The notes under the pieces are model-generated. The model saw nothing but the letters and a program-made list of their open reading frames with translations, was not told the DNA's origin and did no database searches. The position numbers were made by a program, and so were the translations under genes. From Pseudomonas fluorescens (lineage in GTDB: Bacteria > Pseudomonadota > Gammaproteobacteria > Pseudomonadales > Pseudomonadaceae), in NCBI RefSeq assembly GCF_902498065.1, contig NZ_CABVIR010000001.1:558001-622000 (forward strand): DNA of 64,000 nt, in the 5' to 3' direction. This document shows positions 1 to 64,000 of the stretch, in pieces. Within the stretch, counting starts at the first letter, position 1. Each line of letters begins with the position of its first letter.

Positions 1-326
1 CAACCTAAGATATGTCGTTGACGCATAATGACGCGATACACCCACCCGCGGTTCTACTGTGAATGCTAGGTTTTTTCGTTCCGCAATTATTGTTCGCGTA
101 TTGAAAACAAAGGTTCACGTGGAAGCAGAAAAGCTAAAATTGCGGAACGCAAACACCAGTCCGAGCCTCTTAATTCCTCGCTTTGTCGAAGACTTAAAAT
201 CGTTCGAGGACGCAAAAGGTGTTTGAAGGCCCATCCCTATGTGGGCTTCGCAAAGGTGATTCAGGGGCTGCATTCAACTCATAGTGCACGGATCGGCCCT
301 GACGTGGACCGGTCCGTCGATGGCGG
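1..326. other. Non-coding left edge with a 12-bp inverted repeat
   Basis: No convincing gene is visible. The one clear structure is a perfect 12-bp inverted repeat, CGTTCCGCAATT at 77-88 and its reverse complement at 138-149, separated by 49 bp. It could be an operator pair, a folded RNA or the end of a small mobile element; nothing here decides between these. Confidence 0.4.
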
Positions 327-845
327 TTAGAAACACCAGTCCTCAGCGTTTACGACACGACAGAATGGACCCGCGAGGGTCGCATTGTGATGAGCGACAA
401 TTTCTTCGGCCTTCAGCGCAGAGGTGTCCGAGCAGGTATGACCATCGGCGATCAGCACGGCATCGAAACCATGGTCTCGTGCGGCGCGGCAGGTGCTGTC
501 GACACAGTATTGGGTCTTCATTCCGGCAATGACCACACCCTGAGCACCACAAGCCCGTAGCTGATCGACCAGAGTTGTCTTGGTGAAGGCGTTGGGTCGA
601 CTTTTTTCGAAAATCACTTCGTCGCCCTGCAGCACCAGTTCCTGCACCAGCTGCGTCAACGGGCTTCCAGGCTCGATTGGCGAACCCGGTGGACCAATGT
701 GGCGGGCGAGAAAAATGGGGGCGCCCGCACGCCGGGCTTTATTCAACAGGTTGTTCAACGTGTCTACCAGCGCTTCGCCAGCCCATGGCTTATCCGCGCC
801 ATGAAATAATCCAACCTGCATATCGAGAATCAACAGTGCATACAT
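327..845 (-). CDS. Isochorismatase-family cysteine hydrolase
   Basis: This 172-residue protein has the isochorismatase/nicotinamidase fold, a family of cytoplasmic cysteine hydrolases acting on small amides or vinyl ethers. The expected catalytic triad is visible: Asp8 in LLILDMQ, Lys81 in FEKSR and Cys114 in TQYCVD, preceded by the usual VVIAGMKT strand. The length is normal for a single-domain member. The gene stands alone with no operon partner. Members differ widely in substrate, so the reaction cannot be named from sequence alone. Confidence 0.85.
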   Translation of the reverse strand: MYALLILDMQVGLFHGADKPWAGEALVDTLNNLLNKARRAGAPIFLARHIGPPGSPIEPGSPLTQLVQELVLQGDEVIFEKSRPNAFTKTTLVDQLRACGAQGVVIAGMKTQYCVDSTCRAARDHGFDAVLIADGHTCSDTSALKAEEIVAHHNATLAGPFCRVVNAEDWCF

Positions 846-1670
846 AGCGCTTTTCCTTGCGTTTTGGCCAGCGACACAAGGGCAAAAGAAAAGGCCCTAT
901 CCATCACTGGCGGGCCTTTGAAGTTCGTGCGTTATCGGCTCACGACACCTCTCACGACCCGCCTTTGGCGGTCGTGGTAGTCGTGGTCAAGTTAATTCGT
1001 GGTTGGTTCATAGGGCTGACAGTAGCTGCGCGGTACCGGGTTGGCAAGTGAATGGTACGTGCATGAAGACTGATTGTAATATCGATCGCTGTCCGCTTCT
1101 GGCCGTTCTCTGCCTCTCATATCGACGAAGCTTACAGGTAAAATTCGATGCAAGATGGCTGGTTAGGTCGAAAGCAGATGAGTAGGGGATCCTGCACAAT
1201 TACCCATTAGCCCCTCTCCTAAGTGCTATCACACTGGCTTGCTTGATCGCTACTTGATTCTCCATCGACTGCGGAGCCGGCGTTCAGGCCCTCTTAACTC
1301 CGAGCGCCGCAATCAGAACGCTGGAGAGGCCACTACCTGCGTCTCGAAATGCATGGTAAGCGGCTGTTTAACCGAGGCACGAGAGTTCGTTCGTTCCGTT
1401 GTCACAGCATGGCTCGATCTTGAATGCGGTGGGCGGTTGCCTAGAGATCGCGTCGATGGAGGGTTACTGCGGTTCGGCCTTGATGAATAGCTCGCGAGTC
1501 CGCGACTCCATCTTTGTTAAATGGGCCAGGTCGTTTTTTTGATTTGAAGATCGAAACGGATTGCAGTGTTTTTTACATACGCTGGCCGGATAGGCGCAGA
1601 GGACTTGCATCGACCTTCGGGGATTTTCGACGGGCCAATGCACTTGCTCTTCGGAACACACCTCGCTAAC
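846..1670. other. Intergenic stretch without a recognisable gene
   Basis: Several short open frames exist, but none resembles a known protein or has a good ribosome-binding site. A hairpin with 8-bp arms (890-897 and 912-919) is followed, on the minus strand, by a T-rich tail, so it could be a weak minus-strand terminator. The rest is featureless by eye. Confidence 0.4.
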
Positions 1671-1678
1671 CTTCCTCG

Positions 1679-1752
1679 TCGCTGCCAATTCAGCGAACGG
1701 GTGTGGTAGCCCGGTTATTTCATAGACCCAGAACGCCTCAGGGCGTTTTTTT
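1679..1752 (+). ncRNA. C4-antisense-RNA-like small RNA (two hairpins plus terminator)
   Basis: Hairpin 1 pairs TCGCTG (1679-1684) with CAGCGA (1691-1696) around the loop CCAATT. Hairpin 2 pairs CGGG (1698-1701) with CCCG (1710-1713) around the loop TGTGGTAG. A strong intrinsic terminator follows at 1732-1752. Seven bases of loop 2 (GTGGTAG, 1703-1709) are perfectly complementary to CTACCAC at 1817-1823 in the leader of the next gene. The twin-hairpin shape, with a loop complementary to a downstream leader of the same transcript, resembles phage P1/P4 C4-type antisense RNA. The Rfam-level assignment is my inference. A second copy at 42298-42332 shows compensatory changes. Confidence 0.6.
1732..1752 (+). 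terminator. Intrinsic terminator ending the C4-like RNA
   Basis: AACGCC (1732-1737) pairs with GGCGTT (1742-1747) around a TCAG loop, and the strand ends in seven consecutive T. It lies between the small RNA and the leader of the DUF6124 gene, so it would end a short transcript or act as an attenuator. Confidence 0.8.
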
Positions 1753-1768
1753 GTGCTGGCTGCTTTGT

Positions 1769-1839
1769 GGCGGCTGTGCATGGGAGGCTTCGGCCTGCCG
1801 GGTTTCTATGACCGGTCTACCACCCTGTGTACAGCCGTC
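1769..1839 (+). promoter_or_regulatory. Structured leader of the DUF6124 gene, antisense target
   Basis: An outer stem joins GGCGGCTGT (1769-1777) to ACAGCCGTC (1831-1839). Inside it, GGGAGGC-TTCG-GCCTGCC forms a UUCG-capped hairpin with one internal mismatch, and the target CTACCAC (1817-1823) is displayed beyond it. The second DUF6124 locus has the same layout with different but still paired bases, which supports a conserved RNA fold. Confidence 0.6.
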
Positions 1840-1894
1840 TCCTTATTTTGCGTGGTAGCAAATTTGGAGAGGTCCACTTCATAGAGGCTCCACA

Positions 1895-2206
1895 ATGATC
1901 AAAGAAACCCCGAATCCCCCCGATGCGGATGACTGCACAGAAGTCGATTTCGAATCCCCACCCCGCAAACCCGCCGAGGCCGAGCGCCGTCCCAACCCCA
2001 TTTTCACCATCGCCCCCAACGTCAATAACGAAACCCTCCTGGTTCACGCCTGCGAAACACTTGCCTCTGCAAGCGTTATGGCCAGTGAACTGGCGTTCAT
2101 ACTCGAAGGCCCCAAATGCAATTTGGCACTCGGAATTCAGCAAATGATTGCTTTAGCCGAATTGACGGTGAATCGGGTGCTGGATCAAGTTGACCCGCAG
2201 GAGTAG
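1895..2206 (+). CDS. DUF6124 family small protein
   Basis: This is a 103-residue protein of unknown function. It belongs to a family that is multi-copy in fluorescent Pseudomonas. The recognisable core is a Pro-rich N-terminus (NPPD), then FTIAPNVNNETLLVHACETLASASVMASELA, a GPKCNLALGIQQM segment, and the ending LAELTVNRVLDQVDPQE. It shares this core closely with the product of 42533-42862. A leader of structured RNA precedes it and an intrinsic terminator follows, so it is a monocistronic unit. No signal peptide or membrane segment is seen; it is probably cytoplasmic and helical. Confidence 0.75.
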   Translation: MIKETPNPPDADDCTEVDFESPPRKPAEAERRPNPIFTIAPNVNNETLLVHACETLASASVMASELAFILEGPKCNLALGIQQMIALAELTVNRVLDQVDPQE

Positions 2207-2241
2207 GCGAGGGCGTTGATGTGACGTGATGCGCCAAAAGA

Positions 2242-2276
2242 AGCTCTGCCCCATTTAGCCGGGGCAGGGCTTTTTT
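2242..2276 (+). terminator. Intrinsic terminator of the DUF6124 gene
   Basis: AGCTCTGCCCC pairs with GGGGCAGGGCT around an eight-base loop and is followed by a run of T. Confidence 0.85.
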
Positions 2277-2398
2277 GTTTTTGGATTGAAGCCGCAGCAC
2301 CAGAGATAGCCAAACGAGTGCCTTCATCACTCGGAAATGAATGAGTCAGGATCGTCAAAGGCTAAAACCGAACATCTCAACCAAAGGACGCGACATTC

Positions 2399-2763
2399 AT
2401 GGAAACCCCCTTTTCTCAAATCAGCGAGCGTTTGAACCATCGCCGATTTACGGTTGCGGATAACGCTCAAGGGCTGTCCGGTGCGGGCACCGTGTTTCAC
2501 TAGCAGGTCGAGGGGAATGCCATTTCGAGCACTTACCAGGGCGGACGGATACGCATCGGTAATCAAGTCGGGGATGTGACAGGCCCCGATACCATTGAGC
2601 TTCTTTTTAGTGTTTGACGGCGGATGGCGAGATGCTTGCCGGCTGGTCTCGTGGCACGGTGGGCGTTGATCACGCAGGGCGTACCACGCTAGCCTTCGTT
2701 TGGGGCTGGTTGTCGGGCGCGACTGGCGGCGGGGAGTCGAGCTACGTCGAGCTTACGGGCTAG
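2399..2763 (+). pseudogene. Decayed small gene: in-frame amber stop plus a one-base frameshift
   Basis: An ATG at 2399 with a good AAAGGA site opens a frame reading METPFSQISERLNHRRF and running to GAGTVFH. There it meets TAG at 2501-2503. The same frame continues as a coherent protein sequence (VEGNAISSTYQGGRIRIGNQ then VGDVTGPDTIELLF) to TGA at 2615. Just before that stop, a shift near 2608, consistent with loss of one base, leads into LTADGEMLAGWSRGTVGVD and WGWLSGATGGGESSYVEL, ending at TAG 2761-2763. The restored product would be about 121 residues. It resembles a family of small Pseudomonas proteins with TVFHY, YQGG and GESxxE motifs, often mislabelled as N-acetylglutamate synthase. I infer two inactivating mutations; function is unknown. 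Confidence 0.6.
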
Positions 2764-3036
2764 CGGCTAAGTTTTTTGTGATCATTGCGTAGCCATCTGT
2801 GCGGTAGCCATGCGGTAAAGCACCGATGGTCACCGGGTCGGGTCAGCTGCAATAGCCGATCTATACTGGAGCAGTTCGTTGTCTTTCTGTCATGCAAGCC
2901 GTCGACACCCGTGCGCTGTACGGAGCACCCGTGCCAACCGCCAACGTAACCAGCGCAGAGTCCACGCGTCGCGTCTCCAGCATTGAATGACTGGCAGTGC
3001 TCTTGGCTTTGTAGCTAGTGGGTCGTGGAGAACATC

Positions 3037-4005
3037 ATGAAATACAGACTTTTTTCAGGCGTTTTATTAGCACTTGCGGCAGCGGTGGTAACGCCCGGTG
3101 CCTCGGCTGCACAGGCACGAGCCTTGGCGTCGGATGGCGCGGATCATGTAGGGGCAGGCTCGGTCGCAGCGGATGGTGCAGATCACGTCGGCGCTGGCGC
3201 AGTCGCAGCTGACGGCGCAGATCATGTCGGAGCGGGCGCAGTTGCGGCGGATGGTGCCGATCATGTCGGAGCGGGCGCAGTTGCGGCGGATGGTGCCGAT
3301 CATGTCGGAGCGGGCGCAGTTGCGGCGGATGGTGCAGATCATGTCGGCGCTGGCTCGGTCGCAGCGGATGGTGCAGATCATGTCGGCGCTGGCGCGGTCG
3401 CAGCGGATGGTGCAGATCATGTCGGCGCTGGCTCGGTCGCAGCGGATGGCGCAGATCACGTCGGCGCTGGCGCAGTCGCAGCTGACGGCGCAGATCATGT
3501 CGGAGCGGGCGCGGTCGCAGCTGACGGCGCCGACCATGTAGGTGCCGGCGCAGTAGCGGCGGATGGCGCAGATCATGTCGGCGCTGGCGCAGTCGCAGCA
3601 GATGGCGCAGATCATGTCGGCGCTGGTGCAGTCGCAGCGGATGGCGCAGATCACGTTGGGGCTGGCGCAGTCGCAGCTGACGGTGCAGATCATGTCGGAG
3701 CGGGCGCAGTCGCAGCGGATGGCGCCGACCATGTCGGAGCGGGCGCAGTCGCAGCTGACGGTGCAGATCACGTCGGCGCTGGCGCAGTCGCAGCGGACGG
3801 TGCAGATCATGTCGGCGCTGGTGCAGTCGCAGCGGACGGCGCAGATCACGTTGGGGCTGGCGCGGTCGCAGCGGACGGCGCGGACCATATCGGCGCGGCG
3901 CGTCTTGCGTACTCCCGTAATGGCATTGGTTCTGATCGAGTGGCATCCTCGCTGATGGACGGCAGTTACTCCGACCAGTTCAACAGTCCGATCGGCAATC
4001 AATAA
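3037..4005 (+). CDS. Secreted protein made of about 20 tandem 13-residue repeats
   Basis: The protein has 322 residues from ATG 3037, chosen because GGAG lies six bases upstream. An N-terminal signal peptide ([17 protein letters not shown] then ASA-A) is followed by about 20 almost identical repeats of [13 protein letters not shown], then a short unique tail ending in SPIGNQ. Each unit carries Asp-Gly-Ala-Asp-His, so the mature protein is rich in Asp and His. No Cys or membrane segment is present after the leader. Related Pseudomonas exported proteins with AADGGDR-type repeats exist, but I know of no established role. It stands alone just upstream of msrA. A metal-binding or surface role would be a guess. 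Confidence 0.75.
3127..3903 (+). repeat. 39-bp in-frame tandem repeat array (about 20 units)
   Basis: The array is 777 bp, close to 20 units of 39 bp. Most differences between units are at third codon positions or are Ala/Ser swaps, so the protein is conserved more than the DNA. Because 39 is a multiple of three and the units are alike, long spurious open frames appear in other frames on both strands. Confidence 0.9.
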
Positions 4006-4037
4006 CGCGCCACTTTCATTGGGGAGAATTACTGTTC

Positions 4038-4544
4038 ATGACGACGCAAACCGAAACCGCCATCCTGGCCGGTGGCTGCTTCTGGGGTATGCAGGATTTG
4101 CTGCGACGTTACCCCGGCGTGCTGTCCACGCGAGTGGGTTACTCGGGCGGCGATGTGCCGAATGCGACTTATCGCAACCACGGCAATCACGCGGAAGCGA
4201 TCGAGATCGTGTTCGATCCGCAACAAATCAGCTATCGGCAGATTCTCGAGTTCTTTTTCCAGATTCATGACCCGACGACTCAGAATCGCCAGGGCAACGA
4301 TATCGGCGCCAGCTACCGATCTGCGCTGTTCTACCTCAGCGATGAGCAGAAACGGGTTGCCGAAGACACCGTGGCTGACGTCGAAGCTTCCGGCCTTTGG
4401 CCCGGCAAGGTGGTGACCGAAATCACCCCGGCCGGGCCGTTCTGGGAAGCGGAACCGGAACACCAGGATTACCTGGAACGACTTCCCGACGGTTATACCT
4501 GCCACTTCATCCGCCCCAACTGGACATTGCCAAAACGCGGCTGA
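4038..4544 (+). CDS. msrA: Peptide methionine-S-sulfoxide reductase MsrA
   Basis: MsrA reduces methionine-S-sulfoxide in proteins using thioredoxin and repairs oxidative damage. The 168-residue product carries the signature GCFWG with catalytic Cys14. Further family segments follow: VGYSGG, the [17 protein letters not shown] block and the [21 protein letters not shown] block. It is a compact cytoplasmic form with no signal peptide and no fused MsrB domain. The start has a GGGGAG site upstream. Confidence 0.95.
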
Positions 4545-4600
4545 TCAAGCTCAGAGGCGGTTCGAATGAGCCGTCTCTGTTCCGCCGCTTTGAAGCCGAC

Positions 4601-4945
4601 TCAAGACCGCTCCAGCACACTGTCGCCCGCATTCTTGGGCAACCTGATCACATCAACCAACGCCAACAACCCCAACACCGCCACGCCCACAAAGGCCACT
4701 CGACAATCAGCCACCTGCGCCTGAAGCTCATGGCGAGGGTGAAAACGATGATTGCGCCGGCAAACACCTTTCGCGCACCAAAGCGGTCGGCGATCCAGCT
4801 GGACAGTGGGATGAAGATCGCCACTGCCAGAATGCAGGCGGTGATGCCGATGTTCATGTCGACCGGCGTAATGCCGAATGCGCTGGCCATGGTCGGCAAC
4901 GCGGTCGTGATGACTGAGGCGGCGCGGTGTACCTGAGCAGACGCT
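4601..4945 (-). pseudogene. Remnant of an MFS transporter with a large internal deletion
   Basis: On the minus strand, sequence from about 4930 down to 4735 encodes ITTALPTMASAFGITPVDMN, then ILAVAIFIPLSSWIADRFGARKVF. This matches the first transmembrane helices and the loop-2 motif (ADRFGARKV) of DHA2-type major facilitator drug transporters. Right after LAMSF the frame changes, and AFVGVAVLGLLALVDVIRLP plus a short tail to TGA at 4601-4603 resembles the last helix and C-terminus of the same kind of protein. The roughly 12 central helices are missing, so this is an internally deleted, dead gene. Confidence 0.7.
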
Positions 4946-5100
4946 ATCGCTGCGGTGCGGCGAGCCGACAGAATTTGCTCTGATCCGTATTTTTCTGCGC
5001 TATCTGCATCTGTAATGTACCCGGCTTGCGCCCCACAATGACCGCACGGTCCGCAATCGCGGTAGCCACTGAACCGCAAACTCATGATGTAGGAGGCCCC

Positions 5101-5184
5101 ATGCCCAAGATGGCCATTTTTCTGGGTGGATTTCTGCTGCTAACCCTTTTGATCGGTGCCTTGGCCACGATCTCGCCGACCTAG
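5101..5184 (+). CDS. 27-residue single-span membrane peptide
   Basis: An ATG at 5101, preceded by a perfect AGGAGG eight bases upstream, opens a 27-codon frame (MPKMAIFLGGFLLLTLLIGA, then LATISPT). It is almost entirely one hydrophobic helix. An intrinsic terminator lies 28 bp after the stop. Strong ribosome-binding site, a plausible membrane helix and its own terminator make it a likely real small gene. No function can be named. Confidence 0.6.
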   Translation: MPKMAIFLGGFLLLTLLIGALATISPT

Positions 5185-5211
5185 TTACTTTCCTCAATGC
5201 GCAAAAAGCAC

Positions 5212-5235
5212 AACGCCTCCATACCGGGAGGCGTT
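5212..5235 (+). terminator. Intrinsic terminator after the small membrane peptide
   Basis: AACGCCTCC (5212-5220) pairs with GGAGGCGTT (5227-5235) around ATACCG, followed by GTTGTTT. The tail is only moderately T-rich. Confidence 0.65.
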
Positions 5236-5293
5236 GTTGTTTCAGCGATACCGTTTATGCAAAAAACTGTCGGCATAACCCGTAACGTTTAGA

Positions 5294-5353
5294 ACCTGGC
5301 TTGCCAGCGATGGCGTCATCTCGACCACCATCGATTCGCCAGCAAGCCGGCGC

Positions 5354-5356
<3 letters not shown>
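5294..5356. repeat. REP element pair
   Basis: CTGGCTTGCCAGCGATGGCG at about 5296-5315 and its imperfect inverse at 5335-5353 form a Pseudomonas REP doublet at the 3' end of katG. Confidence 0.75.
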
Positions 5357-8028
<2,672 letters not shown>

Positions 8029-9156
8029 ATGGACGGACTTGGACCCCGGTACAACCCGGATGCTTTGATAGCAGCGCAGGTACGCACTGATCGTCTGCAT
8101 CAGTTGTTTCATCAGTCGGTGACGGCGATTCCGGGCAGTGTCCTGGCTGCAATCATGTTGTGTCTGTTGTGTTGGGAACGCTTCGATCATCGCGTCATTT
8201 TTTGGTGGATGGGCATCCTGGCGGCGTCGACTTCATTACGCGTGTTGATGTTTGTTGCCTATTTTCGCAGCGACAAAGGTGCGCGAACCCCTCAGCTCTG
8301 GGAATGGAAATACTGGAGCACGCTGGTGTTATCTGCCGGTATCTGGGGCGCAGGTGCGCTGGCGCTGATGCCCGCAGACGATATTTTGTCCCAGGCACTG
8401 GTCATGCTTTTTACTGTCGGGATGTCGGTCAGCGCGGTGTCCTGCTACTCGGCCTACCGCTACATGACGTTGGTGTCCATTGGCTTGGTGTTGTTGCCGT
8501 GCACGATGTGGCTGTTGTTCCAGCCGTCAGCGATGCAAGTCGGCATGGCGCTGGCGGTGCTGGTGTTTGCCTCCTTTGTGGCCAGCGCTACCCGCAAACT
8601 CTCCGATGCATTGGAAACCGCCTTTCGATTGACCCGTGAAATGGAGCAGGCGCACCGCATTTCCACTCTTGCCGCGCAGACCGATGAACTCACAGGCCTG
8701 AGGAATCGCCGGGCTTTTTTCGAGCACGCCCAGCAGCTACACAGTTACTGCAAACACAACCAGTTGCCGCTGTGTGCCGTGATGCTGGATATGGATCACT
8801 TCAAACACATCAATGACACCTACGGTCATCAGGTCGGGGATCAGGTGCTGAGTCAGATGGGCCTGGTCATCAGCACGTCGTTCCGTGAAACGGATGTCTA
8901 CGGCAGGCTGGGGGGAGAGGAGTTCGCCATCCTGCTCCCGGACACTTCGATTGAAGAAACCCTGAACATTGCCGAGCAACTCATCCGCTCCATTGCCGGA
9001 TTGATGACTGGCCCGGTGCACTGCATAACGGCCAGCCTCGGTGTCGCGTCGATGGACGCCGCTGACCTTGATTTGCACAGCTTGATGAATAACGCCGATA
9101 AAGCCCTGTATCGAGCCAAGGCACGTGGCCGCAATCAGATCGCCATTTCCGAGTAA
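8029..9156 (+). CDS. Membrane-bound diguanylate cyclase (GGDEF)
   Basis: This protein makes cyclic di-GMP, the second messenger that drives biofilm formation. ATG 8029 is chosen because AGGCGG sits just upstream; product 375 residues. About six hydrophobic helices fill roughly residues 30-185. A GGDEF domain follows, with DELTGLRNRRAFFE, MLDMDHFKHINDTYGH and the active-site RLGGEEF near residue 293. The active-site variant GGEEF is normally active. No EAL or periplasmic sensor domain is present; the N-terminal membrane module is the likely sensor. Confidence 0.9.
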   Translation: MDGLGPRYNPDALIAAQVRTDRLHQLFHQSVTAIPGSVLAAIMLCLLCWERFDHRVIFWWMGILAASTSLRVLMFVAYFRSDKGARTPQLWEWKYWSTLVLSAGIWGAGALALMPADDILSQALVMLFTVGMSVSAVSCYSAYRYMTLVSIGLVLLPCTMWLLFQPSAMQVGMALAVLVFASFVASATRKLSDALETAFRLTREMEQAHRISTLAAQTDELTGLRNRRAFFEHAQQLHSYCKHNQLPLCAVMLDMDHFKHINDTYGHQVGDQVLSQMGLVISTSFRETDVYGRLGGEEFAILLPDTSIEETLNIAEQLIRSIAGLMTGPVHCITASLGVASMDAADLDLHSLMNNADKALYRAKARGRNQIAISE

Positions 9157-9342
9157 GGCCGCACAAGGCCTGTGACTTGGCAGTCGTTCAAGTTGCACAG
9201 GAAAGACCGCCGAGGGTTTGACGATCCGGGGCGGCTGATAAAAAGAGCACGTACATTCAATTTTCCCCACCCCCATACCGGCATTATCGAATGAGGTCCT
9301 GGCGCTTTGACGCCGGTGGTTTTTCATTTTTGCAGGTAGCCC

Positions 9343-9759
9343 ATGAACGCTTCGCAACGGGATGAACGAGCCCAGGACTTCGGGCTGTTTTTTTTGCGGG
9401 TCTGCGGCGGTTTGTTTCTGCTGTGGGTGCACGGTTTGCCGAAGCTGCTTAACTACAGCGCTCAACTGCTGGTCATCGAAGCCCCTTTCCACCTGGGCGC
9501 GAACGTCACGCTGATGCTGGCGATTTTCGCCGAGGTGCTGTGCCCGCTGCTGATCATTGCCGGGGTGTTGGTGCGTCTGGCGTGCCTGCCGATTTTGTCT
9601 GTTCTGTGGATCGCACTGCTGGTGGTGCATCCGCAATGGAGCCTCGAGGAAGGGCAGTTCGGCTGGCTGTTGTTGATCCTGTTCACCAGCCTTCTAATCG
9701 CCGGGCCGGGACGGCTGGCGCTCAATGTCCGATTCTCCGGAGCTTTGCGTTATGCCTGA
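9343..9759 (+). CDS. DoxX-family membrane protein
   Basis: A 138-residue protein with four hydrophobic segments of the DoxX type, beginning FGLFFLRVCGGLFLLWVHGLPK. DoxX proteins are small inner-membrane proteins whose biochemical role is mostly unsettled. It is the first gene of a tight run: its stop overlaps the next start by eight bases. Confidence 0.85.
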   Translation: MNASQRDERAQDFGLFFLRVCGGLFLLWVHGLPKLLNYSAQLLVIEAPFHLGANVTLMLAIFAEVLCPLLIIAGVLVRLACLPILSVLWIALLVVHPQWSLEEGQFGWLLLILFTSLLIAGPGRLALNVRFSGALRYA

Positions 9760-10342
9760 ATCCAATCGTTTCGAAGAAGTCGTGACCCTGGTCATCAAGC
9801 ACCGGGTCAAGGCTGGTTTTGAAGTGCCCTATGAAGCCTGGTTGCGCAACATCGTCAGCATTGCCGGGCAGCAGGAAGGGCACTTGGGCGTCGACGTGAT
9901 TCGCGGCAAGAACGCCGGCCTCGACCTGTACACCTGCGTGCTGCGCTTTTGCTCCACCGAGGCGATGCAGCACTGGCTCGATTCGCCGCAACGGCTGGAA
10001 CTGGTCAACGAAGCCACGCCAATGCTCGCCGATGGCGACCAGACCGAGGTCAACCCGGTCAATGAATTCTGGTTCGCGCCCCAGGCTGAAACCGGTTCAC
10101 CGCCGCCTCGCTGGAAGCAGGCCGTGGTCACGTTGCTGGTGATTCTGCCGCACACCCTGCTGGTACCGCTGATCTGGGGTCCGCTGCTGCGGCTCAACGC
10201 ATTTCTGTCCAATTACGTGGTCGCCACGTTCCTGATCACGCTGACCATCGTCGTTTCGGTGGTGTACCTGTTCATGCCGATGGCGACGCGCTTGTTCGCG
10301 CCTTGGCTGTCCCCCTCCACTCAGCCCAAGGAAACGCGATGA
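9752..10342 (+). CDS. Antibiotic-biosynthesis-monooxygenase-like membrane protein
   Basis: 196 residues from ATG 9752, which has GGAG eight bases upstream; an ATG at 9725 would overlap doxX by 35 bp. The N-terminal half is a ferredoxin-like ABM domain (VTLVIKHRVKAGFEVPYEAWL, AGQQEGHLGVDVIR, LRFCSTEAMQHWLDS). The C-terminal half has two membrane helices around residues 130-180. This matches the group of paired ABM-domain plus two-helix proteins common in proteobacteria; substrate unknown. Its stop overlaps the start of the amidohydrolase, so the two are likely co-translated. Confidence 0.8.
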   Translation: MPESNRFEEVVTLVIKHRVKAGFEVPYEAWLRNIVSIAGQQEGHLGVDVIRGKNAGLDLYTCVLRFCSTEAMQHWLDSPQRLELVNEATPMLADGDQTEVNPVNEFWFAPQAETGSPPPRWKQAVVTLLVILPHTLLVPLIWGPLLRLNAFLSNYVVATFLITLTIVVSVVYLFMPMATRLFAPWLSPSTQPKETR

Positions 10343-12177
10343 ACGCCGATCTGATTTTGTTCAATGGCCAATTTCATACCGTTGACCGTGAAAACCCGCG
10401 CGCCAGCGCCGTAGCCATCAGCGATGGTCGCTTTGTTGCGGTCGGCACCGATGCCCAAGCCATGGCCCTGCGCGGCTCAGGCACACAGGTCATCGACCTC
10501 AAGGGCCGCTGCGTCATCCCCGGCCTCAACGACTCGCACTTGCACCTGATTCGTGGCGGCTTGAACTACAACCTCGAACTGCGTTGGGAAGGTGTGCCGT
10601 CAGTGGTCGATGCCTTGCGCATGCTCAAGGATCAGGCCGACCGCACGCCGACGCCACAATGGGTGCGGGTGGTCGGTGGCTGGAACGAATTCCAGTTCGC
10701 CGAAAAGCGCATGCCGACCCTCGAAGAGCTCAACCAGGCCGCGCCCGATACCCCGGTGTTCGTGTTGCACTTGTACGACCGTGCCTTGCTCAACCGCGCT
10801 GCGTTACGCGTGGCCGGTTACACCCGTAACACGCCGAACCCGCCGGGAGGCGAGATCGTGCGCGACAGCAACGGCGAGCCGACCGGCATGCTGGTGGCGC
10901 GTCCTAACGCAATGATTCTGTACTCGACGCTGGCCAAGGGGCCGAAGTTGCCGCTGGAATACCAGGTCAACTCGACTCGCCAATTCATGCGCGAACTCAA
11001 CCGTCTCGGCCTCACCAGTGCCATCGATGCCGGTGGCGGTTTCCAGAATTATCCGGACGATTACCAAGTGATCGAGCAGTTGGCCAAGGACCAGCAACTG
11101 ACCATCCGCATTGCCTACAACCTCTTCACGCAGAAGCCGAAAGAAGAGCTGACCGATTTCAAGAACTGGACCAGCAGCGTGACCCTGCATCAGGGCGACG
11201 ATTTCCTGCGACACAACGGTGCCGGGGAAATGCTGGTGTTCTCGGCGGCGGATTTCGAGGACTTCCTCGAGCCGCGTCCGGACCTGCCGCAAACCATGGA
11301 AGACGAGTTGGAGCCGGTGGTCCGCCACCTGGTCGAGCAGCGTTGGCCGTTCCGTTTGCACGCCACGTACAACGAATCCATCAGCCGCATGCTCGACGTC
11401 TTCGAGAAGGTCAACCGCGACATTCCGTTCAACGGTTTGCCGTGGTTTTTCGATCACGCCGAAACCATCACCCCGCAGAACATCGAGCGGGTGAGGGCGC
11501 TGGGCGGTGGTATCGCGATCCAGGACCGCATGGCGTTCCAGGGTGAGTATTTCGTCGAGCGTTACGGCGCCAAGGCGGCCGAAGCGACGCCGCCGATCAA
11601 GCGCATGTTGGCCGAAGGCGTACCGGTCGGTGCCGGCACCGACGCGACGCGGGTGTCCAGCTACAACCCATGGACCTCGTTGTACTGGATGGTCAGCGGC
11701 CGCACCGTCGGCGGCCTGGAGCTGCACGCCGAGGGCCTGTCCCGGCAGACCGCGCTGGAACTGTTCACCCACGGCAGCGCCTGGTTCTCTTCTGAACAGG
11801 GCAAGAAAGGCATGATCAAGGTCGGCCAACTGGCAGACGTCGCGGCCCTGAACGCGGACTTTTTCAGCGTCGACGAAGAAGCGATCAAGTGGATCGAATC
11901 GGTGTTGACCGTGGTCGGCGGCAAGGTGGTGTACGCCGCCGGTGATTTTGAAAAGCTCGGCCCTGCCAGCGTGCCGGTGCTGCCGGACTGGTCGCCGGTG
12001 GTGAAGGTGCCGGGGCACTGGCGTCCGACCTCGCCGATGCAGGCACAGGTTCACCATTGCAGCGGACCGTGCGGCGTGCATTCCCACAGTCATGAAAAGG
12101 CGCGTTTGTCGAACGCGCCGGTCAGCGATTTCGCCGGCTTCTGGGGCGCCTTTGGCTGCTCGTGCTTCGCGTTCTGA
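10339..12177 (+). CDS. Metal-dependent amidohydrolase, YtcJ/NfdA type
   Basis: 612 residues from ATG 10339 (AAGGAAA upstream, ATGA overlap with the previous gene). It has the amidohydrolase-3 layout: DLKGRCVIPGLNDSHLHLIRGG supplies the first metal site, HATYNES and DHAETI later histidines, and VGAGTDATRVSSYNPW the late Asp. Such enzymes hydrolyse amides such as N-substituted formamides. The C-terminus is odd: the last 45 residues are His- and Cys-rich (HHCSGPCGVHSHSHEK, and GCSC near the end), suggesting an added metal-binding tail. No signal peptide is seen. Confidence 0.85.
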   Translation: MNADLILFNGQFHTVDRENPRASAVAISDGRFVAVGTDAQAMALRGSGTQVIDLKGRCVIPGLNDSHLHLIRGGLNYNLELRWEGVPSVVDALRMLKDQADRTPTPQWVRVVGGWNEFQFAEKRMPTLEELNQAAPDTPVFVLHLYDRALLNRAALRVAGYTRNTPNPPGGEIVRDSNGEPTGMLVARPNAMILYSTLAKGPKLPLEYQVNSTRQFMRELNRLGLTSAIDAGGGFQNYPDDYQVIEQLAKDQQLTIRIAYNLFTQKPKEELTDFKNWTSSVTLHQGDDFLRHNGAGEMLVFSAADFEDFLEPRPDLPQTMEDELEPVVRHLVEQRWPFRLHATYNESISRMLDVFEKVNRDIPFNGLPWFFDHAETITPQNIERVRALGGGIAIQDRMAFQGEYFVERYGAKAAEATPPIKRMLAEGVPVGAGTDATRVSSYNPWTSLYWMVSGRTVGGLELHAEGLSRQTALELFTHGSAWFSSEQGKKGMIKVGQLADVAALNADFFSVDEEAIKWIESVLTVVGGKVVYAAGDFEKLGPASVPVLPDWSPVVKVPGHWRPTSPMQAQVHHCSGPCGVHSHSHEKARLSNAPVSDFAGFWGAFGCSCFAF

Positions 12178-12245
12178 CGATCTCAAAAAGCGCCGATGCA
12201 CAGCGTCGGCGCCCTATGTAACACCCATCCATCGAGGAGATTCAC

Positions 12246-12872
12246 ATGAGCAACGTTCCGTACAAACGCCTGAATAAAGACGATGCGGTTGTCCTGTTGG
12301 TCGACCATCAGACCGGTCTGATCTCGCTGGTTCAGGATTTCTCGCCGAACGAATTCAAGAACAACGTGCTGGCCCTGGGTGACGTGGCCAAGTTCTTCAA
12401 ACTGCCGACCATCCTCACCACCAGCTTCGAAAACGGCCCGAACGGCCCGATGGTTCCGGAATTGAAAGAGCAGTTCCCGGACGCGCCGTACATCCCGCGT
12501 CCAGGCCAGATCAACGCCTGGGACAACGAAGATTTCGTCAAGGCCGTCAAGGCTACTGGCCGCAAGCAACTGATCATCGCCGGTGTGGTGACTGACGTGT
12601 GCGTGACTTTCCCGACGCTGTCAGCGCTGGCCGAAGGGTTTGAAGTGTTTGTGGTGACCGACGCTTCGGGCACCTTCAACGAAACCGTGCAACAAGCCGC
12701 GTGGGCGCGCATGGCGGCGGCCGGTGCTCAATTGGTCAATTGGTTCTCGGTGGCGTGCGAGCTGCAGGGCGACTGGCGCAACGACATGGAAGGCCTGGCG
12801 AACCTGCTGTCGCCGCGCATTCCCAACTACCGCAACCTGATGAACAGCTACTCGGTGCTGACCTCGAAGTAA
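12246..12872 (+). CDS. ycaC: YcaC-like cysteine hydrolase
   Basis: A 208-residue isochorismatase-fold hydrolase of the YcaC subgroup. Asp20 (VVLLVDHQTG) and Cys119 (VVTDVCVTFPT) are the visible catalytic residues. The DHQTGLISLVQDFSPNEFK start and the INAWDNEDFVKAVKATGRKQ stretch are typical. The E. coli and P. aeruginosa homologues form octamers whose physiological substrate is unknown. It lies 68 bp after the amidohydrolase, with a GAGGAG site, and may be co-transcribed with it. Confidence 0.88.
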   Translation: MSNVPYKRLNKDDAVVLLVDHQTGLISLVQDFSPNEFKNNVLALGDVAKFFKLPTILTTSFENGPNGPMVPELKEQFPDAPYIPRPGQINAWDNEDFVKAVKATGRKQLIIAGVVTDVCVTFPTLSALAEGFEVFVVTDASGTFNETVQQAAWARMAAAGAQLVNWFSVACELQGDWRNDMEGLANLLSPRIPNYRNLMNSYSVLTSK

Positions 12873-12894
12873 CTCCATTCGGTCTCAACGCTTT

Positions 12895-12990
12895 CCCTGT
12901 GGGAGCAAGCTTGCTCGCGATAGCGGCGGATCAGCCAGCATCTCTGTTGGATCTGCTACCGCCGTCGCGAGCAAGCTCGCTCCCACAGGG
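12895..12990. repeat. REP doublet between convergent genes
   Basis: CCCTGTGGGAGCAAGC with TTGCTCGCGA at 12895-12920 is repeated in inverse at 12966-12990. It sits exactly between the convergent ycaC and mechanosensitive-channel genes and can fold into a long hairpin. Confidence 0.85.
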
Positions 12991-12995
12991 TTTAC

Positions 12996-14423
12996 TCACC
13001 GCTTCTGCAACCACCCCAAAAAACCACCTTTCTTGACCGGCACCGGTTTGGCCAGCAACGCCAACCGACTGTTCTGCTGCCGCACCGCCTGCAACTTGTT
13101 CAACGCCCGACTCACTTCAACCCGCTGTTCCATGCAGCTGCGGGTCAGGGATTTGTCGATCCGGTAGATGATGCACGAGGTCAACGCAGTGAATGTCGCC
13201 TGCGACGGCGTGTCGGTGAGGATGCTCTGTTCACCCATGACTTCGCTCGGCCCCATGCGTCCGGCTTCGGTTTGCCCGGCGCCGTCCGGCACTGTCGCGC
13301 TGACCACACCCGTGGCGATGACCATCAGGCTGTCCGGTACTTCACCCAGTTCCAGCACCACCTGACCGGCCGCGTACTGTTGCGCAACCATCGATTGGGC
13401 CATCTGATCGCGTTCCTCTTCACTCAAGGAACGGAAAATTTTCACCTCATCCAGCAACGCCCTTGCACGGGTAGTCGGCTCAATCACGCCGTCGAGCTGA
13501 CGGGAAATTCCCGCGGCTTCGAGGTGCCTGTGGGCCAGGTCGAACAGCTGATTGCGCACTTCACTTTTCTTGCCCAGCTCAGCGATAAACCCGCTGGCGA
13601 CGTACTCGGACATGCTTTCGCCAGCCTCTTTCAGCACCGCTTTCGGCGCCGGGTTGAGCAGCAGACTGCTGCTGCCCTGCAGCGTGCGGTCCAGTGCATC
13701 CAGCACCCGACGCGGGCGAATGTGGTTGGGCACCTGGATGCTGATCGACACGCCATGCATGTTGGTCGGCCGGCTCAGGTTGACGATCTTTGCTTTGGCC
13801 GCCACCGAGTTCGGCACCACCGCGGTACTGCCCGCGCTGGTCAACAGGTGCGTCGCACGCCAGTCGATGTCGATCACCTTGCCCTCGACGCCGTCGATCA
13901 TGATCCAGTCATCCACCTGATACGGCTTGGTGGTGTTGAGCACGATCCCGGAAAACACATCGCTCAAGGTGCTCTGCAACGCCAGGCCGACAACGATTGC
14001 CACCACCCCGGACGTTGCCAGCAACCCTTTCACCGGCAGTTCCAGCACATAACCGGCAGCCGCAACGATGGCGATCAGAAACACCAGCGCGCCGATGACG
14101 TCCTGCAGCAACCGACCGCTGTGCCCGATGCGCCGCATCAGTACCAGACCGATGACTTCGGTGAGCACTCGCGCCGCGTACAACCACCAGAGAATCCCCA
14201 GCGCCGTGGCACCCAGTTGTGCCACGCGGTCCTCGGCGAACAGCGGCGCCTGCAACGGGCTGACGCCGGCGTTGATGATGAGCGCGCTGAACATCAGGAA
14301 CAACGCCAGGCGCACACCGACCCGCGTGACGCGATGCTTGAACGGCGCGAGGTGCCAGAGCACGGCGTCGATCACCAGCAGCAGGGCACTCCAGGACAGC
14401 AGATGAGCGTAGATGAGGGACAT
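12996..14423 (-). CDS. MscS-type mechanosensitive channel with cyclic-nucleotide-binding domain
   Basis: 475 residues from MSLIYAHLL (ATG at 14423, CCGGAG upstream). Four to five N-terminal membrane helices are followed by the pore helix region GLLATSGVVAIVVGLALQST and the MscS beta domain (VDDWIMIDGVEGKVIDIDWR, VVPNSVAAKAKIVNLS). From about residue 340 there is a cNMP-binding fold (FRSLSEEERDQMAQSM, GQVVLELGEVPDSLMVIATG, GPSEVMGEQSIL). This matches cyclic-nucleotide-gated MscS-like channels; the effector is not shown by sequence. It releases solutes or carries ions across the inner membrane on membrane tension. Confidence 0.88.
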   Translation of the reverse strand: MSLIYAHLLSWSALLLVIDAVLWHLAPFKHRVTRVGVRLALFLMFSALIINAGVSPLQAPLFAEDRVAQLGATALGILWWLYAARVLTEVIGLVLMRRIGHSGRLLQDVIGALVFLIAIVAAAGYVLELPVKGLLATSGVVAIVVGLALQSTLSDVFSGIVLNTTKPYQVDDWIMIDGVEGKVIDIDWRATHLLTSAGSTAVVPNSVAAKAKIVNLSRPTNMHGVSISIQVPNHIRPRRVLDALDRTLQGSSSLLLNPAPKAVLKEAGESMSEYVASGFIAELGKKSEVRNQLFDLAHRHLEAAGISRQLDGVIEPTTRARALLDEVKIFRSLSEEERDQMAQSMVAQQYAAGQVVLELGEVPDSLMVIATGVVSATVPDGAGQTEAGRMGPSEVMGEQSILTDTPSQATFTALTSCIIYRIDKSLTRSCMEQRVEVSRALNKLQAVRQQNSRLALLAKPVPVKKGGFLGWLQKR

Positions 14424-14483
14424 GTGGGGGAGCTCCGGAAGAATGTTTTTGCAGGCGCCCGCAGCAAGCCTGGCTCCTACAGA

Positions 14484-14516
14484 AAAAGCCCCTCGCACGA
14501 TGACCGTGGGAGGGGC
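14484..14516 (-). terminator. Intrinsic terminator of the esterase gene
   Basis: On the minus strand GCCCCTC pairs with GAGGGGC around a 15-base loop and is followed by TTTTT, just past the esterase stop codon. Confidence 0.75.
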
Positions 14517-14524
14517 GAAGGGGC

Positions 14525-15544
14525 TCAGTTCAGATGAGTCTTGAGTTCCAGTGCTGCCTGACGCACCGCCGCTTTCACTTCCGGAATCTGGCTCAGGGGA
14601 TTGAGCAAGCCGAAGTCGTGAATCATCCCGTTGTAGCGCACTGCCGTGACCGGTACCCCGGCGGCATCGAGGTGGCGGGCATAGGCTTCGCCTTCGTCAC
14701 GCAACACGTCGAACTCGGCGGTCTGCACCAGCGCTGCCGGCAAGCCTTTGAGCTGTTCGGCGCTGGCCTGCAACGGTGAAGCGTGGATCTGCGCACGCTC
14801 AGCCTGGTCGGTGGTGTAGTTGTCCCAGAACCAGTTCATCATGCCTTTGGTGAGGAAGTGGCCCTCGGCAAATTGCTGGTACGAGCCGGTTTCGAACTGT
14901 GCGTTGGTCACCGGCCACATCAGCAGCTGGAAGCGCAGCGCCGGGGTTTTCTGTTCCTTGGCCATCAACGCGACGACCGCCGCCATGTTGCCGCCGACGC
15001 TGTTGCCGGCCACGGCGAGGCGCTTGCCATCGACGCCGATGTCCTTGCCATGTTCGGCTACCCAACGGGTCGCGGCGTAGGCCTGATTGATCGCGGTCGG
15101 GTAGTGCGCTTCAGGTGACGGCGTGTAATCGACATACACTGCGACGGCACCGGAGCCGACCACCAGGTCATGAATCAAGCGTTGGTGAGTCGGGTAATCG
15201 CCCAGCACCCAGCCGCCACCGTGGAAGAACATGAACACCGGCAACTCACCTTTGACCTTGGCCGGTCGTACGATTTTCAGGTTGATGGTTTGACCATCGA
15301 CCTTGATCGCACGATCGCTGACGTCCACACCCGACAGATCTACCTTCACCGAGTTTTGCGCACCGGTCAGCACCGCACGGGCGTCTTTCGGGCTCAGTTG
15401 CTCGAGCGGCTTGCCACCACCGGCGGCAAGGGCTTCGAGGAAGGCCTGGGTGTTGTGTTCAACGCCTGGGCTGCCAGCAGCAAATGCGTTGCCGACGGCG
15501 AGGGCGAGGAGGGAAGCGGTCAGGGTTTTCTTGACGATGTTCAT
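14525..15544 (-). CDS. Exported alpha/beta-hydrolase, HSL-type esterase
   Basis: 339 residues with a clear signal peptide (MNIVKKTLTASLLALAVGNA then FAA). The hormone-sensitive-lipase pattern is present: HGGGW at 108-112 forms the oxyanion hole, and GNSVGG at 180-185 carries the nucleophile Ser182, a variant of the usual GDSAGG. Asp and His of the triad are expected in EFDVLRDEGEAYA and MIHDFGLL. It should hydrolyse short acyl esters in the periplasm. It is divergent from the LysR gene at 15705, a common regulator-target arrangement. Confidence 0.88.
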   Translation of the reverse strand: MNIVKKTLTASLLALAVGNAFAAGSPGVEHNTQAFLEALAAGGGKPLEQLSPKDARAVLTGAQNSVKVDLSGVDVSDRAIKVDGQTINLKIVRPAKVKGELPVFMFFHGGGWVLGDYPTHQRLIHDLVVGSGAVAVYVDYTPSPEAHYPTAINQAYAATRWVAEHGKDIGVDGKRLAVAGNSVGGNMAAVVALMAKEQKTPALRFQLLMWPVTNAQFETGSYQQFAEGHFLTKGMMNWFWDNYTTDQAERAQIHASPLQASAEQLKGLPAALVQTAEFDVLRDEGEAYARHLDAAGVPVTAVRYNGMIHDFGLLNPLSQIPEVKAAVRQAALELKTHLN

Positions 15545-15704
15545 GGGGAAATCCTTTTTAGTTAATGAGTTGTTGATTACCTGAGGGGCAGGTTGCTGCT
15601 GCGCTGGGGTTCAGGCCTCAGCAACACCGTGGACACAGATTAATAGGGTGCCAGATAAGGAAAAAGCGGCTATAAAGCGTTTAACTGTCAACCGGAAAGC
15701 GACA

Positions 15705-16601
15705 ATGAACCCGTTCGAAGACATGCGTATTTTTTGCCAGGTCATGGACTCCGGCAGCTTCACCTCGGCCGCCGATCAACTGGGCCTGTCCAAGCAGTTC
15801 GTCAGCCGTCGCCTGATGCAACTTGAAGAACGTTTGGGCGTGCGTTTGCTCAACCGCTCCACGCGGCGCCTGGACGTCACGCCACTGGGCCAGAGTTATT
15901 ACGAGTCGGCGTTGCGGCTGCTCAGCAAAGTCGAGCAGGTGGAGCAGGGCATCGCCGGCCAGACCACCGAGCCGCGCGGCACCATTCGCGTGAGCGCGCC
16001 GTTATCGTTTGCGCTGGCGCATCTCGGTTGCCTGCTGCCGGTGTTCTTGCAGCGTTATCGCGAGGTCACGGTGGAAGTGGATTTGAGCGACCGCCCGGTG
16101 GATCTGCTCAGCGAGGGTTACGACCTGGCGTTGCGCATCGGCGTACTGGAAGACTCGACGCTGATCGCCCGCCGCATCGCTTCGATCCAGCGGGTGTACT
16201 GCGCCAGCCCGGCTTACCTGGCCGAGCGCGGAATACCGCGTAAACCCGAGGACCTGCACGCGCACGACTGCCTGCCTTACGGCCACGGTCGTCAGGTGCA
16301 ATGGCGTTTTGAAGGGCAGGGCAAACCACTGGCGGTCAATGTAACCGGGCGGATGCGGGTCAATAATGGTGAGTTGCTCAGGGATGCGGCGGTGGCCGGG
16401 ATGGGGATTACTTACCTGCCGACATTCATTGTCGGGGCCGCGTTGAAGGATGGACGGCTGGTGCCGGTGCTGGATGAGTTTCGCCCGCAGCCGCTGACGT
16501 TGTCGGCGGTGTACCCGCAGCATCGCCAGAGCTCGCGTCCGGTGCAGGCGCTGATCGAGTTTTTGCGCGAGCGGCTGGATCAGGCCGAGGATGGGTTGTA
16601 A
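15705..16601 (+). CDS. LysR-family transcriptional regulator
   Basis: 298 residues from MNPFEDMR; the ATG at 15705 has GGAAAG upstream and gives a family-typical N-terminus. The helix-turn-helix (SGSFTSAADQLGLSKQFVSRR, residues about 17-37) is followed by the LysR linker and an effector-binding domain. The 160-bp gap to the divergent esterase start is the probable binding region, so the esterase is the likely target. The effector is unknown. Confidence 0.9.
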   Translation: MNPFEDMRIFCQVMDSGSFTSAADQLGLSKQFVSRRLMQLEERLGVRLLNRSTRRLDVTPLGQSYYESALRLLSKVEQVEQGIAGQTTEPRGTIRVSAPLSFALAHLGCLLPVFLQRYREVTVEVDLSDRPVDLLSEGYDLALRIGVLEDSTLIARRIASIQRVYCASPAYLAERGIPRKPEDLHAHDCLPYGHGRQVQWRFEGQGKPLAVNVTGRMRVNNGELLRDAAVAGMGITYLPTFIVGAALKDGRLVPVLDEFRPQPLTLSAVYPQHRQSSRPVQALIEFLRERLDQAEDGL

Positions 16602-16612
16602 ATCACTGATTG

Positions 16613-16664
16613 CACACATCCCCTGTGGGAGCCGGGCAAGCCCGGCTCCCACAGGGGATGTGTG
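16613..16664. repeat. Perfect palindrome with 25-bp arms
   Basis: Positions 16613-16637 are the exact reverse complement of 16640-16664, with only AA between. The core CCTGTGGGAGC is that of Pseudomonas REP elements. It lies between convergent genes and would form a very stable hairpin in either RNA, so it probably serves as a bidirectional terminator. Confidence 0.9.
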
Positions 16665-16686
16665 GCGAACCTTTGTTCAATGGTGA

Positions 16687-17178
16687 TCAGGTCCTTTTGT
16701 CATCGCCCGGTTCGCCACCGACGTGCACGCCGTGGTCATCGCCAACTTCACCGGAGCGATGAACGCCGTGGTCATCGCCCATTTCACCGGAACGATGAAC
16801 CCCATGATCGTCCCCCGGTTCTGCGTGATTGCTGTGTCGCCCTGAGTCGGCTGAATGCCCGGAACGCCCCGAGCCATGGTCGTTGCCACTGTGATCGCTG
16901 CCATTACCGCCGTGGCCGCTGCCGCTGCTACCGTGACCACCGCCATCGCCGCCATGACCACTGCCGCTGCCACCGTGACCACCACCATTACCGCCACTGC
17001 CTCCGCCACCACCGCCACCGTGACCACCGCCGCCTCCACCGCTACCACCACCGCCTCCACTCCCTCCATCCTTGGCTTGAGCGCTCGATACACCGGACAG
17101 GCTGTCCGGAATCAATACGGTCGACGCCGACAACACTGCGCCAATCGCTACTGCCAGTAAAAGCTTGTTGATGTGCAT
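16687..17178 (-). CDS. Secreted Gly/His/Asp-rich protein
   Basis: 163 residues. A signal peptide (MHINKLLLAVAIGAVLSAST) precedes a low-complexity Gly/Ser/His/Asn stretch made of GGHGG-like units. The end has three copies of a 12-residue repeat with GDDHGVH. Most of the mature chain is Gly, His, Asp and Ser, which suggests an unfolded, metal-binding extracellular protein; this is inference. It is downstream of gspG and gspF on the same strand, 150 bp after gspF, so it may be a co-expressed substrate or accessory of the secretion system. Confidence 0.7.
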   Translation of the reverse strand: MHINKLLLAVAIGAVLSASTVLIPDSLSGVSSAQAKDGGSGGGGGSGGGGGGHGGGGGGGSGGNGGGHGGSGSGHGGDGGGHGSSGSGHGGNGSDHSGNDHGSGRSGHSADSGRHSNHAEPGDDHGVHRSGEMGDDHGVHRSGEVGDDHGVHVGGEPGDDKRT

Positions 17179-17327
17179 GCCGTTCTCCGTCTTCTTATTC
17201 AGATTTGAACGTTGATAAACACTGCAACGTGCTGCTCGATTCAGTCGGTGAACACCGCTACGTCCTGATTTATTCAGTTGCCACCTCGATGAGCGATGAA
17301 CGGGGCAATTCGACCCTGTTTCAGGGG

Positions 17328-18515
17328 TCAGTGAATGCTCGAGGCCAGTTCGAATATCGGGATGTACATCAGGATCACGATGACCCCGATCAACAGGCCG
17401 ATGAAGGTCATGAGCAAGGGTTCAAACAACCGCACGAACCATTCGATCCAGCGGCTGATTTCTTCGTCATAGAAGTCGGCGCTGCGTTCCATCATCTGCC
17501 CGAGGTTGCCGGACTGCTCGCCGGCACGCAGCAAGCGCAGGGACACCGGGGTGACGAGATGATTGAGCTCCAGCGCCGCCGACAGCGATTGCCCCTCGCG
17601 CACCCGCTCGCAGGCCTGGTCCAGGCGCACACGCGAGGCGACGGTGAGCAGGCCACGGACCATGCCCATGGCGGTGACGAGGGGGATGCCGCCTTGCAGC
17701 AGGATCCCCAGCGAACGATAGAAGCGCGCCAGTTCGTACATGAAGATGCGCTGGTGGACTGCCGGAAGTTTTTCGATCACCCGGTCCACACTCCGGCGAA
17801 AGGCCGGTTGGCGCTGGAGGAAGGCGAGGGCGACGACGATCGCCACCAGGGCGCCGAAGAATTCGCCCTGATGAGCATGCAGGAACATCCCGCTGCTCAT
17901 CAGTACTTGCGACAACCACGGCAGGTTGTTGCCCAGCCCTTCGAACACCAGGCTGAAGCGCGGCACCACGTAACCCATCAAAAACAACACCACGCCACCG
18001 CCCACCACCAGCAACAGCATGGGGTAGATCGAAGCGCTGACGATCTTTTGTCGAACCTCGTCCATGCGTTGGCGATAGCTGACATAGCGACCCAGGGCAT
18101 CGCCCACTGCGCCGGTCTTCTCGCTGGACTGCACCAGTGCCACGTAGAGCGGCGGGAACACTGCCGACAACTGACCCAGTGCCTGGGAGAACGATTTGCC
18201 CTCATACAGCAGGCGCACCAGTTCACTCAAGGTTTTGCGGGCCTGTGGCGCGGTTTCTTTTTCCGCCAGGCTTTCCAGCGCATCGATCAATGGCAGGCCG
18301 GCGTTGAGCAGGGTGGTCAGTTCCTGGCTGAACAGCACCAGGTTGAACGTCTCGCGCTTTTGCAATCGCAATGCCCGCCAATGCCTTTCGGCTTGCAGGC
18401 TAACCACCCGCAGGCCCTTTTCTTCGACGATGCGTCGGGCTTCGCTGTCCCCTTGGGCCTCGACGGTCATCGAGACCACGCCGGTCTTGCCGACGGCCTT
18501 GAGATGAAAACGCAT
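17328..18515 (-). CDS. gspF: Type II secretion inner-membrane platform protein GspF
   Basis: 395 residues with the T2SSF architecture: a short N-terminal domain and two homologous helical domains. The pattern LFSQELTTLLNAGLPLIDALESL is repeated later as YELARFYRSLGILLQGGIPLVTAM, and the last helix is MTFIGLLIGVIVILMYIPIFE. GspF forms the platform that couples the GspE motor to pseudopilus assembly. It lies 12 bp downstream of gspG. No other gspF is seen with the gspE operon at 32.6 kb, so the two clusters probably complete each other. Confidence 0.93.
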   Translation of the reverse strand: MRFHLKAVGKTGVVSMTVEAQGDSEARRIVEEKGLRVVSLQAERHWRALRLQKRETFNLVLFSQELTTLLNAGLPLIDALESLAEKETAPQARKTLSELVRLLYEGKSFSQALGQLSAVFPPLYVALVQSSEKTGAVGDALGRYVSYRQRMDEVRQKIVSASIYPMLLLVVGGGVVLFLMGYVVPRFSLVFEGLGNNLPWLSQVLMSSGMFLHAHQGEFFGALVAIVVALAFLQRQPAFRRSVDRVIEKLPAVHQRIFMYELARFYRSLGILLQGGIPLVTAMGMVRGLLTVASRVRLDQACERVREGQSLSAALELNHLVTPVSLRLLRAGEQSGNLGQMMERSADFYDEEISRWIEWFVRLFEPLLMTFIGLLIGVIVILMYIPIFELASSIH

Positions 18516-18527
18516 GCTCGCCTCCCG

Positions 18528-18977
18528 TCACTGCCAACTGGTGACTTCGGCGTTTTCGCCTTCGCCGCCGGGTTGACCGTCCTTACCCATGGACAGCAGG
18601 TCGTATTCGCCGTTTTCACCAGGGTAGCGGTAGGTGTAATTGCGGCCCCACGGGTCCTGCGGCAATTTTTTCTGCAAGTACGGGCCGGTCCAGCGGGTTT
18701 CGTCGCTGGGCGCGGTGACCAGCGCCTGCAAACCCTGTTCGGTCGACGGGTAGTGGCCGACCTCCAGACGGTACAAATCCAGTGCTTTGCCCAGACCTTC
18801 GATTTGCGCCTTGGCCACCTTCACTTCGGAGCGGCCGAGCTGGGCGAAATATTTCGGCGCGACAATGCCGGCCAACAGCCCCAGCACCACCAGCACCACC
18901 AACAGTTCAAGCAACGTGAACCCGCGCTGAGCTCGCGGTGAGCCGTGACGCGGGGCACTACACAGACGCTGATTCAT
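18528..18977 (-). CDS. gspG: Major pseudopilin GspG
   Basis: 149 residues. An 18-residue basic leader ends in RG, followed by FTLLELLVVLVVLGLLAG, the type IV prepilin cleavage site and hydrophobic helix with Glu5. The body has the GspG signature YRLEVGHYPSTEQGLQALV and QDPWGRNYTYRYPGENGEYDLLSMGKDGQ, including the region of the structural calcium site. It assembles into the periplasmic pseudopilus of a type II secretion system. No prepilin peptidase is present in the window, so processing must rely on PilD elsewhere. Confidence 0.94.
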   Translation of the reverse strand: MNQRLCSAPRHGSPRAQRGFTLLELLVVLVVLGLLAGIVAPKYFAQLGRSEVKVAKAQIEGLGKALDLYRLEVGHYPSTEQGLQALVTAPSDETRWTGPYLQKKLPQDPWGRNYTYRYPGENGEYDLLSMGKDGQPGGEGENAEVTSWQ

Positions 18978-19020
18978 GATGACCTCACACAGTCGGCAGA
19001 AGGGTCGCCTGAAGGCTTAT

Positions 19021-19150
19021 GCAATTGCCATGCTCACCACCTGACTTCCTTGCGAAACCCCTGAATCACGGGCCTCTGCGCTTCCGGCACAGTGCTTGCG
19101 TACGGCTGATTCACTACCGGCCATTGGGGCATTAGCCCCATTTTTCGGGG
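19021..19150 (-). promoter_or_regulatory. Possible sigma-54 promoter and G/C palindromes for gspGF (weak)
   Basis: On the minus strand GAGCATG-GCAA-TTGC (19035-19021) has the right -24/-12 spacing and a good -12 box, but one of the two key -24 guanines is changed. About 108 bp upstream lies CCCCATTTTTCGGGG (19136-19150), overlapping GGGGCATTAGCCCC (19126-19139). These resemble the palindromes found before the other sigma-54 promoters of the island. This is the weakest member of the set. Confidence 0.35.
19085..19099 (+). promoter_or_regulatory. Sigma-54-like promoter before the lytic transglycosylase gene
   Basis: CGGCACA-GTGC-TTGC fits the -24/-12 pattern TGGCAYR-N4-TTGC except at the first base, and ends 72 bp before the ATG at 19172. 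The G/C palindromes lie downstream rather than upstream of it, which is unusual for an activator site. Confidence 0.45.
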
Positions 19151-19171
19151 TCGGTCAGGGGAGACAGAAAA

Positions 19172-19780
19172 ATGAAAACACTCACCACTGGACTGCTCGG
19201 CTGTGTGCTGCTGGCAGGTACAGCTCAGGCCGATGTGTTCGTTTCCGTGGACAGCAAGGGCAGCTACGTTTTGTCCAATGTCCACCGTCCAGGTCGCACC
19301 TATGAACGGGTGATTCGCGAGCCCGAATCGTCACTGGTCAGCCTCGATCAACAGCCGCAGATGATTGCCCGGCAGCCCTATGCCGAGCTGGTGTCGGCGG
19401 CCGCCACGGCCAATGAATTACCGGCGGCGCTGTTGCATGCAGTGATCCAGGCCGAGTCCGCCTACGACGCCCGCGCGCGGTCGGCCAAAGGGGCGGGAGG
19501 GCTGATGCAATTGATGCCCGACACCGCCCGCGAAATGGGCGTGACCAACGTCTACGACCCCAAGGCCAACATTCAAGGCGGAGCCAAATACCTCAAGCGC
19601 CTGATGACCCTGTTCGACAACGACATCGCCCTCGCCGTGGCGGCTTACAACGCCGGGCCGCAAGCGGTGCTGAGCCGTGGCGGGGTGATCCCGCCGTTCG
19701 CCGAAACCCAGCGTTATGTACCGAGCGTGTTGCGCCAATACCGCCGCTTGCAAGGCTTGGCCGTGGATGCGCCGTTGTGA
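19172..19780 (+). CDS. Exported lytic transglycosylase (SLT domain)
   Basis: 202 residues with a signal peptide (MKTLTTGLLGCVLLAGTAQA) and GGGGAGA before the ATG. The N-terminal 45 mature residues hold a DUF4124-like YxxxDxxGxxVxSN segment. The SLT domain follows: LLHAVIQAESAYDARARS with catalytic Glu95, GLMQLMPDTAREMGV and AVAAYNAGPQAVL. It cleaves peptidoglycan non-hydrolytically. Such enzymes often open the wall for envelope-spanning secretion machines. Here it is divergent from gspGF and upstream of mnxG, which supports that role. Confidence 0.9.
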   Translation: MKTLTTGLLGCVLLAGTAQADVFVSVDSKGSYVLSNVHRPGRTYERVIREPESSLVSLDQQPQMIARQPYAELVSAAATANELPAALLHAVIQAESAYDARARSAKGAGGLMQLMPDTAREMGVTNVYDPKANIQGGAKYLKRLMTLFDNDIALAVAAYNAGPQAVLSRGGVIPPFAETQRYVPSVLRQYRRLQGLAVDAPL

Positions 19781-19802
19781 TGGGCGAACGTGGGGAACCT
19801 TG

Positions 19803-19816
19803 CCCCAACAGTGGGG
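19803..19816. promoter_or_regulatory. CCCC-N6-GGGG palindrome, candidate MnxR site for mnxG
   Basis: CCCCAACAGTGGGG is a palindrome flanked by G and C. Its centre is about 105 bp upstream of the -24 element of the mnxG promoter, a normal distance for an enhancer-binding protein. Additional half-sites TGGGGAA follow at about 19839 and 19849. The link to MnxR is inference from its repetition upstream of the other promoters. Confidence 0.5.
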
Positions 19817-19914
19817 CATGGTGGCCCCGACCGAAAAGTGGGGAATGGGTGGGGAATATCCCCCGACTTATCAAGTCGTTTATGTAACTAACTGAAAAAA
19901 AACAACAATATTTA

Positions 19915-19929
19915 TGGCATGCGGATTGC
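19915..19929 (+). promoter_or_regulatory. Sigma-54 promoter of mnxG
   Basis: TGGCATG-CGGA-TTGC is an essentially perfect -24/-12 match, followed by T. It ends 57 bp before the mnxG ATG. Transcription from it would need an activator of the type encoded at 55916-57346. Confidence 0.8.
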
Positions 19930-19986
19930 TCAAGAGGATTTGTCGAGAATTATTCCCTGTGAGCACCCACAGCGAGGCCCGCGATC

Positions 19987-22900
19987 ATGACCGGCATGCA
20001 CCACGTTCCGTCCTTGTTAAAAATGCTGCTGCTGACGGCGTCGATGCTGGGCGTCGAGATGGCCGAAGCCGCCTTGCGCTGCGAGCGCAATCTGGTAGCG
20101 AACGTCGTGGCGCTGGATCAGCCGCTGATGTTCAACCGCCTCGGCGCACAGAACGCCAACGGCATGATGTTCGCCCTGCGGCGTGACGTGGTCGATGACC
20201 ATGACATGTCCCTGGCCCACGGTGGCGCGGCGGTTCCGGGCAAGGTTTCGCTGCGGCCCGACAAGCGTCCGCGTCCGTTGGTGCTGAGGGTTGCGGCTGG
20301 TGATTGCCTGACCATCAATCTGCAGAACCTGCTGGCCTACCAGGCCAACCCCGGCAGTCATGACAACGGGGGGGAGGAAGAGGGCGAGATTGAGGGCGAG
20401 GTAGAAATCGGCGCTGCAGAGGACTTCAAAGTCGATGAGCAGGTCACCGACCGCCACGTCGGCTTTCAGGTCAACGGGATGCAGGCAGTCAACAGCATCG
20501 ATGACATCGCGTCCTTTACCGGGCGCAACGCCAACACCTTGATCCCGCCGGGCGCAACCCGTTCCTACACCTTGTACGCCGAGCGCGAAGGGGCCTTCGC
20601 CGCCAGCAGCCGCGGTGCAACGTTCGGTGGTGAAGGCGATGCGGGCAACGTCGCCAACGGTCTGTTCGGCGAAGTGGTGGTGGTGCCCAAGGGTGGCCGC
20701 GCCTATCGCAACACCGTGACCGAAGAAGAAATGCGCCTTGCCAGCAGCGGCCGCACGCCGACCGGTCAGCCGATTGTCGATTACCAGGCGCGCTACCCGC
20801 AGCGTGAACCGTGGATTCGTGAAGGCAAGGCCGGCACGCCGATCATCAACATGGTCGACGGCAACGAAATCATTTCCAGCGAGAGCGATGCGATCGTCAT
20901 GGGCAGCAACGCCGACGGCAGCTTCCCGCCGTCGACCTATCCGCTGGAAGCCATCGGCAAACGCAACCCGGCGCTGCCCAACCGGCTGGAACCGTTCCGC
21001 GATTTCGCCTCGCAATTCCAGGATGAAACCGCCGCAACCCAGGCATTCCCTGCCTATTGGGCAGACCCGGTCATGGCCCATGTGCTGGAGCCGGCTCGCG
21101 ACTCGTTCATGATCAACTACGGTTCCGGCGGCATGGGCGCCGAGGTGGTGGCCAACCGATTGGGTGTCGGGCCGATGCACGATTGCCTGTCCTGCGCCTA
21201 TGAAGAATTCTTCCTCAGCTCGCACACCGTCGGCGACGTGGCGATGCTGGTGGATGTGCCGGCCAACGCCGGTCTGGAAAACATTCGTCCGGGTGAAACA
21301 CCGCGCGCCGATCAGGTCGGGGTCAAGGCGACCATGGCGCTGTATCCGTCCGAGCCGTCCAACGTCAACCACAGTTACATCGGTGACTTCGTCAAATTCC
21401 GCAACACCCACAACGGCCACGAGCAGCATATCTTCCACCTGCACGGGCACCAGTGGTTGTTCAATCCCAACGACGACAACTCCGACTATGTGGACGCCCA
21501 AGGCATCGGTCCGGGTGCCGGCTACACCTATGAAATTGCCAACGGCGGTTCGGGCAACCGTAACCGTGTAGCAGGCGATGCGATCTATCACTGCCACTTC
21601 TATCCGCACTTCGCCCAGGGCATGTGGAGCATGTGGCGGGTGCACGATGTATTTGAAGAAGGCACCAAACTGGAAGTTTCCCAGCAAGGCGCCGACGGTT
21701 ATCACAGCGAGCCTTACGCACTGCGCAGCGGCAAACCGGCCGCGGGTGCCCGGGCCTTGCCCGATGGCGAGATCATTGCCGGTACGCCGATACCCGCGGT
21801 GGTGCCGCTACCGGGCAAAGCCATGGCGCCGATGCCGGGCAAGGTCGCAGTGGTGCCGAAAATCGGCGAGACCCTGGTGGCCGGCAATGATGACGATGAC
21901 GGTGAGCACCAGGGCGGCAACGCTGGCCCGCAAGCCATCGGTTCCCTGGCGCTGGTGGATCGCAGCGAAGCCAATCGCAATGCCGACGGCAGCCTGAAAA
22001 ACCCGGGTTATCCGTTCTGGATCGGCGGCATGGAAAGTTCGGTTGGCCAACGTCCACCGACCCCACCGCTGGACATGCTCGACGCCGCCAAGGCCCAGGC
22101 CTTGAAGACCAGTGGCAATGCCTTGTGGGCGAATCTTGACCCGGCGCAGTCCGGTGGTTGGGACGGCGGTCTGGGGCGTCACTCCCTCGATGGATTCTCG
22201 GCCGGTGGCGTGGCGCGCACCGTGACCACGTCCCTGGATTTCTCCAAGGAAGTGACCCGCGCCAAGCCGATTTACATGCCCGAAGAAGGTACCGAAGTCG
22301 AACAGGCGGCCATGAAATTCCACGCCCAAAAGGACCACCCAAGCTTTGCCGTTTTGCCTGGCAATCAAATCGTCGCGCGCAACTTCCGCACCAACGGCGC
22401 GTTGCCAACCGCCGGTGCGCCTTACTACGAACCGTGCATGGATGATCGGCAAAAGCGCCTGACCAGCAGCGCCGGCATGGGCGAGTTTGCCAGTGGCGAA
22501 CGGCTCGACGGCATGTCGTTCAGCGGGTCTTCGACCTTCACGGCTGACCGGCCACGGGTCTACAAAGCGGCGAACATCCAGTTCGACGCGGTGTACAACA
22601 AGGTCGGCTACCACTTCCCGCAAGCACGCATCCTGGCGCTTTGGGAAGACGCCTGGCCGGTGATCACCAAGCAGCGTCCGCCAGAGCCTTTGGTGATGCG
22701 CATGAACACTTTCGACTGCGTGCAATACCAGCAAACCAACCTGGTGCCGGCCATCTATGAGATGGACGACTATCAAGTGCGCACGCCGACCGACGTGATC
22801 GGCCAGCACATTCACTTGCCGAAGTGGGACCTGACGGCGGCGGACGGTTCGGCCAACGGCTGGAACTACGAAGACGGCGTACTTTCCCCCGGTGCGGTGC

Positions 22901-25800
22901 AGGAGCGCATCCACGCCATTCGAGAGTTCAACCAATGCACGGGCAGCGACCCGCGTGAGGGCACACCTGCTTGTCCGAAGGCTAAAAATCATCCGTACTT
23001 CGGGCAGTTCGGCCGGGCCGACTGGGTCGGCGCGCGGACGGCGATGCAGCGCTGGTTTGTCGATCCGGTGGTGAACTCCAAAGGTGTCGACCGTGGCCTG
23101 GGGACCATTTTCACCCACGACCACCTCGGCCCATCGACTCACCAACAGATTGGTCTGTACGCCACTGTACTGGCTGAGCCGGCCGGTTCCACCTGGTTCC
23201 ACGCCGAAACCGGCGAGCCGTTGTACAGCGGCGCGCGGCAGGATGGCGGGCCGACCTCATGGCAAGCGGTGGTGTCCACCGGCGACCTGGACGGCGACGG
23301 CAAGAACGACAGCTTCCGCGAGTTCTTCCTCGAATACAGCGACTTCCAGCACGCCTATGAAGCCGGTGTGTACGTGGGCGCCGGTCCTGACGGTATACCT
23401 GACGCGCAAGCCTTTCCGGCCACTGCCGACAGCTTCCGCTACGCCATCAACCCGCCGGTGCGCAAAGAAGCCGAGACGCTGCTTGAGCAGGTAGTCGAGG
23501 CCCGTGGTGGCTTGATGCCGGGCTGTCCAAGCCGGCCTTGCCCACAAGCCATCTCGGTCGATGACCCAGGCATGTTCGTGGTCAATTACCGCAACGAACC
23601 ACTGGCCCTGCGAGTGTACAACCCGAACAAGGTCGGCCCCGACGGCAAGCGCGGCATGCAGGCCGATGGCCTCGGCGGCGACCTGGCGTATGCCATGCAA
23701 AGCCGCACCGACCGTGCGATCCCGGCGATGAACCTGGCACCGAACCTCATTACCGCTGCCACCGGCCCGACCGGCGGCACCACTCAGTTCCCACCGCACA
23801 TCAACCGCGGCGGCGCCGAACCGGGCGACCCGTTCACGCCGATGCTGCGCACCTACACCGGTGACAACGTACGGCTGCGGGTGCATGCCGGCGGTCACGA
23901 AGAAGAGCACAACGTGACCCTGCACGGCGTGAAGTGGCTGCAAAGCGGCTCGGGATTCGGCAACAGCTCCAACTCCGGCTGGCGTGCGTCGCAGATGATC
24001 GGGATCTCCGAGCAGATGGGCTTCATTGCGCCGGTCTCGATGCTGTCGAGTTCGGCGGCGACGACGGGTGACTACCTGTACTCGATGGACGCGTCGATCG
24101 AAGGCTACTGGAGCGGAATCTGGGGCGTGATGCGTAACTACACCGCGCAACGCAGCGACCTGTTCGCGCTGCCCAACAACCCGAAACCGGCGGGTATGCG
24201 CAACACCGTGGCGTTCGACGGTTCCTGCCCACGGTACAGCGCCAACCCCAACGGCATCGGCACCCGGCCAACCGTGCAACGCAACTATGAAGTGGTCGCG
24301 GCGCTGGCGAACGATATTCTCGGCAACCCGCTGGGCCTGACCATCGGAGATCCAGCCGGGCTCGCTCAACACGTCGGCGGGGCGTTGAACCCGGCAGGCG
24401 GCACCCTGGTGTTCAACTCACGCCCAGTGAGCATTCCTCAGGTGACAGTGAGCGACCCCGAAGACGGAACAACCTTCACCATCGGCGGGCAAAGCGGGCC
24501 GTTGCATGACCCGACGGCAATCCTCTATGTGCGCAAGGGCGACCTTGACCCGATCACCGGAAAGCTCAAACCCGGTGTGCCGGTCGAACCGCTGGTGCTG
24601 CGCGCGACGGCAGGGGACTGCATCAACATCACCCTGGAAAACCGTCTGCCCCTGGTCATGCCGGACCTGACCCAGACGGCGTCGGTGATGGGCATGGTCA
24701 AGCGTGACCGCAACAATGGCGAAGGCTCTACCACCTTCAGCAACAACCTGATGCGGCCGTCCAGCCATGTCGGTCTGCACGCGCAACTGTTGGCGTACGA
24801 TATCACCAAATCCGACGGCACCAACGTCGGCACCAACCCGATCCAGACCGTGCCACCCCGCGTCGGCACCGTTGGTGCGTACCCGACGCGTACCTATCAG
24901 TACTACGCCGGGCACCTGGAACGTGAAGGCAAGCCGATCACGCAACTGGGCCGCAGTGTCGACAACATCAACGCTACGGCAGTGGAATTTGGCGGGTTGA
25001 ATTTCACCCCGGCAGATGTGATCAAGCAGCCGCAAAAAGGCCTGGGTGGTGCAATGAGCGTCCTGCCGATCGGCGCCACCTGGGTTGAGGATGCGCGCAA
25101 GGTAAACGCGACCGTCACTGCGCCCGCACAGACCAGCTACCGCGACTTTACGATGGTCTGGCAGAAGGCGTTGAATATACGCTGGGCCAATGGGCGTCCG
25201 GTGGAAGGCATTGCCTCGGAGGCCGGGGTACCGACCGATCCGCAGGACAATTCCAGCATGGCCATCAACTACAAGACCGAGCCAATGTGGTTCCGCTTCG
25301 GCCTACCACCGGATGCGCCGTTCGGTCACGCCGACGGCCATGGTTATGGTGACGTGGTCAACGCGCACATGGCCTTCAGCAATGCGCTGGTGGGCGGCGA
25401 TCCGCAGACGCCGGTGCTGTATGTAAAACCGGGGCAACCGTTCCGCACGCACATCCTGATGCCCACCGGTGGCAGCCGTGGCACGACCTTTCAGCTCGAC
25501 GGGCATGTCTGGTCGGTCAACCCGTTCCAGTCGGAGAAGAGCGATACCGGTGGCTATCCGATGATGACGCCAGGCGTGGGTTCGGTGCGGTTCGGCTACA
25601 ACCCGATGTCGATGTACATCGGTGCCCACGAAAGCATCCTGCCGGCGGCGCACTTCAGCTTCATGCACCCGAGCGCCGGGGGCAGCAACGCGATACCGGG
25701 CGACTACCTGTTCCGCGATTACGCCGCGTACGGCAACACCGCCGGGTTGTGGGGGCTGTTGCGCGTGACCAACGAACCCGAACCGGCGCCGGCACCGTAG
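19987..25800 (+). CDS. mnxG: Giant multicopper oxidase MnxG, Mn(II) oxidase
   Basis: At 1937 residues this matches the unusually large Pseudomonas MnxG, which oxidises Mn(II) to Mn(IV) oxide. A signal peptide (LLKMLLLTASMLGVEMAEA) is followed by several cupredoxin-like domains. Copper motifs include IFHLHGHQW near residue 483, the type 1/2/3 ligand string HCHFYPHFAQGMW near 535, FTHDHLGPSTHQQ near 1041, and HAGGHEEEHNVTLHG near 1300. Acidic inserts (EEEGEIEGEVE near 127 and NDDDDGEH near 636) could bind Ca or Mn. Spreading the ligands over a chain of this length is typical of MnxG, unlike laccases. Its sigma-54 promoter, the copper chaperones downstream and the secretion genes fit an exported outer-surface enzyme. 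Confidence 0.9.
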   Translation: MTGMHHVPSLLKMLLLTASMLGVEMAEAALRCERNLVANVVALDQPLMFNRLGAQNANGMMFALRRDVVDDHDMSLAHGGAAVPGKVSLRPDKRPRPLVLRVAAGDCLTINLQNLLAYQANPGSHDNGGEEEGEIEGEVEIGAAEDFKVDEQVTDRHVGFQVNGMQAVNSIDDIASFTGRNANTLIPPGATRSYTLYAEREGAFAASSRGATFGGEGDAGNVANGLFGEVVVVPKGGRAYRNTVTEEEMRLASSGRTPTGQPIVDYQARYPQREPWIREGKAGTPIINMVDGNEIISSESDAIVMGSNADGSFPPSTYPLEAIGKRNPALPNRLEPFRDFASQFQDETAATQAFPAYWADPVMAHVLEPARDSFMINYGSGGMGAEVVANRLGVGPMHDCLSCAYEEFFLSSHTVGDVAMLVDVPANAGLENIRPGETPRADQVGVKATMALYPSEPSNVNHSYIGDFVKFRNTHNGHEQHIFHLHGHQWLFNPNDDNSDYVDAQGIGPGAGYTYEIANGGSGNRNRVAGDAIYHCHFYPHFAQGMWSMWRVHDVFEEGTKLEVSQQGADGYHSEPYALRSGKPAAGARALPDGEIIAGTPIPAVVPLPGKAMAPMPGKVAVVPKIGETLVAGNDDDDGEHQGGNAGPQAIGSLALVDRSEANRNADGSLKNPGYPFWIGGMESSVGQRPPTPPLDMLDAAKAQALKTSGNALWANLDPAQSGGWDGGLGRHSLDGFSAGGVARTVTTSLDFSKEVTRAKPIYMPEEGTEVEQAAMKFHAQKDHPSFAVLPGNQIVARNFRTNGALPTAGAPYYEPCMDDRQKRLTSSAGMGEFASGERLDGMSFSGSSTFTADRPRVYKAANIQFDAVYNKVGYHFPQARILALWEDAWPVITKQRPPEPLVMRMNTFDCVQYQQTNLVPAIYEMDDYQVRTPTDVIGQHIHLPKWDLTAADGSANGWNYEDGVLSPGAVQERIHAIREFNQCTGSDPREGTPACPKAKNHPYFGQFGRADWVGARTAMQRWFVDPVVNSKGVDRGLGTIFTHDHLGPSTHQQIGLYATVLAEPAGSTWFHAETGEPLYSGARQDGGPTSWQAVVSTGDLDGDGKNDSFREFFLEYSDFQHAYEAGVYVGAGPDGIPDAQAFPATADSFRYAINPPVRKEAETLLEQVVEARGGLMPGCPSRPCPQAISVDDPGMFVVNYRNEPLALRVYNPNKVGPDGKRGMQADGLGGDLAYAMQSRTDRAIPAMNLAPNLITAATGPTGGTTQFPPHINRGGAEPGDPFTPMLRTYTGDNVRLRVHAGGHEEEHNVTLHGVKWLQSGSGFGNSSNSGWRASQMIGISEQMGFIAPVSMLSSSAATTGDYLYSMDASIEGYWSGIWGVMRNYTAQRSDLFALPNNPKPAGMRNTVAFDGSCPRYSANPNGIGTRPTVQRNYEVVAALANDILGNPLGLTIGDPAGLAQHVGGALNPAGGTLVFNSRPVSIPQVTVSDPEDGTTFTIGGQSGPLHDPTAILYVRKGDLDPITGKLKPGVPVEPLVLRATAGDCINITLENRLPLVMPDLTQTASVMGMVKRDRNNGEGSTTFSNNLMRPSSHVGLHAQLLAYDITKSDGTNVGTNPIQTVPPRVGTVGAYPTRTYQYYAGHLEREGKPITQLGRSVDNINATAVEFGGLNFTPADVIKQPQKGLGGAMSVLPIGATWVEDARKVNATVTAPAQTSYRDFTMVWQKALNIRWANGRPVEGIASEAGVPTDPQDNSSMAINYKTEPMWFRFGLPPDAPFGHADGHGYGDVVNAHMAFSNALVGGDPQTPVLYVKPGQPFRTHILMPTGGSRGTTFQLDGHVWSVNPFQSEKSDTGGYPMMTPGVGSVRFGYNPMSMYIGAHESILPAAHFSFMHPSAGGSNAIPGDYLFRDYAAYGNTAGLWGLLRVTNEPEPAPAP

Positions 25801-25822
25801 CAACCGTTATGGAGTGAACGCG

Positions 25823-25965
25823 CCCTGTAGGCGCTGGCTTGCCGGCGATGGCGGTCTCGAGATTGATGCACGGCGTGAGGGCCTCATCGCCAGCAAGCTG
25901 GCTCCTACAAGGGTTCGGGTTTGCAGGGTGCAAATGGTGGGAGCTGGCTTGCCAGCGATGGCGGC
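25823..25965. repeat. Three REP elements after mnxG
   Basis: Two REPs form an inverted pair (25828-25855 and 25884-25911), and a third lies at 25940-25965. Cores read GCTGGCTTGCCGGCGATGGC or its inverse. They fall between mnxG and the propeller gene and may stabilise or separate the transcripts. Confidence 0.85.
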
Positions 25966-26002
25966 CGCAAGACAGGCGCAGATCTGTAAGGGGAGAGGTG
26001 AA

Positions 26003-27955
26003 ATGAACAGGACCATTGGAATCGTCGGTTGTGCACTGGTTGTCGGGGTGGCGCTGATCTGGCTGGGTGTCTGGCGCACGATACCGCCGGACATGCTGAG
26101 CGAGGTGGCGCTGCCGGACACCTGGAGCGGTCAGACGCTGGAGCGTGACGGCGTGTCCGTAGCGTTGCAAGTGCGGCCATTGGCCGAGGATGGCGTGTTG
26201 CGCGAAGGCGAGTTTGCCGACGTGCTTTTCCGGGTCAGTGACAGCACGTCGGGCCAACCCCTTTCCGGGGTCAATCCCGGTGCCTGGCTGGACCCCGAAG
26301 CGGTCGCGGCCGACCAGGCCCAGGGCCGCGAACGCAGCTGCAAATCACGGGTCGGCGTATTCCTCAAATCGAGCATTGGTGCGCGACCGTTACTGGACCT
26401 CAACAGCTATTTCCTGCTGGTGATGAACCGTGATGCCAGCGTTTCGGTGGTCGACCCATCGGTCTCGGTGGGCGGCATCACCAGCACCATGGCGCGCATC
26501 GACCTCAAGCAGCCGCCGATGGATTGGGTCACCCCGAAGGACAACAAACGCGTGTTCGTCTCCATGCCCACCGCTGGCGAAGTGGCGGTGATCGACAGCG
26601 AGCAATTCAAGTTGATCGACTCGGTGGCGGCCGGTAGCCATCCGGTGCGCGTAGCGTTGCAACCGGACGAGCGCCTGCTGTGGGTCGGCAACAATGCGCC
26701 GAAGGCCGAAGCATCCGGGGTCACGGTGATCGACAGCCAAAGCCTGAAGCCGCTCAAACACCTGGCCACCGGCGCCGGCCATCACGAAATCGCCTTCAGC
26801 AAGGACAGCCGGTTTGCCTTCGTGACCAACCGCGACGACGGCACGCTGAGCATCATCGACATCGCCAGCCTGACCCTCAGCAAACAACTCAAGACCGGCA
26901 CGCGCCCTTTGTCGGTGGCGTACTCGCCACTGTCCCAGGCGGTGTATGTCGCCGACGGCAAGGACGGCACCGTGACCGTGGTCGATACCGCCAGCCTCGA
27001 CGTGCGCCGTGTGATCAAAATCAAACAGGGCCTGGGCCCGATGGGTTTCAGCGCCGATGGACGATTCGGCATCGTCCTCAACACCCTGGAAAACCAGGTG
27101 GCCGTGATCGACGCCGCCACCGACTCGCTGGTTCATGAACTGGACGTGTCCGCCGAGCCTTATCAAGTGGTGTTCACCAAGGCCTACGCCTACGTGCGCG
27201 GACTGGCTTCGGCCAAAGTCACGATGATCAACCTGTCGTCCCTCGGTGAAGGCCGCACGCCGATCAGCCAGGGCTTTGAAGCCGGGCCGCAGGCACCACG
27301 GCTGGCGGGTGATTTGCCGCTGGCGTCGAGCCTCGCGGTGTCGCGGGACGACAACGCGGTGTTCGTGGTCAACCCGGTGGACAACACCACTTATTTCTAT
27401 GCCGAAGGCATGAACGCGCCGATGTCCGGTTACCCCAATCGCGGGCAAGTGGCGCGGGCGGCGATGGTCATCGACCGCAGCCTGCGCGAAGTCGAGCCGG
27501 GGCTATACAGCGCGCGGATAAAACTGCCGCCGGCGGGGCGTTTCGACGTGGCGTTCCTGCTCAATCAACCGAACATCATCCATTGCTTCACGACGCTGGT
27601 TGAGCCCGATGGCCGCCTCGCCCAGCACCCCGGCGTGCCGACAGTCGAGTTCATGCTCGACAAAGCCACCGCCGCCCTCGGCAGTCCTTACACCGTGCGC
27701 TTTCGCATCGTTCAGGGCCAGCACAAAGCTCAGCGCAGCGGCGTCAAGGACGTTCAGGTGCGCTACTTCCGCGCGCCGACGTCGCGGGCGCAAACAGTCG
27801 CGGCCCTTGAGGTCGGTAACGGAATCTACGAAGCCCCAGTGACGCTCGACCAGAACGGCGCCTGGTACCTGCACGTGCGTGCGGCGTCCCTTGGCGCGAA
27901 TTTCGATGACAAGACCTTTGCCAGCGTTCGGGTCCTGCCCGGCGATGCCCGTTGA
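26003..27955 (+). CDS. Membrane-anchored YVTN-type beta-propeller protein
   Basis: 650 residues from ATG 26003 (GGGGAGAGG upstream). One N-terminal helix (IGIVGCALVVGVALIWLGVW) anchors it to the inner membrane, facing the periplasm. Residues about 150-450 hold repeated blades with the YVTN pattern, for example VTVIDSQSLKPLKHLATG, LSIIDIASLTLSKQL and VTVVDTASLDVRRV. The last 150 residues look like an immunoglobulin-type domain. Similar proteins occur with cytochrome or copper-enzyme clusters. Placement between mnxG and two SCO genes suggests a maturation or electron-transfer role; no catalytic residue is evident. Confidence 0.8.
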   Translation: MNRTIGIVGCALVVGVALIWLGVWRTIPPDMLSEVALPDTWSGQTLERDGVSVALQVRPLAEDGVLREGEFADVLFRVSDSTSGQPLSGVNPGAWLDPEAVAADQAQGRERSCKSRVGVFLKSSIGARPLLDLNSYFLLVMNRDASVSVVDPSVSVGGITSTMARIDLKQPPMDWVTPKDNKRVFVSMPTAGEVAVIDSEQFKLIDSVAAGSHPVRVALQPDERLLWVGNNAPKAEASGVTVIDSQSLKPLKHLATGAGHHEIAFSKDSRFAFVTNRDDGTLSIIDIASLTLSKQLKTGTRPLSVAYSPLSQAVYVADGKDGTVTVVDTASLDVRRVIKIKQGLGPMGFSADGRFGIVLNTLENQVAVIDAATDSLVHELDVSAEPYQVVFTKAYAYVRGLASAKVTMINLSSLGEGRTPISQGFEAGPQAPRLAGDLPLASSLAVSRDDNAVFVVNPVDNTTYFYAEGMNAPMSGYPNRGQVARAAMVIDRSLREVEPGLYSARIKLPPAGRFDVAFLLNQPNIIHCFTTLVEPDGRLAQHPGVPTVEFMLDKATAALGSPYTVRFRIVQGQHKAQRSGVKDVQVRYFRAPTSRAQTVAALEVGNGIYEAPVTLDQNGAWYLHVRAASLGANFDDKTFASVRVLPGDAR

Positions 27956-27968
27956 AGAGGAAATCGAC

Positions 27969-28625
27969 ATGAACCGATTCGCACACCGTGGACTGCTGAC
28001 GTTCTGCCTGTTGGCCGTCGGCATTGGGCAAGCCCTGGCGCACTCGGCGGATGAACACGCCGGGCACGACATGCCGGCCAAAAGCGCCCGTTCGGAAAGC
28101 GCCCAGGTCAAGTTCGCCGACGTCGCGCTGGTGGACCAGAACGGCAAACCGGTGCGTCTGGAACAGGACCTGGTGGCCAACAAAATCGTGGTCATGAGCT
28201 TCATCTACACCAGTTGCACCACGGTGTGCCCGGTGGTGTCGTCGATCATGGGCAAAGTGCAGAAACAGCTGGGCGCCCGGGTGGGCACCGAGGTGCAGTT
28301 GGTATCGATCAGCATCGACCCGCAGCGCGATGACGCCCAGCGCCTGAACGACTACGCGCGCAGCTTCCAGAACGGTCCGGGCTGGAGCTGGCTGACTGGC
28401 AGTTCGCAGTCCATCAATGCCACCCTCAAAGGCCTCGGCTCGTTTAGCGGTGACTTCAAAAATCATCAGCCGCTGATCCTCGTCGGCGACGGCAACAGTC
28501 GCCACTGGACGCGCTATTACGGCTTCACCGATCCGGCCGTGCTGACCCGTGAAGTGGAAAAACTCAGCGGCCAACGCAATGCCCACGCCAAACACACTGC
28601 CATCGCCATGGAGCAGCAGCCATGA
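27969..28625 (+). CDS. SCO1/SenC-family copper chaperone (first)
   Basis: 218 residues from ATG 27969 (GAGGAAA upstream). The signal peptide (LLTFCLLAVGIGQALA) is followed by HSADEHAGHDMPAK, a His-rich linker. A thioredoxin-like SCO domain holds the copper motif FIYTSCTTVCPVVSS (CxxxC) and SISIDPQRDDAQRLNDYA. The usual conserved distal His is replaced or shifted in LILVGDGNSRHW. SCO proteins deliver copper to binuclear or blue copper sites. The stop overlaps the next start by four bases, so the two SCO genes are co-translated and likely load MnxG. Confidence 0.9.
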   Translation: MNRFAHRGLLTFCLLAVGIGQALAHSADEHAGHDMPAKSARSESAQVKFADVALVDQNGKPVRLEQDLVANKIVVMSFIYTSCTTVCPVVSSIMGKVQKQLGARVGTEVQLVSISIDPQRDDAQRLNDYARSFQNGPGWSWLTGSSQSINATLKGLGSFSGDFKNHQPLILVGDGNSRHWTRYYGFTDPAVLTREVEKLSGQRNAHAKHTAIAMEQQP

Positions 28626-29242
28626 GAGCTGTCGACTGGATTGCCCTGAGTCTGTGCTTCTGGATTTTCAGCTCGATGGCCTTCGCTCATGAAGGGCACG
28701 AAGAACCCGCTCCGGCGCAGGTGGCTGCACCACCGGCGAGCGGCACGCGCGATGCGAAAACCTGGTTCACCGACACGCCGTTGCAGGACCAGAACGGCGA
28801 AACCCTGCGCTTCTACAGCGACGCACTACAAAACCGCGTGGTGCTGCTGAACGTGATTTTCACCAGTTGCAACGATGCCTGCCCGCTGATCACCCGCAAA
28901 CTCAAGGAAGTGCGTGAGTTGCTGGGCGACAAGGCGGACGGCATCACATTCATCTCCCTTACCAGTGATCCGCTGCGGGACACCCCGGCGGTACTCAAGG
29001 CTTACACCTTGAAGCAGGGCGTCGATGGGCCCCACTGGCTTTTTCTCACCGGCGACAAGGCACAAATGGACCTGGTGCTGGGGCGCATCGGCCAGATTGT
29101 GCCGACCCCCGAGCAACATTCAACGCAGCTGATTGTCGGTGACGTAGCCAACAAGCGCTGGAGCAAAATCCGTCCGGATGCCCCGGCTGCCGCCATTGCC
29201 CAGCGCTTGCAGTTGCTGACAATGCCTGTGGCCGGTCGCTGA
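28622..29242 (+). CDS. SCO1/SenC-family copper chaperone (second)
   Basis: 206 residues. Signal peptide (IALSLCFWIFSSMAFA) then HEGHEEPAPAQ, again His-bearing. The copper motif is FTSCNDACPLITRKL, and LTSDPLRDTPAVLKAY is family-typical. HSTQLIVGD supplies a candidate third copper ligand. It is distinct from the preceding SCO protein (low identity by eye outside the motifs), so the two may have different partners, for example one copper donor and one thiol reductase. It is translationally coupled to the upstream gene. Confidence 0.9.
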   Translation: MRAVDWIALSLCFWIFSSMAFAHEGHEEPAPAQVAAPPASGTRDAKTWFTDTPLQDQNGETLRFYSDALQNRVVLLNVIFTSCNDACPLITRKLKEVRELLGDKADGITFISLTSDPLRDTPAVLKAYTLKQGVDGPHWLFLTGDKAQMDLVLGRIGQIVPTPEQHSTQLIVGDVANKRWSKIRPDAPAAAIAQRLQLLTMPVAGR

Positions 29243-29250
29243 GCCGCGCC

Positions 29251-30801
29251 ATGAAACTGCCCCTCATCCTCGGCCTGCTAGTGATCGGCGGCATTCATTG
29301 CGTCGCCGATGCGCTGCCCCTGAACCCCAGCGAAACGGCCGGAAAACGCTTGTACCGCGAAGGTGTTTCGGACAGCGGTGAGCCGCTCATGGCGCGGGTC
29401 GGGGCAGCGGATATGATGCTGCCGGCCACCAGCCTGCCGTGCGCCAACTGCCACGGTGCCGATGGTCTCGGGCGGCCCGAGGGCGGGGTGCGACCGCCGG
29501 ATCTGACGTGGTCGAGGCTCTCCAGCACTTACGGGCAGCAGCAAATCAATGGCCGCAATTACCCGGCCTACACCGAAGGCACGCTCGCGCGGGCGATTCA
29601 GGAAGGTCGCGATCCTGGTAACAATCGCCTCGACCCCGCGATGCCGCGGTTCGTGCTGTCGATGAATGATCAGCGCAACCTCACGGCCTACCTCAAACGT
29701 CTGGCCGATGACCGCGATCCCGGCCTGACGCCGGACAGCCTGCACCTGGGCACCTTACTGCCGAGTCAGGGACCGCTGGCCGAGGAGGGCGCCACGGTGG
29801 CGGCGGTGCTCAATGGCAGCGTGGCGCGGATCAACGAGGCGGGCGGTATTCATGGCCGGCAACTGCGCCTGACGATCCTCGATCCGGGGCCGAACCGCAC
29901 CAGCGCCGAGCAGGCCCTGGACCGGTTGATCGAGCAGGAACACGTGTTCGCCTTGATCGCGCCGCTGGCACCGGCACTCAACACACAATTGGTCACGCGA
30001 TTGGAGCGGGCGGGCATTCCGTTGATCGGGCCACTCTCATTGCAAGGCTCGTCCCAGAGCAGTCGGCAGATATTTGAACCGATGCCGGGGTTGCACGAAC
30101 AACTGATTGCGCTCGCCGATTACGCCACCGACAGTTTGCGCGTGCTCCCGGGGCCGACGCTGATCACCTACCCGGACGAGCCCGGCCAGCAACGGGCGGC
30201 GCAGAACCTCAGCCAGTACCTGCAAGATCACGCCTGGCAAAAGGTCACGCTGAAAGCTTACGACCCGGCGCAGGACGAACTGCCGCTGGGCTCGCGGTCG
30301 GTGTTTTACCTGGGCAGCGGTGGCGGTTTCAGCCGGCTCGCGGAACGTTTGCAGGCGGCGGGGCAGGTGCCTTACCTGTTCGCCACGTCAAATCAGGTCG
30401 CCGGTGACTTGTTGCAGGTGCCCAGCGGTTTTTCCCGGCGGGTGTTCCTGTCCTATCCGTTCGTGCCCAGTGACTGGACGCTGGGCGGGCGCCTGGCCCT
30501 GACACAACTGCGTGAGCAGCAGGGGCTCGGCGCAGAGCATGCGGTGCTGCAAGTCGGCGCCTTCAGTTCGATGCTGCTGCTCAGCGAAGGCATGAAACAG
30601 GCCGGGCGCGATGCCAGCCGCGAAAAACTGATCACTGCGCTGGAAGGCCTGCATGACTTCGAGACCGGATTGACCCCGCTGATCAGCTTCGGTCCCGGCC
30701 GGCGTCACGGATTGAGCGGCGCGCACATCGTCACCGTGGACCTGCCCGACCAGCGTTTCTACCTGGTCGCCCCCTACAAACCCATTGCCGCGATGCCCTG
30801 A
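29251..30801 (+). CDS. Cytochrome c fused to a periplasmic ligand-binding domain
   Basis: 516 residues. After a signal peptide (MKLPLILGLLVIGGIHCVADA), residues about 30-150 are a class I cytochrome c with the haem motif CANCH and a possible axial Met in DPAMPRFVLSMND. From about 165 to the end is a type I periplasmic binding fold of the branched-chain amino-acid receptor kind (LGTLLPSQGPLAEEGATVAAVLNG, GGIHGRQLRLTILD, VFALIAPLAPALNTQL). Homologues pairing these modules exist near copper or methylotrophy-type oxidases. Here it could carry electrons away from MnxG; ligand unknown. It starts nine bases after the SCO gene. Confidence 0.82.
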   Translation: MKLPLILGLLVIGGIHCVADALPLNPSETAGKRLYREGVSDSGEPLMARVGAADMMLPATSLPCANCHGADGLGRPEGGVRPPDLTWSRLSSTYGQQQINGRNYPAYTEGTLARAIQEGRDPGNNRLDPAMPRFVLSMNDQRNLTAYLKRLADDRDPGLTPDSLHLGTLLPSQGPLAEEGATVAAVLNGSVARINEAGGIHGRQLRLTILDPGPNRTSAEQALDRLIEQEHVFALIAPLAPALNTQLVTRLERAGIPLIGPLSLQGSSQSSRQIFEPMPGLHEQLIALADYATDSLRVLPGPTLITYPDEPGQQRAAQNLSQYLQDHAWQKVTLKAYDPAQDELPLGSRSVFYLGSGGGFSRLAERLQAAGQVPYLFATSNQVAGDLLQVPSGFSRRVFLSYPFVPSDWTLGGRLALTQLREQQGLGAEHAVLQVGAFSSMLLLSEGMKQAGRDASREKLITALEGLHDFETGLTPLISFGPGRRHGLSGAHIVTVDLPDQRFYLVAPYKPIAAMP

Positions 30802-30816
30802 CTGGAGGTCTCGATC

Positions 30817-31770
30817 ATGAAGCTCAAGACTCTGCTGATCCTGCTGATGATGTGGTTGCCCGTGGCCTTCGGCAGTAACGGCCCGGTCGCCGCGCGGGTC
30901 AATGGCGAGGACATTACCGAGTTCCGCCTCGAACGCTATTTTGCCGAGTACCTGGAGGATCAGGGCCGGGCGGTGGGCAGCATTCGCAACCCCAAGGCGT
31001 ATAAGCAACTGCGCCAGAAGGCGCTGGACGCGTTGATCGATCGCGAGTTGCTGTGGCAGGAAGCGCTCAAGCGCGGGGTCGTGATCAGTGACGCCACCGT
31101 GCAAAGCCAGGTTGAGCAGACCCGGCAAGCCATCGGCGGTGCCGAGAAATTCGCCCGACGCCTGGAAGACGCCGGTTTCGACGAGGCCGCTTTTGCCGAG
31201 TACACCCGCCGGGAACTGGCGGCGCAGCAGGTGTTTGCCGAACTGACCAAGGTCGCCGAGCCAGACGACAAACAGGTCCGCGCGTTCTACGAAGAACATC
31301 GCAGCGAGATGCGCCGGCCCGAGGAAGTGCAAGCGCGGCACATACTGATCAAGGTGCCTCAGGCTGCTGATGCCGCCACAGTCGAGGCAGCACGGCTACG
31401 CTTAGTTGAGATGCAAGTGAAAATCAGCCAGGGCGCGGACTTTGCCAGCGTGGCCAGGACCGGTTCCGAAGATGCTTCCGCTAGCGACGGCGGAAATCTG
31501 GGCTACTTTCCACGTGGGCGCATGCTGCCTGAATTCGAAGCGGCAGCCTTTGCCCAGGCACCGGGAGCGCTCAGCGAGCCGGTGCGGACACCGCTGGGCT
31601 GGCACTTGATTCAGGTGCAGAACCACTTGGAGGCGACCGATGTCACAGAAGTGCAGGGGCTTGAGATGGTCAGGGCGTACCTTGCCCGACAGCAACAGGC
31701 TGAAGTTCGCCTGCAGGTTCTGGCGCAACTGCGATCGAGCAATCGAATCGAACGAATTAACGACGATTGA
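30817..31770 (+). CDS. PpiC/SurA-like peptidyl-prolyl isomerase
   Basis: 317 residues, GGAGG site before the ATG. Signal peptide (LLILLMMWLPVAFG), then a SurA-N-like helical chaperone part (ARVNGEDITEFRLERYF, LIDRELLWQEALKRGV), then a parvulin domain (VQARHILIKVP, SQGADFASVARTGSEDASAS, GGNLGYFPRGRMLPEFEAAAF, VRTPLGWHLIQV). It catalyses proline isomerisation and chaperones exported proteins. As last gene of the mnxG operon it probably helps fold the very large oxidase or the secretin. Confidence 0.9.
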   Translation: MKLKTLLILLMMWLPVAFGSNGPVAARVNGEDITEFRLERYFAEYLEDQGRAVGSIRNPKAYKQLRQKALDALIDRELLWQEALKRGVVISDATVQSQVEQTRQAIGGAEKFARRLEDAGFDEAAFAEYTRRELAAQQVFAELTKVAEPDDKQVRAFYEEHRSEMRRPEEVQARHILIKVPQAADAATVEAARLRLVEMQVKISQGADFASVARTGSEDASASDGGNLGYFPRGRMLPEFEAAAFAQAPGALSEPVRTPLGWHLIQVQNHLEATDVTEVQGLEMVRAYLARQQQAEVRLQVLAQLRSSNRIERINDD

Positions 31771-31778
31771 AGATTCCC

Positions 31779-31834
31779 CCCCAATAGTGGGGAAAAGCTT
31801 CAGGGCAGATCCGTGTGCGTCCCCGCCTTTGGGG
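31779..31834. promoter_or_regulatory. Two CCCC-N6-GGGG palindromes, candidate MnxR sites
   Basis: CCCCAATAGTGGGG (31779-31792) and CCCCGCCTTTGGGG (31821-31834) lie about 124 and 82 bp upstream of the -24 element at 31910. The first is nearly identical to the site before mnxG. Confidence 0.5.
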
Positions 31835-31909
31835 GGCGGGGTACTTGCTCGAAAAGGCTTTTCCATGAATATCAATGGCATGCAGTGGTAAAACACCCGG
31901 CGCTCAGCC

Positions 31910-31924
31910 TGGCATGAAGTGTGC
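31910..31924 (+). promoter_or_regulatory. Sigma-54 promoter of the receiver/secretion/csgEFG operon
   Basis: TGGCATG-AAGT-GTGC keeps both invariant GG and GC dinucleotides at the correct 12-bp offset; the first T of the -12 box is G. It lies 68 bp before the TTG start at 31993. Confidence 0.65.
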
Positions 31925-31992
31925 GTTAGCCTCAGTAAGGCGCGCACTCTGCCAGGTTCGGAAATCGGACCTGCGGTTTCAAGGAGTCCACC

Positions 31993-32526
31993 TTGTTAAA
32001 CAAAGTACTGGTTGTCGAAGACGAACAGCTGCTGGCACAAAACCTCCAGGATTATCTGCAGGCGCAAGCGCTGGACGTCCGGATTGCACATGACGGTGCG
32101 ACGGGTATCGGTGAAGCCGAACAGTTTGCACCCGATGTGATGGTGTTCGATTACCGCTTGCCCGACATGGAAGGCTTTGAGGTGCTCGATGCCGTCCGCC
32201 AGAACAGGAAGTGTCATTTTGTGCTGATCACCGGGCACCCCACCGCTGAAGTTTGTGAGCGGGCCCGGCAACTGGGAGTCAGCCATATCCTGTTCAAACC
32301 GTTTCCATTGGCGGAACTGGCCCGTGCAGTCTGTGACCTTCTGGGAATGCAGCGCGAACCCAAAGCAGGCGTGAGCACATCCGAAGGTTTTGTCGAACGA
32401 CGCCAGAGCAGGACCGAGAGTTTCCCGCTGCAGTTGTACGACGGCAGTTGGGTGCTGGCGGATCGTCGACGAAGTTCATCGACCTCCAGGGCACCAGACG
32501 ACGAACAATTGCTCACCGGGGAGTAG
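31993..32526 (+). CDS. Receiver-domain response regulator without a DNA-binding domain
   Basis: 177 residues from TTG 31993, chosen because AAGGAG lies six bases upstream and the frame begins with a normal receiver strand (KVLVVEDEQLLAQNL). Acidic Asp residues near 10, phospho-acceptor Asp in MVFDYRLPDMEG (about residue 53), Thr in LITGHP and Lys in LFKPFP complete the receiver. The remaining 55 residues are polar with no recognisable output domain. It begins like MnxR (VEDDEILAEN) and heads the operon of gspE. It might compete with MnxR for phosphoryl groups or control the secretion ATPase. Confidence 0.85.
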   Translation: MLNKVLVVEDEQLLAQNLQDYLQAQALDVRIAHDGATGIGEAEQFAPDVMVFDYRLPDMEGFEVLDAVRQNRKCHFVLITGHPTAEVCERARQLGVSHILFKPFPLAELARAVCDLLGMQREPKAGVSTSEGFVERRQSRTESFPLQLYDGSWVLADRRRSSSTSRAPDDEQLLTGE

Positions 32527-32610
32527 TGGCGCGACAAGCCGTTCCGGTAACCGCCGTAATCGCTCGCCGCGTCGACAGGGCTCAAAGCCCCCGGCGTTGG
32601 AGAGCAAGCC

Positions 32611-34317
32611 ATGGACCGTCTATCCCTTGCCGTCGAACCGGCGCAGTTGGAATGTGTACCGTCTCGTTTTTCCAGTGAACAACTGGCCCAGGCCCGATCA
32701 CTGGCCGCCAGTTCCGGCGAACGGATGCTCGAAGCCCTCGGGGTGTTGTGCGAACTGGCCCCCATGCCCTTCATCCAGTGCCTCGGCGCCACCTTGCATT
32801 ACCCGGTGCTCGACACCGACAGCCTCTTCAAGGCCACCCCGGTGTTCGACCGGGTCACCCTGGCCCAATGTCTCAAGCGCGAATTTATCCTGCTGCGTCA
32901 CGACGATGCGGTCATTGGCGTGTTTGCCGATCCGTTCGATACGGCGCGGCTGGCCTGGATCGATGACTGCCTGCACGGCGCGCCGCTGTACCTGGTGCAT
33001 GCCGACGACCTGAAAGCCTATCTGGCACGTCACGAAGAGAGCTTCCACGCGGTGGAATCGCTCAACGCCCAGGCCGACGCCAATATCGAAATCGACACCC
33101 TGCAAAGCCTGTCCCTGACCAGCATCAGCGAAGACGCCAGCGTCGTCGTCAAACTGGTCAACTCGACCCTGTACGACGCTTTGAAAATGCACGCCAGCGA
33201 CATCCATCTGGGTACCACCGGCAGCGGTCTGGTGATCAAGTACCGCATCGACGGCGTGCTCAACAACATCAGCAAGATTCAGGGCAGCGAGTTCGCCGAG
33301 CAGGTGATTTCCCGAGTCAAGGTCATGGCCGAGCTGGACATCGGTGAGAAACGCGTGCCACAGGACGGTCGCTTCAAGATCGGCATCAGTGGCCGCCAGA
33401 TCGACTTCCGGGTCTCGATCATGCCGAGCATTTTCGGTGAAGACGCGGTGCTGCGGGTGCTCGACAAACAAGACCTCGCGGACAAGGTCTGCGGCGTGCA
33501 GTTGCAGGCCCTGGGCTTTGAAGACGAAACCCTGCGCCAACTGCGCCGGCTGGCCGCCGAACCCTACGGCATGGTACTGGTGACCGGCCCCACCGGCAGC
33601 GGCAAGACCACCACGCTGTACGCGATGATCACCGAGATCAACCACGGCGTGGACAAGATCATCACCATTGAAGACCCGGTGGAATACCAGTTGCCGGGCG
33701 TGCTGCAAATTCCGGTCAACGAGAAAAAAGGCCTGACCTTCGCTCGCGGCCTGCGCTCGATCCTGCGTCATGACCCGGACAAGATCATGGTCGGTGAAAT
33801 CCGTGACCCCGACACCGCGCAGATCGCCGTGCAATCGGCGCTCACCGGGCACCTGGTGTTCACCACGATCCACGCCAACAACGTATTCGACGTGATCGGC
33901 CGGTTCACCCAGATGGAAATCGACCCCTACAGCCTCGTCTCGGCGCTCAATGCCGTGCTGGCGCAGCGCTTGATCCGTCTGGTCTGCACCCATTGCAGCG
34001 CGCCGAGCAACCCGACTGATGACGAACTGCGCGCTTCGGGTCTCGACCCACACAACGTCGATCACTTCCATTTCGTTCACGGCAAGGGCTGCGGGCATTG
34101 CCGCGGCACCGGTTATCGCGGACGCACAGCGATCGCCGAGCTGCTGCACCTGGACGACGAGTTGCGGCAGATGATCGTCGAGCGCCAACCGATTTCGAAA
34201 ATCAAGGCCCATGCGTGCAAACGTGGTTTGCGCTTGCTGCGCGAGTCGGCACTGGAACTGGTTCAGGAAGGGCGGACCACGCTCGAGGAGATCAATCGTG
34301 TCACTTTTGTCTCGTGA
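32611..34317 (+). CDS. gspE: Secretion ATPase GspE/MshE
   Basis: 568 residues. An N-terminal GspE/MshE-N domain precedes the ATPase, with ASDIHLGTTGSGLVIKYRIDG, Walker A GPTGSGKTT near residue 326, the Asp box TIEDPVEYQLPGVLQ, Walker B LRHDPDKIMVGEIRDPDTA and TGHLVFTTIHAN. Two Cys pairs (CTHC and CGHC) form the zinc site typical of the family. It powers pseudopilus extension in the cytoplasm. It is followed by PilM/N/O/P-like genes rather than standard gspL/M, so the machine is closer to MSHA or type IV pilus systems. Confidence 0.92.
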   Translation: MDRLSLAVEPAQLECVPSRFSSEQLAQARSLAASSGERMLEALGVLCELAPMPFIQCLGATLHYPVLDTDSLFKATPVFDRVTLAQCLKREFILLRHDDAVIGVFADPFDTARLAWIDDCLHGAPLYLVHADDLKAYLARHEESFHAVESLNAQADANIEIDTLQSLSLTSISEDASVVVKLVNSTLYDALKMHASDIHLGTTGSGLVIKYRIDGVLNNISKIQGSEFAEQVISRVKVMAELDIGEKRVPQDGRFKIGISGRQIDFRVSIMPSIFGEDAVLRVLDKQDLADKVCGVQLQALGFEDETLRQLRRLAAEPYGMVLVTGPTGSGKTTTLYAMITEINHGVDKIITIEDPVEYQLPGVLQIPVNEKKGLTFARGLRSILRHDPDKIMVGEIRDPDTAQIAVQSALTGHLVFTTIHANNVFDVIGRFTQMEIDPYSLVSALNAVLAQRLIRLVCTHCSAPSNPTDDELRASGLDPHNVDHFHFVHGKGCGHCRGTGYRGRTAIAELLHLDDELRQMIVERQPISKIKAHACKRGLRLLRESALELVQEGRTTLEEINRVTFVS

Positions 34318-35101
34318 TCGTTTTGTCGCCGTGCTCGGCGCCAGTGGTGTCGGCCTCGGTCAGCGCCGTGGCAGCGACACTCTGTGGCTGGGCAGCGTCG
34401 GTTTTATCGACGAAGGTTTCCATGCCTGGGCGGTGGCGCTGGACACCCTCGACCATCTGCTGGCCGATCACACCCGTGCCGGTGCCGAACTGAGCGTGGT
34501 AATTTCCGGGCACTTCAGCCGCTTCTGCCTGGTGCCTTGGAGCGAACAGATCAGCAGACCTGACGAGTTGCTCGGGTTTGCCCGGCTCTGCTTCGAAGAC
34601 CTTTACGGCGTGCCAACGCAACCCTGGCGCCTGGTGCTGTCGGCGGAACCGGTGGGCTACGACCGGATCGCCAGCGCATTGCCAGAGGATTTGCTGACGC
34701 GTCTGCGCACCCTGGTCAGCGCCCGTGGCCTGCGCCTGCGTTCGGTGCAGCCGTACCTGATGGCGGCGTTCAACCACTTCGATAAAAGCCTCGATGCCGG
34801 TGATTTCCTGTTTGTAGTCGCCGAGCCGGTGCGCAGCGTGTTGCTGCTGGCGCGGGAAGGCCGCTGGACTTCGGTGCGTTCGGTGGGCAGCAGCGACAGC
34901 GACGCCGCACTGACCGCATTGATCGGTCGTGAAAGCCAATTGCAGGCCTCCACCAGCGAGCGGCCACTGAACGTTTACTTGCATGCGCCAGCGCGTATGG
35001 ACGTGCAGCCCGACATCCCCGGTGTGCACTTGCGCACCCTTGAAGAAGCCCGGACCACCGTACGCGATGGCTTGTACGTCATGTCCCGGGCGGTGGCCTG
35101 A
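34298..35101 (+). CDS. PilM/MshI-like actin-fold assembly protein
   Basis: 267 residues from GTG 34298, with GAGGAG seven bases upstream; it overlaps gspE by 20 bp. The chain has no membrane helix and no Walker motif. The layout (GASGVGLGQ near the N-terminus, FVVAEPVRSVLLL then WTSVRSV in the second half) fits the degenerate actin-like ATPase fold of PilM/MshI/cytoplasmic GspL. In such systems it links the ATPase to the inner-membrane PilN/PilO pair. The assignment rests mainly on gene order. Confidence 0.65.
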   Translation: MSLLSRDRFVAVLGASGVGLGQRRGSDTLWLGSVGFIDEGFHAWAVALDTLDHLLADHTRAGAELSVVISGHFSRFCLVPWSEQISRPDELLGFARLCFEDLYGVPTQPWRLVLSAEPVGYDRIASALPEDLLTRLRTLVSARGLRLRSVQPYLMAAFNHFDKSLDAGDFLFVVAEPVRSVLLLAREGRWTSVRSVGSSDSDAALTALIGRESQLQASTSERPLNVYLHAPARMDVQPDIPGVHLRTLEEARTTVRDGLYVMSRAVA

Positions 35102-35102
35102 C

Positions 35103-35648
35103 ATGCGCCCCCTGATGCTCGACTTTCAGCCGCGCCGGCGCTCGGGTCCCCTGGGCTGGAGCCTGCTGGCCGTGGGCGTGGTGGCGGCCCTGAGTGGCGT
35201 GTTGGTTCAGCAGCACCTCAGTGATCAGACGGCGCAACAACAGGGCCATCTGCAAACCGCCCAGCGCGTCCTCACCGGCGACACCGGCGGCAAGGTCAGC
35301 CTGACCCCGGCGCAAATCCGCGAACAGGCGCAGAACCTCGCCGAGATGCGCAAGGTCTCGCAGCAACTGCGCCGGCCGTGGGAAAGCCTGTTCGCCATGC
35401 TCGAAGCCATGCCCCGGGGCGACATCGCCTTGCTGACCCTGACCCCTGATGCGCGCAAAGGCCAGGTGCGGATCAGCGCCGAAGCGAAAGACCTCGACGC
35501 CATGCTCGACTTCCACCGCAACCTCGAGGCCAGCGATGAGCTGTCCGATGTGTCGCTGCTGAGCCACGAAATCGTGGCCAACGTGCCGGAACACCCGGTG
35601 CAGTTCAACCTGTCGGCTACCTGGGAGATTGGCGATGCAAATCCCTAG
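35103..35648 (+). CDS. PilN-like inner-membrane assembly protein
   Basis: 181 residues. It starts one base after the stop of the previous gene. A short basic cytoplasmic end (DFQPRRRSGP) leads to one helix (LGWSLLAVGVVAALSGVLV) and a coiled coil (QQHLSDQTAQQQGHLQTAQR). A small periplasmic fold (DIALLTLTPDARKGQVRISA, AKDLDAMLDFHRNLE) follows, as in PilN or the periplasmic part of GspL. It forms the alignment complex with the next gene product. Confidence 0.75.
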   Translation: MRPLMLDFQPRRRSGPLGWSLLAVGVVAALSGVLVQQHLSDQTAQQQGHLQTAQRVLTGDTGGKVSLTPAQIREQAQNLAEMRKVSQQLRRPWESLFAMLEAMPRGDIALLTLTPDARKGQVRISAEAKDLDAMLDFHRNLEASDELSDVSLLSHEIVANVPEHPVQFNLSATWEIGDANP

Positions 35649-36183
35649 ATTGATCGTCCACGAATATCTGCAAGGCCTGGGCATTCCCGGTCTGGCAGGG
35701 TTGGCGCTGCTGGCGCTGGCGTTGGTTTATGGCCTGGCGGGCCTGATGCCGGACTGGCAGTCGCTGCAACAGCTCAGCCAGCAGACCCGCGAAGCCGGTG
35801 AATACCTGGCCAGGGTTGAAGACGGCAGCGTCGCCGCCCCGGTGGTGCCGCAACGTCAGCTCGACGACTTCCGCAGCAAGCTGCCTTCGCAGCCGCAAGC
35901 CACGGTGGCCATCGACAAGATCTACGCGTTGGCGGCCCAGGAACACATCACCCTGGCACGCGGTGAATATGCCCTGGGCATCGACCCCAAGACCCATCTG
36001 GCGCGTTATCAGATTCTGCTGCCGGTGCGCGGCAGCTACCCGCAACTGCGGCGCTTCCTGCATGCCTTGCTCGGCCAGTTGCCGGCGGTGGTGGTGGAGG
36101 ACGTGGAGTTTCAGCGCAAAAAGATCGCCGACACCGACCTGACCGGGCGGATCCGCCTGACCCTTTATCTGTCGAGGTCATGA
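35635..36183 (+). CDS. PilO/MshJ-like inner-membrane assembly protein
   Basis: 182 residues from ATG 35635 (GGGAG upstream), overlapping the previous gene by 14 bp. One N-terminal helix (GLALLALALVYGLAGL), a coiled coil (QSLQQLSQQTREAGEYLARV) and a ferredoxin-like periplasmic domain (RYQILLPVRGSYPQLRRFLH, ALLGQLPAVVVEDVEFQR) match PilO/GspM proteins. It should dimerise with the PilN-like protein. Confidence 0.75.
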   Translation: MQIPRLIVHEYLQGLGIPGLAGLALLALALVYGLAGLMPDWQSLQQLSQQTREAGEYLARVEDGSVAAPVVPQRQLDDFRSKLPSQPQATVAIDKIYALAAQEHITLARGEYALGIDPKTHLARYQILLPVRGSYPQLRRFLHALLGQLPAVVVEDVEFQRKKIADTDLTGRIRLTLYLSRS

Positions 36184-36701
36184 TGAATACCAAGCGCGTA
36201 GCGGGGTGGGCGGGGTTCTTCGGTATAGCGGCGGCGCTGGCCTGGTTGCCCGATTACTGGATGCCGGCGGACGACGGCGAGGCGTCCGTCGCCGTCGTCG
36301 CCACGGCGGCCAGCAGCAAAACCCGTGGTGCGCTGCCTGCCGCGCCAGCCGCCGGCAAAACCGTGGCGGTCAAGGACTTGAGCCCGGCGGGCGACCTGTT
36401 CGCCGCCCGCAGCTGGAAGGCAGCACCGACGCTCGCCAGCGTCACCGAACAACCCGTCAACCTGACCCCGGTGGTGACCGTCCCCAGCGCACCGCCGATG
36501 CCTTTTCAGTTTGTCGGGCGCATGGATGATCGCTCGGACCTGCAAGTGTTTTTGCAGAGCGGAGAAAAAATATACGTCGTACGCAAAGGGGATGTGATCG
36601 ACGAAACCTGGCGGATCGAGGGCATTTCCGACGTGGAACTGAGCTTCGTCTACCTGCCCTTGCATTTGTCCCAGACCTTGTCTGTGGGGAGCGCGCAATG
36701 A
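36180..36701 (+). CDS. GspC/PilP/MshK-like periplasmic connector
   Basis: 173 residues starting MMNTKR at overlapping ATGA codons; either ATG 36180 or 36183 could be used. One N-terminal helix is followed by an Ala/Pro linker. The last 60 residues form a small beta domain (PFQFVGRMDDRSDLQVFLQS, KIYVVRKGDVIDETWRIEGI) like the homology region of GspC and PilP. These proteins connect the inner-membrane complex to the secretin encoded next. Confidence 0.72.
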   Translation: MMNTKRVAGWAGFFGIAAALAWLPDYWMPADDGEASVAVVATAASSKTRGALPAAPAAGKTVAVKDLSPAGDLFAARSWKAAPTLASVTEQPVNLTPVVTVPSAPPMPFQFVGRMDDRSDLQVFLQSGEKIYVVRKGDVIDETWRIEGISDVELSFVYLPLHLSQTLSVGSAQ

Positions 36702-38551
36702 ACAGATCATGCCGAAATACGATAGGCACGCTGATGAGCCTTTTCTGTGTGTGTGCAGGGTTGGCCGCGTGCAGTTCCGCGCAGGTCGCCAACAAGGAAG
36801 CGTCCGAGCTGATCGAGCAGGGGCAATACGAGGCCGGCCTGGCGCGGATCGAAGAAGGGCTGCGGAAAAACCCGCGCGATACCGAACTGCACCTGGCCCT
36901 GAACACCGCCCACGCCAAGGCGATTACCGCGTTGCTGACCGAGGCCGACACCGACCGTTCGCGCCGGGACTTTGCCGCCGCGCGCGTCAACTACAGCCGG
37001 GTGCTGACCATCGAGCCGAACAACCGGCGCGCCCAGGATGCGATGCGTCAGCTCGACTACATGCGCAGCCTGGATGAGAAGCTGGAACTGGCCCGTGGCG
37101 ACCTGCGTCGCGGCGATATCTACGGGGCCGACCGTCAGGTCAAACAGATCCTCGAACTCGACCCGAAAAACGACGGCGCACTTGAACTGCAAAGCAACAT
37201 CCGCCTGGTGCAGAGCCGCAATGTGATCCCGTATCCACAACTGCGCACTCGCCTGGAGCGGCCGGTGACCCTGGAGTTTCGCGACGCCAACCTGAAAACC
37301 ATTTTCGAGGTGCTGTCGCAGGTCGCCGGGTTGAATTTCATCTTCGACAAAGACCTGCGCCCGGACATGAAAGCCACGATTTTCGTGCGCGACGTACGCA
37401 TTGAAGACGCCGTGGAACTGCTGCTGCAACAGAACCAGCTGCACCAGAAAGTGGTGAACGAAAACACCTTGCTGATCTACCCGGACTCGCCGCAAAAGCT
37501 CAAGGATTACCAGGAACTGGTCATGCGCACCTTTTACCTGACCAGCATCGATGCCAACACCGCGCTGAACATGATCAAAACCATGCTCAAGACCCGCGAC
37601 GTGTTTGTCGATGAACGCCTCAATACCCTGACCATGCGCGACACCGAAGACGCCATCCGCATGGCGGAAAAACTCTTGCAATCGCAAGACCAGTCCAACC
37701 CTGAAGTGGTGCTGGAAGTGGAGGTGATGGAGGTCGCGACCCAACGGATTCTCGACCTCGGCCTGCAATGGCCGAATACCTTCGGCGTGATCAACGGCGA
37801 CGGTTCGGCGGTGACGATCCTCAATCAATTGAAAGGCATCGACTCCAGCCGGATCACCATCTCGCCATCGCCACAACTCAAGATCAACGCCCAGGACAAC
37901 GACATCAACACCCTGGCCAGCCCGGTGATTCGTGTCAGCAACCGCGAGCAGGCGCGCATCCACATCGGTCAGCGTGTTCCGATCATCAGTGCCACGTCGG
38001 TGCCGTCGACCCAAGGCCCGGTGATCACCGAAAGCGTCACTTACCTGGACGTCGGTCTGAAGCTGGAAGTGCAGCCGACTGTGCACCTGAACAACGAGGT
38101 GGCGATCAAGATCGCGCTGGAAGTGAGTAACGCGACGCCGCTGGAACCGACCCGTCAGGGCACGATTCCGGTGCAGGTCGATACCCGCAACGCCCAGACC
38201 ACGCTGCGCCTGCATGACGGCGAAACCCAGATACTCGCCGGCCTGATGCGCAACGACCATGGCGCTACCGGCAACAAGATTCCGGGCCTTGGCGACATTC
38301 CTGGCCTGGGCCGGTTGTTCGGCAGCAACAAGGACAACGTCAGCAAATCGGAACTGGTGCTGTCGATCACGCCACGGATCGTGCGCAACCTGCCGTACCA
38401 GAGCCCGTCGGACATGGAGTTCCCGACCGGCACTGAAACCAGCATGCACATTCAGGCACCGGACCGGCGGATGGAATCAGCGGTTCAGGATCAGCCCGTC
38501 GACCGGCCGGTGGCTGCTACCAATGTGCAAGTCAGCGTCGGGAAGCCTTGA
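36698..38551 (+). CDS. gspD: Outer-membrane secretin with TPR domain (GspD/MshL type)
   Basis: 617 residues. A lipoprotein leader ends in LAAC with Cys25. Residues about 35-170 are TPR helices (EQGQYEAGLARIEEGLRKNP, ARVNYSRVLTIEPNNRRAQD). An STN/N0 domain (VTLEFRDANLKTIFEVLSQV), an N1 domain and the secretin core follow, with VEVMEVATQRILDLGLQWP, VPIISATS, GLKLEVQPTVHLNNEVAIKI and IPGLGDIPGLGRLFGS. It forms the outer-membrane gate. The N-terminal TPR and lipid anchor set it apart from classical GspD and resemble MSHA-type secretins; it may self-pilot to the outer membrane. Confidence 0.92.
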   Translation: MNRSCRNTIGTLMSLFCVCAGLAACSSAQVANKEASELIEQGQYEAGLARIEEGLRKNPRDTELHLALNTAHAKAITALLTEADTDRSRRDFAAARVNYSRVLTIEPNNRRAQDAMRQLDYMRSLDEKLELARGDLRRGDIYGADRQVKQILELDPKNDGALELQSNIRLVQSRNVIPYPQLRTRLERPVTLEFRDANLKTIFEVLSQVAGLNFIFDKDLRPDMKATIFVRDVRIEDAVELLLQQNQLHQKVVNENTLLIYPDSPQKLKDYQELVMRTFYLTSIDANTALNMIKTMLKTRDVFVDERLNTLTMRDTEDAIRMAEKLLQSQDQSNPEVVLEVEVMEVATQRILDLGLQWPNTFGVINGDGSAVTILNQLKGIDSSRITISPSPQLKINAQDNDINTLASPVIRVSNREQARIHIGQRVPIISATSVPSTQGPVITESVTYLDVGLKLEVQPTVHLNNEVAIKIALEVSNATPLEPTRQGTIPVQVDTRNAQTTLRLHDGETQILAGLMRNDHGATGNKIPGLGDIPGLGRLFGSNKDNVSKSELVLSITPRIVRNLPYQSPSDMEFPTGTETSMHIQAPDRRMESAVQDQPVDRPVAATNVQVSVGKP

Positions 38552-38553
38552 TC

Positions 38554-39027
38554 ATGAACGCCTCGCAACGCGGTTTTACCTTGATCGAAGTCGTGGTGAC
38601 GCTGGCCCTGATCGGCTTGCTGGCCGGCATGGCCGCGCCGCTGACCGAGACCGTGGTGCGCCGGGGCAAAGAGCAGGAGTTGCGCACCGCGCTGTACCAG
38701 ATCCGCGATGCCATCGACGCCTACAAGCGTGCATTCGATGCCGGTTACATCGAGAAGTCACTGAACAGCAGCGGCTATCCGCCGAACCTGAAAGTGTTGG
38801 TGGACGGCGTGCGCGATGTGCGCAGCGCCAAGGGCGCCAAGTTCTATTTTCTGCGCCGCGTGCCTCATGACCCGCTGAAGCCGGTCAAGCGTGACGACGA
38901 CGGCGGCTGGGGCTTGCGCTCCTATGACAGCACGGCTCAAAACCCGCGCGAGGGCGAAGACGTCTTTGACGTTTACTCCCAGGCGCGCGGCAAGGGGCTT
39001 AACGGCATCGCCTACCGGGAGTGGTGA
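38554..39027 (+). CDS. Type II pseudopilin (first of three)
   Basis: 157 residues from ATG 38554. A very short leader (MNASQRG) is followed by FTLIEVVVTLALIGLLAGMA, the prepilin signature with Glu5. The body has ELRTALYQIRDAIDAYKRAF and a GYPPNLKVLVDGV segment like GspG-type pseudopilins, but also a longer C-terminal loop. It starts three bases after the secretin stop. Confidence 0.88.
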   Translation: MNASQRGFTLIEVVVTLALIGLLAGMAAPLTETVVRRGKEQELRTALYQIRDAIDAYKRAFDAGYIEKSLNSSGYPPNLKVLVDGVRDVRSAKGAKFYFLRRVPHDPLKPVKRDDDGGWGLRSYDSTAQNPREGEDVFDVYSQARGKGLNGIAYREW

Positions 39028-39031
39028 GTTT

Positions 39032-39406
39032 ATGCGTCGGGAAAAGGGTTTTACCCTGCTGGAACTGATGGTGGTCATGGCAATCATCGCGACCCTGATG
39101 ACCATCGCCTTGCCACGCTATTTCAACAGCCTTGAAGCCTCGAAAGAGACCACGCTGCGCCAGAGCCTGTCGGCGATGCGCGAAGCCCTGGATCACTACT
39201 ACGGCGACACCGGGCGCTATCCCGACTCCATCGAACAACTGGTGGAACAACGTTACCTGCGCAACCCGCCGATGGACCCGATTGCCGAACGCAAGGACCT
39301 CTGGGTCATGGTCGCGCCGCCGGATGGCGTACCGGGTGGGGTCGCCGATATCAAAAGCGGTGCCACAGGGAGGGCGCGTGATGGCAGCCTTTATTCCGAG
39401 TGGTAA
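39032..39406 (+). CDS. Type II pseudopilin (second of three)
   Basis: 124 residues from ATG 39032. Leader MRREKG, then FTLLELMVVMAIIATLMTIA with Glu5. The body ALDHYYGDTGRYPDSIEQLV and DPIAERKDLWVMVAPPDG resembles a small GspG-type pseudopilin. It follows the previous stop by four bases and overlaps the next gene by 26 bp. Confidence 0.88.
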   Translation: MRREKGFTLLELMVVMAIIATLMTIALPRYFNSLEASKETTLRQSLSAMREALDHYYGDTGRYPDSIEQLVEQRYLRNPPMDPIAERKDLWVMVAPPDGVPGGVADIKSGATGRARDGSLYSEW

Positions 39407-39920
39407 GCCTTCGAACGAGGGCGGTTTCACGTACCTGGGCGTGCTGTTCCTGATCATGCTGATGGGCATGGGCCTGGCCAGTGCCGGCGAGTTGTGGTCG
39501 ACCGCTTCGCGCCGCGATCGTGAGCGTCAGTTGCTCTGGGTCGGTACGCAATACGCCCAGGCCTTGCGCAGCTACTACCGCAGTTCGCCAGGTTTGGCCC
39601 AATACCCGAAAGCGCTGGAAGACCTGTTGCAGGACGAGCGTTTTCCCAGCCCCAAACACCATATCCGGCAGCTGTATCCGGACCCGATTGGCGGCGGCGA
39701 ATGGAGCCTGATGCGCGGTTTCGACGGGCGCATCACCGGCCTCAGCAGCGCCTCCACGGACAAGCCGCTCAAGCAGGCGGACTTCCCGACGCAGTGGTCG
39801 GACTTCACCGGCATGGCGAGTTACAAGGACTGGCAGTTCGTCGCCGAGAAAGCCTTTCTCGATGGCACATCGGGACCTGCCAAGGGCCAGTCGAAATTGC
39901 CTCAGGCGTTGCAGCCATGA
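39381..39920 (+). CDS. Type II pseudopilin (third, atypical)
   Basis: 179 residues from ATG 39381 (AGGGAGGG upstream). The leader ends in GG, followed by FTYLGVLFLIMLMGMGLASA. The helix is pilin-like but the usual Glu5 is replaced by Gly, as in GspK-type minor pseudopilins that sit at the tip. The body contains ERQLLWVGTQYAQALRSYYR and YPKALEDLLQDERFP. The stop overlaps the csgE start (ATGA). Confidence 0.82.
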   Translation: MAAFIPSGKPSNEGGFTYLGVLFLIMLMGMGLASAGELWSTASRRDRERQLLWVGTQYAQALRSYYRSSPGLAQYPKALEDLLQDERFPSPKHHIRQLYPDPIGGGEWSLMRGFDGRITGLSSASTDKPLKQADFPTQWSDFTGMASYKDWQFVAEKAFLDGTSGPAKGQSKLPQALQP

Positions 39921-40306
39921 ACAGATTCTGTGTGGCGGCGCTCCTGATGCTGATGTCGGCTGCCGCCCCGGCCGGCGAAGAAGACGAAATGATGGGTTTC
40001 ATCGTCGATGACACGATCTCGCATATCGGTCACGACTTTTACTACTCGTTCAGCGAACGCCTGCGCGCCACCAGCCCGATGGATTTCAACCTGGTGGTGC
40101 GCGAACGACCTTCGGCGCGCTGGGGCGCCCTGGTCACCGTGGAATATCAGCAGCGTCTGGTTTACCGGCGTTTTCTTCCGCCGAACACCGTGGAGCTCAA
40201 GGACGAGGCCTATGACGCCGCCGACTGGGTTCGCGGGCAGATCGTCCAGCGCAAGCTGGAAGCCATGTTGCAGGACACAACGGACCTTGAGAGGGACGAA
40301 TTATGA
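39917..40306 (+). CDS. csgE: Curli secretion-specificity factor CsgE
   Basis: 129 residues. Signal peptide (MNRFCVAALLMLMSAAAPA) then a CsgE-type sequence: GFIVDDTISHIGHDFYYSFS, VVRERPSARWGALVTVEYQQ and LVYRRFLPPNTVEL. CsgE caps the CsgG channel from the periplasm and selects curlin subunits. The ATG lies inside the stop codon region of the last pseudopilin (39917 versus stop 39918-39920), so curli and pseudopilin genes are translationally coupled. Confidence 0.92.
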   Translation: MNRFCVAALLMLMSAAAPAGEEDEMMGFIVDDTISHIGHDFYYSFSERLRATSPMDFNLVVRERPSARWGALVTVEYQQRLVYRRFLPPNTVELKDEAYDAADWVRGQIVQRKLEAMLQDTTDLERDEL

Positions 40307-40737
40307 AAACAACAACGTTCTCGCAGCGCCGCCTGTTTTCCAGGGCAGGCATCTGGTTACTCGGGCTCGGCAGTTGTGGCCTGGTCCAGGCCACCGAGTT
40401 GGTCTATACGCCCATCAATCCGTCGTTTGGCGGTAACCCGTTGAACGGGACCTGGCTGCTCAACAACGCCCAGGCGCAAAACGACTACGACGATCCCGAC
40501 TTGAAAAAACGCACCGCTGCGGCCGGGACGTCGGCGCTGGAGCGGTTCACCAGTCAGTTGCAATCACGGCTGCTCGGTCAGTTGCTGGACAACATCTCCG
40601 CGGGCAACACCGGGAGCCTGACCACCGACGCTTTTATCGTCAACGTGGTCGACGACTCCGGGCAATTGACCATCGTCGTGACCGACCGAGCGACCGGTGA
40701 AGTCTCCGAAATTCAGGTAAGCGGCCTGGCCCCTTGA
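40303..40737 (+). CDS. csgF: Curli assembly factor CsgF
   Basis: 144 residues. After a signal peptide (GIWLLGLGSCGLVQA) come ELVYTPINPSFGGNPLNGTW and LLNNAQAQN, the N-terminal signature by which CsgF binds the CsgG constriction. The rest (LERFTSQLQSRLLGQLLDNI, IVVTDRATGEVSEIQV) is family-typical. It anchors the nucleator CsgB at the cell surface. It overlaps csgE by four bases. Confidence 0.94.
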   Translation: MKTTTFSQRRLFSRAGIWLLGLGSCGLVQATELVYTPINPSFGGNPLNGTWLLNNAQAQNDYDDPDLKKRTAAAGTSALERFTSQLQSRLLGQLLDNISAGNTGSLTTDAFIVNVVDDSGQLTIVVTDRATGEVSEIQVSGLAP

Positions 40738-40767
40738 CGGGATTCGGGTTGATGGGGAGTGAAGGAC

Positions 40768-41631
40768 ATGAAAAAAATAATAGTGCTAGGGCTGATGTTG
40801 GCGGCGTTACAAGGGTGCAGTCTGCGCGACCCGATCGGGGCTGAGCAGGACACCGAAACCCCGACGCTGACCCCGAGGGCTTCGACCTACTACGACTTGA
40901 TCAACATGCCGCGACCCAAGGGCCGGTTGATGGCGGTGGTGTACGGTTTTCGCGACCAGACCGGTCAGTACAAACCGACGCCGGCCAGTTCGTTTTCCAC
41001 CAGCGTCACCCAGGGCGCGGCGAGCATGCTGATGGATGCATTGCAAGCCAGCGGCTGGTTTGTGGTGCTGGAACGCGAAGGGCTGCAGAACCTGCTGACC
41101 GAGCGCAAGATCATCCGCGCCTCGCAGAAAAAACCGAACACACCGGTGAATATCCAGGGTGAACTGCCGCCGCTGCAAGCAGCGAACATGATGCTCGAGG
41201 GCGGGATCATTGCCTACGACACCAACGTGAAAAGCGGCGGGGAAGGGGCGCGCTACCTGGGTATCGATATATCGCGGGAGTATCGGGTGGATCAGGTCAC
41301 GGTGAACCTGCGTGCGGTGGATGTGCGCAGCGGGCAGGTGCTGGCCAATGTGATGACCAGCAAGACCATTTACTCCGTGGGGCGTAGTGCCGGGGTGTTC
41401 AAGTTTATCGAGTTCAAGAAGCTGCTCGAGGCCGAGGTCGGCTACACCACCAACGAACCGGCGCAGTTGTGTGTGTTGTCGGCGATCGAAGCGGCGGTGG
41501 GGCATCTGTTGGCGCAGGGGATCGAGCGGCATTTGTGGCAGGTGGCGGGGGATAATTCGCCGCAGAGCAGTGAGACACTTGATCGGTATCTGACTCAGAA
41601 CAAGGTTGTGCCTGAGGGTGAGGACGAGTAA
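40768..41631 (+). CDS. csgG: Curli outer-membrane channel CsgG
   Basis: 287 residues from ATG 40768 (GGGGAG upstream; a GTG at 40759 is in frame but less likely). Lipobox LQGC gives an acylated Cys17. Recognisable CsgG blocks are YGFRDQTGQYKPTPASSFST, SGWFVVLEREGLQNLLTERK, GGIIAYDTNVKSGGEGARYL, and NLRAVDVRSGQVLANVMTSK. CsgG forms the nonameric outer-membrane pore for curlin export. It is the last gene of the 31.9-41.6 kb operon. Confidence 0.95.
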   Translation: MKKIIVLGLMLAALQGCSLRDPIGAEQDTETPTLTPRASTYYDLINMPRPKGRLMAVVYGFRDQTGQYKPTPASSFSTSVTQGAASMLMDALQASGWFVVLEREGLQNLLTERKIIRASQKKPNTPVNIQGELPPLQAANMMLEGGIIAYDTNVKSGGEGARYLGIDISREYRVDQVTVNLRAVDVRSGQVLANVMTSKTIYSVGRSAGVFKFIEFKKLLEAEVGYTTNEPAQLCVLSAIEAAVGHLLAQGIERHLWQVAGDNSPQSSETLDRYLTQNKVVPEGEDE

Positions 41632-41638
41632 ACCGAGG

Positions 41639-41807
41639 CGGCCTTCGGGCCGACCTGGTTCTTGCAGATGTACCCGATTCAAAACTGTGTGAGCGAGCCT
41701 GCTCGCGAAGGCGGCCTGACAGCCGACCTGTTCTCGTGGATGTACCCGGAACCCTGTGGGAGCGGGCTTGCCCGCGAAGGCGGCCTGATAGCCGACCTAT
41801 ATTTTGT
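41639..41807. repeat. Tandem REP-like repeats after csgG
   Basis: Two roughly 70-bp direct repeats, at about 41669-41736 and 41737-41807, share GATGTACCCG, a GAGCG-GC-TGC-CGCGAAGG core and GCGGCCTGA-AGCCGACCT. A shorter copy of the last part, which can fold as a hairpin (CGGCCTTCGGGCCG), stands at 41639-41652 and may act in termination. Confidence 0.75.
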
Positions 41808-41839
41808 TGACCAAGTACATATCCATTCCTGCAGTAACG

Positions 41840-42110
41840 GCCACTTATGGTTTCGCCCTTACGGCGAGTCACTTTTGACAAACGCCCGGAATGCCGGCCC
41901 AGACAAAAGTAACCAAAAAGTCTCGCCCCAAGCGTCCGGCCCCTCGCTCCGGTCCTGCTCCGTGGGCCCGCCGCGATCGGCCATCCCTGGCCGTGCGCGG
42001 CTAACCCGGCATCCTTGCCGGGTTACCACTGCGCAGAACCTCCACTCGGCCTCCCGAAGGGGCGGGCAGATCAAGATCAAAAGCTCACGCGAGCTTCTGC
42101 GGTACACGAT
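41840..42110. repeat. Probable Pseudomonas intergenic repeat, no gene
   Basis: The stretch GGTTTCGCCCTTACGGCGAG with CACTTTTGACAAACGCCCGGA, then GACAAAAGTAACC, resembles a dispersed non-coding repeat common in fluorescent Pseudomonas genomes. An internal inverted repeat AACCCGGCATCC/TTGCCGGGTT lies near 42003-42022. No open frame looks real. The assignment as a genome-wide repeat is from memory. Confidence 0.45.
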
Positions 42111-42114
42111 TCTC

Positions 42115-42197
42115 TGTAGGAGCTGGCTTGCCAGCGATGGCGGCCTCATTGACGATGCAAATCTTATGGTCCCATCGCTGGCAAGCCAGCTCCTACA
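42115..42197. repeat. REP doublet
   Basis: TGTAGGAGCTGGCTTGCCAG at 42115-42134, continuing CGATGGCGG, is mirrored by CCCATCGCTGGCAAGCCAGC at 42171-42190 and TCCTACA. It forms a long hairpin. Confidence 0.85.
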
Positions 42198-42297
42198 AAG
42201 TGTGAGTCGCCGGCTACATCGTCTTGCGCCGTTGCCTACAACTACGCCAGAATCCGCCGGCTTGTGTGCTTTGGTCCTGATCTCTATCGTTGCCGCG

Positions 42298-42332
42298 TCG
42301 CTGCCAATTCAGCGATCGGGTTTAGCAGCTCG
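42298..42332 (+). ncRNA. Second C4-antisense-RNA-like hairpin pair
   Basis: Hairpin 1 (TCGCTG-CCAATT-CAGCGA, 42298-42315) is identical to that at 1679. Hairpin 2 pairs CGGG (42317-42320) with CTCG (42329-42332) around TTTAGCAG. TTAGCAG is perfectly complementary to CTGCTAA at 42456-42462 in the leader of the next gene. Compared with the first copy, loop and target have both changed while remaining complementary. No clear terminator follows this copy. Confidence 0.55.
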
Positions 42333-42405
42333 TTCAATATCAAGGCACGCCAGTGTCACCTTCTGATCCTTCCTCGCAAATATTGCGTAGGCAGGTCTAC
42401 GTTAT

Positions 42406-42481
42406 GGTGGCTGTGCGTGGGGCACTTCGGTGCGCCGGGTTCCTTGATCCCTGGTCTGCTAACCCGCGTACAGTCGCCACC
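42406..42481 (+). promoter_or_regulatory. Structured leader of the second DUF6124 gene
   Basis: An outer stem GGTGGC (42406-42411) / GCCACC (42476-42481) encloses a UUCG-capped hairpin (GGGGCAC-TTCG-GTGCGCC) and the target CTGCTAA (42456-42462). Relative to 1769-1839 the UUCG stem has swapped base pairs at the same positions and keeps the same single mismatch. Confidence 0.55.
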
Positions 42482-42532
42482 CCTTTGTTTAGCAGCAACG
42501 TGTGGCGGCTCCATTGATCAAGGAGCTTCACC

Positions 42533-42862
42533 ATGCCAAAACCAACCCCAAATCCCCCCGAATCAGACACCAAAAGCAACCCCACCAACCCTGCTTCCAA
42601 CCTCCACCTGAAACCCACCCTCCTAAAATCCTGCGCTCCCCACAATCCCAGCAACATGTTTTTCATCGCCCCGGATATCGACACCGAAAGCCTGTTGGCC
42701 CACGCCTGTGAGTCACTGGCGTCGGCGAGTGTCATGGCCAGTGATTTCGCGGTGTTTCTGGACGGGCCGCAGCGCAGTCTGTTGTTGGGCATCCAGCAGG
42801 TGATCATGCTGGCGGATCTGGCGGTGAATCGGGCGCTGGATAACCTTGATCCGCAGGAGTAG
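42533..42862 (+). CDS. DUF6124 family small protein (second copy)
   Basis: 109 residues, ATG 42533, with AAGGAGC upstream. It shares MFFIAPDIDTESLLAHACES-type, LASASVMASDF and LLGIQQVIMLADLAVNRALD segments with the 1895-2206 product, and ends the same way (DPQE). The N-terminal third differs and is rich in Pro, Asn and Lys. It has its own structured leader and terminator. Function unknown. Confidence 0.78.
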   Translation: MPKPTPNPPESDTKSNPTNPASNLHLKPTLLKSCAPHNPSNMFFIAPDIDTESLLAHACESLASASVMASDFAVFLDGPQRSLLLGIQQVIMLADLAVNRALDNLDPQE

Positions 42863-42887
42863 CGGCAGGTCGACCGCGTTATCGTTC

Positions 42888-42912
42888 ATCGCTGGCAAGC
42901 CAGCGCTTACAG
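42888..42912. repeat. Single REP element
   Basis: CATCGCTGGCAAGCCAGCGC with TTACA is one half of the usual Pseudomonas REP doublet. Confidence 0.7.
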
Positions 42913-42926
42913 AAAAGGGTTAGCCA

Positions 42927-42966
42927 TAAAAAAACCGCGACCTCCATCAAGGGCCGCGGTTTTTTG
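42927..42966. terminator. Bidirectional intrinsic terminator
   Basis: AAAAAAACCGCG and CGCGGTTTTTT flank a 16-base centre. A on one side and T on the other make it work in both directions, serving the convergent DUF6124 and csgA genes. Confidence 0.85.
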
Positions 42967-42977
42967 TACCTCCGCAA

Positions 42978-44423
42978 TTACTGCTGCAACACCGTCGCCC
43001 GGTTATCCGAACCCATCTGTTGAATGGTCGCCATCTGCGTCACGCCACTCTGATCGACATTGGCAATGTTCCCGGTGCCGCCCTGGGTTACATACGCTAC
43101 GTTCATGGTGTCAGCCTGTTTCAGGGTGATCTGGTTATCGCTGCCCCACTGATTGGTGTACGCCTGGTTACCGGTGCCGGACTGGTCGAACGCGGTGCTG
43201 TTGCCCGTACCGTTGCTGCTGCCTTCGGCCCGGTTGGCGGTGCCGCGTTGATCGGCGATGAGGATGTTGTCGCTGCCGTTCTGGTCGAAGTACAGCTCGT
43301 TGTAGCTGTCGGCCTGGCTGACCGTGGTTTTGTTGCCGGTGCCGGTCTGGTTGGTCGTCATGATGTGGCCGACGCCATCCTGGGTGAAGTTGGCGATGTT
43401 GGCGCTGCCGGTCTGGTTGATGGTTGCCCGTTGGTTGCTGCCGAACTGGCCACCTTTTTGCGGGCCTTTCCAGTTGCTGGCGTAGACCTTGTTGTCGTTG
43501 CCCACCGAAGTCGCGGTGAGCGAGTGGCCTTCGCCGGTCTGGTAGGTGAAGTGCGTGTTACCCGTGCCTGTCTGGTACAGCGCGATGGTCGAGCCGGTGG
43601 ATTCGAACTGGTCGGCGTAGATCGCGTTGAGGTCGCCGACCTGGAACACCTGGGCGGTGTTGTTTTCGCCGAAGCTTTGGTCAACCACGGTTTCGTTGGT
43701 CAGGCCGATCTGGTCGACAGTGGCCATGCTGCCGGTTTGTCCGTCCTGCCAGACTTCGGTGCCATTGCCGTCGCCGAGCTGGTTGATCGACAGGTTGCCG
43801 CCGTCGCCGTTGCGCTGGTCGCCGTAGGCATAGTTGTTGGTGCCGGTCTGGTTGATGTCGATCTGGCCGCCGATGTGGTTGATCTGCTCGGCGGTGGCGT
43901 AGTTGGTGCTGCCGTACTGGATGATCACCGCCGTATTGGCGATGCCGAGCTGGATCTGTTCGATGTAGGCTTCGTTGCTGTCGCCGAACTGGAAGGTTTG
44001 ACCGGTAGTGCCCTCCTGGCTGTCCTGATAGACAAACGAAAAGTTGCCGGTGCCTTGCTGTTGTTGCAGCACTTCGCCACCGCCCACACCGATCGACTGG
44101 CTGGCGTGGCTGGTGTTGAAGCTGCCGGTCTGCTGCTGGGTGATGGTGCTGTTGTTCTCGAACAATTGCTCGGCGTAACCGGCGTTGTATTCGCCGACCT
44201 GGTTCTGGTCGATGGTGCTGGTGGCCGAGTCTTGCACGGCGGCCGCATCGTTGCCCTGGCCAAGTTGCTGCTGGGTGGCGGTGCTGAAGGGGGCCAGGGT
44301 CTGTTTCACGTCGGCGACGTTGGCGGTGCCGACCTGGTCCTGGCTGGAAATGCTGTCGTCGGCCAACGCCTGGGCACTGACAATGACCAGGATGGCGGCG
44401 GTGAGGGGCGTCAGTTTGAACAT
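42978..44423 (-). CDS. csgA: CsgA-like major curlin with many repeats
   Basis: 481 residues. Signal peptide (LTAAILVIVSAQALA) then about 20 imperfect curlin repeats of about 22-23 residues with regularly spaced Gln and Asn, for example VDQIGLTNETVVDQSFGENN, ITLKQADTMNVAYVTQGGTG and ATIQQMGSDNRATVLQQ at the end. Such repeats stack into amyloid fibres outside the cell. The chain is three times longer than E. coli CsgA (five repeats). It is last in a minus-strand unit with csgB and two secreted proteins. Its secretion genes csgEFG lie in the convergent operon. Confidence 0.9.
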   Translation of the reverse strand: MFKLTPLTAAILVIVSAQALADDSISSQDQVGTANVADVKQTLAPFSTATQQQLGQGNDAAAVQDSATSTIDQNQVGEYNAGYAEQLFENNSTITQQQTGSFNTSHASQSIGVGGGEVLQQQQGTGNFSFVYQDSQEGTTGQTFQFGDSNEAYIEQIQLGIANTAVIIQYGSTNYATAEQINHIGGQIDINQTGTNNYAYGDQRNGDGGNLSINQLGDGNGTEVWQDGQTGSMATVDQIGLTNETVVDQSFGENNTAQVFQVGDLNAIYADQFESTGSTIALYQTGTGNTHFTYQTGEGHSLTATSVGNDNKVYASNWKGPQKGGQFGSNQRATINQTGSANIANFTQDGVGHIMTTNQTGTGNKTTVSQADSYNELYFDQNGSDNILIADQRGTANRAEGSSNGTGNSTAFDQSGTGNQAYTNQWGSDNQITLKQADTMNVAYVTQGGTGNIANVDQSGVTQMATIQQMGSDNRATVLQQ

Positions 44424-44451
44424 GATGAAACCTCCAGGGTGGTGCAGTGCT

Positions 44452-44913
44452 TTAGCGGTATTGTTTGACCGAAACGCTCATGCCGTTTCCGGACTGGGTC
44501 ACGGCGCTGGAAAGCCCCGTGCCGGCCTGGTCGATGCTGGCGTCGTTGTTATTGCCGTTCTGGGAAATCTGCGCGCGGTTCTGGCTGCCGTTCTGCGTGA
44601 TCGAGGCTGAGTTGCCGGAACCTTGCTGAGTGATCATTGCCATCAGGTCGCTGCCTTGTTGCAGGATGTACGCTTCCTGATTGCTCCCCGACTGGACGAT
44701 GGTGCCGAGCAGCGACTGGCCGTTCTGTTGCAGCAGCGCCACGTTGGCCTGGCCGTTCTGGTCGATCAGCGCGTGCTGGCCGATGGGCGGTGGCAACTCG
44801 CCGAGGTCGGTGCCGGGGCCCAGGTCGTCGTTCTCCATCAGATCGTCGGCGCGCACGCCCGCGCTGCTGCAGAGCAGAAGCAGGCAGAGCAGGGCGGCGG
44901 TCGACGTTTTCAT
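44452..44913 (-). CDS. csgB: CsgB-like curli nucleator
   Basis: 153 residues from ATG 44913 (AAAGGACAG upstream). Signal peptide (LLCLLLLCSSAGVRA), an acidic linker, then about five curlin repeats (ALIDQNGQANVALLQQNGQS, MITQQGSGNSASITQNGSQN, AQISQNGNNNDASIDQ), ending in VSVKQYR. The small size, the position before csgA and the C-terminal VKQYR-type end, as in E. coli CsgB, support a nucleator role. Confidence 0.87.
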   Translation of the reverse strand: MKTSTAALLCLLLLCSSAGVRADDLMENDDLGPGTDLGELPPPIGQHALIDQNGQANVALLQQNGQSLLGTIVQSGSNQEAYILQQGSDLMAMITQQGSGNSASITQNGSQNRAQISQNGNNNDASIDQAGTGLSSAVTQSGNGMSVSVKQYR

Positions 44914-44972
44914 GAGGCTGTCCTTTAGCAGGAGGCCTGCCCCATCGGCCACGTGACCGATGGGGCAAGGGC

Positions 44973-47222
44973 TCAGTTCGAGATCACCGACACCGAGCGC
45001 ACGGTGCCTTGGGACGAGGTGATGGTGGCGGTCGGGTTCGCCGACGGAATCACCGTGGTGGTGTTGTTCACCGTCAACCGCCAGCGACCGGTCACCGGCA
45101 CCGTGGTGGTACCCAGGGTTTGCAGCCCGGTTGGGGTGCTGACCCGGACGGTGATGGTGTTGCCGGTGATCACCGATGAGGTGCCCGCAAAGTCCCAGGT
45201 GAAGCGGTTGTTGGAGCGCGCCGACACCGTTGCCGTGGTCACCGTGAAGGCTTCTGCCGGTGGCCGTGGCGAGACTTGCACCGTCACCGTCGCCGGTGTC
45301 ACCGACAAAGCGCCGAAGCTGTCCCGGGCGATGTAGGTGAAGGTCGTGGTGAACGCCGTGGTGACGGTGGTCGGTGGGGTGTAGGTGATCACCGTGCCGT
45401 TGCTGCTGACGGTGCCGCGACCTGCCGCTGGTTGCGTGAAGCTGGCGACCGCCAGTGGTACGTTGCCTTCCGGATCGGTGTCGTTGGCCAGCACGTTGAT
45501 CGGCACCGCCACACCCAGGGTTGCGATGCTGTCGGCGACGGCCACCGGAGGCTGGTTAGGCGCCACGGTAATGGTCACGGTCGCAGCCGCGGTCGAGACC
45601 AGGCCTTTGATGTCTTGAGCCTTGTAGGTGAAGGTTGTGGTCAGCGGTGCATTGACCACGGCGGGCGGTGTGTAGACCACCGCTGTGGTGCCGCTCAATG
45701 CCACGGTGCCTTGCCCCGCGGCTGGTTGGGTCAGCGCGGTGATGCTCAGCGGCGTATTGCCGTCCGGGTCGCTGTCGTTGGCCAGCAGGCTGAGGGTGAT
45801 CGGCACCCCGAAGCTGGTGCTGCCGGTGTCAGCAACGGCCAGAGGGGCCTGGTTCTCGCCGCTGTCGGGGGCCGTCCCGACCACGACAACCGGCTCGGTG
45901 TCGTTGCCGCCGGCGGCGGATTTGATGGTGACACTGGCCGGTGGCTGAGTCAGGTCGGCAACGGTCAGGCGCTGCAAGGTGCCGGTTTTCGACAGCCGTC
46001 CGTAACCCTGCGCGACCATGTCTGGCACCACGACTTCGTCAGACGAAGTGGCTTCGATCAACAGGCTGTGATTGCTCCAGCTGTAGCGTGCGGTCTGGAT
46101 TTTCACCACGTCGGTGACTTTGCTCGACACCGCCGTTGGCCGACTGGTGCCACTCGGGTCGGTAGCGGTGACCACCACCACCGAAGGAACGGTGGTCCCC
46201 GTCAGGCGATGAGCGAAGAACTCACCGGTGTTGTCGCCGAGCATGTTGACCAGGCATGGCGTCTGCGGTGGTCCTGGAACCAGAGCCACGGTTTCGCGGA
46301 AGCACAGGCTCGAACTGTTGGAAGATTTGCCAAAGACTTCTACCCGGGTACTGCTCGTTCCCGGACCTGTAGACGTGCGGCGGTAAGTGGCGCGGCCGAT
46401 TTCCACAGGGGTTTGCGCACGGCTGTCGAGGACTTTGCCGGACACGGTGAAGAGGTTGGTCTGGATGGTGCCGGCCGGCCCCTGGACACGCAGGAAGTTG
46501 TTGTTGAACGGACTGCCGGTGACCGCTTCGGTGAGGTTCGGATCGCCAACATAAGTTTCGACGGACCCGGTGTCCGGATTCACTTCGGTATACGGACCGT
46601 TGACGCTGCGCAGGAATGGCCCGACCTCTCCGTTGAGAGCCCCCGCGAAGTTGCCCGGTGCGCCGATGCCGATGTCGCGGGTGATGTTGATCGCCCGACG
46701 GCCCGGCGTGGTGACGTTGACCGTTTCCACGCCATACGGGTGGGTGATGGTGTAAGTCCCCGCGACCGGTATGTTCACCCGCAGGCGAATCCGCGCGAAG
46801 CTTGCCTGATCGCCATCGACCGGGTTTTCCGCCGCGAATGCCGCTTCGATCCCGGCCACGTAGGCATCCACGCCATAACCTCCGACGTCGTTGATGCTGG
46901 TCTCGGCGAGGAACCAGAACGCTTCCGGTGGCCAGTTATCCGGGAACACCATGGGCTGGGTGTCGTCGAAGATTCCAGGTTCCGGGTTCAGGATGCACAT
47001 GTAGGAGGGTGCGCCAGGAGCGCCGGGTGAGCGCGAGCTGGTCGCCCGTGACTGGCACAGTTCCAGCGACAGCAAATTGCTGTCCTGATACCACATGGGG
47101 AATTTCCCCGTGGCAAAGGTGTAGGGGCCGGTATCGACGGCATTGAGTTGCGCGAACGCACTGCCGGACAGCGAGAGCGTCAGCCCGAGCGCGTTGAGCG
47201 CGAAGCGTGGCCACTTGTTCAT
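44973..47222 (-). CDS. Large secreted protein with tandem Ig/cadherin-like domains
   Basis: 749 residues from ATG 47222 (AGGAGG upstream). Signal peptide (FALNALGLTLSLSGSAFA). The first 330 residues are homologous to the product of 47258-48604 (YMCILNPEPGIFDDTQPMVF, VNGPYTEVNPDTGSVETYVG). Two tandem Ig-like modules at about 490-680 each begin NQ-P-AVADS/T and contain LLANDSDPDGNTPLSI or VLANDTDPEGNVPLAV. These DxDxDG-like loops can bind calcium, and the modules are usual in surface adhesins. The final 70 residues form another beta domain. Gene order suggests a matrix protein made together with curli; function unknown. Confidence 0.75.
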   Translation of the reverse strand: MNKWPRFALNALGLTLSLSGSAFAQLNAVDTGPYTFATGKFPMWYQDSNLLSLELCQSRATSSRSPGAPGAPSYMCILNPEPGIFDDTQPMVFPDNWPPEAFWFLAETSINDVGGYGVDAYVAGIEAAFAAENPVDGDQASFARIRLRVNIPVAGTYTITHPYGVETVNVTTPGRRAINITRDIGIGAPGNFAGALNGEVGPFLRSVNGPYTEVNPDTGSVETYVGDPNLTEAVTGSPFNNNFLRVQGPAGTIQTNLFTVSGKVLDSRAQTPVEIGRATYRRTSTGPGTSSTRVEVFGKSSNSSSLCFRETVALVPGPPQTPCLVNMLGDNTGEFFAHRLTGTTVPSVVVVTATDPSGTSRPTAVSSKVTDVVKIQTARYSWSNHSLLIEATSSDEVVVPDMVAQGYGRLSKTGTLQRLTVADLTQPPASVTIKSAAGGNDTEPVVVVGTAPDSGENQAPLAVADTGSTSFGVPITLSLLANDSDPDGNTPLSITALTQPAAGQGTVALSGTTAVVYTPPAVVNAPLTTTFTYKAQDIKGLVSTAAATVTITVAPNQPPVAVADSIATLGVAVPINVLANDTDPEGNVPLAVASFTQPAAGRGTVSSNGTVITYTPPTTVTTAFTTTFTYIARDSFGALSVTPATVTVQVSPRPPAEAFTVTTATVSARSNNRFTWDFAGTSSVITGNTITVRVSTPTGLQTLGTTTVPVTGRWRLTVNNTTTVIPSANPTATITSSQGTVRSVSVISN

Positions 47223-47257
47223 GATGCCTCCTGATGCGGATCTGGGCATGAGAGCGT

Positions 47258-48604
47258 TCATTGCACGATGACCACTTCTTCGGTATCGGTGCCGCCATTG
47301 GATGACGTCACCCGAACCTTGGCCGGTGGAATCGGCGAGATGCCGGTCGACAGGGTTTTCTCTGCGCCGTTGCCACTGAGGGCGCCGATGGCGACACCGG
47401 TCCCGGAGGTGACGGTGAGTACCGGTGGCGAGGTTTCGTCGCTGGTCGAAGCCACGACCGTGATTTGCCCGCTGCTCAGGCTGTACTCGGCCCGTGAAAT
47501 CACCACCAGGTCGGTCAGCGGCATGGTCAAGGAAGTCGGCGTGCTGCTGGGGATGGCCAGATGGTTGTCGGCCGTCACCAGCAAGTTGCTCGGCAATGTC
47601 GGGTTAGTGGCTGACTGGGCGTACCAGTGGCCGGTGGTGTTGGCCTCGGTCAGGTTCAGCACCGGACTGTTGCTGTCCAGAGTCACAGTGGCCGGTGGTG
47701 GCGGAGCCAGGACGAAGACATCCTGCTGGGCCACGGGCGCGCTGCTGCCGGCCTTGCGCGAGTAAGTGCTGCGTTCGGCAATAATCGGGGTGGGTCGAAC
47801 CACCGTCGAAAGCTTGCCGGAGATGGCCATTACCGTTGTACGCAAGTCCAGCCCGCCAGGTCCCTCAATGCGGATGTAGTTGGTGTTGAAAGGGCTGCCG
47901 GTAAACGCTTCTTCCAGGTTTGGATCACCGACGAATCTGTCGGCGGAACCCGTGACCGGGTTGGTCTCGGTGTAGGGGCCGTTGACGCTGCGCAGGAAAG
48001 GGCCGAGGTCACTTTTGAGCGCGCCGTCATAGGTTTTCGGCGAGCCGATGCCGATGTCCCGGGTCATGTTGATCGCGCGACCACCGGGGGTATCGACATT
48101 GAAGACATCGACGCCGTAGGGATGGGTGATCACATAGGTGCCAGCGGTGGGCACGTCGACCCGAATACGGATACGGCCAAAACTGACCTGGTCGCCTTCG
48201 ACCGGATCTCCAGCGGCGAAGGCTGCTTCGACGGCGCTGACGTAGGTCAGGTCGATGCCCCTTGCTGCGTCGACAATGGATCCGTCACCGGTGAACCAGA
48301 ACGCTTCATCGGGAAAGTTGGTCGGGAAAACGATGGGCTGTGTGTCGTCGAAAATGCCGGGGTTCGGATTCAAGAGGCACATGTAGGACGGCGCACCGGG
48401 CGCGCTTGGAACCCTGGAGCTGACAGCCTTGGACAGGCACAAGTCGAGGGTTCGACCGTGGGAGTCCTGATACCAGGAAGCGAAATTGCCGTTGGCGGGA
48501 ACGTAGGGGCCCGGATCGACAGCAAACAGCGCTGCCTGGGCGACGCCTTGGGCCAGAGCGGAAACGACCAGGGCGATCGCGGTTTTGGACAGTAAAGGGT
48601 GCAT
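47258..48604 (-). CDS. Secreted protein, shorter paralogue of the adhesin-like protein
   Basis: 448 residues from MHPLLSK (ATG at 48604). Signal peptide (TAIALVVSALAQGVAQA), then the conserved domain shared with the neighbour: SWYQDSHGRTLDLCLSKAVS, YMCLLNPNPGIFDDTQPIVF and VNGPYTETNPVTGSADRFVG. Four Cys are shared with the paralogue and may form disulfides. It lacks the Ig-like repeats. It is the first gene after a sigma-54 promoter on the minus strand and precedes its paralogue by 35 bp, then csgB and csgA. No known family recognised. Confidence 0.72.
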   Translation of the reverse strand: MHPLLSKTAIALVVSALAQGVAQAALFAVDPGPYVPANGNFASWYQDSHGRTLDLCLSKAVSSRVPSAPGAPSYMCLLNPNPGIFDDTQPIVFPTNFPDEAFWFTGDGSIVDAARGIDLTYVSAVEAAFAAGDPVEGDQVSFGRIRIRVDVPTAGTYVITHPYGVDVFNVDTPGGRAINMTRDIGIGSPKTYDGALKSDLGPFLRSVNGPYTETNPVTGSADRFVGDPNLEEAFTGSPFNTNYIRIEGPGGLDLRTTVMAISGKLSTVVRPTPIIAERSTYSRKAGSSAPVAQQDVFVLAPPPPATVTLDSNSPVLNLTEANTTGHWYAQSATNPTLPSNLLVTADNHLAIPSSTPTSLTMPLTDLVVISRAEYSLSSGQITVVASTSDETSPPVLTVTSGTGVAIGALSGNGAEKTLSTGISPIPPAKVRVTSSNGGTDTEEVVIVQ

Positions 48605-48663
48605 GAGTATTCCCTCTATCAGAGTACCTGTCCCGTAGGGATGGGTCAGTTGAGGGAGCTTCG

Positions 48664-48678
48664 GCAACTTCCATACCA
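48664..48678 (-). promoter_or_regulatory. Sigma-54 promoter of the secreted-protein/csgBA operon
   Basis: On the minus strand TGGTATG-GAAG-TTGC matches the -24/-12 consensus with correct spacing. It lies 60 bp upstream of the ATG at 48604. Confidence 0.7.
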
Positions 48679-48683
48679 ATCGT

Positions 48684-48705
48684 AAAAAAGGGCCGTCAGA
48701 GGCCC
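48684..48705 (-). terminator. Intrinsic terminator just upstream of the sigma-54 promoter
   Basis: On the minus strand GGGCC-TCTGAC-GGCCC is followed by TTTTTT. No minus-strand gene lies before it, so it may insulate the sigma-54 promoter from antisense or read-through transcription. Confidence 0.6.
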
Positions 48706-48767
48706 GGTTCTACGGTGTGCCGCGTTCAGGCGGGGGCCAATCGAGGGCCGCGTGAACGGGCCACTGT

Positions 48768-48781
48768 CCCCAGCATTGGGG
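48768..48781. promoter_or_regulatory. CCCC-N6-GGGG palindrome, candidate MnxR site
   Basis: CCCCAGCATTGGGG is centred about 97 bp upstream of the -24 element at 48678. It lies in the divergent region shared with the histidine kinase gene, which also has many G-rich half-sites. Confidence 0.5.
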
Positions 48782-48885
48782 GCAGGTGGGGATAGCGGGG
48801 AGGTTGGGGGAAGTGGGGACCCAAGATCGGGCAAACAGTTTTGAGTGGGCTATAACCAATGGGGGGAATCGCCGAGAAGTAGCCC

Positions 48886-50334
48886 ATGAACATGCCTACG
48901 CAAACACTCCAGACCGACAACGGCGATATCCGCCTGAGCTCGCGCAAGCAGTCGTTCAATCTGCTGCGCTGGTTTTCGCTCATCAGCATGGCGGTGATCG
49001 GCACGGTGGCGGTGGCGCTGGGCGCGGTGTCCACGCGGTTCGTGATTACCGAAAGTGTGCAGCGCGATGCGTTGCTGACGTCGCAGTTCATTCAGGCGAT
49101 TGCCTCGGCCGAGGTACGCCATGTGTCGATTCCCAACGTGCGGACCATGGGTGAGTTGCTCGACCCGCGCAAGGACAGGGATTTTCCCGACGTCGATCCG
49201 CTGGCCCGCGCCAATGCCCGGGGCGAATTTCTCGACCATATCGAGCACCTGCCGGACGTGATCCTCGCCAACATCTATGCCCCCGATCGCATGGTGATCT
49301 GGTCGACCAACCCGGCGCTGATGGGCACGACGATCCATGCCGACGAAGATCTGGACCAGGCCTTCGAGTTAAAGACGCCGGTGTCGGCCAGTTATCACGA
49401 TGTGGACACGGCGCGCATGGAGCAAAAGTTCATCAAGCAGCCGGAGTACATCTTCATCGAAAACTACATCCCGCTGTTCGATGCCGACGGCAAGAATGTC
49501 ACGGCGATGGTGGAGATCTACAAGGAACCGAAGGATTTGATCGACCGCATGGAGCGCGGCCTGGTGCTGATCTGGCTGGCCACCGCGCTGGGCGGCGGGC
49601 TGATTTATCTGGGGCTGTACTGGATCGTGCGGAGGGCGGCAACTCTGCTGGCGGCGCAACAAAAGCAACTGATCACCAACGAAACCTTCGTCGCACTGGG
49701 CGAGATGTCGTCGGCGGTGGCCCACAGTTTGCGAAACCCGTTGGCGACCATTCGCTCCAGTGCGGAACTGGCGCTGGAGTTCGACAGCGGCGCGGCGCAC
49801 AAAAACATCAACGACATCATCGGTCAGGTCGATCGCATGTCGAAGTGGGTCAGGGAACTGCTGCAATCCTTGCGCCCGCTGCATGACGAGCCCGAACCGG
49901 TGAATCTGGTGGCGGCGTTGTACGACAGCCTCATGGCTTTCGAACAGCAGATCGCCAAGGCCAGGGTCCACGTAGTGTTCGAGCCAAAGGAAACGCCCAT
50001 GGTTCTGAGCCAACAGGTGCAGTTGTCGCAGATCCTCAACAGTTTGCTGGCCAATGCACTGGAAGCCATGGACAAGGGGGGCACGCTGGCCATCACCCTG
50101 GAGTCGACGGATGCCAGGGGCGTCAGCGTGGTGGTGAGCGACACCGGTAAAGGCATGACCGAGGAACAGCGCAACCTGGCCTTCCGCCCATTTTTTACCA
50201 CCAAGCAAGGCGGGCTGGGCGTCGGGTTAGTACTGGTCAAGCGGATCATGGAGCGTTGCGGCGGTTCGGTGAGCCTGGACAGTCGCGAAGGTGAGGGCAC
50301 GAGCGTGCGTCTGGCGTTTAAACGGGTTCCCTGA
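48886..50334 (+). CDS. mnxS1: Sensor histidine kinase, MnxS1-like
   Basis: 482 residues. Membrane helices at about 28-50 and 225-248 enclose a periplasmic sensor of 170 residues. The kinase core has the H-box EMSSAVAHSLRNPLATIRSS with His280, an N-box (NSLLANALEAMDKGG), VVSDTGKGMTEE and GGLGVGLVLVKRIMERCGG. It is a close paralogue of the product of 54451-55947, including the sensor (MGELLDPRKDRDFPDVDP versus MGEMLDPRHDNSYPDVDP). P. putida GB-1 needs two such kinases and MnxR for Mn(II) oxidation. Which copy corresponds to S1 or S2 is my guess; the signal is unknown. Confidence 0.78.
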   Translation: MNMPTQTLQTDNGDIRLSSRKQSFNLLRWFSLISMAVIGTVAVALGAVSTRFVITESVQRDALLTSQFIQAIASAEVRHVSIPNVRTMGELLDPRKDRDFPDVDPLARANARGEFLDHIEHLPDVILANIYAPDRMVIWSTNPALMGTTIHADEDLDQAFELKTPVSASYHDVDTARMEQKFIKQPEYIFIENYIPLFDADGKNVTAMVEIYKEPKDLIDRMERGLVLIWLATALGGGLIYLGLYWIVRRAATLLAAQQKQLITNETFVALGEMSSAVAHSLRNPLATIRSSAELALEFDSGAAHKNINDIIGQVDRMSKWVRELLQSLRPLHDEPEPVNLVAALYDSLMAFEQQIAKARVHVVFEPKETPMVLSQQVQLSQILNSLLANALEAMDKGGTLAITLESTDARGVSVVVSDTGKGMTEEQRNLAFRPFFTTKQGGLGVGLVLVKRIMERCGGSVSLDSREGEGTSVRLAFKRVP

Positions 50335-50350
50335 AATGGGTGGGAACATT

Positions 50351-50364
50351 CCCCGCAAGCGGGT
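50351..50364. promoter_or_regulatory. CCCC-N6-GGGT palindrome, candidate MnxR site for mcoA
   Basis: CCCCGCAAGCGGGT is centred about 105 bp upstream of the -24 element at 50462, the same distance as at mnxG. An extra half-site TTCCCCA lies at 50369-50375. Confidence 0.45.
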
Positions 50365-50461
50365 GCGATTCCCCAGTGCTGTTGTCGGTCGTGGCACATT
50401 GATGTTGATAAGCCATTGTTTCGTCGAGGATTAATGCCTTTGTATAAAGTTGTTACAAATT

Positions 50462-50476
50462 TGGCTGGCTCCTTGC
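50462..50476 (+). promoter_or_regulatory. Sigma-54 promoter of mcoA
   Basis: TGGCTGG-CTCC-TTGC, followed by AAAA, has both invariant dinucleotides and correct spacing. Its position rules out the upstream in-frame start at 50450 and favours ATG 50519. Confidence 0.72.
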
Positions 50477-50518
50477 AAAACCTCCCTCACCCCCTTCACG
50501 ACTTCGAGGCGGCTGGTG

Positions 50519-53322
<2,804 letters not shown>

Positions 53323-53326
<4 letters not shown>

Positions 53327-54354
53327 ACCGCAGGGGCGCCGACAGGTCACTTCACACGCCGCGCTCCCGCGCCCTGGGCATGCACCTGATTCTGGTACTG
53401 GTGACTTGTCTGCTGGCCAGTCAGGTGCTGCTCGCTCACGAAGGTGTGCTGTCGCCAAAGGAGTCGGCGACACCCTGGGGCGGCGACTATTTCCCCAACA
53501 CCCTGCTGACCGACCAGGACGGTCGGCAGGTGCATTTTTTTGATGACCTGATCAAGGGCAAAGTGGTGGTGATCAATTTCATCTTCACGTCCTGCAGCGA
53601 CTCCTGTCCGCTGGAAACTGCGCGCCTGCGTCAGGTGCAAAAGTTGTTGGGCGACAGGGTCGGCCAGGACATCTTCTTCTACTCGATCAGCATTGATCCC
53701 TTGAGCGATACACCCGAAGTGCTCAAAGCCTATTCCCAACGTTTCAAGGTCGGCCCGGGCTGGAAGTTTCTCACCGGGGAATTCGAAGCCGTCACTGACC
53801 TGCGCAAGAAACTCGGGCTGTTCATCGAAGGCGTCGACAACGGCCGCAACAAAGATCACAACCTGAGCCTGATCGTCGGCAACCAGGGCACGGGGCGCTG
53901 GATGAAAGCCTCACCCTTCGAAAACCCGTGGATCCTCGCCGATCAATTGGCCAACACCTTGCAAAACTGGAAACAGCCCAGCGTTGAAGAAAGCTACGCC
54001 AATGCGCCCGAGATCCGCCCGCCGAGCAATGGCGAAGAGTTGTTTCGCACCCGTTGTGCCTCGTGCCATAGCCTCGGGCCGCAAGACGGGCAGGGTATCG
54101 GCATGCGCAACATCGGGCCGGATCTGATCGGCGTAACCCGCCTGCGCGACCCCGCCTGGCTCAATCGCTGGATCCGCGAGCCGGACCGCATGCTGGCCGA
54201 AAAGGACCCGATCGCGGTGGAATTGTTTGAACGTTTTGACAAGATTTCGATGCCGAACCTGCGCCTGGATGAGAACGCGGCGCAGTCCATTGTGGGTTTT
54301 TTGCAGGAAGAAACCGATCGTCAGCAACCGTTGCAGGCGGCGCAGGTGCAATAG
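53323..54354 (+). CDS. SCO-type copper chaperone fused to cytochrome c
   Basis: 343 residues; the ATG overlaps the mcoA stop. Signal peptide or anchor (MHLILVLVTCLLASQVLLA), then HEGVLSPKE. An SCO domain follows with FIFTSCSDSCPLETARL, SISIDPLSDTPEVLKAYSQR and candidate His ligand in NKDHNLSLIVG. From about residue 235 there is a class I cytochrome c with CASCH and axial Met in DKISMPNLRL. Fusing copper delivery or thiol redox to a haem suggests that copper insertion into McoA is coupled to electron transfer. Confidence 0.88.
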
Positions 54355-54450
54355 CGGCTAATTACCATCATTGAGCCGTCAGCCTCGATCAATGCCACCT
54401 ACACTGAACCGAAACATCACCGCAAAGGCTTCAGCATCCAGGACCCCGCC

Positions 54451-55947
54451 ATGCCGATACTGGAACAACAAAAAGTACCTGCGCCGCCGAATACGCCGGC
54501 CGCAGAAAGCCCAGGCTGGCGTGGACGGTTCAACCTGCTGCGCTGGTTTTCCTTCGGCAGCTTTTTCATCATCGCCGCTGTCGCGCTGGGTTTGGGCTAC
54601 ATTTCCACGCGTTTCGTGGTCGAGGAGAGCATCGAGCGCGACTCCATGCTGACCGCACAGTTTATTCAGGCCATTGGCGACGCTGAAATTCGTCACGCGG
54701 GCATCACCCCGGCAAGAACCATGGGTGAAATGCTTGACCCACGCCATGACAATAGCTATCCCGACGTCGATCCGAAGTCCCGTGCGGCGGCCCGCATTGA
54801 GTTTCTCGATCATGTCGAACACCTGCCGGACTCCCTGTTGGCGGTGGTGTACGCACTGGATCGCACCGTGGTCTGGTCGACCAACCCGCAAATGATCGGC
54901 ATGCGTGTCGAAGGGGATGAGGAGCTGGACGAATCCTTTGAAATGAAGGAGCCGGTGTCCACCAGTTATCACCAGATCGACGACGAGCGGCCCGAACAGA
55001 TGTTGCTGCGCGAGCCCACGTATTTGTTCATCGAGAACTACATCCCGATGTTCAACGCCGACAAGAGCAAAGTGATCGCCATGGTCGAGGTCTACAAGGA
55101 GCCGGCGGACCTGGTGGAACGTATCCAGCGTGGCTTCAAGTCGATCTGGGTGGCGACCGTGCTGGGTGGTGCGGCCATCTACCTCGCGTTGTTCTGGATT
55201 GTGCGGCGCGCGGCCAAGTTGCTGGAGAGCCAGCAGAATCAGCTGATCGCCAACGAAACCTTTGTGGCACTGGGGGAAATGTCGTCGGCCGTGGCCCACA
55301 GCTTGCGCAACCCGCTGGCGAACATTCGCTCCAGCGCCGAACTGGCCCAGGACATTGCCAGTCAGAGCGCGCAGAAGAACATCGGCGACATCATCAATCA
55401 GGTCGATCGCATGTCGCGCTGGGTTCGCGAGTTGCTGGTGTCGTTGCGGCCGATGAGTGACGATTACGAAACCGTGGATCTGGTGCTGGCCATCGACGAC
55501 ACCTTGAGTGCCTTCGACGCGCTGATCAAACGTTCCAACGTCGAAGTCCGCTTTACGCCGCAGACCTGCCCGCCGGTTGTCAGCCAACAGGTGCTGCTCA
55601 CGCAAATTCTCAATAGCCTGTTTGCCAATGCCCTTGAAGCCATGCCCAAGGGCGGCGTGCTGAGCATCAACATCGAGTCGCCGCAGCCCGGCCACTTGCG
55701 CATGACCTTGAGTGATAGCGGCAAGGGCATGACCAAACAGCAACAGCAAATGGTCTTCAAACCGTTTTTCACCACCAAACAAGGCGGGTTGGGCGTTGGC
55801 CTGGCCCTGGTCAAAAGAATAATGGAGCGTTTTCAAGGTTCGGTCGAACTGACCAGCCAGGAGCAGGAAGGAACCCGCGTTTGTCTGAATTTCAAAGTGG
55901 CAACGGGAGGGGAATATGGGGTACAGCATTCTGCTGGTCGAGGATGA
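54451..55947 (+). CDS. mnxS2: Sensor histidine kinase, MnxS2-like
   Basis: 498 residues, same architecture as the 48886 kinase: helices at about 35-52 and 232-252 around a periplasmic sensor, H-box EMSSAVAHSLRNPLANIRSS with His283, NSLFANALEAMPKGG, LSDSGKGMTKQ and GGLGVGLALVKRIMERFQG. The first 20 residues are a Pro-rich cytoplasmic extension. It overlaps mnxR by 32 bp, so the pair is translationally coupled and the kinase is the probable partner of MnxR. Confidence 0.8.
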   Translation: MPILEQQKVPAPPNTPAAESPGWRGRFNLLRWFSFGSFFIIAAVALGLGYISTRFVVEESIERDSMLTAQFIQAIGDAEIRHAGITPARTMGEMLDPRHDNSYPDVDPKSRAAARIEFLDHVEHLPDSLLAVVYALDRTVVWSTNPQMIGMRVEGDEELDESFEMKEPVSTSYHQIDDERPEQMLLREPTYLFIENYIPMFNADKSKVIAMVEVYKEPADLVERIQRGFKSIWVATVLGGAAIYLALFWIVRRAAKLLESQQNQLIANETFVALGEMSSAVAHSLRNPLANIRSSAELAQDIASQSAQKNIGDIINQVDRMSRWVRELLVSLRPMSDDYETVDLVLAIDDTLSAFDALIKRSNVEVRFTPQTCPPVVSQQVLLTQILNSLFANALEAMPKGGVLSINIESPQPGHLRMTLSDSGKGMTKQQQQMVFKPFFTTKQGGLGVGLALVKRIMERFQGSVELTSQEQEGTRVCLNFKVATGGEYGVQHSAGRG

Positions 55948-57346
55948 CGAAATCCTCGCCGAGAATATTCAGACTTACCTGGAACGCAAAGACTTCGAGG
56001 TGACGGTCTGCCACTCGGCTGAAGATGCGCTGGAGCAATTGGGCACGTTCGCCCCTGATGTGGTGCTGACCGACAACTCGTTGCCGGGCATGAGTGGTCA
56101 CGATCTGATCCAGAAGCTGCGCATCAGCGCGCCGGACCTGAAAGTGATCATGATGACCGGCTACGGCAATGTCGAAGACGCCGTGGTGGCGATGAAAGAG
56201 GGCGCGTTCCATTACGTCACCAAACCGGTGGCGTTGCCCGAGCTCAAGCTGTTGCTGGACAAGGCCTTGGCCACCGACCGGATGGAGCGCACGTTGTCGT
56301 TCTATCAGGAGCGCGAAGCGCAGAAGTCGGGGGTGCAGGCGTTGATCGGCGAATCGGCGCCCATGCTTTATCTGAAAAACACCATCGGCCAGTTGCTCGA
56401 TGCCGAACGCCGGATGGCCAACACCGATTTGCCGCCCGTGCTGGTCGAAGGCGAGACTGGCACCGGCAAGGAGCTGGTGGCCCGAGCACTGCACTTCGAC
56501 GGCCCGCGCGCCAAGGGCCCGTTCATTGAATTCAACTGCGCATCGATCCCGTCCAATCTGGTGGAGTCGGAACTGTTCGGTCACGAGAAGGGTGCGTTCA
56601 CCGACGCCAAGGACCGTCGTGTCGGGCTGGTGGAAGCCGCCGATGGCGGCACGTTGTTTCTCGATGAAGTCGGTGAAATGGACCTGCTCCTGCAAGCCAA
56701 ACTGCTGAAGCTTCTGGAAGACCGGACCATTCGCCGGGTCGGTTCGGTGAAGGAGCGCAAAGTCGATTTGCGGGTGATCAGCGCCACCAATTGCAACCTT
56801 GAACAGATGGTCCAGCAGGGCAAGTTCCGCCGCGACCTGTTCTTCCGTTTGCGCATCATCTCGATCAAGGTCCCGCGCCTGTATGCCCGTGGCGAAGACA
56901 TCCTGCTGCTGGCCCGGCACTTCCTGGCGATCCACGGCAAACGCTATGGCAAGCCGAACCTGCATTTCAGCGATCAGGCCGAAGAATTGCTGTTGAACTA
57001 CAGCTGGCCGGGCAATGTGCGCGAACTGCGAAATATGCTTGAGCAAACCGTGTTGCTGGCCCAGGCCGACGCCATCGCTGCGCACCAGTTGAATGTCTGC
57101 CTGAGCCTGGTGGATGAACCACTGGCGATGTTGGAGGTGCAACAGCACAGCGAACCACGTCCGGTCTACAACGGCAGCGAGTCGATGAACCTGCCGGAAG
57201 TGGAACGCGACATGGTGCGCAAGATGCTCGACAAGACCGACTGGAACGTCACCAAGTCCGCACGTCTGCTGGGCCTGAGCCGCGACATGCTGCGTTACCG
57301 GATCGAAAAACTCGGCCTCGCCCGCCCGGACAAGCGTCAGTGGTAG
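55916..57346 (+). CDS. mnxR: Sigma-54-dependent response regulator, MnxR-like
   Basis: 476 residues (AGGGGAAT upstream of the ATG). Receiver domain with phospho-acceptor Asp53 (VVLTDNSLPGMSG) and Lys103. Central AAA+ domain: Walker A GETGTGKE at 179-186, GAFTDA at 226-231 (the sigma-54 contact loop, with Asp in place of the usual Gly), and a complete Walker B (GGTLFLDEVGEM). C-terminal Fis-type helix-turn-helix (WNVTKSARLLGLSRDMLRYR). It would activate the sigma-54 promoters found at mnxG, 31910, 48678 and mcoA. P. putida MnxR is the known regulator of Mn(II) oxidation. Confidence 0.85.
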   Translation: MGYSILLVEDDEILAENIQTYLERKDFEVTVCHSAEDALEQLGTFAPDVVLTDNSLPGMSGHDLIQKLRISAPDLKVIMMTGYGNVEDAVVAMKEGAFHYVTKPVALPELKLLLDKALATDRMERTLSFYQEREAQKSGVQALIGESAPMLYLKNTIGQLLDAERRMANTDLPPVLVEGETGTGKELVARALHFDGPRAKGPFIEFNCASIPSNLVESELFGHEKGAFTDAKDRRVGLVEAADGGTLFLDEVGEMDLLLQAKLLKLLEDRTIRRVGSVKERKVDLRVISATNCNLEQMVQQGKFRRDLFFRLRIISIKVPRLYARGEDILLLARHFLAIHGKRYGKPNLHFSDQAEELLLNYSWPGNVRELRNMLEQTVLLAQADAIAAHQLNVCLSLVDEPLAMLEVQQHSEPRPVYNGSESMNLPEVERDMVRKMLDKTDWNVTKSARLLGLSRDMLRYRIEKLGLARPDKRQW

Positions 57347-57732
57347 ACCGGCGTCGCCTGGTCCTGTCGACTGAGGCAGGCCAGCAGGCAGGTGGGGTCG
57401 ACGACTTCTTCGTTGACGTACACGCCGCGCTCCGGGTCATAGGAGCGGATAAACACCCGGACGGTGGCATCCGCGACCGTCGGCAATCGTGAGTCGGAAA
57501 ACACGTGTTCGCTGGAAATCGGGATGAAATCCTGCGGCGCGGTGGGAATGTACGAGCGCGGTGGCACGGTGCTCAGCGTCGGTGGAACGGGATGGGCGAA
57601 GGGCTGGTTTTCGCCGTAGTAGTTGAAGTCGCTGCTGTACTCGGACGGCGGCGTCAGGTTGTCGTCGGCGTGAACGCCCGTGGTGGCACTCAGGCAGAGG
57701 ATGAGCAACAGCGTCAGATCAGTGTGTTTCAT
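57337..57732 (-). CDS. Small exported protein of unknown function
   Basis: 131 residues from MKHTDLTL (ATG at 57732). Signal peptide (LTLLLILCLSATTGVHA) then a Pro-, Ser- and Tyr-rich chain (SSDFNYYGENQPFAHPVPPT, PPRSYIPTAPQDFIPI). The last part is a likely beta strand pair (ATVRVFIRSYDPERGVYVNE) with CLLAC. Its 3' end overlaps the mnxR 3' end tail to tail by 10 bp. It may be a surface protein of the Mn island, but nothing in its sequence proves that. Confidence 0.6.
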   Translation of the reverse strand: MKHTDLTLLLILCLSATTGVHADDNLTPPSEYSSDFNYYGENQPFAHPVPPTLSTVPPRSYIPTAPQDFIPISSEHVFSDSRLPTVADATVRVFIRSYDPERGVYVNEEVVDPTCLLACLSRQDQATPVYH

Positions 57733-57903
57733 GGCTGCACCTGCGAAATCGGTTTTCGCGCATTTCCCCAAGGCCATTAACTATAGCTGCCGTCCGCGGG
57801 GGGTGCCGGGCTTACAAGATTGCAACAAACACTGCATGGGAATTGTGAAAACGCTGATCTAGACTCGGGCCGGTCTGATGAAACCCGAGTTCTGGAGCGT
57901 GCA

Positions 57904-58710
57904 ATGGAAATGCTGAGCAAAGAAAAAGCCATCGCCGGCAACCGCGATGCGTGGAATGACTCTGCCCGACACCACAAAGACAATCCTGATTGGCAGGTCC
58001 TGTTGGAGGCCGTCACTCAGCGCGATTTTTGCTGCATCGACGACACCTTGCGCGGTGTGCTGGAGCAGGTCGGTGTCGAGGCTAAAGACGTGGTGCAACT
58101 GGGCTGCAACAACGGCCGCGAAAGTATTTCACTGTTTGCGCTGGGTGCGCGCAGCGTGGTGGGCGTTGACCAGTCCGCGGCTTTTCTCGATCAGGCGCGG
58201 GAGCTGGCGTCGCATTCGCCGCACGCACCTGAATTCATCGAGGCCGACATTCATCATCTGCCGAGTGAACTTCACCAGCGGTTCGATGTGGCCTTGATCA
58301 CCATCGGCGTACTGAACTGGATGCCGGACATCGGCGAATTCTTCCGCCACGTCGCACATACCCTCAAACCCGGCGGGGCGTTGGTGGTGTACGAAACCCA
58401 CCCGTTCCTGGAAATGTTCGACCCCGAGGTCGCCGACCCTTTCCGTCCGGTCACTTCGTACTTTCGCCGCGAGCCTTTCGTGCAGGATCAGCCAATCGTC
58501 TACGAAGGCAAGGTCGAACAGCAGGCCGCGACGTCTTACTGGTTCGTCCACACATTGGGCGAGATATTCACCGGCGCCATCGAGGCCGGGTTGCAGATCA
58601 GCCACTTCAAGGAGTATCCGCATTCCAATCGCGAGGAGATTTACGATCAGTATCAGCAGCGAGAGGCGCAGTTGCCGTTGTGTTTTACGTGGGTGGGGGT
58701 GAAGCGCTGA
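57904..58710 (+). CDS. SAM-dependent methyltransferase
   Basis: 268 residues from ATG 57904 (TGGAG upstream); an upstream frame beginning at 57820 has no site. Class I methyltransferase fold with the SAM motif VVQLGCNNGRESISLFALGA, the acidic loop VVGVDQSAAFLDQA and IEADIHHLP. The post-motif FRHVAHTLKPGGALVVYETH is standard. Substrate not evident. No operon partner. Confidence 0.88.
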   Translation: MEMLSKEKAIAGNRDAWNDSARHHKDNPDWQVLLEAVTQRDFCCIDDTLRGVLEQVGVEAKDVVQLGCNNGRESISLFALGARSVVGVDQSAAFLDQARELASHSPHAPEFIEADIHHLPSELHQRFDVALITIGVLNWMPDIGEFFRHVAHTLKPGGALVVYETHPFLEMFDPEVADPFRPVTSYFRREPFVQDQPIVYEGKVEQQAATSYWFVHTLGEIFTGAIEAGLQISHFKEYPHSNREEIYDQYQQREAQLPLCFTWVGVKR

Positions 58711-58730
58711 GACCGGGTCAGAAGAGTCTC

Positions 58731-59039
58731 TCAGAGAACCGAGTGATCGACCGGGTGATCGGGCTGTGCGCAGAGATCAATTCCAAGCGCATGAATAACT
58801 TTTAAAACCGTGTCAAAACGTGGTTTTGCACCGGGAGCGAAGGCCTTGTACAAGCTTTCGCGACCCATACCGGAATCTTTGGCGATCTGTGTCATTCCAC
58901 GCGCTTTTACAACGTAGCCGATAGCCCGAAGAAATTCCTCGTTGTCACCGTCTGCCAGCACTTGGGAAAGGTACTCACTGATGGCTTCGTCACTGTCCAG
59001 CAATGCTGCCATATCGAATGTAGTCAAAGTTTGGCTCAT
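58731..59039 (-). CDS. HigA-type antitoxin (addiction-module antidote)
   Basis: 102 residues. A helix-turn-helix of the putative-antidote type occupies residues about 45-90 (FLRAIGYVVKARGMTQIAKD, SGMGRESLYKAFAPGAKPRF). It follows the toxin gene with a two-base gap, the toxin-first order seen in HigBA-like modules. It should neutralise the toxin and repress the pair. Confidence 0.88.
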   Translation of the reverse strand: MSQTLTTFDMAALLDSDEAISEYLSQVLADGDNEEFLRAIGYVVKARGMTQIAKDSGMGRESLYKAFAPGAKPRFDTVLKVIHALGIDLCAQPDHPVDHSVL

Positions 59040-59041
59040 GG

Positions 59042-59335
59042 TTAAACCTCCTTAGCCAATTTTTTTGCCCGCTTGATGTCAGCGGTTTGCGAGGATTTGT
59101 CATCACCGGCAAGCAGAACAATGACAACGTTCCTTCGCAAGGTGAAGTAGACCCGATAGCCGGCACCGACGTCCACGCGCATTTCGGAAACACCATCACC
59201 TACGGGCTTGATATCCCCAAGATTACCCGCAGATGCCCGATCAATGCGACGAGCGATAGCCACCTTCGCTCGCAAGTCACGAATCAAAGCATGCCATTGC
59301 GCGAAGTTTGTGGTTTGTTGGATGAGATATTTCAT
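59042..59335 (-). CDS. RelE/HigB-type toxin
   Basis: 97 residues with the pattern of the RelE/ParE superfamily, Gp49/HigB-like group: FAQWHALIRDLRAKVAIARR, NLGDIKPVGDGVSEMRVDVG, GYRVYFTLRRNVVIVLLAGD and DKSSQTADIKRAKKLAKE. Such toxins cleave mRNA at the ribosome. First gene of the pair, preceded by a palindromic operator. Confidence 0.9.
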   Translation of the reverse strand: MKYLIQQTTNFAQWHALIRDLRAKVAIARRIDRASAGNLGDIKPVGDGVSEMRVDVGAGYRVYFTLRRNVVIVLLAGDDKSSQTADIKRAKKLAKEV

Positions 59336-59343
59336 TGCTCGAA

Positions 59344-59361
59344 TGTATCCGTTTGGATACA
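59344..59361 (-). promoter_or_regulatory. Palindromic operator of the toxin-antitoxin pair
   Basis: TGTATCC (59344-59350) and GGATACA (59355-59361) form a perfect 7-bp inverted repeat with a GTTT spacer, nine bases upstream of the toxin ATG. Position and shape fit autorepression by the antitoxin. Confidence 0.7.
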
Positions 59362-59543
59362 GGTTGGCAGTCAGGCAGTTCCTTGCCCTGATGTATTTTT
59401 TCCTTGAGGTTTGTGGGACGTTTAACCGTCATTGATGCTCGCCGTGGTGTCCACGGTGCATCGTCGGTCGCGTCGCATCCCCAACGGACAAAACCCGCGC
59501 CGGGCCGCTATCCTTGCCCCACGCCCCTCAAACAGGTTTACCC

Positions 59544-60212
59544 ATGCTTTCGGTCCAAGGCGTTTTCAAAAGCTACGCCACACCGCAAGGTCCGCTGCCG
59601 GTGCTGCAAGGTGTCGACCTGACGCTGAAACCCGGCAGCAGCCTGGCGCTGATGGGCGAGTCGGGCAGCGGTAAAAGTACCTTGCTGCACCTGATCGCCG
59701 GGCTGGACAAGGTGGATAGCGGCAGCATCCGCAGTGGTGAACATCAGCTTGAACGGATGAGTGAAGGGCAACTGGCGAACTGGCGACGCACCGAAATCGG
59801 CCTGGTGTTCCAGCAGTTCAACCTGATCGGCAGTTTGCGCGTTGAGGACAATCTGGCGTTCCAGGCGCGGCTGGCCGGGCGGCATGATGCGCGCTGGCAG
59901 GCGCATCTGGTCAAGCGTCTGGGGTTGGGTGATGTGTTGCGGCGTTATCCGGAGCAGTTGTCCGGCGGCCAGCAGCAGCGAGTCGCGCTGGGACGGGCGT
60001 TGGCGTCGCAACCCAAATTGCTGCTGGCCGACGAGCCTACTGGCAGCCTCGATGAAGCCAGCAGCGATGAAGTGCTGAACTTGTTGCTGGAGTTGCTCGA
60101 CGACAGCCCCACGACGTTGTTGATGGTCACTCACAGCCCCAGAGTGGCTGCGCGACTGGCGGAAAAAGTGGTGCTGCACCGTGGCCGGCTGGCTGGCGCG
60201 GACGAGCGCTGA
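59544..60212 (+). CDS. ABC transporter ATPase, LolD/MacB-like
   Basis: 222 residues from MLSVQGVFK (ATG 59544). Walker A GESGSGKST, the Q-loop in LVFQQFNLIGSL, signature LSGGQQQRVALGRAL, Walker B LLLADEPTGSLD and the switch His in MVTHSP are all intact. Length and the ADEPTGSLD string place it with LolD/FtsE/MacB ATPases that drive periplasmic lipid or lipoprotein transactions. It is followed at once by its FtsX-type permease. Confidence 0.93.
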   Translation: MLSVQGVFKSYATPQGPLPVLQGVDLTLKPGSSLALMGESGSGKSTLLHLIAGLDKVDSGSIRSGEHQLERMSEGQLANWRRTEIGLVFQQFNLIGSLRVEDNLAFQARLAGRHDARWQAHLVKRLGLGDVLRRYPEQLSGGQQQRVALGRALASQPKLLLADEPTGSLDEASSDEVLNLLLELLDDSPTTLLMVTHSPRVAARLAEKVVLHRGRLAGADER

Positions 60213-60213
60213 A

Positions 60214-62685
60214 GTGCGGGTTTTTCGCGAGGCGTTGCGGGCACTGCTCAGCCATTGGCGGCAGCACCCGGTGCAGTTTTTCAGTGTGCTGACCGGGCTG
60301 TGGCTGGCCACCAGCCTGTTGACCGGTGTGCAGGCGCTGAACAGTCAGGCGCGGGAAAGTTACGCGAGGGCCAGTCAATTGATCGGCGGGGAGCCACAGG
60401 CCAGCCTCAGCGCGCCAAGTGGTGGGACGTTTCCTCAGGCCTGGTTTGTCGAACTGCGCCGTGCCGGTTGGCCGGTGTCGCCGGTGCTGCAAGGGCGGGT
60501 GGTGCTCAAGGGCCATGAAGATCAGCGCTTGCAGTTGATGGGCATTGAGCCGGTGTCGCTGCCGGCCGGTTCGGCGGTGGCCGGGCAGGCATTGGACATC
60601 GAGCAGATCGTCAGGTTTTTCAGTCCGCCAGGCAGCACCTGGATCTCGCTGCAGACGTTGCAGGCATTGGGCATGCGCGAAGGCGAGCAGCCACTGACGT
60701 TGAACGGTGCGGCATTACCGCCGCTGCAGGTTCAAACCGACATGGCCCCCGGCGTGTTGCTGGTGGATATCGGCTTCGCCCAGCAGATTCTGGGGTTGCC
60801 GCAGCAACTGTCGCGTCTGCTGTTGCCCAAGGATTTCAGCGCGACCTTGCCGGACTCGTTCAAAGGCCAGCTCCAGTTCAAGACCAGCGGCGAAGAAAAC
60901 AACCTCTCGCGTCTGACCGAAAGTTTTCACCTGAACCTCGATGCCTTGGGTTTTCTGTCTTTTGTGGTCGGTCTGTTCATTGTTCACGCGGCCATCGGGC
61001 TGGCGCTGGAGCAACGCCGAGGACTGCTGCGAACCCTGCGCGCCTGTGGCGTCAGCGCACGGATGTTGATCGCTTGCCTTGCCGTTGAGCTGGCCGTTCT
61101 GGCACTGATCGGCGGCCTTGCCGGCGTTGTCAGCGGCTACCTGCTGGCCAGCGTGCTGTTGCCAGATGTCGCCGCCAGTTTGCGCGGCTTGTACGGTGCC
61201 GAAGTGGCGGGGCAGTTGAGCCTGAGCCCGTGGTGGTGGCTCAGCGGTATTGGCCTGAGTCTGTTCGGCGCGTTGCTGGCCGGTGCCAACAGTTTGTTGC
61301 GGGCGGCGCGTCTGCCGTTGCTGTCCCTGGCCGATCCGCAAGCCTGGCATCAGGCCCATGCACGCTGGTTGCGCCGCCAGGCTTGGGTCGCGGCGATTGC
61401 CGGGGTGATCGCGTTGCTGGCGCTGATCTGGGGCGACAGCCTCGCCAGTGGATTTGTGCTGATGGCGGCGTTGTTGATCGGCGCGGCGCTGGCGCTGCCG
61501 GTGGTGCTCAATAGCGTGCTGAACCTGACGCTGCATCGCAGCCGTTCGGTGCTAGGCCAATGGTTTCTCGCCGATTGCCGTCAGCAACTGCCGGCCCTGA
61601 GCCTGGCGCTGATGGCGCTGCTGTTGGCCTTGGCGGCGAACATCGGCGCCGGCAGCATGACCGCCGGTTTTCGCCAGACGTTCAGCGACTGGCTGGAACA
61701 ACGACTGACTGCCGAGCTGTACGTGAATCCGCAAAATCCGGCCCAGGCCAGAGAGCTGCAGAGTTGGCTCAAACAGCAGCCTTCACTCACGGCGGTGCTG
61801 CCCAACTGGCAGGTGTCGATCCAGTTGCAAGGCTGGCCGGCGGAGGTGTTCGGCGTGATCGATCACCCGACGTACCGCCAACACTGGCCGCTGTTGGAAG
61901 CCCTGGGCGACAACCCGTGGGACCGACTGGCCAAGGACGACGCGCTGATGCTCAGCGAACAACTGGCGCGACGGTTGAAGGTGCGTCTGGGCGATCACCT
62001 GACCCTTCCCACACCGGCGGGACCCTGGTCGCCGCGGATCGTCGGGATCTACGCCGACTACGGCAACCCCAAGGGCCACCTGCTGGTCAACGTCAACCAC
62101 CTGTTGCGCGGCTGGCCGCAACTGACGCCGAACCGTTTCAACCTGCGCATCGAGCCGCCGTTGATTGCGCCGTTCCTGAAAACGCTGCAAGCACGCTTTG
62201 CCCTCGATGACAGTCGCATCGTCGATCAGGCCCGGCTCAAGGGCTGGTCCACGCAAGTGTTTGAACGCACCTTCGCCGCCACCGCCGCGCTGAACAGCTT
62301 GACCCTCGCCGTCGCGGGCGTGGCGCTGTTCATCAGCCTGCTGACCCAGAGCCAGAGCCGCCTCGGCCAACTCGCACCGCTGTGGGCGCTGGGCGTGACG
62401 CGCCGACAATTGATGCTGCTCAACCTCGGGCAGACCTGGCTGCTGGCAGTGCTGACGCTGGTATTGGCGGTGCCGTTGGGCATTGCGCTGGCGTGGTGCC
62501 TGGACACGGTGATCAACGTTCAGGCGTTCGGCTGGCGCTTGCCGTTGCGGGTCTTTCCATTGCAGCTGTTGCAGTTGATGGGGCTGGCATTGCTCGCGAC
62601 CTTGCTGGCGTCGGCGTGGCCGCTCTACGCGCTGTATCGCTCGCAACCGGCGGACCTGCTGAGGACGTTTGCTCATGAGGATTAA
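60214..62685 (+). CDS. FtsX/LolE-like ABC permease
   Basis: 823 residues from GTG 60214, next to the ATPase stop; an in-frame GTG at 60181 would overlap. Two FtsX modules, each with a periplasmic domain: helices at the N-terminus (FFSVLTGLWLATSLLTGVQA), around 250-430 (FLSFVVGLFIVHAAIGLALE, LLIACLAVELAVLALIGGLA) and near the C-terminus (LAVAGVALFISLLTQSQSRL, LLQLMGLALLATLLASAWPL). It is the membrane half of a mechanotransmission-type exporter. Confidence 0.9.
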   Translation: MRVFREALRALLSHWRQHPVQFFSVLTGLWLATSLLTGVQALNSQARESYARASQLIGGEPQASLSAPSGGTFPQAWFVELRRAGWPVSPVLQGRVVLKGHEDQRLQLMGIEPVSLPAGSAVAGQALDIEQIVRFFSPPGSTWISLQTLQALGMREGEQPLTLNGAALPPLQVQTDMAPGVLLVDIGFAQQILGLPQQLSRLLLPKDFSATLPDSFKGQLQFKTSGEENNLSRLTESFHLNLDALGFLSFVVGLFIVHAAIGLALEQRRGLLRTLRACGVSARMLIACLAVELAVLALIGGLAGVVSGYLLASVLLPDVAASLRGLYGAEVAGQLSLSPWWWLSGIGLSLFGALLAGANSLLRAARLPLLSLADPQAWHQAHARWLRRQAWVAAIAGVIALLALIWGDSLASGFVLMAALLIGAALALPVVLNSVLNLTLHRSRSVLGQWFLADCRQQLPALSLALMALLLALAANIGAGSMTAGFRQTFSDWLEQRLTAELYVNPQNPAQARELQSWLKQQPSLTAVLPNWQVSIQLQGWPAEVFGVIDHPTYRQHWPLLEALGDNPWDRLAKDDALMLSEQLARRLKVRLGDHLTLPTPAGPWSPRIVGIYADYGNPKGHLLVNVNHLLRGWPQLTPNRFNLRIEPPLIAPFLKTLQARFALDDSRIVDQARLKGWSTQVFERTFAATAALNSLTLAVAGVALFISLLTQSQSRLGQLAPLWALGVTRRQLMLLNLGQTWLLAVLTLVLAVPLGIALAWCLDTVINVQAFGWRLPLRVFPLQLLQLMGLALLATLLASAWPLYALYRSQPADLLRTFAHED

Positions 62686-63742
62686 ACTTGGCGCGTGGTT
62701 GCTGGTATTTTTTTTGAGCGGCTGCGATGACTCGGCGCCGGTTGAAAAAGGCTTCGCCGGGCTCGGTGGTGAAGCCGCCGTGTTCACACCGGTGGTGCCC
62801 GGCCGGGTGTTCAACTTCCCGGCGGATCACGGTCCCCACGATGGCTTTCGTATCGAGTGGTGGTACGTCACGGCGAACCTCAAGGATGATCAGGGCCGCG
62901 AGTTCGGCGTGCAATGGACGTTGTTTCGCAGTGCGTTGAAAGCGGTGCCCGAGGTGGCGGGGTGGGGCAATCAGGTGATCTGGTTGGGGCATGCGGCGGT
63001 AACGTCTGCGACGGTGCATCATGCTGCCGAGCGTTATGCCCGGGGCGGCGTTGGTCAGGCGGGTGTGAGTCTTGAGCCGTTCAATGCGTGGATCGACGAT
63101 TGGCGGTTCAGCAGTCAGGGCGCCGATCCGCTGGCGGAGCTACAACTCAGCGCCGGCGACAAGGCGTTCAACTACCAATTGCGGTTGACGTCCACGCGTG
63201 CGCTGGTGCTCCAGGGCGACAAGGGTTTCAGTCAGAAATCCGAACAGGGCCAGGCGTCGTACTACTACAGCCAGCCGTTTTTCCAGGCCAGCGGCACGTT
63301 GAACATCGATGGCAAGGTTTATCAGGTCAGCGGGCCGGCCTGGCTTGATCGCGAATGGAGCAGCCAGCCACTGACCGCCAATCAGACGGGGTGGGACTGG
63401 TTCTCCCTGCACCTGGATAGCGGCGAACAGGTCATGCTCTATCGCATGCGGCAGAAGAATGGCGAGCCGTATCTCACCGGCACCTGGATCGACGCACAGG
63501 GCCAGACGCAGGTGTTGCACGCCAACGACATCCGCCTCACACCGCAAGACACCGCGACAGTCGCCGGTCGGTCGATGCCCGTGCGCTGGTCGATCAAAAT
63601 CCCCGCCAAACACCTCGATATCACCCTTGATGCCCTCAACCGCAAGGCCTGGATGGATTTGCGCATTCCGTACTGGGAAGGCCCGGTGCGCCTGAGCGGC
63701 AGTCACACGGGGCAGGGTTATCTGGAAATGACCGGGTATTGA
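62675..63742 (+). CDS. AttH/CrtC-like lipocalin lipoprotein
   Basis: 355 residues from ATG 62675, overlapping the permease stop. Lipobox LSGC makes it an anchored lipoprotein. The two lipocalin-like halves of the AttH / carotenoid 1,2-hydratase family are visible: DHGPHDGFRIEWWYVTANLK, GVQWTLFRSAL, WLDREWSSQPLTANQTGWDW and MRIPYWEGPV-type end. Genes of this family travel with LolCDE-like ATPase and permease, as here; a lipid substrate is likely, and carotenoid chemistry is not implied. Confidence 0.9.
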   Translation: MRIKLGAWLLVFFLSGCDDSAPVEKGFAGLGGEAAVFTPVVPGRVFNFPADHGPHDGFRIEWWYVTANLKDDQGREFGVQWTLFRSALKAVPEVAGWGNQVIWLGHAAVTSATVHHAAERYARGGVGQAGVSLEPFNAWIDDWRFSSQGADPLAELQLSAGDKAFNYQLRLTSTRALVLQGDKGFSQKSEQGQASYYYSQPFFQASGTLNIDGKVYQVSGPAWLDREWSSQPLTANQTGWDWFSLHLDSGEQVMLYRMRQKNGEPYLTGTWIDAQGQTQVLHANDIRLTPQDTATVAGRSMPVRWSIKIPAKHLDITLDALNRKAWMDLRIPYWEGPVRLSGSHTGQGYLEMTGY

Positions 63743-63806
63743 GTCGGAACTCTCGACAGAGCGGCGTCCTCCTACGTTATGAATGCCCCGTTTTCAGGAG
63801 CCCGCC

Positions 63807-64000
63807 ATGAGCGACGATCTCACACCGCCCGACCTTGCCGCGTGGCAGCGCCTGTTTGACGACACGGCCTATTGGCAGCAATCCCCCGACGCCCATTACA
63901 GCGAACTACTGCGAATCGCCGACGAATTGTTCGGGCAGGGCGCCATCGACCTCGATCAGTGGCAGGCCCTGAAGGCCAAGGCCGATCAATCCCACCAATA
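63807..64000 (+). CDS. Unidentified small protein, cut by the window edge
   Basis: ATG 63807 with CAGGAG upstream opens 64 codons (MSDDLTPPDLAAWQRLFDDT, then AYWQQSPDAHYSELLRIADE). The window ends in TA, so the next codon may be a stop. The chain is acidic and helical, without a leader. No family recognised. Confidence 0.6.
   Translation, partial: MSDDLTPPDLAAWQRLFDDTAYWQQSPDAHYSELLRIADELFGQGAIDLDQWQALKAKADQSHQ

Follow-up and report, generated by a model that had tools for sequence, protein, structure and literature searches.

Why bacteria oxidize manganese, and how the oxide is placed outside the cell, are open questions. An island of about 41 kb in a Pseudomonas fluorescens contig (positions 16687-57777 of the window, the whole 64-kb stretch that we analyzed) gives them a concrete form: do the curli genes that lie there among genes for Mn(II) oxidation belong to the same process? 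Scans against Pfam and NCBIfam found every gene part listed in the first-pass annotation (Table 1): the predicted Mn oxidases mnxG and mcoA, three SCO proteins, two cytochrome c fusions, a foldase, a hybrid type II secretion system, csgBA, csgEFG, and the regulators mnxS1, mnxS2, and mnxR. To these we add two paralogous secreted-looking proteins, IgB and IgA, encoded by the first genes of the csgBA operon, and a receiver-only response regulator (by Pfam) encoded by the first gene of the Xcm-csgEFG operon. MnxG matches NF041487 with 3910.7 bits over residues 32-1928, above the curated NCBIfam cut-off of 3100. We named McoA for its place, with mnxS1 before it and an SCO gene after it as published strains have them; its identity is by Pfam and gene order, and the comparison with those strains is by gene order rather than by McoA sequence.

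Table 1. Genes and candidate promoter elements of the island, by position in the window
Position	Strand	Feature	Basis
16687..17178	-	Gly/His-rich secreted-looking protein, no function assigned	ORF, signal-like N-terminus, no Pfam
17328..18515	-	GspF	Pfam T2SSF 3e-57
18528..18977	-	GspG pseudopilin	Pfam T2SSG 3e-44
19085..19100	+	sigma-54-like site before SLT gene, CGGCACAGTGCTTGCG	pattern
19172..19780	+	SLT lytic transglycosylase	Pfam SLT 6e-27
19803..19816	+	palindromic box before mnxG, candidate MnxR site, CCCCAACAGTGGGG	pattern
19915..19930	+	sigma-54-like promoter of mnxG, TGGCATGCGGATTGCT	pattern
19987..25800	+	MnxG, predicted Mn(II) multicopper oxidase, 1937 aa	NCBIfam NF041487 equivalog
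26003..27955	+	YVTN-type beta-propeller protein	Pfam Cytochrom_D1/YNCE; NCBIfam YVTN repeats
27969..28625	+	SCO1/SenC copper chaperone a	Pfam SCO1-SenC 2e-20; CxxxC
28622..29242	+	SCO1/SenC copper chaperone b	Pfam SCO1-SenC 1e-16; CxxxC
29251..30801	+	cytochrome c-periplasmic binding protein fusion	Pfam Cytochrom_C + Peripla_BP_6; CANCH (CxxCH)
30817..31770	+	PpiC/SurA-type foldase	Pfam Rotamase 4.5e-24
31779..31834	+	two boxes before Xcm-csgEFG operon, CCCCAATAGTGGGG + CCCCGCCTTTGGGG	pattern
31910..31925	+	sigma-54-like promoter of Xcm-csgEFG operon	pattern
31993..32526	+	response regulator, receiver domain	Pfam Response_reg 1.6e-21
32611..34317	+	GspE/PilB-type ATPase	Pfam T2SSE 1.5e-125; weak MshEN
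34295..36701	+	inner-membrane platform: PilM-like, PilN-like, PilO/GspM-like, PilP/GspC-like	PilN, T2SSM_b weak Pfam matches
36698..38551	+	TPR-secretin (Xcm GspD)	Pfam Secretin 1.8e-40, STN, TPR
38548..39920 (38548-39027, 39032-39406, 39381-39920)	+	three pseudopilin-type proteins	N_methyl in first two
39917..40306	+	CsgE	Pfam 2.8e-35
40303..40737	+	CsgF	Pfam 1.2e-31
40759..41631	+	CsgG	Pfam 3.6e-81
42978..44423	-	CsgA, 481 aa, pI 4.05, 21 QxGxxN motifs	Pfam Curlin_rpt 5e-22
44452..44913	-	CsgB, start inferred at MKTSTAA	Pfam Curlin_rpt 2.6e-21, three stretches
44973..47261	-	IgA, secreted-looking: IgB-like part, two cadherin/Big_9 domains, C-terminal cassette	Pfam Big_9 3e-24
47258..48601	-	IgB, secreted-looking, no fold assigned, paralogue of IgA N-terminal part	no Pfam match
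48663..48678	-	sigma-54-like promoter of IgB-IgA-csgB-csgA operon, TGGTATGGAAGTTGCC	pattern
48768..48781	-	palindromic box before IgB-IgA-csgBA, CCCCAATGCTGGGG	pattern
48886..50334	+	MnxS1 sensor kinase	Pfam HisKA/HATPase_c
50462..50477	+	sigma-54-like site before mcoA, TGGCTGGCTCCTTGCA	pattern
about 50519..53326	+	McoA multicopper oxidase, start inferred	Pfam Cu-oxidase_2 5e-9; position
53323..54354	+	SCO-cytochrome c fusion	Pfam SCO1-SenC 3e-20, Cytochrom_C; CSDSC (CxxxC), CASCH (CxxCH haem motif)
54451..55947	+	MnxS2 sensor kinase	Pfam HisKA/HATPase_c
55916..57346	+	MnxR sigma-54-dependent response regulator	Pfam Sigma54_activat 4e-65, Response_reg, HTH_8
57337..57777	-	small secreted-looking protein, no function assigned	no Pfam

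Parts of this arrangement are familiar. GB-1 and the P. psychrophila-like strains MS-1 and DSV-1 have a six-gene mnxG operon (mnxG, YVTN, SCO, SCO, cytochrome c-ABC binding, SurA-like; PMC11409713), and the operon here has the same content. The order mnxS1-mcoA-SCO-mnxS2-mnxR is also that of MS-1 and DSV-1, where, by IMG gene numbers, 17 genes would fit in the interval from the SurA-like gene to mnxS1, the same number as here without the DUF6124 gene; section 8 of that paper does not describe these intervening genes. GB-1 is unlike the island in that the gene numbers in Table 4 of PMC11409713 put its loci apart, which backs the first-pass statement that its oxidase genes are separate. Mn oxidation in GB-1 requires MnxS/MnxR (published), and its mnxG and mcoA promoters require Mn and have predicted sigma-54/IHF sites (PMC11930936).

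The secretion genes include GspE, GspF, a secretin, and GspG-type pseudopilins (Pfam T2SSE, T2SSF, Secretin, T2SSG). The MshEN match of the ATPase (22.4 bits) is under the Pfam cut-off of 23.1, and the third pseudopilin lacks a Pfam N_methyl match and has, by eye, a GFTYLGVLFLI-type N-terminus. We rejected a canonical type II secretion system: no GspC/GspL/GspM platform was found, only a PilN-like protein, a weak T2SSM_b match, and two proteins with no Pfam match (the PilM-like and PilP-like ones, which we presumptively name from their place in the gene order, following type IV pilus clusters), and the secretin and ATPase score below the NCBIfam cut-offs for GspD and GspE. By these matches, the predicted machine is a type II secretion/type IV pilus hybrid, and we file it as Xcm-like. 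A link between secretion and the Mn-oxidizing factor is not new: it has been known for GB-1 since 2003, when de Vrind reportedly found that a Gsp-related Xcm pathway was required for secreting this factor. A GB-1 transposon insertion is said to lie in xcmX. We take GB-1 to have an xcmS-xcmT1 pair and an xcmX that adjoins csgEFG homologues, and we presume that the GspF and GspG genes here are xcmS and xcmT1. This likeness, drawn from gene content rather than sequence, is one of kind of parts; here, a single island contains all of them together with the two oxidases, csgBA, IgA/IgB, and the regulators.

The curli system is known here from its genes: the Curlin_rpt matches of CsgA and CsgB, and those of CsgE, CsgF, and CsgG, are all over the Pfam cut-offs. 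These components are common to the curli (type VIII) systems described in the survey of Dueholm 2012 (PMC3521004), in which CsgA reaches 529 amino acids and 22 repeats. In contrast to those systems, neither csgC nor csgD was recognized among the island genes scanned, two secreted-looking proteins precede csgBA, csgEFG ends a type II secretion operon, and the promoter is, by pattern, of the sigma-54 type. The N-terminal part of IgA is 47.7% identical to IgB (468 columns), and the C-terminal cassette of IgA is fused to McoA homologues in other genomes. IgB is present in all seven complete Xcm genomes searched (this one included) and was not found in G223, an incomplete Xcm genome. Three stand-alone curli loci in the genus (L049, L050, and L054) have csgEFG and csgA/csgB-like genes, as the island does, with no CCCCN6GGGG box and no match to mnxG, Xcm, or IgA/IgB within the 20 kb fetched around each.

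This box bears on the claim, made in the first-pass annotation, that the oxidase and amyloid genes are under the same promoters, which holds if it is read as promoters of the same type (sigma-54-like sites with a common palindrome). Both elements are conserved before three gene groups. The mnxG site is kept in 15/15 cases and in 76/77 named loci; of 80 named loci, 77 extend far enough upstream, and 59 of these have a box within 330 bp 5' of mnxG. Before the Xcm-csgEFG operon, the site is found in 15/15 true orthologues and in 72/72 named loci that reach that far (of 80), with at least one box in all 72 and two in 71; before IgB-IgA-csgBA, 13 of 15 loci keep the site and 14 of 15 have a box. 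At mcoA, the site is found in 12/12 loci and the box is degenerate (exact in 2/12, absent from the window); for mcoA genes away from the island, the site precedes 4/4 and an exact box 2/4. The site before the SLT gene recurs at its position in 13/13 orthologous upstream regions, and no box was found before that unit. For the small gene after mnxR, whose orthologues stay beside mnxR in six fetched genomes, the sigma-54 score also rises in 2/2, but at different places.

Counted over the window by itself, sigma-54 patterns and boxes are no more numerous than expected by chance; the promoter case rests on place and conservation. Across the fetched loci, 73 boxes fall in 30 kb of promoter windows versus 8 in 737 kb elsewhere, and five of those eight sit where mnxG or mcoA was lost. 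Against this, a control arrangement, GGGGN6CCCC, has 56 occurrences in these loci. The 6.2-Mb genome contains three copies of a narrower form, CCCCAAYNNTGGGG, all of them at island promoters (reversed control pattern, two matches). A common predicted MnxR regulon for the mnxG, Xcm-csgEFG, and Ig-csgBA groups is well supported by these patterns, and the three groups, having matching DNA signals, are likely switched on together. However, common promoter elements need no physical link. Because the same niche suits Mn oxidation and biofilm growth, curli might be a general stationary-phase or biofilm fiber within the MnxR regulon that has no part in MnO2 deposition.

The distribution of the genes bears on this. 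In a sample of 298 genomes of the genus, the 96 with an MnxG match are exactly those with a CsgB match, and neither is found alone (csgB is decayed in one). Linkage alone could explain the grouping, if the island was transferred or is slowly decaying, and the strict tie is indeed limited to one genus, in which related genomes do not give independent counts. However, in 13 of the 96 genomes, mnxG and csgB share a contig but are separated by 104 kb to 1.8 Mb, and in G277 the losses affect two loci with 1.7 Mb between them and flank a retained Xcm on both sides. Also, tRNA genes are common insertion sites and none was found in the window. We consider linkage alone very improbable.

Two lineages nested among keepers (G277/G021/G232/G246 and G163) jointly lost mnxG, csgEFG, and csgBA; they keep Xcm, IgA/IgB, and an mcoA elsewhere, and scars of csgE/csgG and mcoA are visible. 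Furthermore, within the genus, curli tracks MnxG rather than McoA, since CsgB is present in 12 genomes with MnxG and no McoA match and is missing from five with McoA and no MnxG. Both patterns speak against a general biofilm fiber. In its favor, csgG and csgB are present in 26 of 100 MnxG-negative genomes outside the genus but in the same family; G137 lost curli alone (decayed), with mnxG, Xcm, IgA/IgB, and mcoA kept; and the title of PMC9765421 ties c-di-GMP, biofilm formation, and Mn oxidation, with a main text silent on curli, csg, and amyloid. Overall, we think this explanation rather unlikely. Outside the genus, csgG and csgB are missing from 5 of 17 MnxG genomes, which, like the 26 MnxG-negative genomes and G137, counts against the main reading below. 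The proposed co-conservation of curli with mnxG stands within Pseudomonas (shared genomes, physical separation, and joint losses) and fails as a general rule. The constant partner of MnxG is Xcm, not curli.

Another reading gives CsgEFG, encoded in the Xcm operon, a role in exporting the Mn-oxidizing factor, rather than or besides fiber assembly; GB-1 transposon mutants in the operon may then owe their secretion phenotype partly to polar loss of csgEFG. In 95/95 genomes of the genus sample, no more than 25 kb separates island-type csgG from the Xcm secretin, and the start of csgE overlaps the stop of the last pseudopilin gene (39917 versus 39920). Yet CsgB accompanies CsgG in all 95, and Xcm without csgEFG persists alongside an mcoA in five genomes of the genus and alongside MnxG in five genomes outside it. 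An export role for CsgEFG seems improbable.

We consider it somewhat probable that the island encodes one Mn(II)-oxidation module under predicted MnxS1/S2-MnxR control: an oxidase, a predicted copper and heme supply, a predicted secretion machine, and curli that would hold MnxG and the growing oxide at the cell surface. The kinases MnxS1 and MnxS2 would sense Mn(II), and MnxR would bind the CCCC-N6-GGGG boxes and activate sigma-54 polymerase at the sites recognized by pattern. MnxG and McoA may fold in the periplasm, where, judging from their families, PpiC and the SCO and cytochrome c proteins would provide copper and redox steps. Xcm would move the oxidase and/or IgA/IgB through the TPR-secretin; the Mn-oxidizing factor of GB-1 reportedly needs a Gsp-related pathway. 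CsgG, as in its family, would export CsgB and CsgA, which would polymerize outside. IgA/IgB may tether the oxidase to the surface, as suggested by the fusion of the IgA cassette to McoA homologues. If the groups are switched on together, the fibers would keep enzyme and mineral at the cell surface, and MnO2 would form around them; curli may plausibly serve as an MnO2 scaffold. We regard as less likely than not the full proposal that a Mn(II)-responsive MnxR co-induces MnxG, Xcm, oxidase-tethering matrix proteins, and a dedicated acidic curli amyloid bearing MnO2, and that in Pseudomonas the amyloid is lost when MnxG is.

The mnxG operon, the mnxS1-mcoA-SCO-mnxS2-mnxR order, and Xcm secretion in GB-1 were already known. 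What is new is the coincidence of MnxG and CsgB, including distant pairs, the lineage losses, the marked promoters, and the fusion of the IgA tail to McoA homologues. Should curli belong to the MnxR program, matrix and mineral would be one trait, and the biogenic Mn oxides in water treatment would be amyloid-templated.

The window belongs to a genome of 6.2 Mb, and profile searches for gene families place four relevant gene groups between 16687 and 57777 (see table). Gene ends in group (b) mostly touch or overlap, and GspF and GspG lie upstream on the opposite strand. The island MnxG passes the curated model for its own family, and MnxR, a sigma-54 activator, contains a Fis-type domain. The Gly/Ser/His-rich protein beside GspF is a candidate substrate of Xcm, the hybrid type II secretion machine. 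The MshEN domain of MshE binds c-di-GMP, and the match to it in the Xcm ATPase may point to a post-translational gate.

Gene groups of the island, and other features noted in the window, in fetched loci (L), and in sampled genomes (G)
Feature	Location	Strand	Content or observation
Group (a)			SLT, plus mnxG and the companion genes published for it: YVTN propeller, two SCO, cytochrome c-binding protein, PpiC
Group (b)			response regulator, GspE, four platform proteins, TPR-secretin, three pseudopilins, then csgE, csgF, csgG
Group (c)		other strand	IgB, IgA, csgB, csgA
Group (d)			mnxS1, mcoA, SCO-cytochrome c, mnxS2, mnxR
Gly/Ser/His-rich protein	window 16687-17178	-	secreted-looking; adjoins GspF; matches in several relatives
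Xcm ATPase	window 32611-34317	+	weak MshEN match
Two DUF6124 proteins	window 42533-42862 and 1895-2206	+	one sits between csgG and csgA; a DUF6124 match also lies 3' of csgG in G275
Repeat protein	window 3025-4005	+	secreted-looking; built from many near-identical repeats; no Pfam match
Small gene pair	window 58731-59335	-	immediately outside the island; weak Gp49-like match in one, the other antitoxin-like by eye
McoA homologues with C-terminal Big_9/cadherin cassette	L172:8408-11800, L169:14832-18221, L169:2916-6299, L170:7267-10656		about 1130 aa
Second, stand-alone csgEFG-csgBA loci	L049:7296-11832, L050:7376-10806		beside the island locus in G042 and G060; palindrome absent
Tandem mnxG genes	G360:C22:376965-394966		three, full-length; another genus of the family

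The first-pass annotation saw Mn(II) oxidation, secretion, and curli as coupled and proposed a comparison across Pseudomonas. We searched for five proteins in the same 298 genomes of the genus and crossed the match lists; the searches scored the best few candidates per genome, and occasional misses are possible. Left out of the 2x2 counts were second-type CsgG matches (50–53%), 12 genomes with secretins of 33–36% only, and four McoA matches that were partial or fragmentary (G022, G185, G260, and G266), while the partial McoA of G087 was retained. The proposed co-occurrence is borne out: MnxG is present in 96 of the 298 genomes, CsgB in exactly the same 96 (as broken pieces only in G137), and the Xcm secretin (at least 72%) in 102 genomes, which are all of the 96 plus six more (one of the six secretins is a contig-end fragment). 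Island-type CsgG (at least 71% identity) was found in 95 genomes and is absent, among the 96, only from G137. None of the 298 genomes had island-type CsgG or CsgB without MnxG, and none of the seven genomes with second-type CsgG alone had MnxG. McoA was found in 89 genomes, 84 of them with MnxG; the 12 genomes with MnxG and no McoA match all had CsgB, and the five with McoA and no MnxG all lacked it.

CsgG and the secretin are less than 25 kb apart in all 95 genomes. MnxG and CsgG are on one contig in 87 genomes and are less than 25 kb apart in 85 of these (179 and 221 kb in G102 and G200). For MnxG and CsgB, 69 genomes have both on the same contig, with distances below 60 kb in 56 and from 104 kb to 1.8 Mb in 13. 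Because the 298 genomes are mutually related, Fisher values for these cross-counts overstate the evidence, and the unlinked MnxG/CsgB cases and the natural losses weigh more.

Four genomes (G277, G232, G246, and G021) lack mnxG at its position after SLT, lack PpiC, and have a YVTN gene that is missing or shortened to about 98 codons. They retain SCO a, the gene for the cytochrome c-binding protein, and Xcm, the last of these in G021 and G232 up to a contig end that falls in the secretin and in the first pseudopilin, respectively. At their other locus, all four retain IgA, IgB, mnxS1, SCO-cytochrome c, mnxS2, and mnxR, and csgBA was not found; the island mcoA is reduced to scraps in G232 and G246 and absent from G277 and G021, with further mcoA copies elsewhere. 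In G277, whose two loci are separated by 1.7 Mb, the last pseudopilin has no csg gene after it. For the other three, whose contigs stop before or just past that gene, the absence of csg genes comes from genome-wide CsgG and CsgB searches.

G163 has lost mnxG and csgBA and retains Xcm, IgA/IgB, and an mcoA. The reading that it never had csgEFG was set aside in view of scraps of csgE and csgG immediately 3' of its last pseudopilin. A tree built on four Xcm proteins of 21 genomes places the G277 group beside G275, and G163 beside G217; these neighbors are keepers (genomes that retain the genes in question), and therefore the absences are losses. G137, next to the keeper G214, retains all of the other island genes that we sought, and its csgE is truncated, its csgF and csgG were not found, its csgB is broken, and its csgA is a scrap. 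Curli were thus lost three times, twice together with mnxG. (G223, which is 73% complete, with a secretin contig of 7.3 kb and no IgB found, was excluded from this argument.)

Beyond the genus, we sampled 119 genomes of the family. Full-length MnxG is encoded by 17 of these besides the window's own genome (in two pieces in G338 and with one stop read through in five others); G395 has a partial MnxG match only, and CsgG and CsgB are absent. The Xcm secretin was found in 17 of 17 MnxG genomes, and also in G349 without MnxG, versus 12 of 17 for CsgG with CsgB, so Xcm is the constant partner of MnxG and curli a frequent one. Strict co-conservation of MnxG with curli does not extend this far: five MnxG genomes are curli-less (all three of genus g17 and two of the four of g10), and 26 of 100 MnxG-negative genomes carry CsgG and CsgB (Fisher 6e-4 against the 12 of 17). 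These five genomes and G137 are real evidence that curli are not strictly required.

Upstream sequences were scored for sigma-54-like sites, with GG and GC fixed and 6 of 8 further positions matched. Conserved sites precede mnxG (15/15), the Xcm operon (15/15, once four response-regulator matches from other contexts than Xcm had been removed), IgB (13/15), mcoA (12/12), and SLT (13/13). The same scoring of fetched loci found none before mnxS1, mnxS2, YVTN, csgB, or csgA, and single hits at GspG, GspE, and SCO a; the small gene 3' of mnxR had hits in 2 of 2 loci at differing positions. Of the 80 named loci, those long enough had a site before mnxG in 76 of 77 and before Xcm in 72 of 72. At mcoA genes away from the island, the site is present in 4 of 4 and an exact CCCCN6GGGG box in 2 of 4.

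This box, a palindrome, lies some 75–120 bp upstream of the sigma-54-like sites at mnxG, Xcm, and IgB. By count alone, the window has no excess of boxes (4 versus 2.42 expected), of plain sigma-54 consensus sites (3 versus 3.59), or of sites scoring at least 6/8 (23 versus about 18), and the evidence for both patterns is carried by position and conservation only. Similarly, a narrower pattern derived from the three island copies, CCCCAAYNNTGGGG, has no genome match besides those copies; with two matches for its reversed control, the count is unremarkable, and it is the positions that are unusual. In 767 kb of fetched loci there are 81 boxes, 73 of them in promoter windows totalling 30 kb (Xcm 40, IgB 19, mnxG 12, mcoA 2, SLT 0, and GspG 0). 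The other eight comprise four immediately 3' of SLT in loci that have lost mnxG, one at the site of a lost mcoA, two 324 and 428 bp 5' of mnxG, and one within mnxG. CCCC and GGGG at spacings of 2 to 12 gave 17, 1, 1, 7, 81, 79, 37, 20, 12, 12, and 12 matches; we take most matches at spacings 7 to 9 to be the N6 sites again, with extended runs of C or G. The control GGGGN6CCCC had 56 matches in the fetched loci, and both of its matches in the window are also at island promoters. In curli losers, each of the 10 promoters inspected before Xcm and IgB retains the box, and it is absent from 3 of 3 stand-alone curli loci. The proposal that curli share promoters with the Mn genes holds in the sense of promoters of one type for mnxG, Xcm, and IgB, which have both patterns; the box is degenerate at mcoA and absent at SLT. 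MnxR is the natural candidate to read the box and would thereby control the mnxG, Xcm, and IgB promoters.

IgB and IgA open the csgBA operon, and IgB is a paralogue of the N-terminal 450 residues of IgA. IgB was found in all six complete Xcm genomes searched besides the window's own (five losers and G137) and in none of the seven genomes with second-type curli only. Among the best 120 of 1527 and of 1646 matches in IgB protein searches, the named organisms are Pseudomonas, compost metagenomes excepted. The predicted model of IgB is poor (mean pLDDT 59.6), and a fold assignment was dropped, as the listed structural matches had TM-scores of at most 0.20 over the query. The IgA cassette is modeled better (mean pLDDT 84.7) and matches Ig, cadherin, and other beta-sandwich chains at TM-scores below 0.4. 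Four long McoA homologues, one each in G217 and G163 and two in G277, end in a cassette in the same reading frame that is 44–51% identical to IgA 569–762, a gene fusion linking oxidase and IgA. Because such fusions often mark partner proteins, IgA may be the tether that the island McoA is missing.

A 2003 paper on Xcm reportedly has the pseudopilin gene xcmX adjoining csg homologues. The pathway is named Xcm in the excerpt of PMC4509608, and the review PMC3056050, in the part consulted, cites it and gives P. putida strains csgEFG, csgAB, and Mn-gene homologues (W619 lacking one), leaving curli genes and Mn genes unconnected. Excerpts of PMC11409713 give the mnxG operon and the order mnxS1-mcoA-SCO-mnxS2-mnxR for two P. 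psychrophila-like strains. By its gene numbers, 17 genes fit between the SurA-like gene and mnxS1, as in the window once the DUF6124 gene is excluded, and therefore the same island probably exists, undescribed, in these strains. Those numbers also set mnxG, mnxSR, and mcoA of GB-1 apart, in line with the first-pass statement that the two oxidase genes lie at separate loci. The GB-1 mnxG and mcoA promoters require Mn and have predicted sigma-54 and IHF sites (PMC11930936, in part). The portion of PMC8218464 covered describes the mnxG operon and mnxS2/mnxR of Pseudomonas sp. OF001, with no mention there of curli or secretion. Beyond the review, the open-licence literature searched yielded no paper tying curli to Mn oxidation.

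What we observed is the gene content, how the genes co-occur and are lost jointly, and the conservation of promoter patterns; MnxR control, the transport roles, and a scaffold are inferred. Most likely, these genes form a shared regulon in which curli would aid MnxG-type oxidation outside the cell, being useful without being essential.
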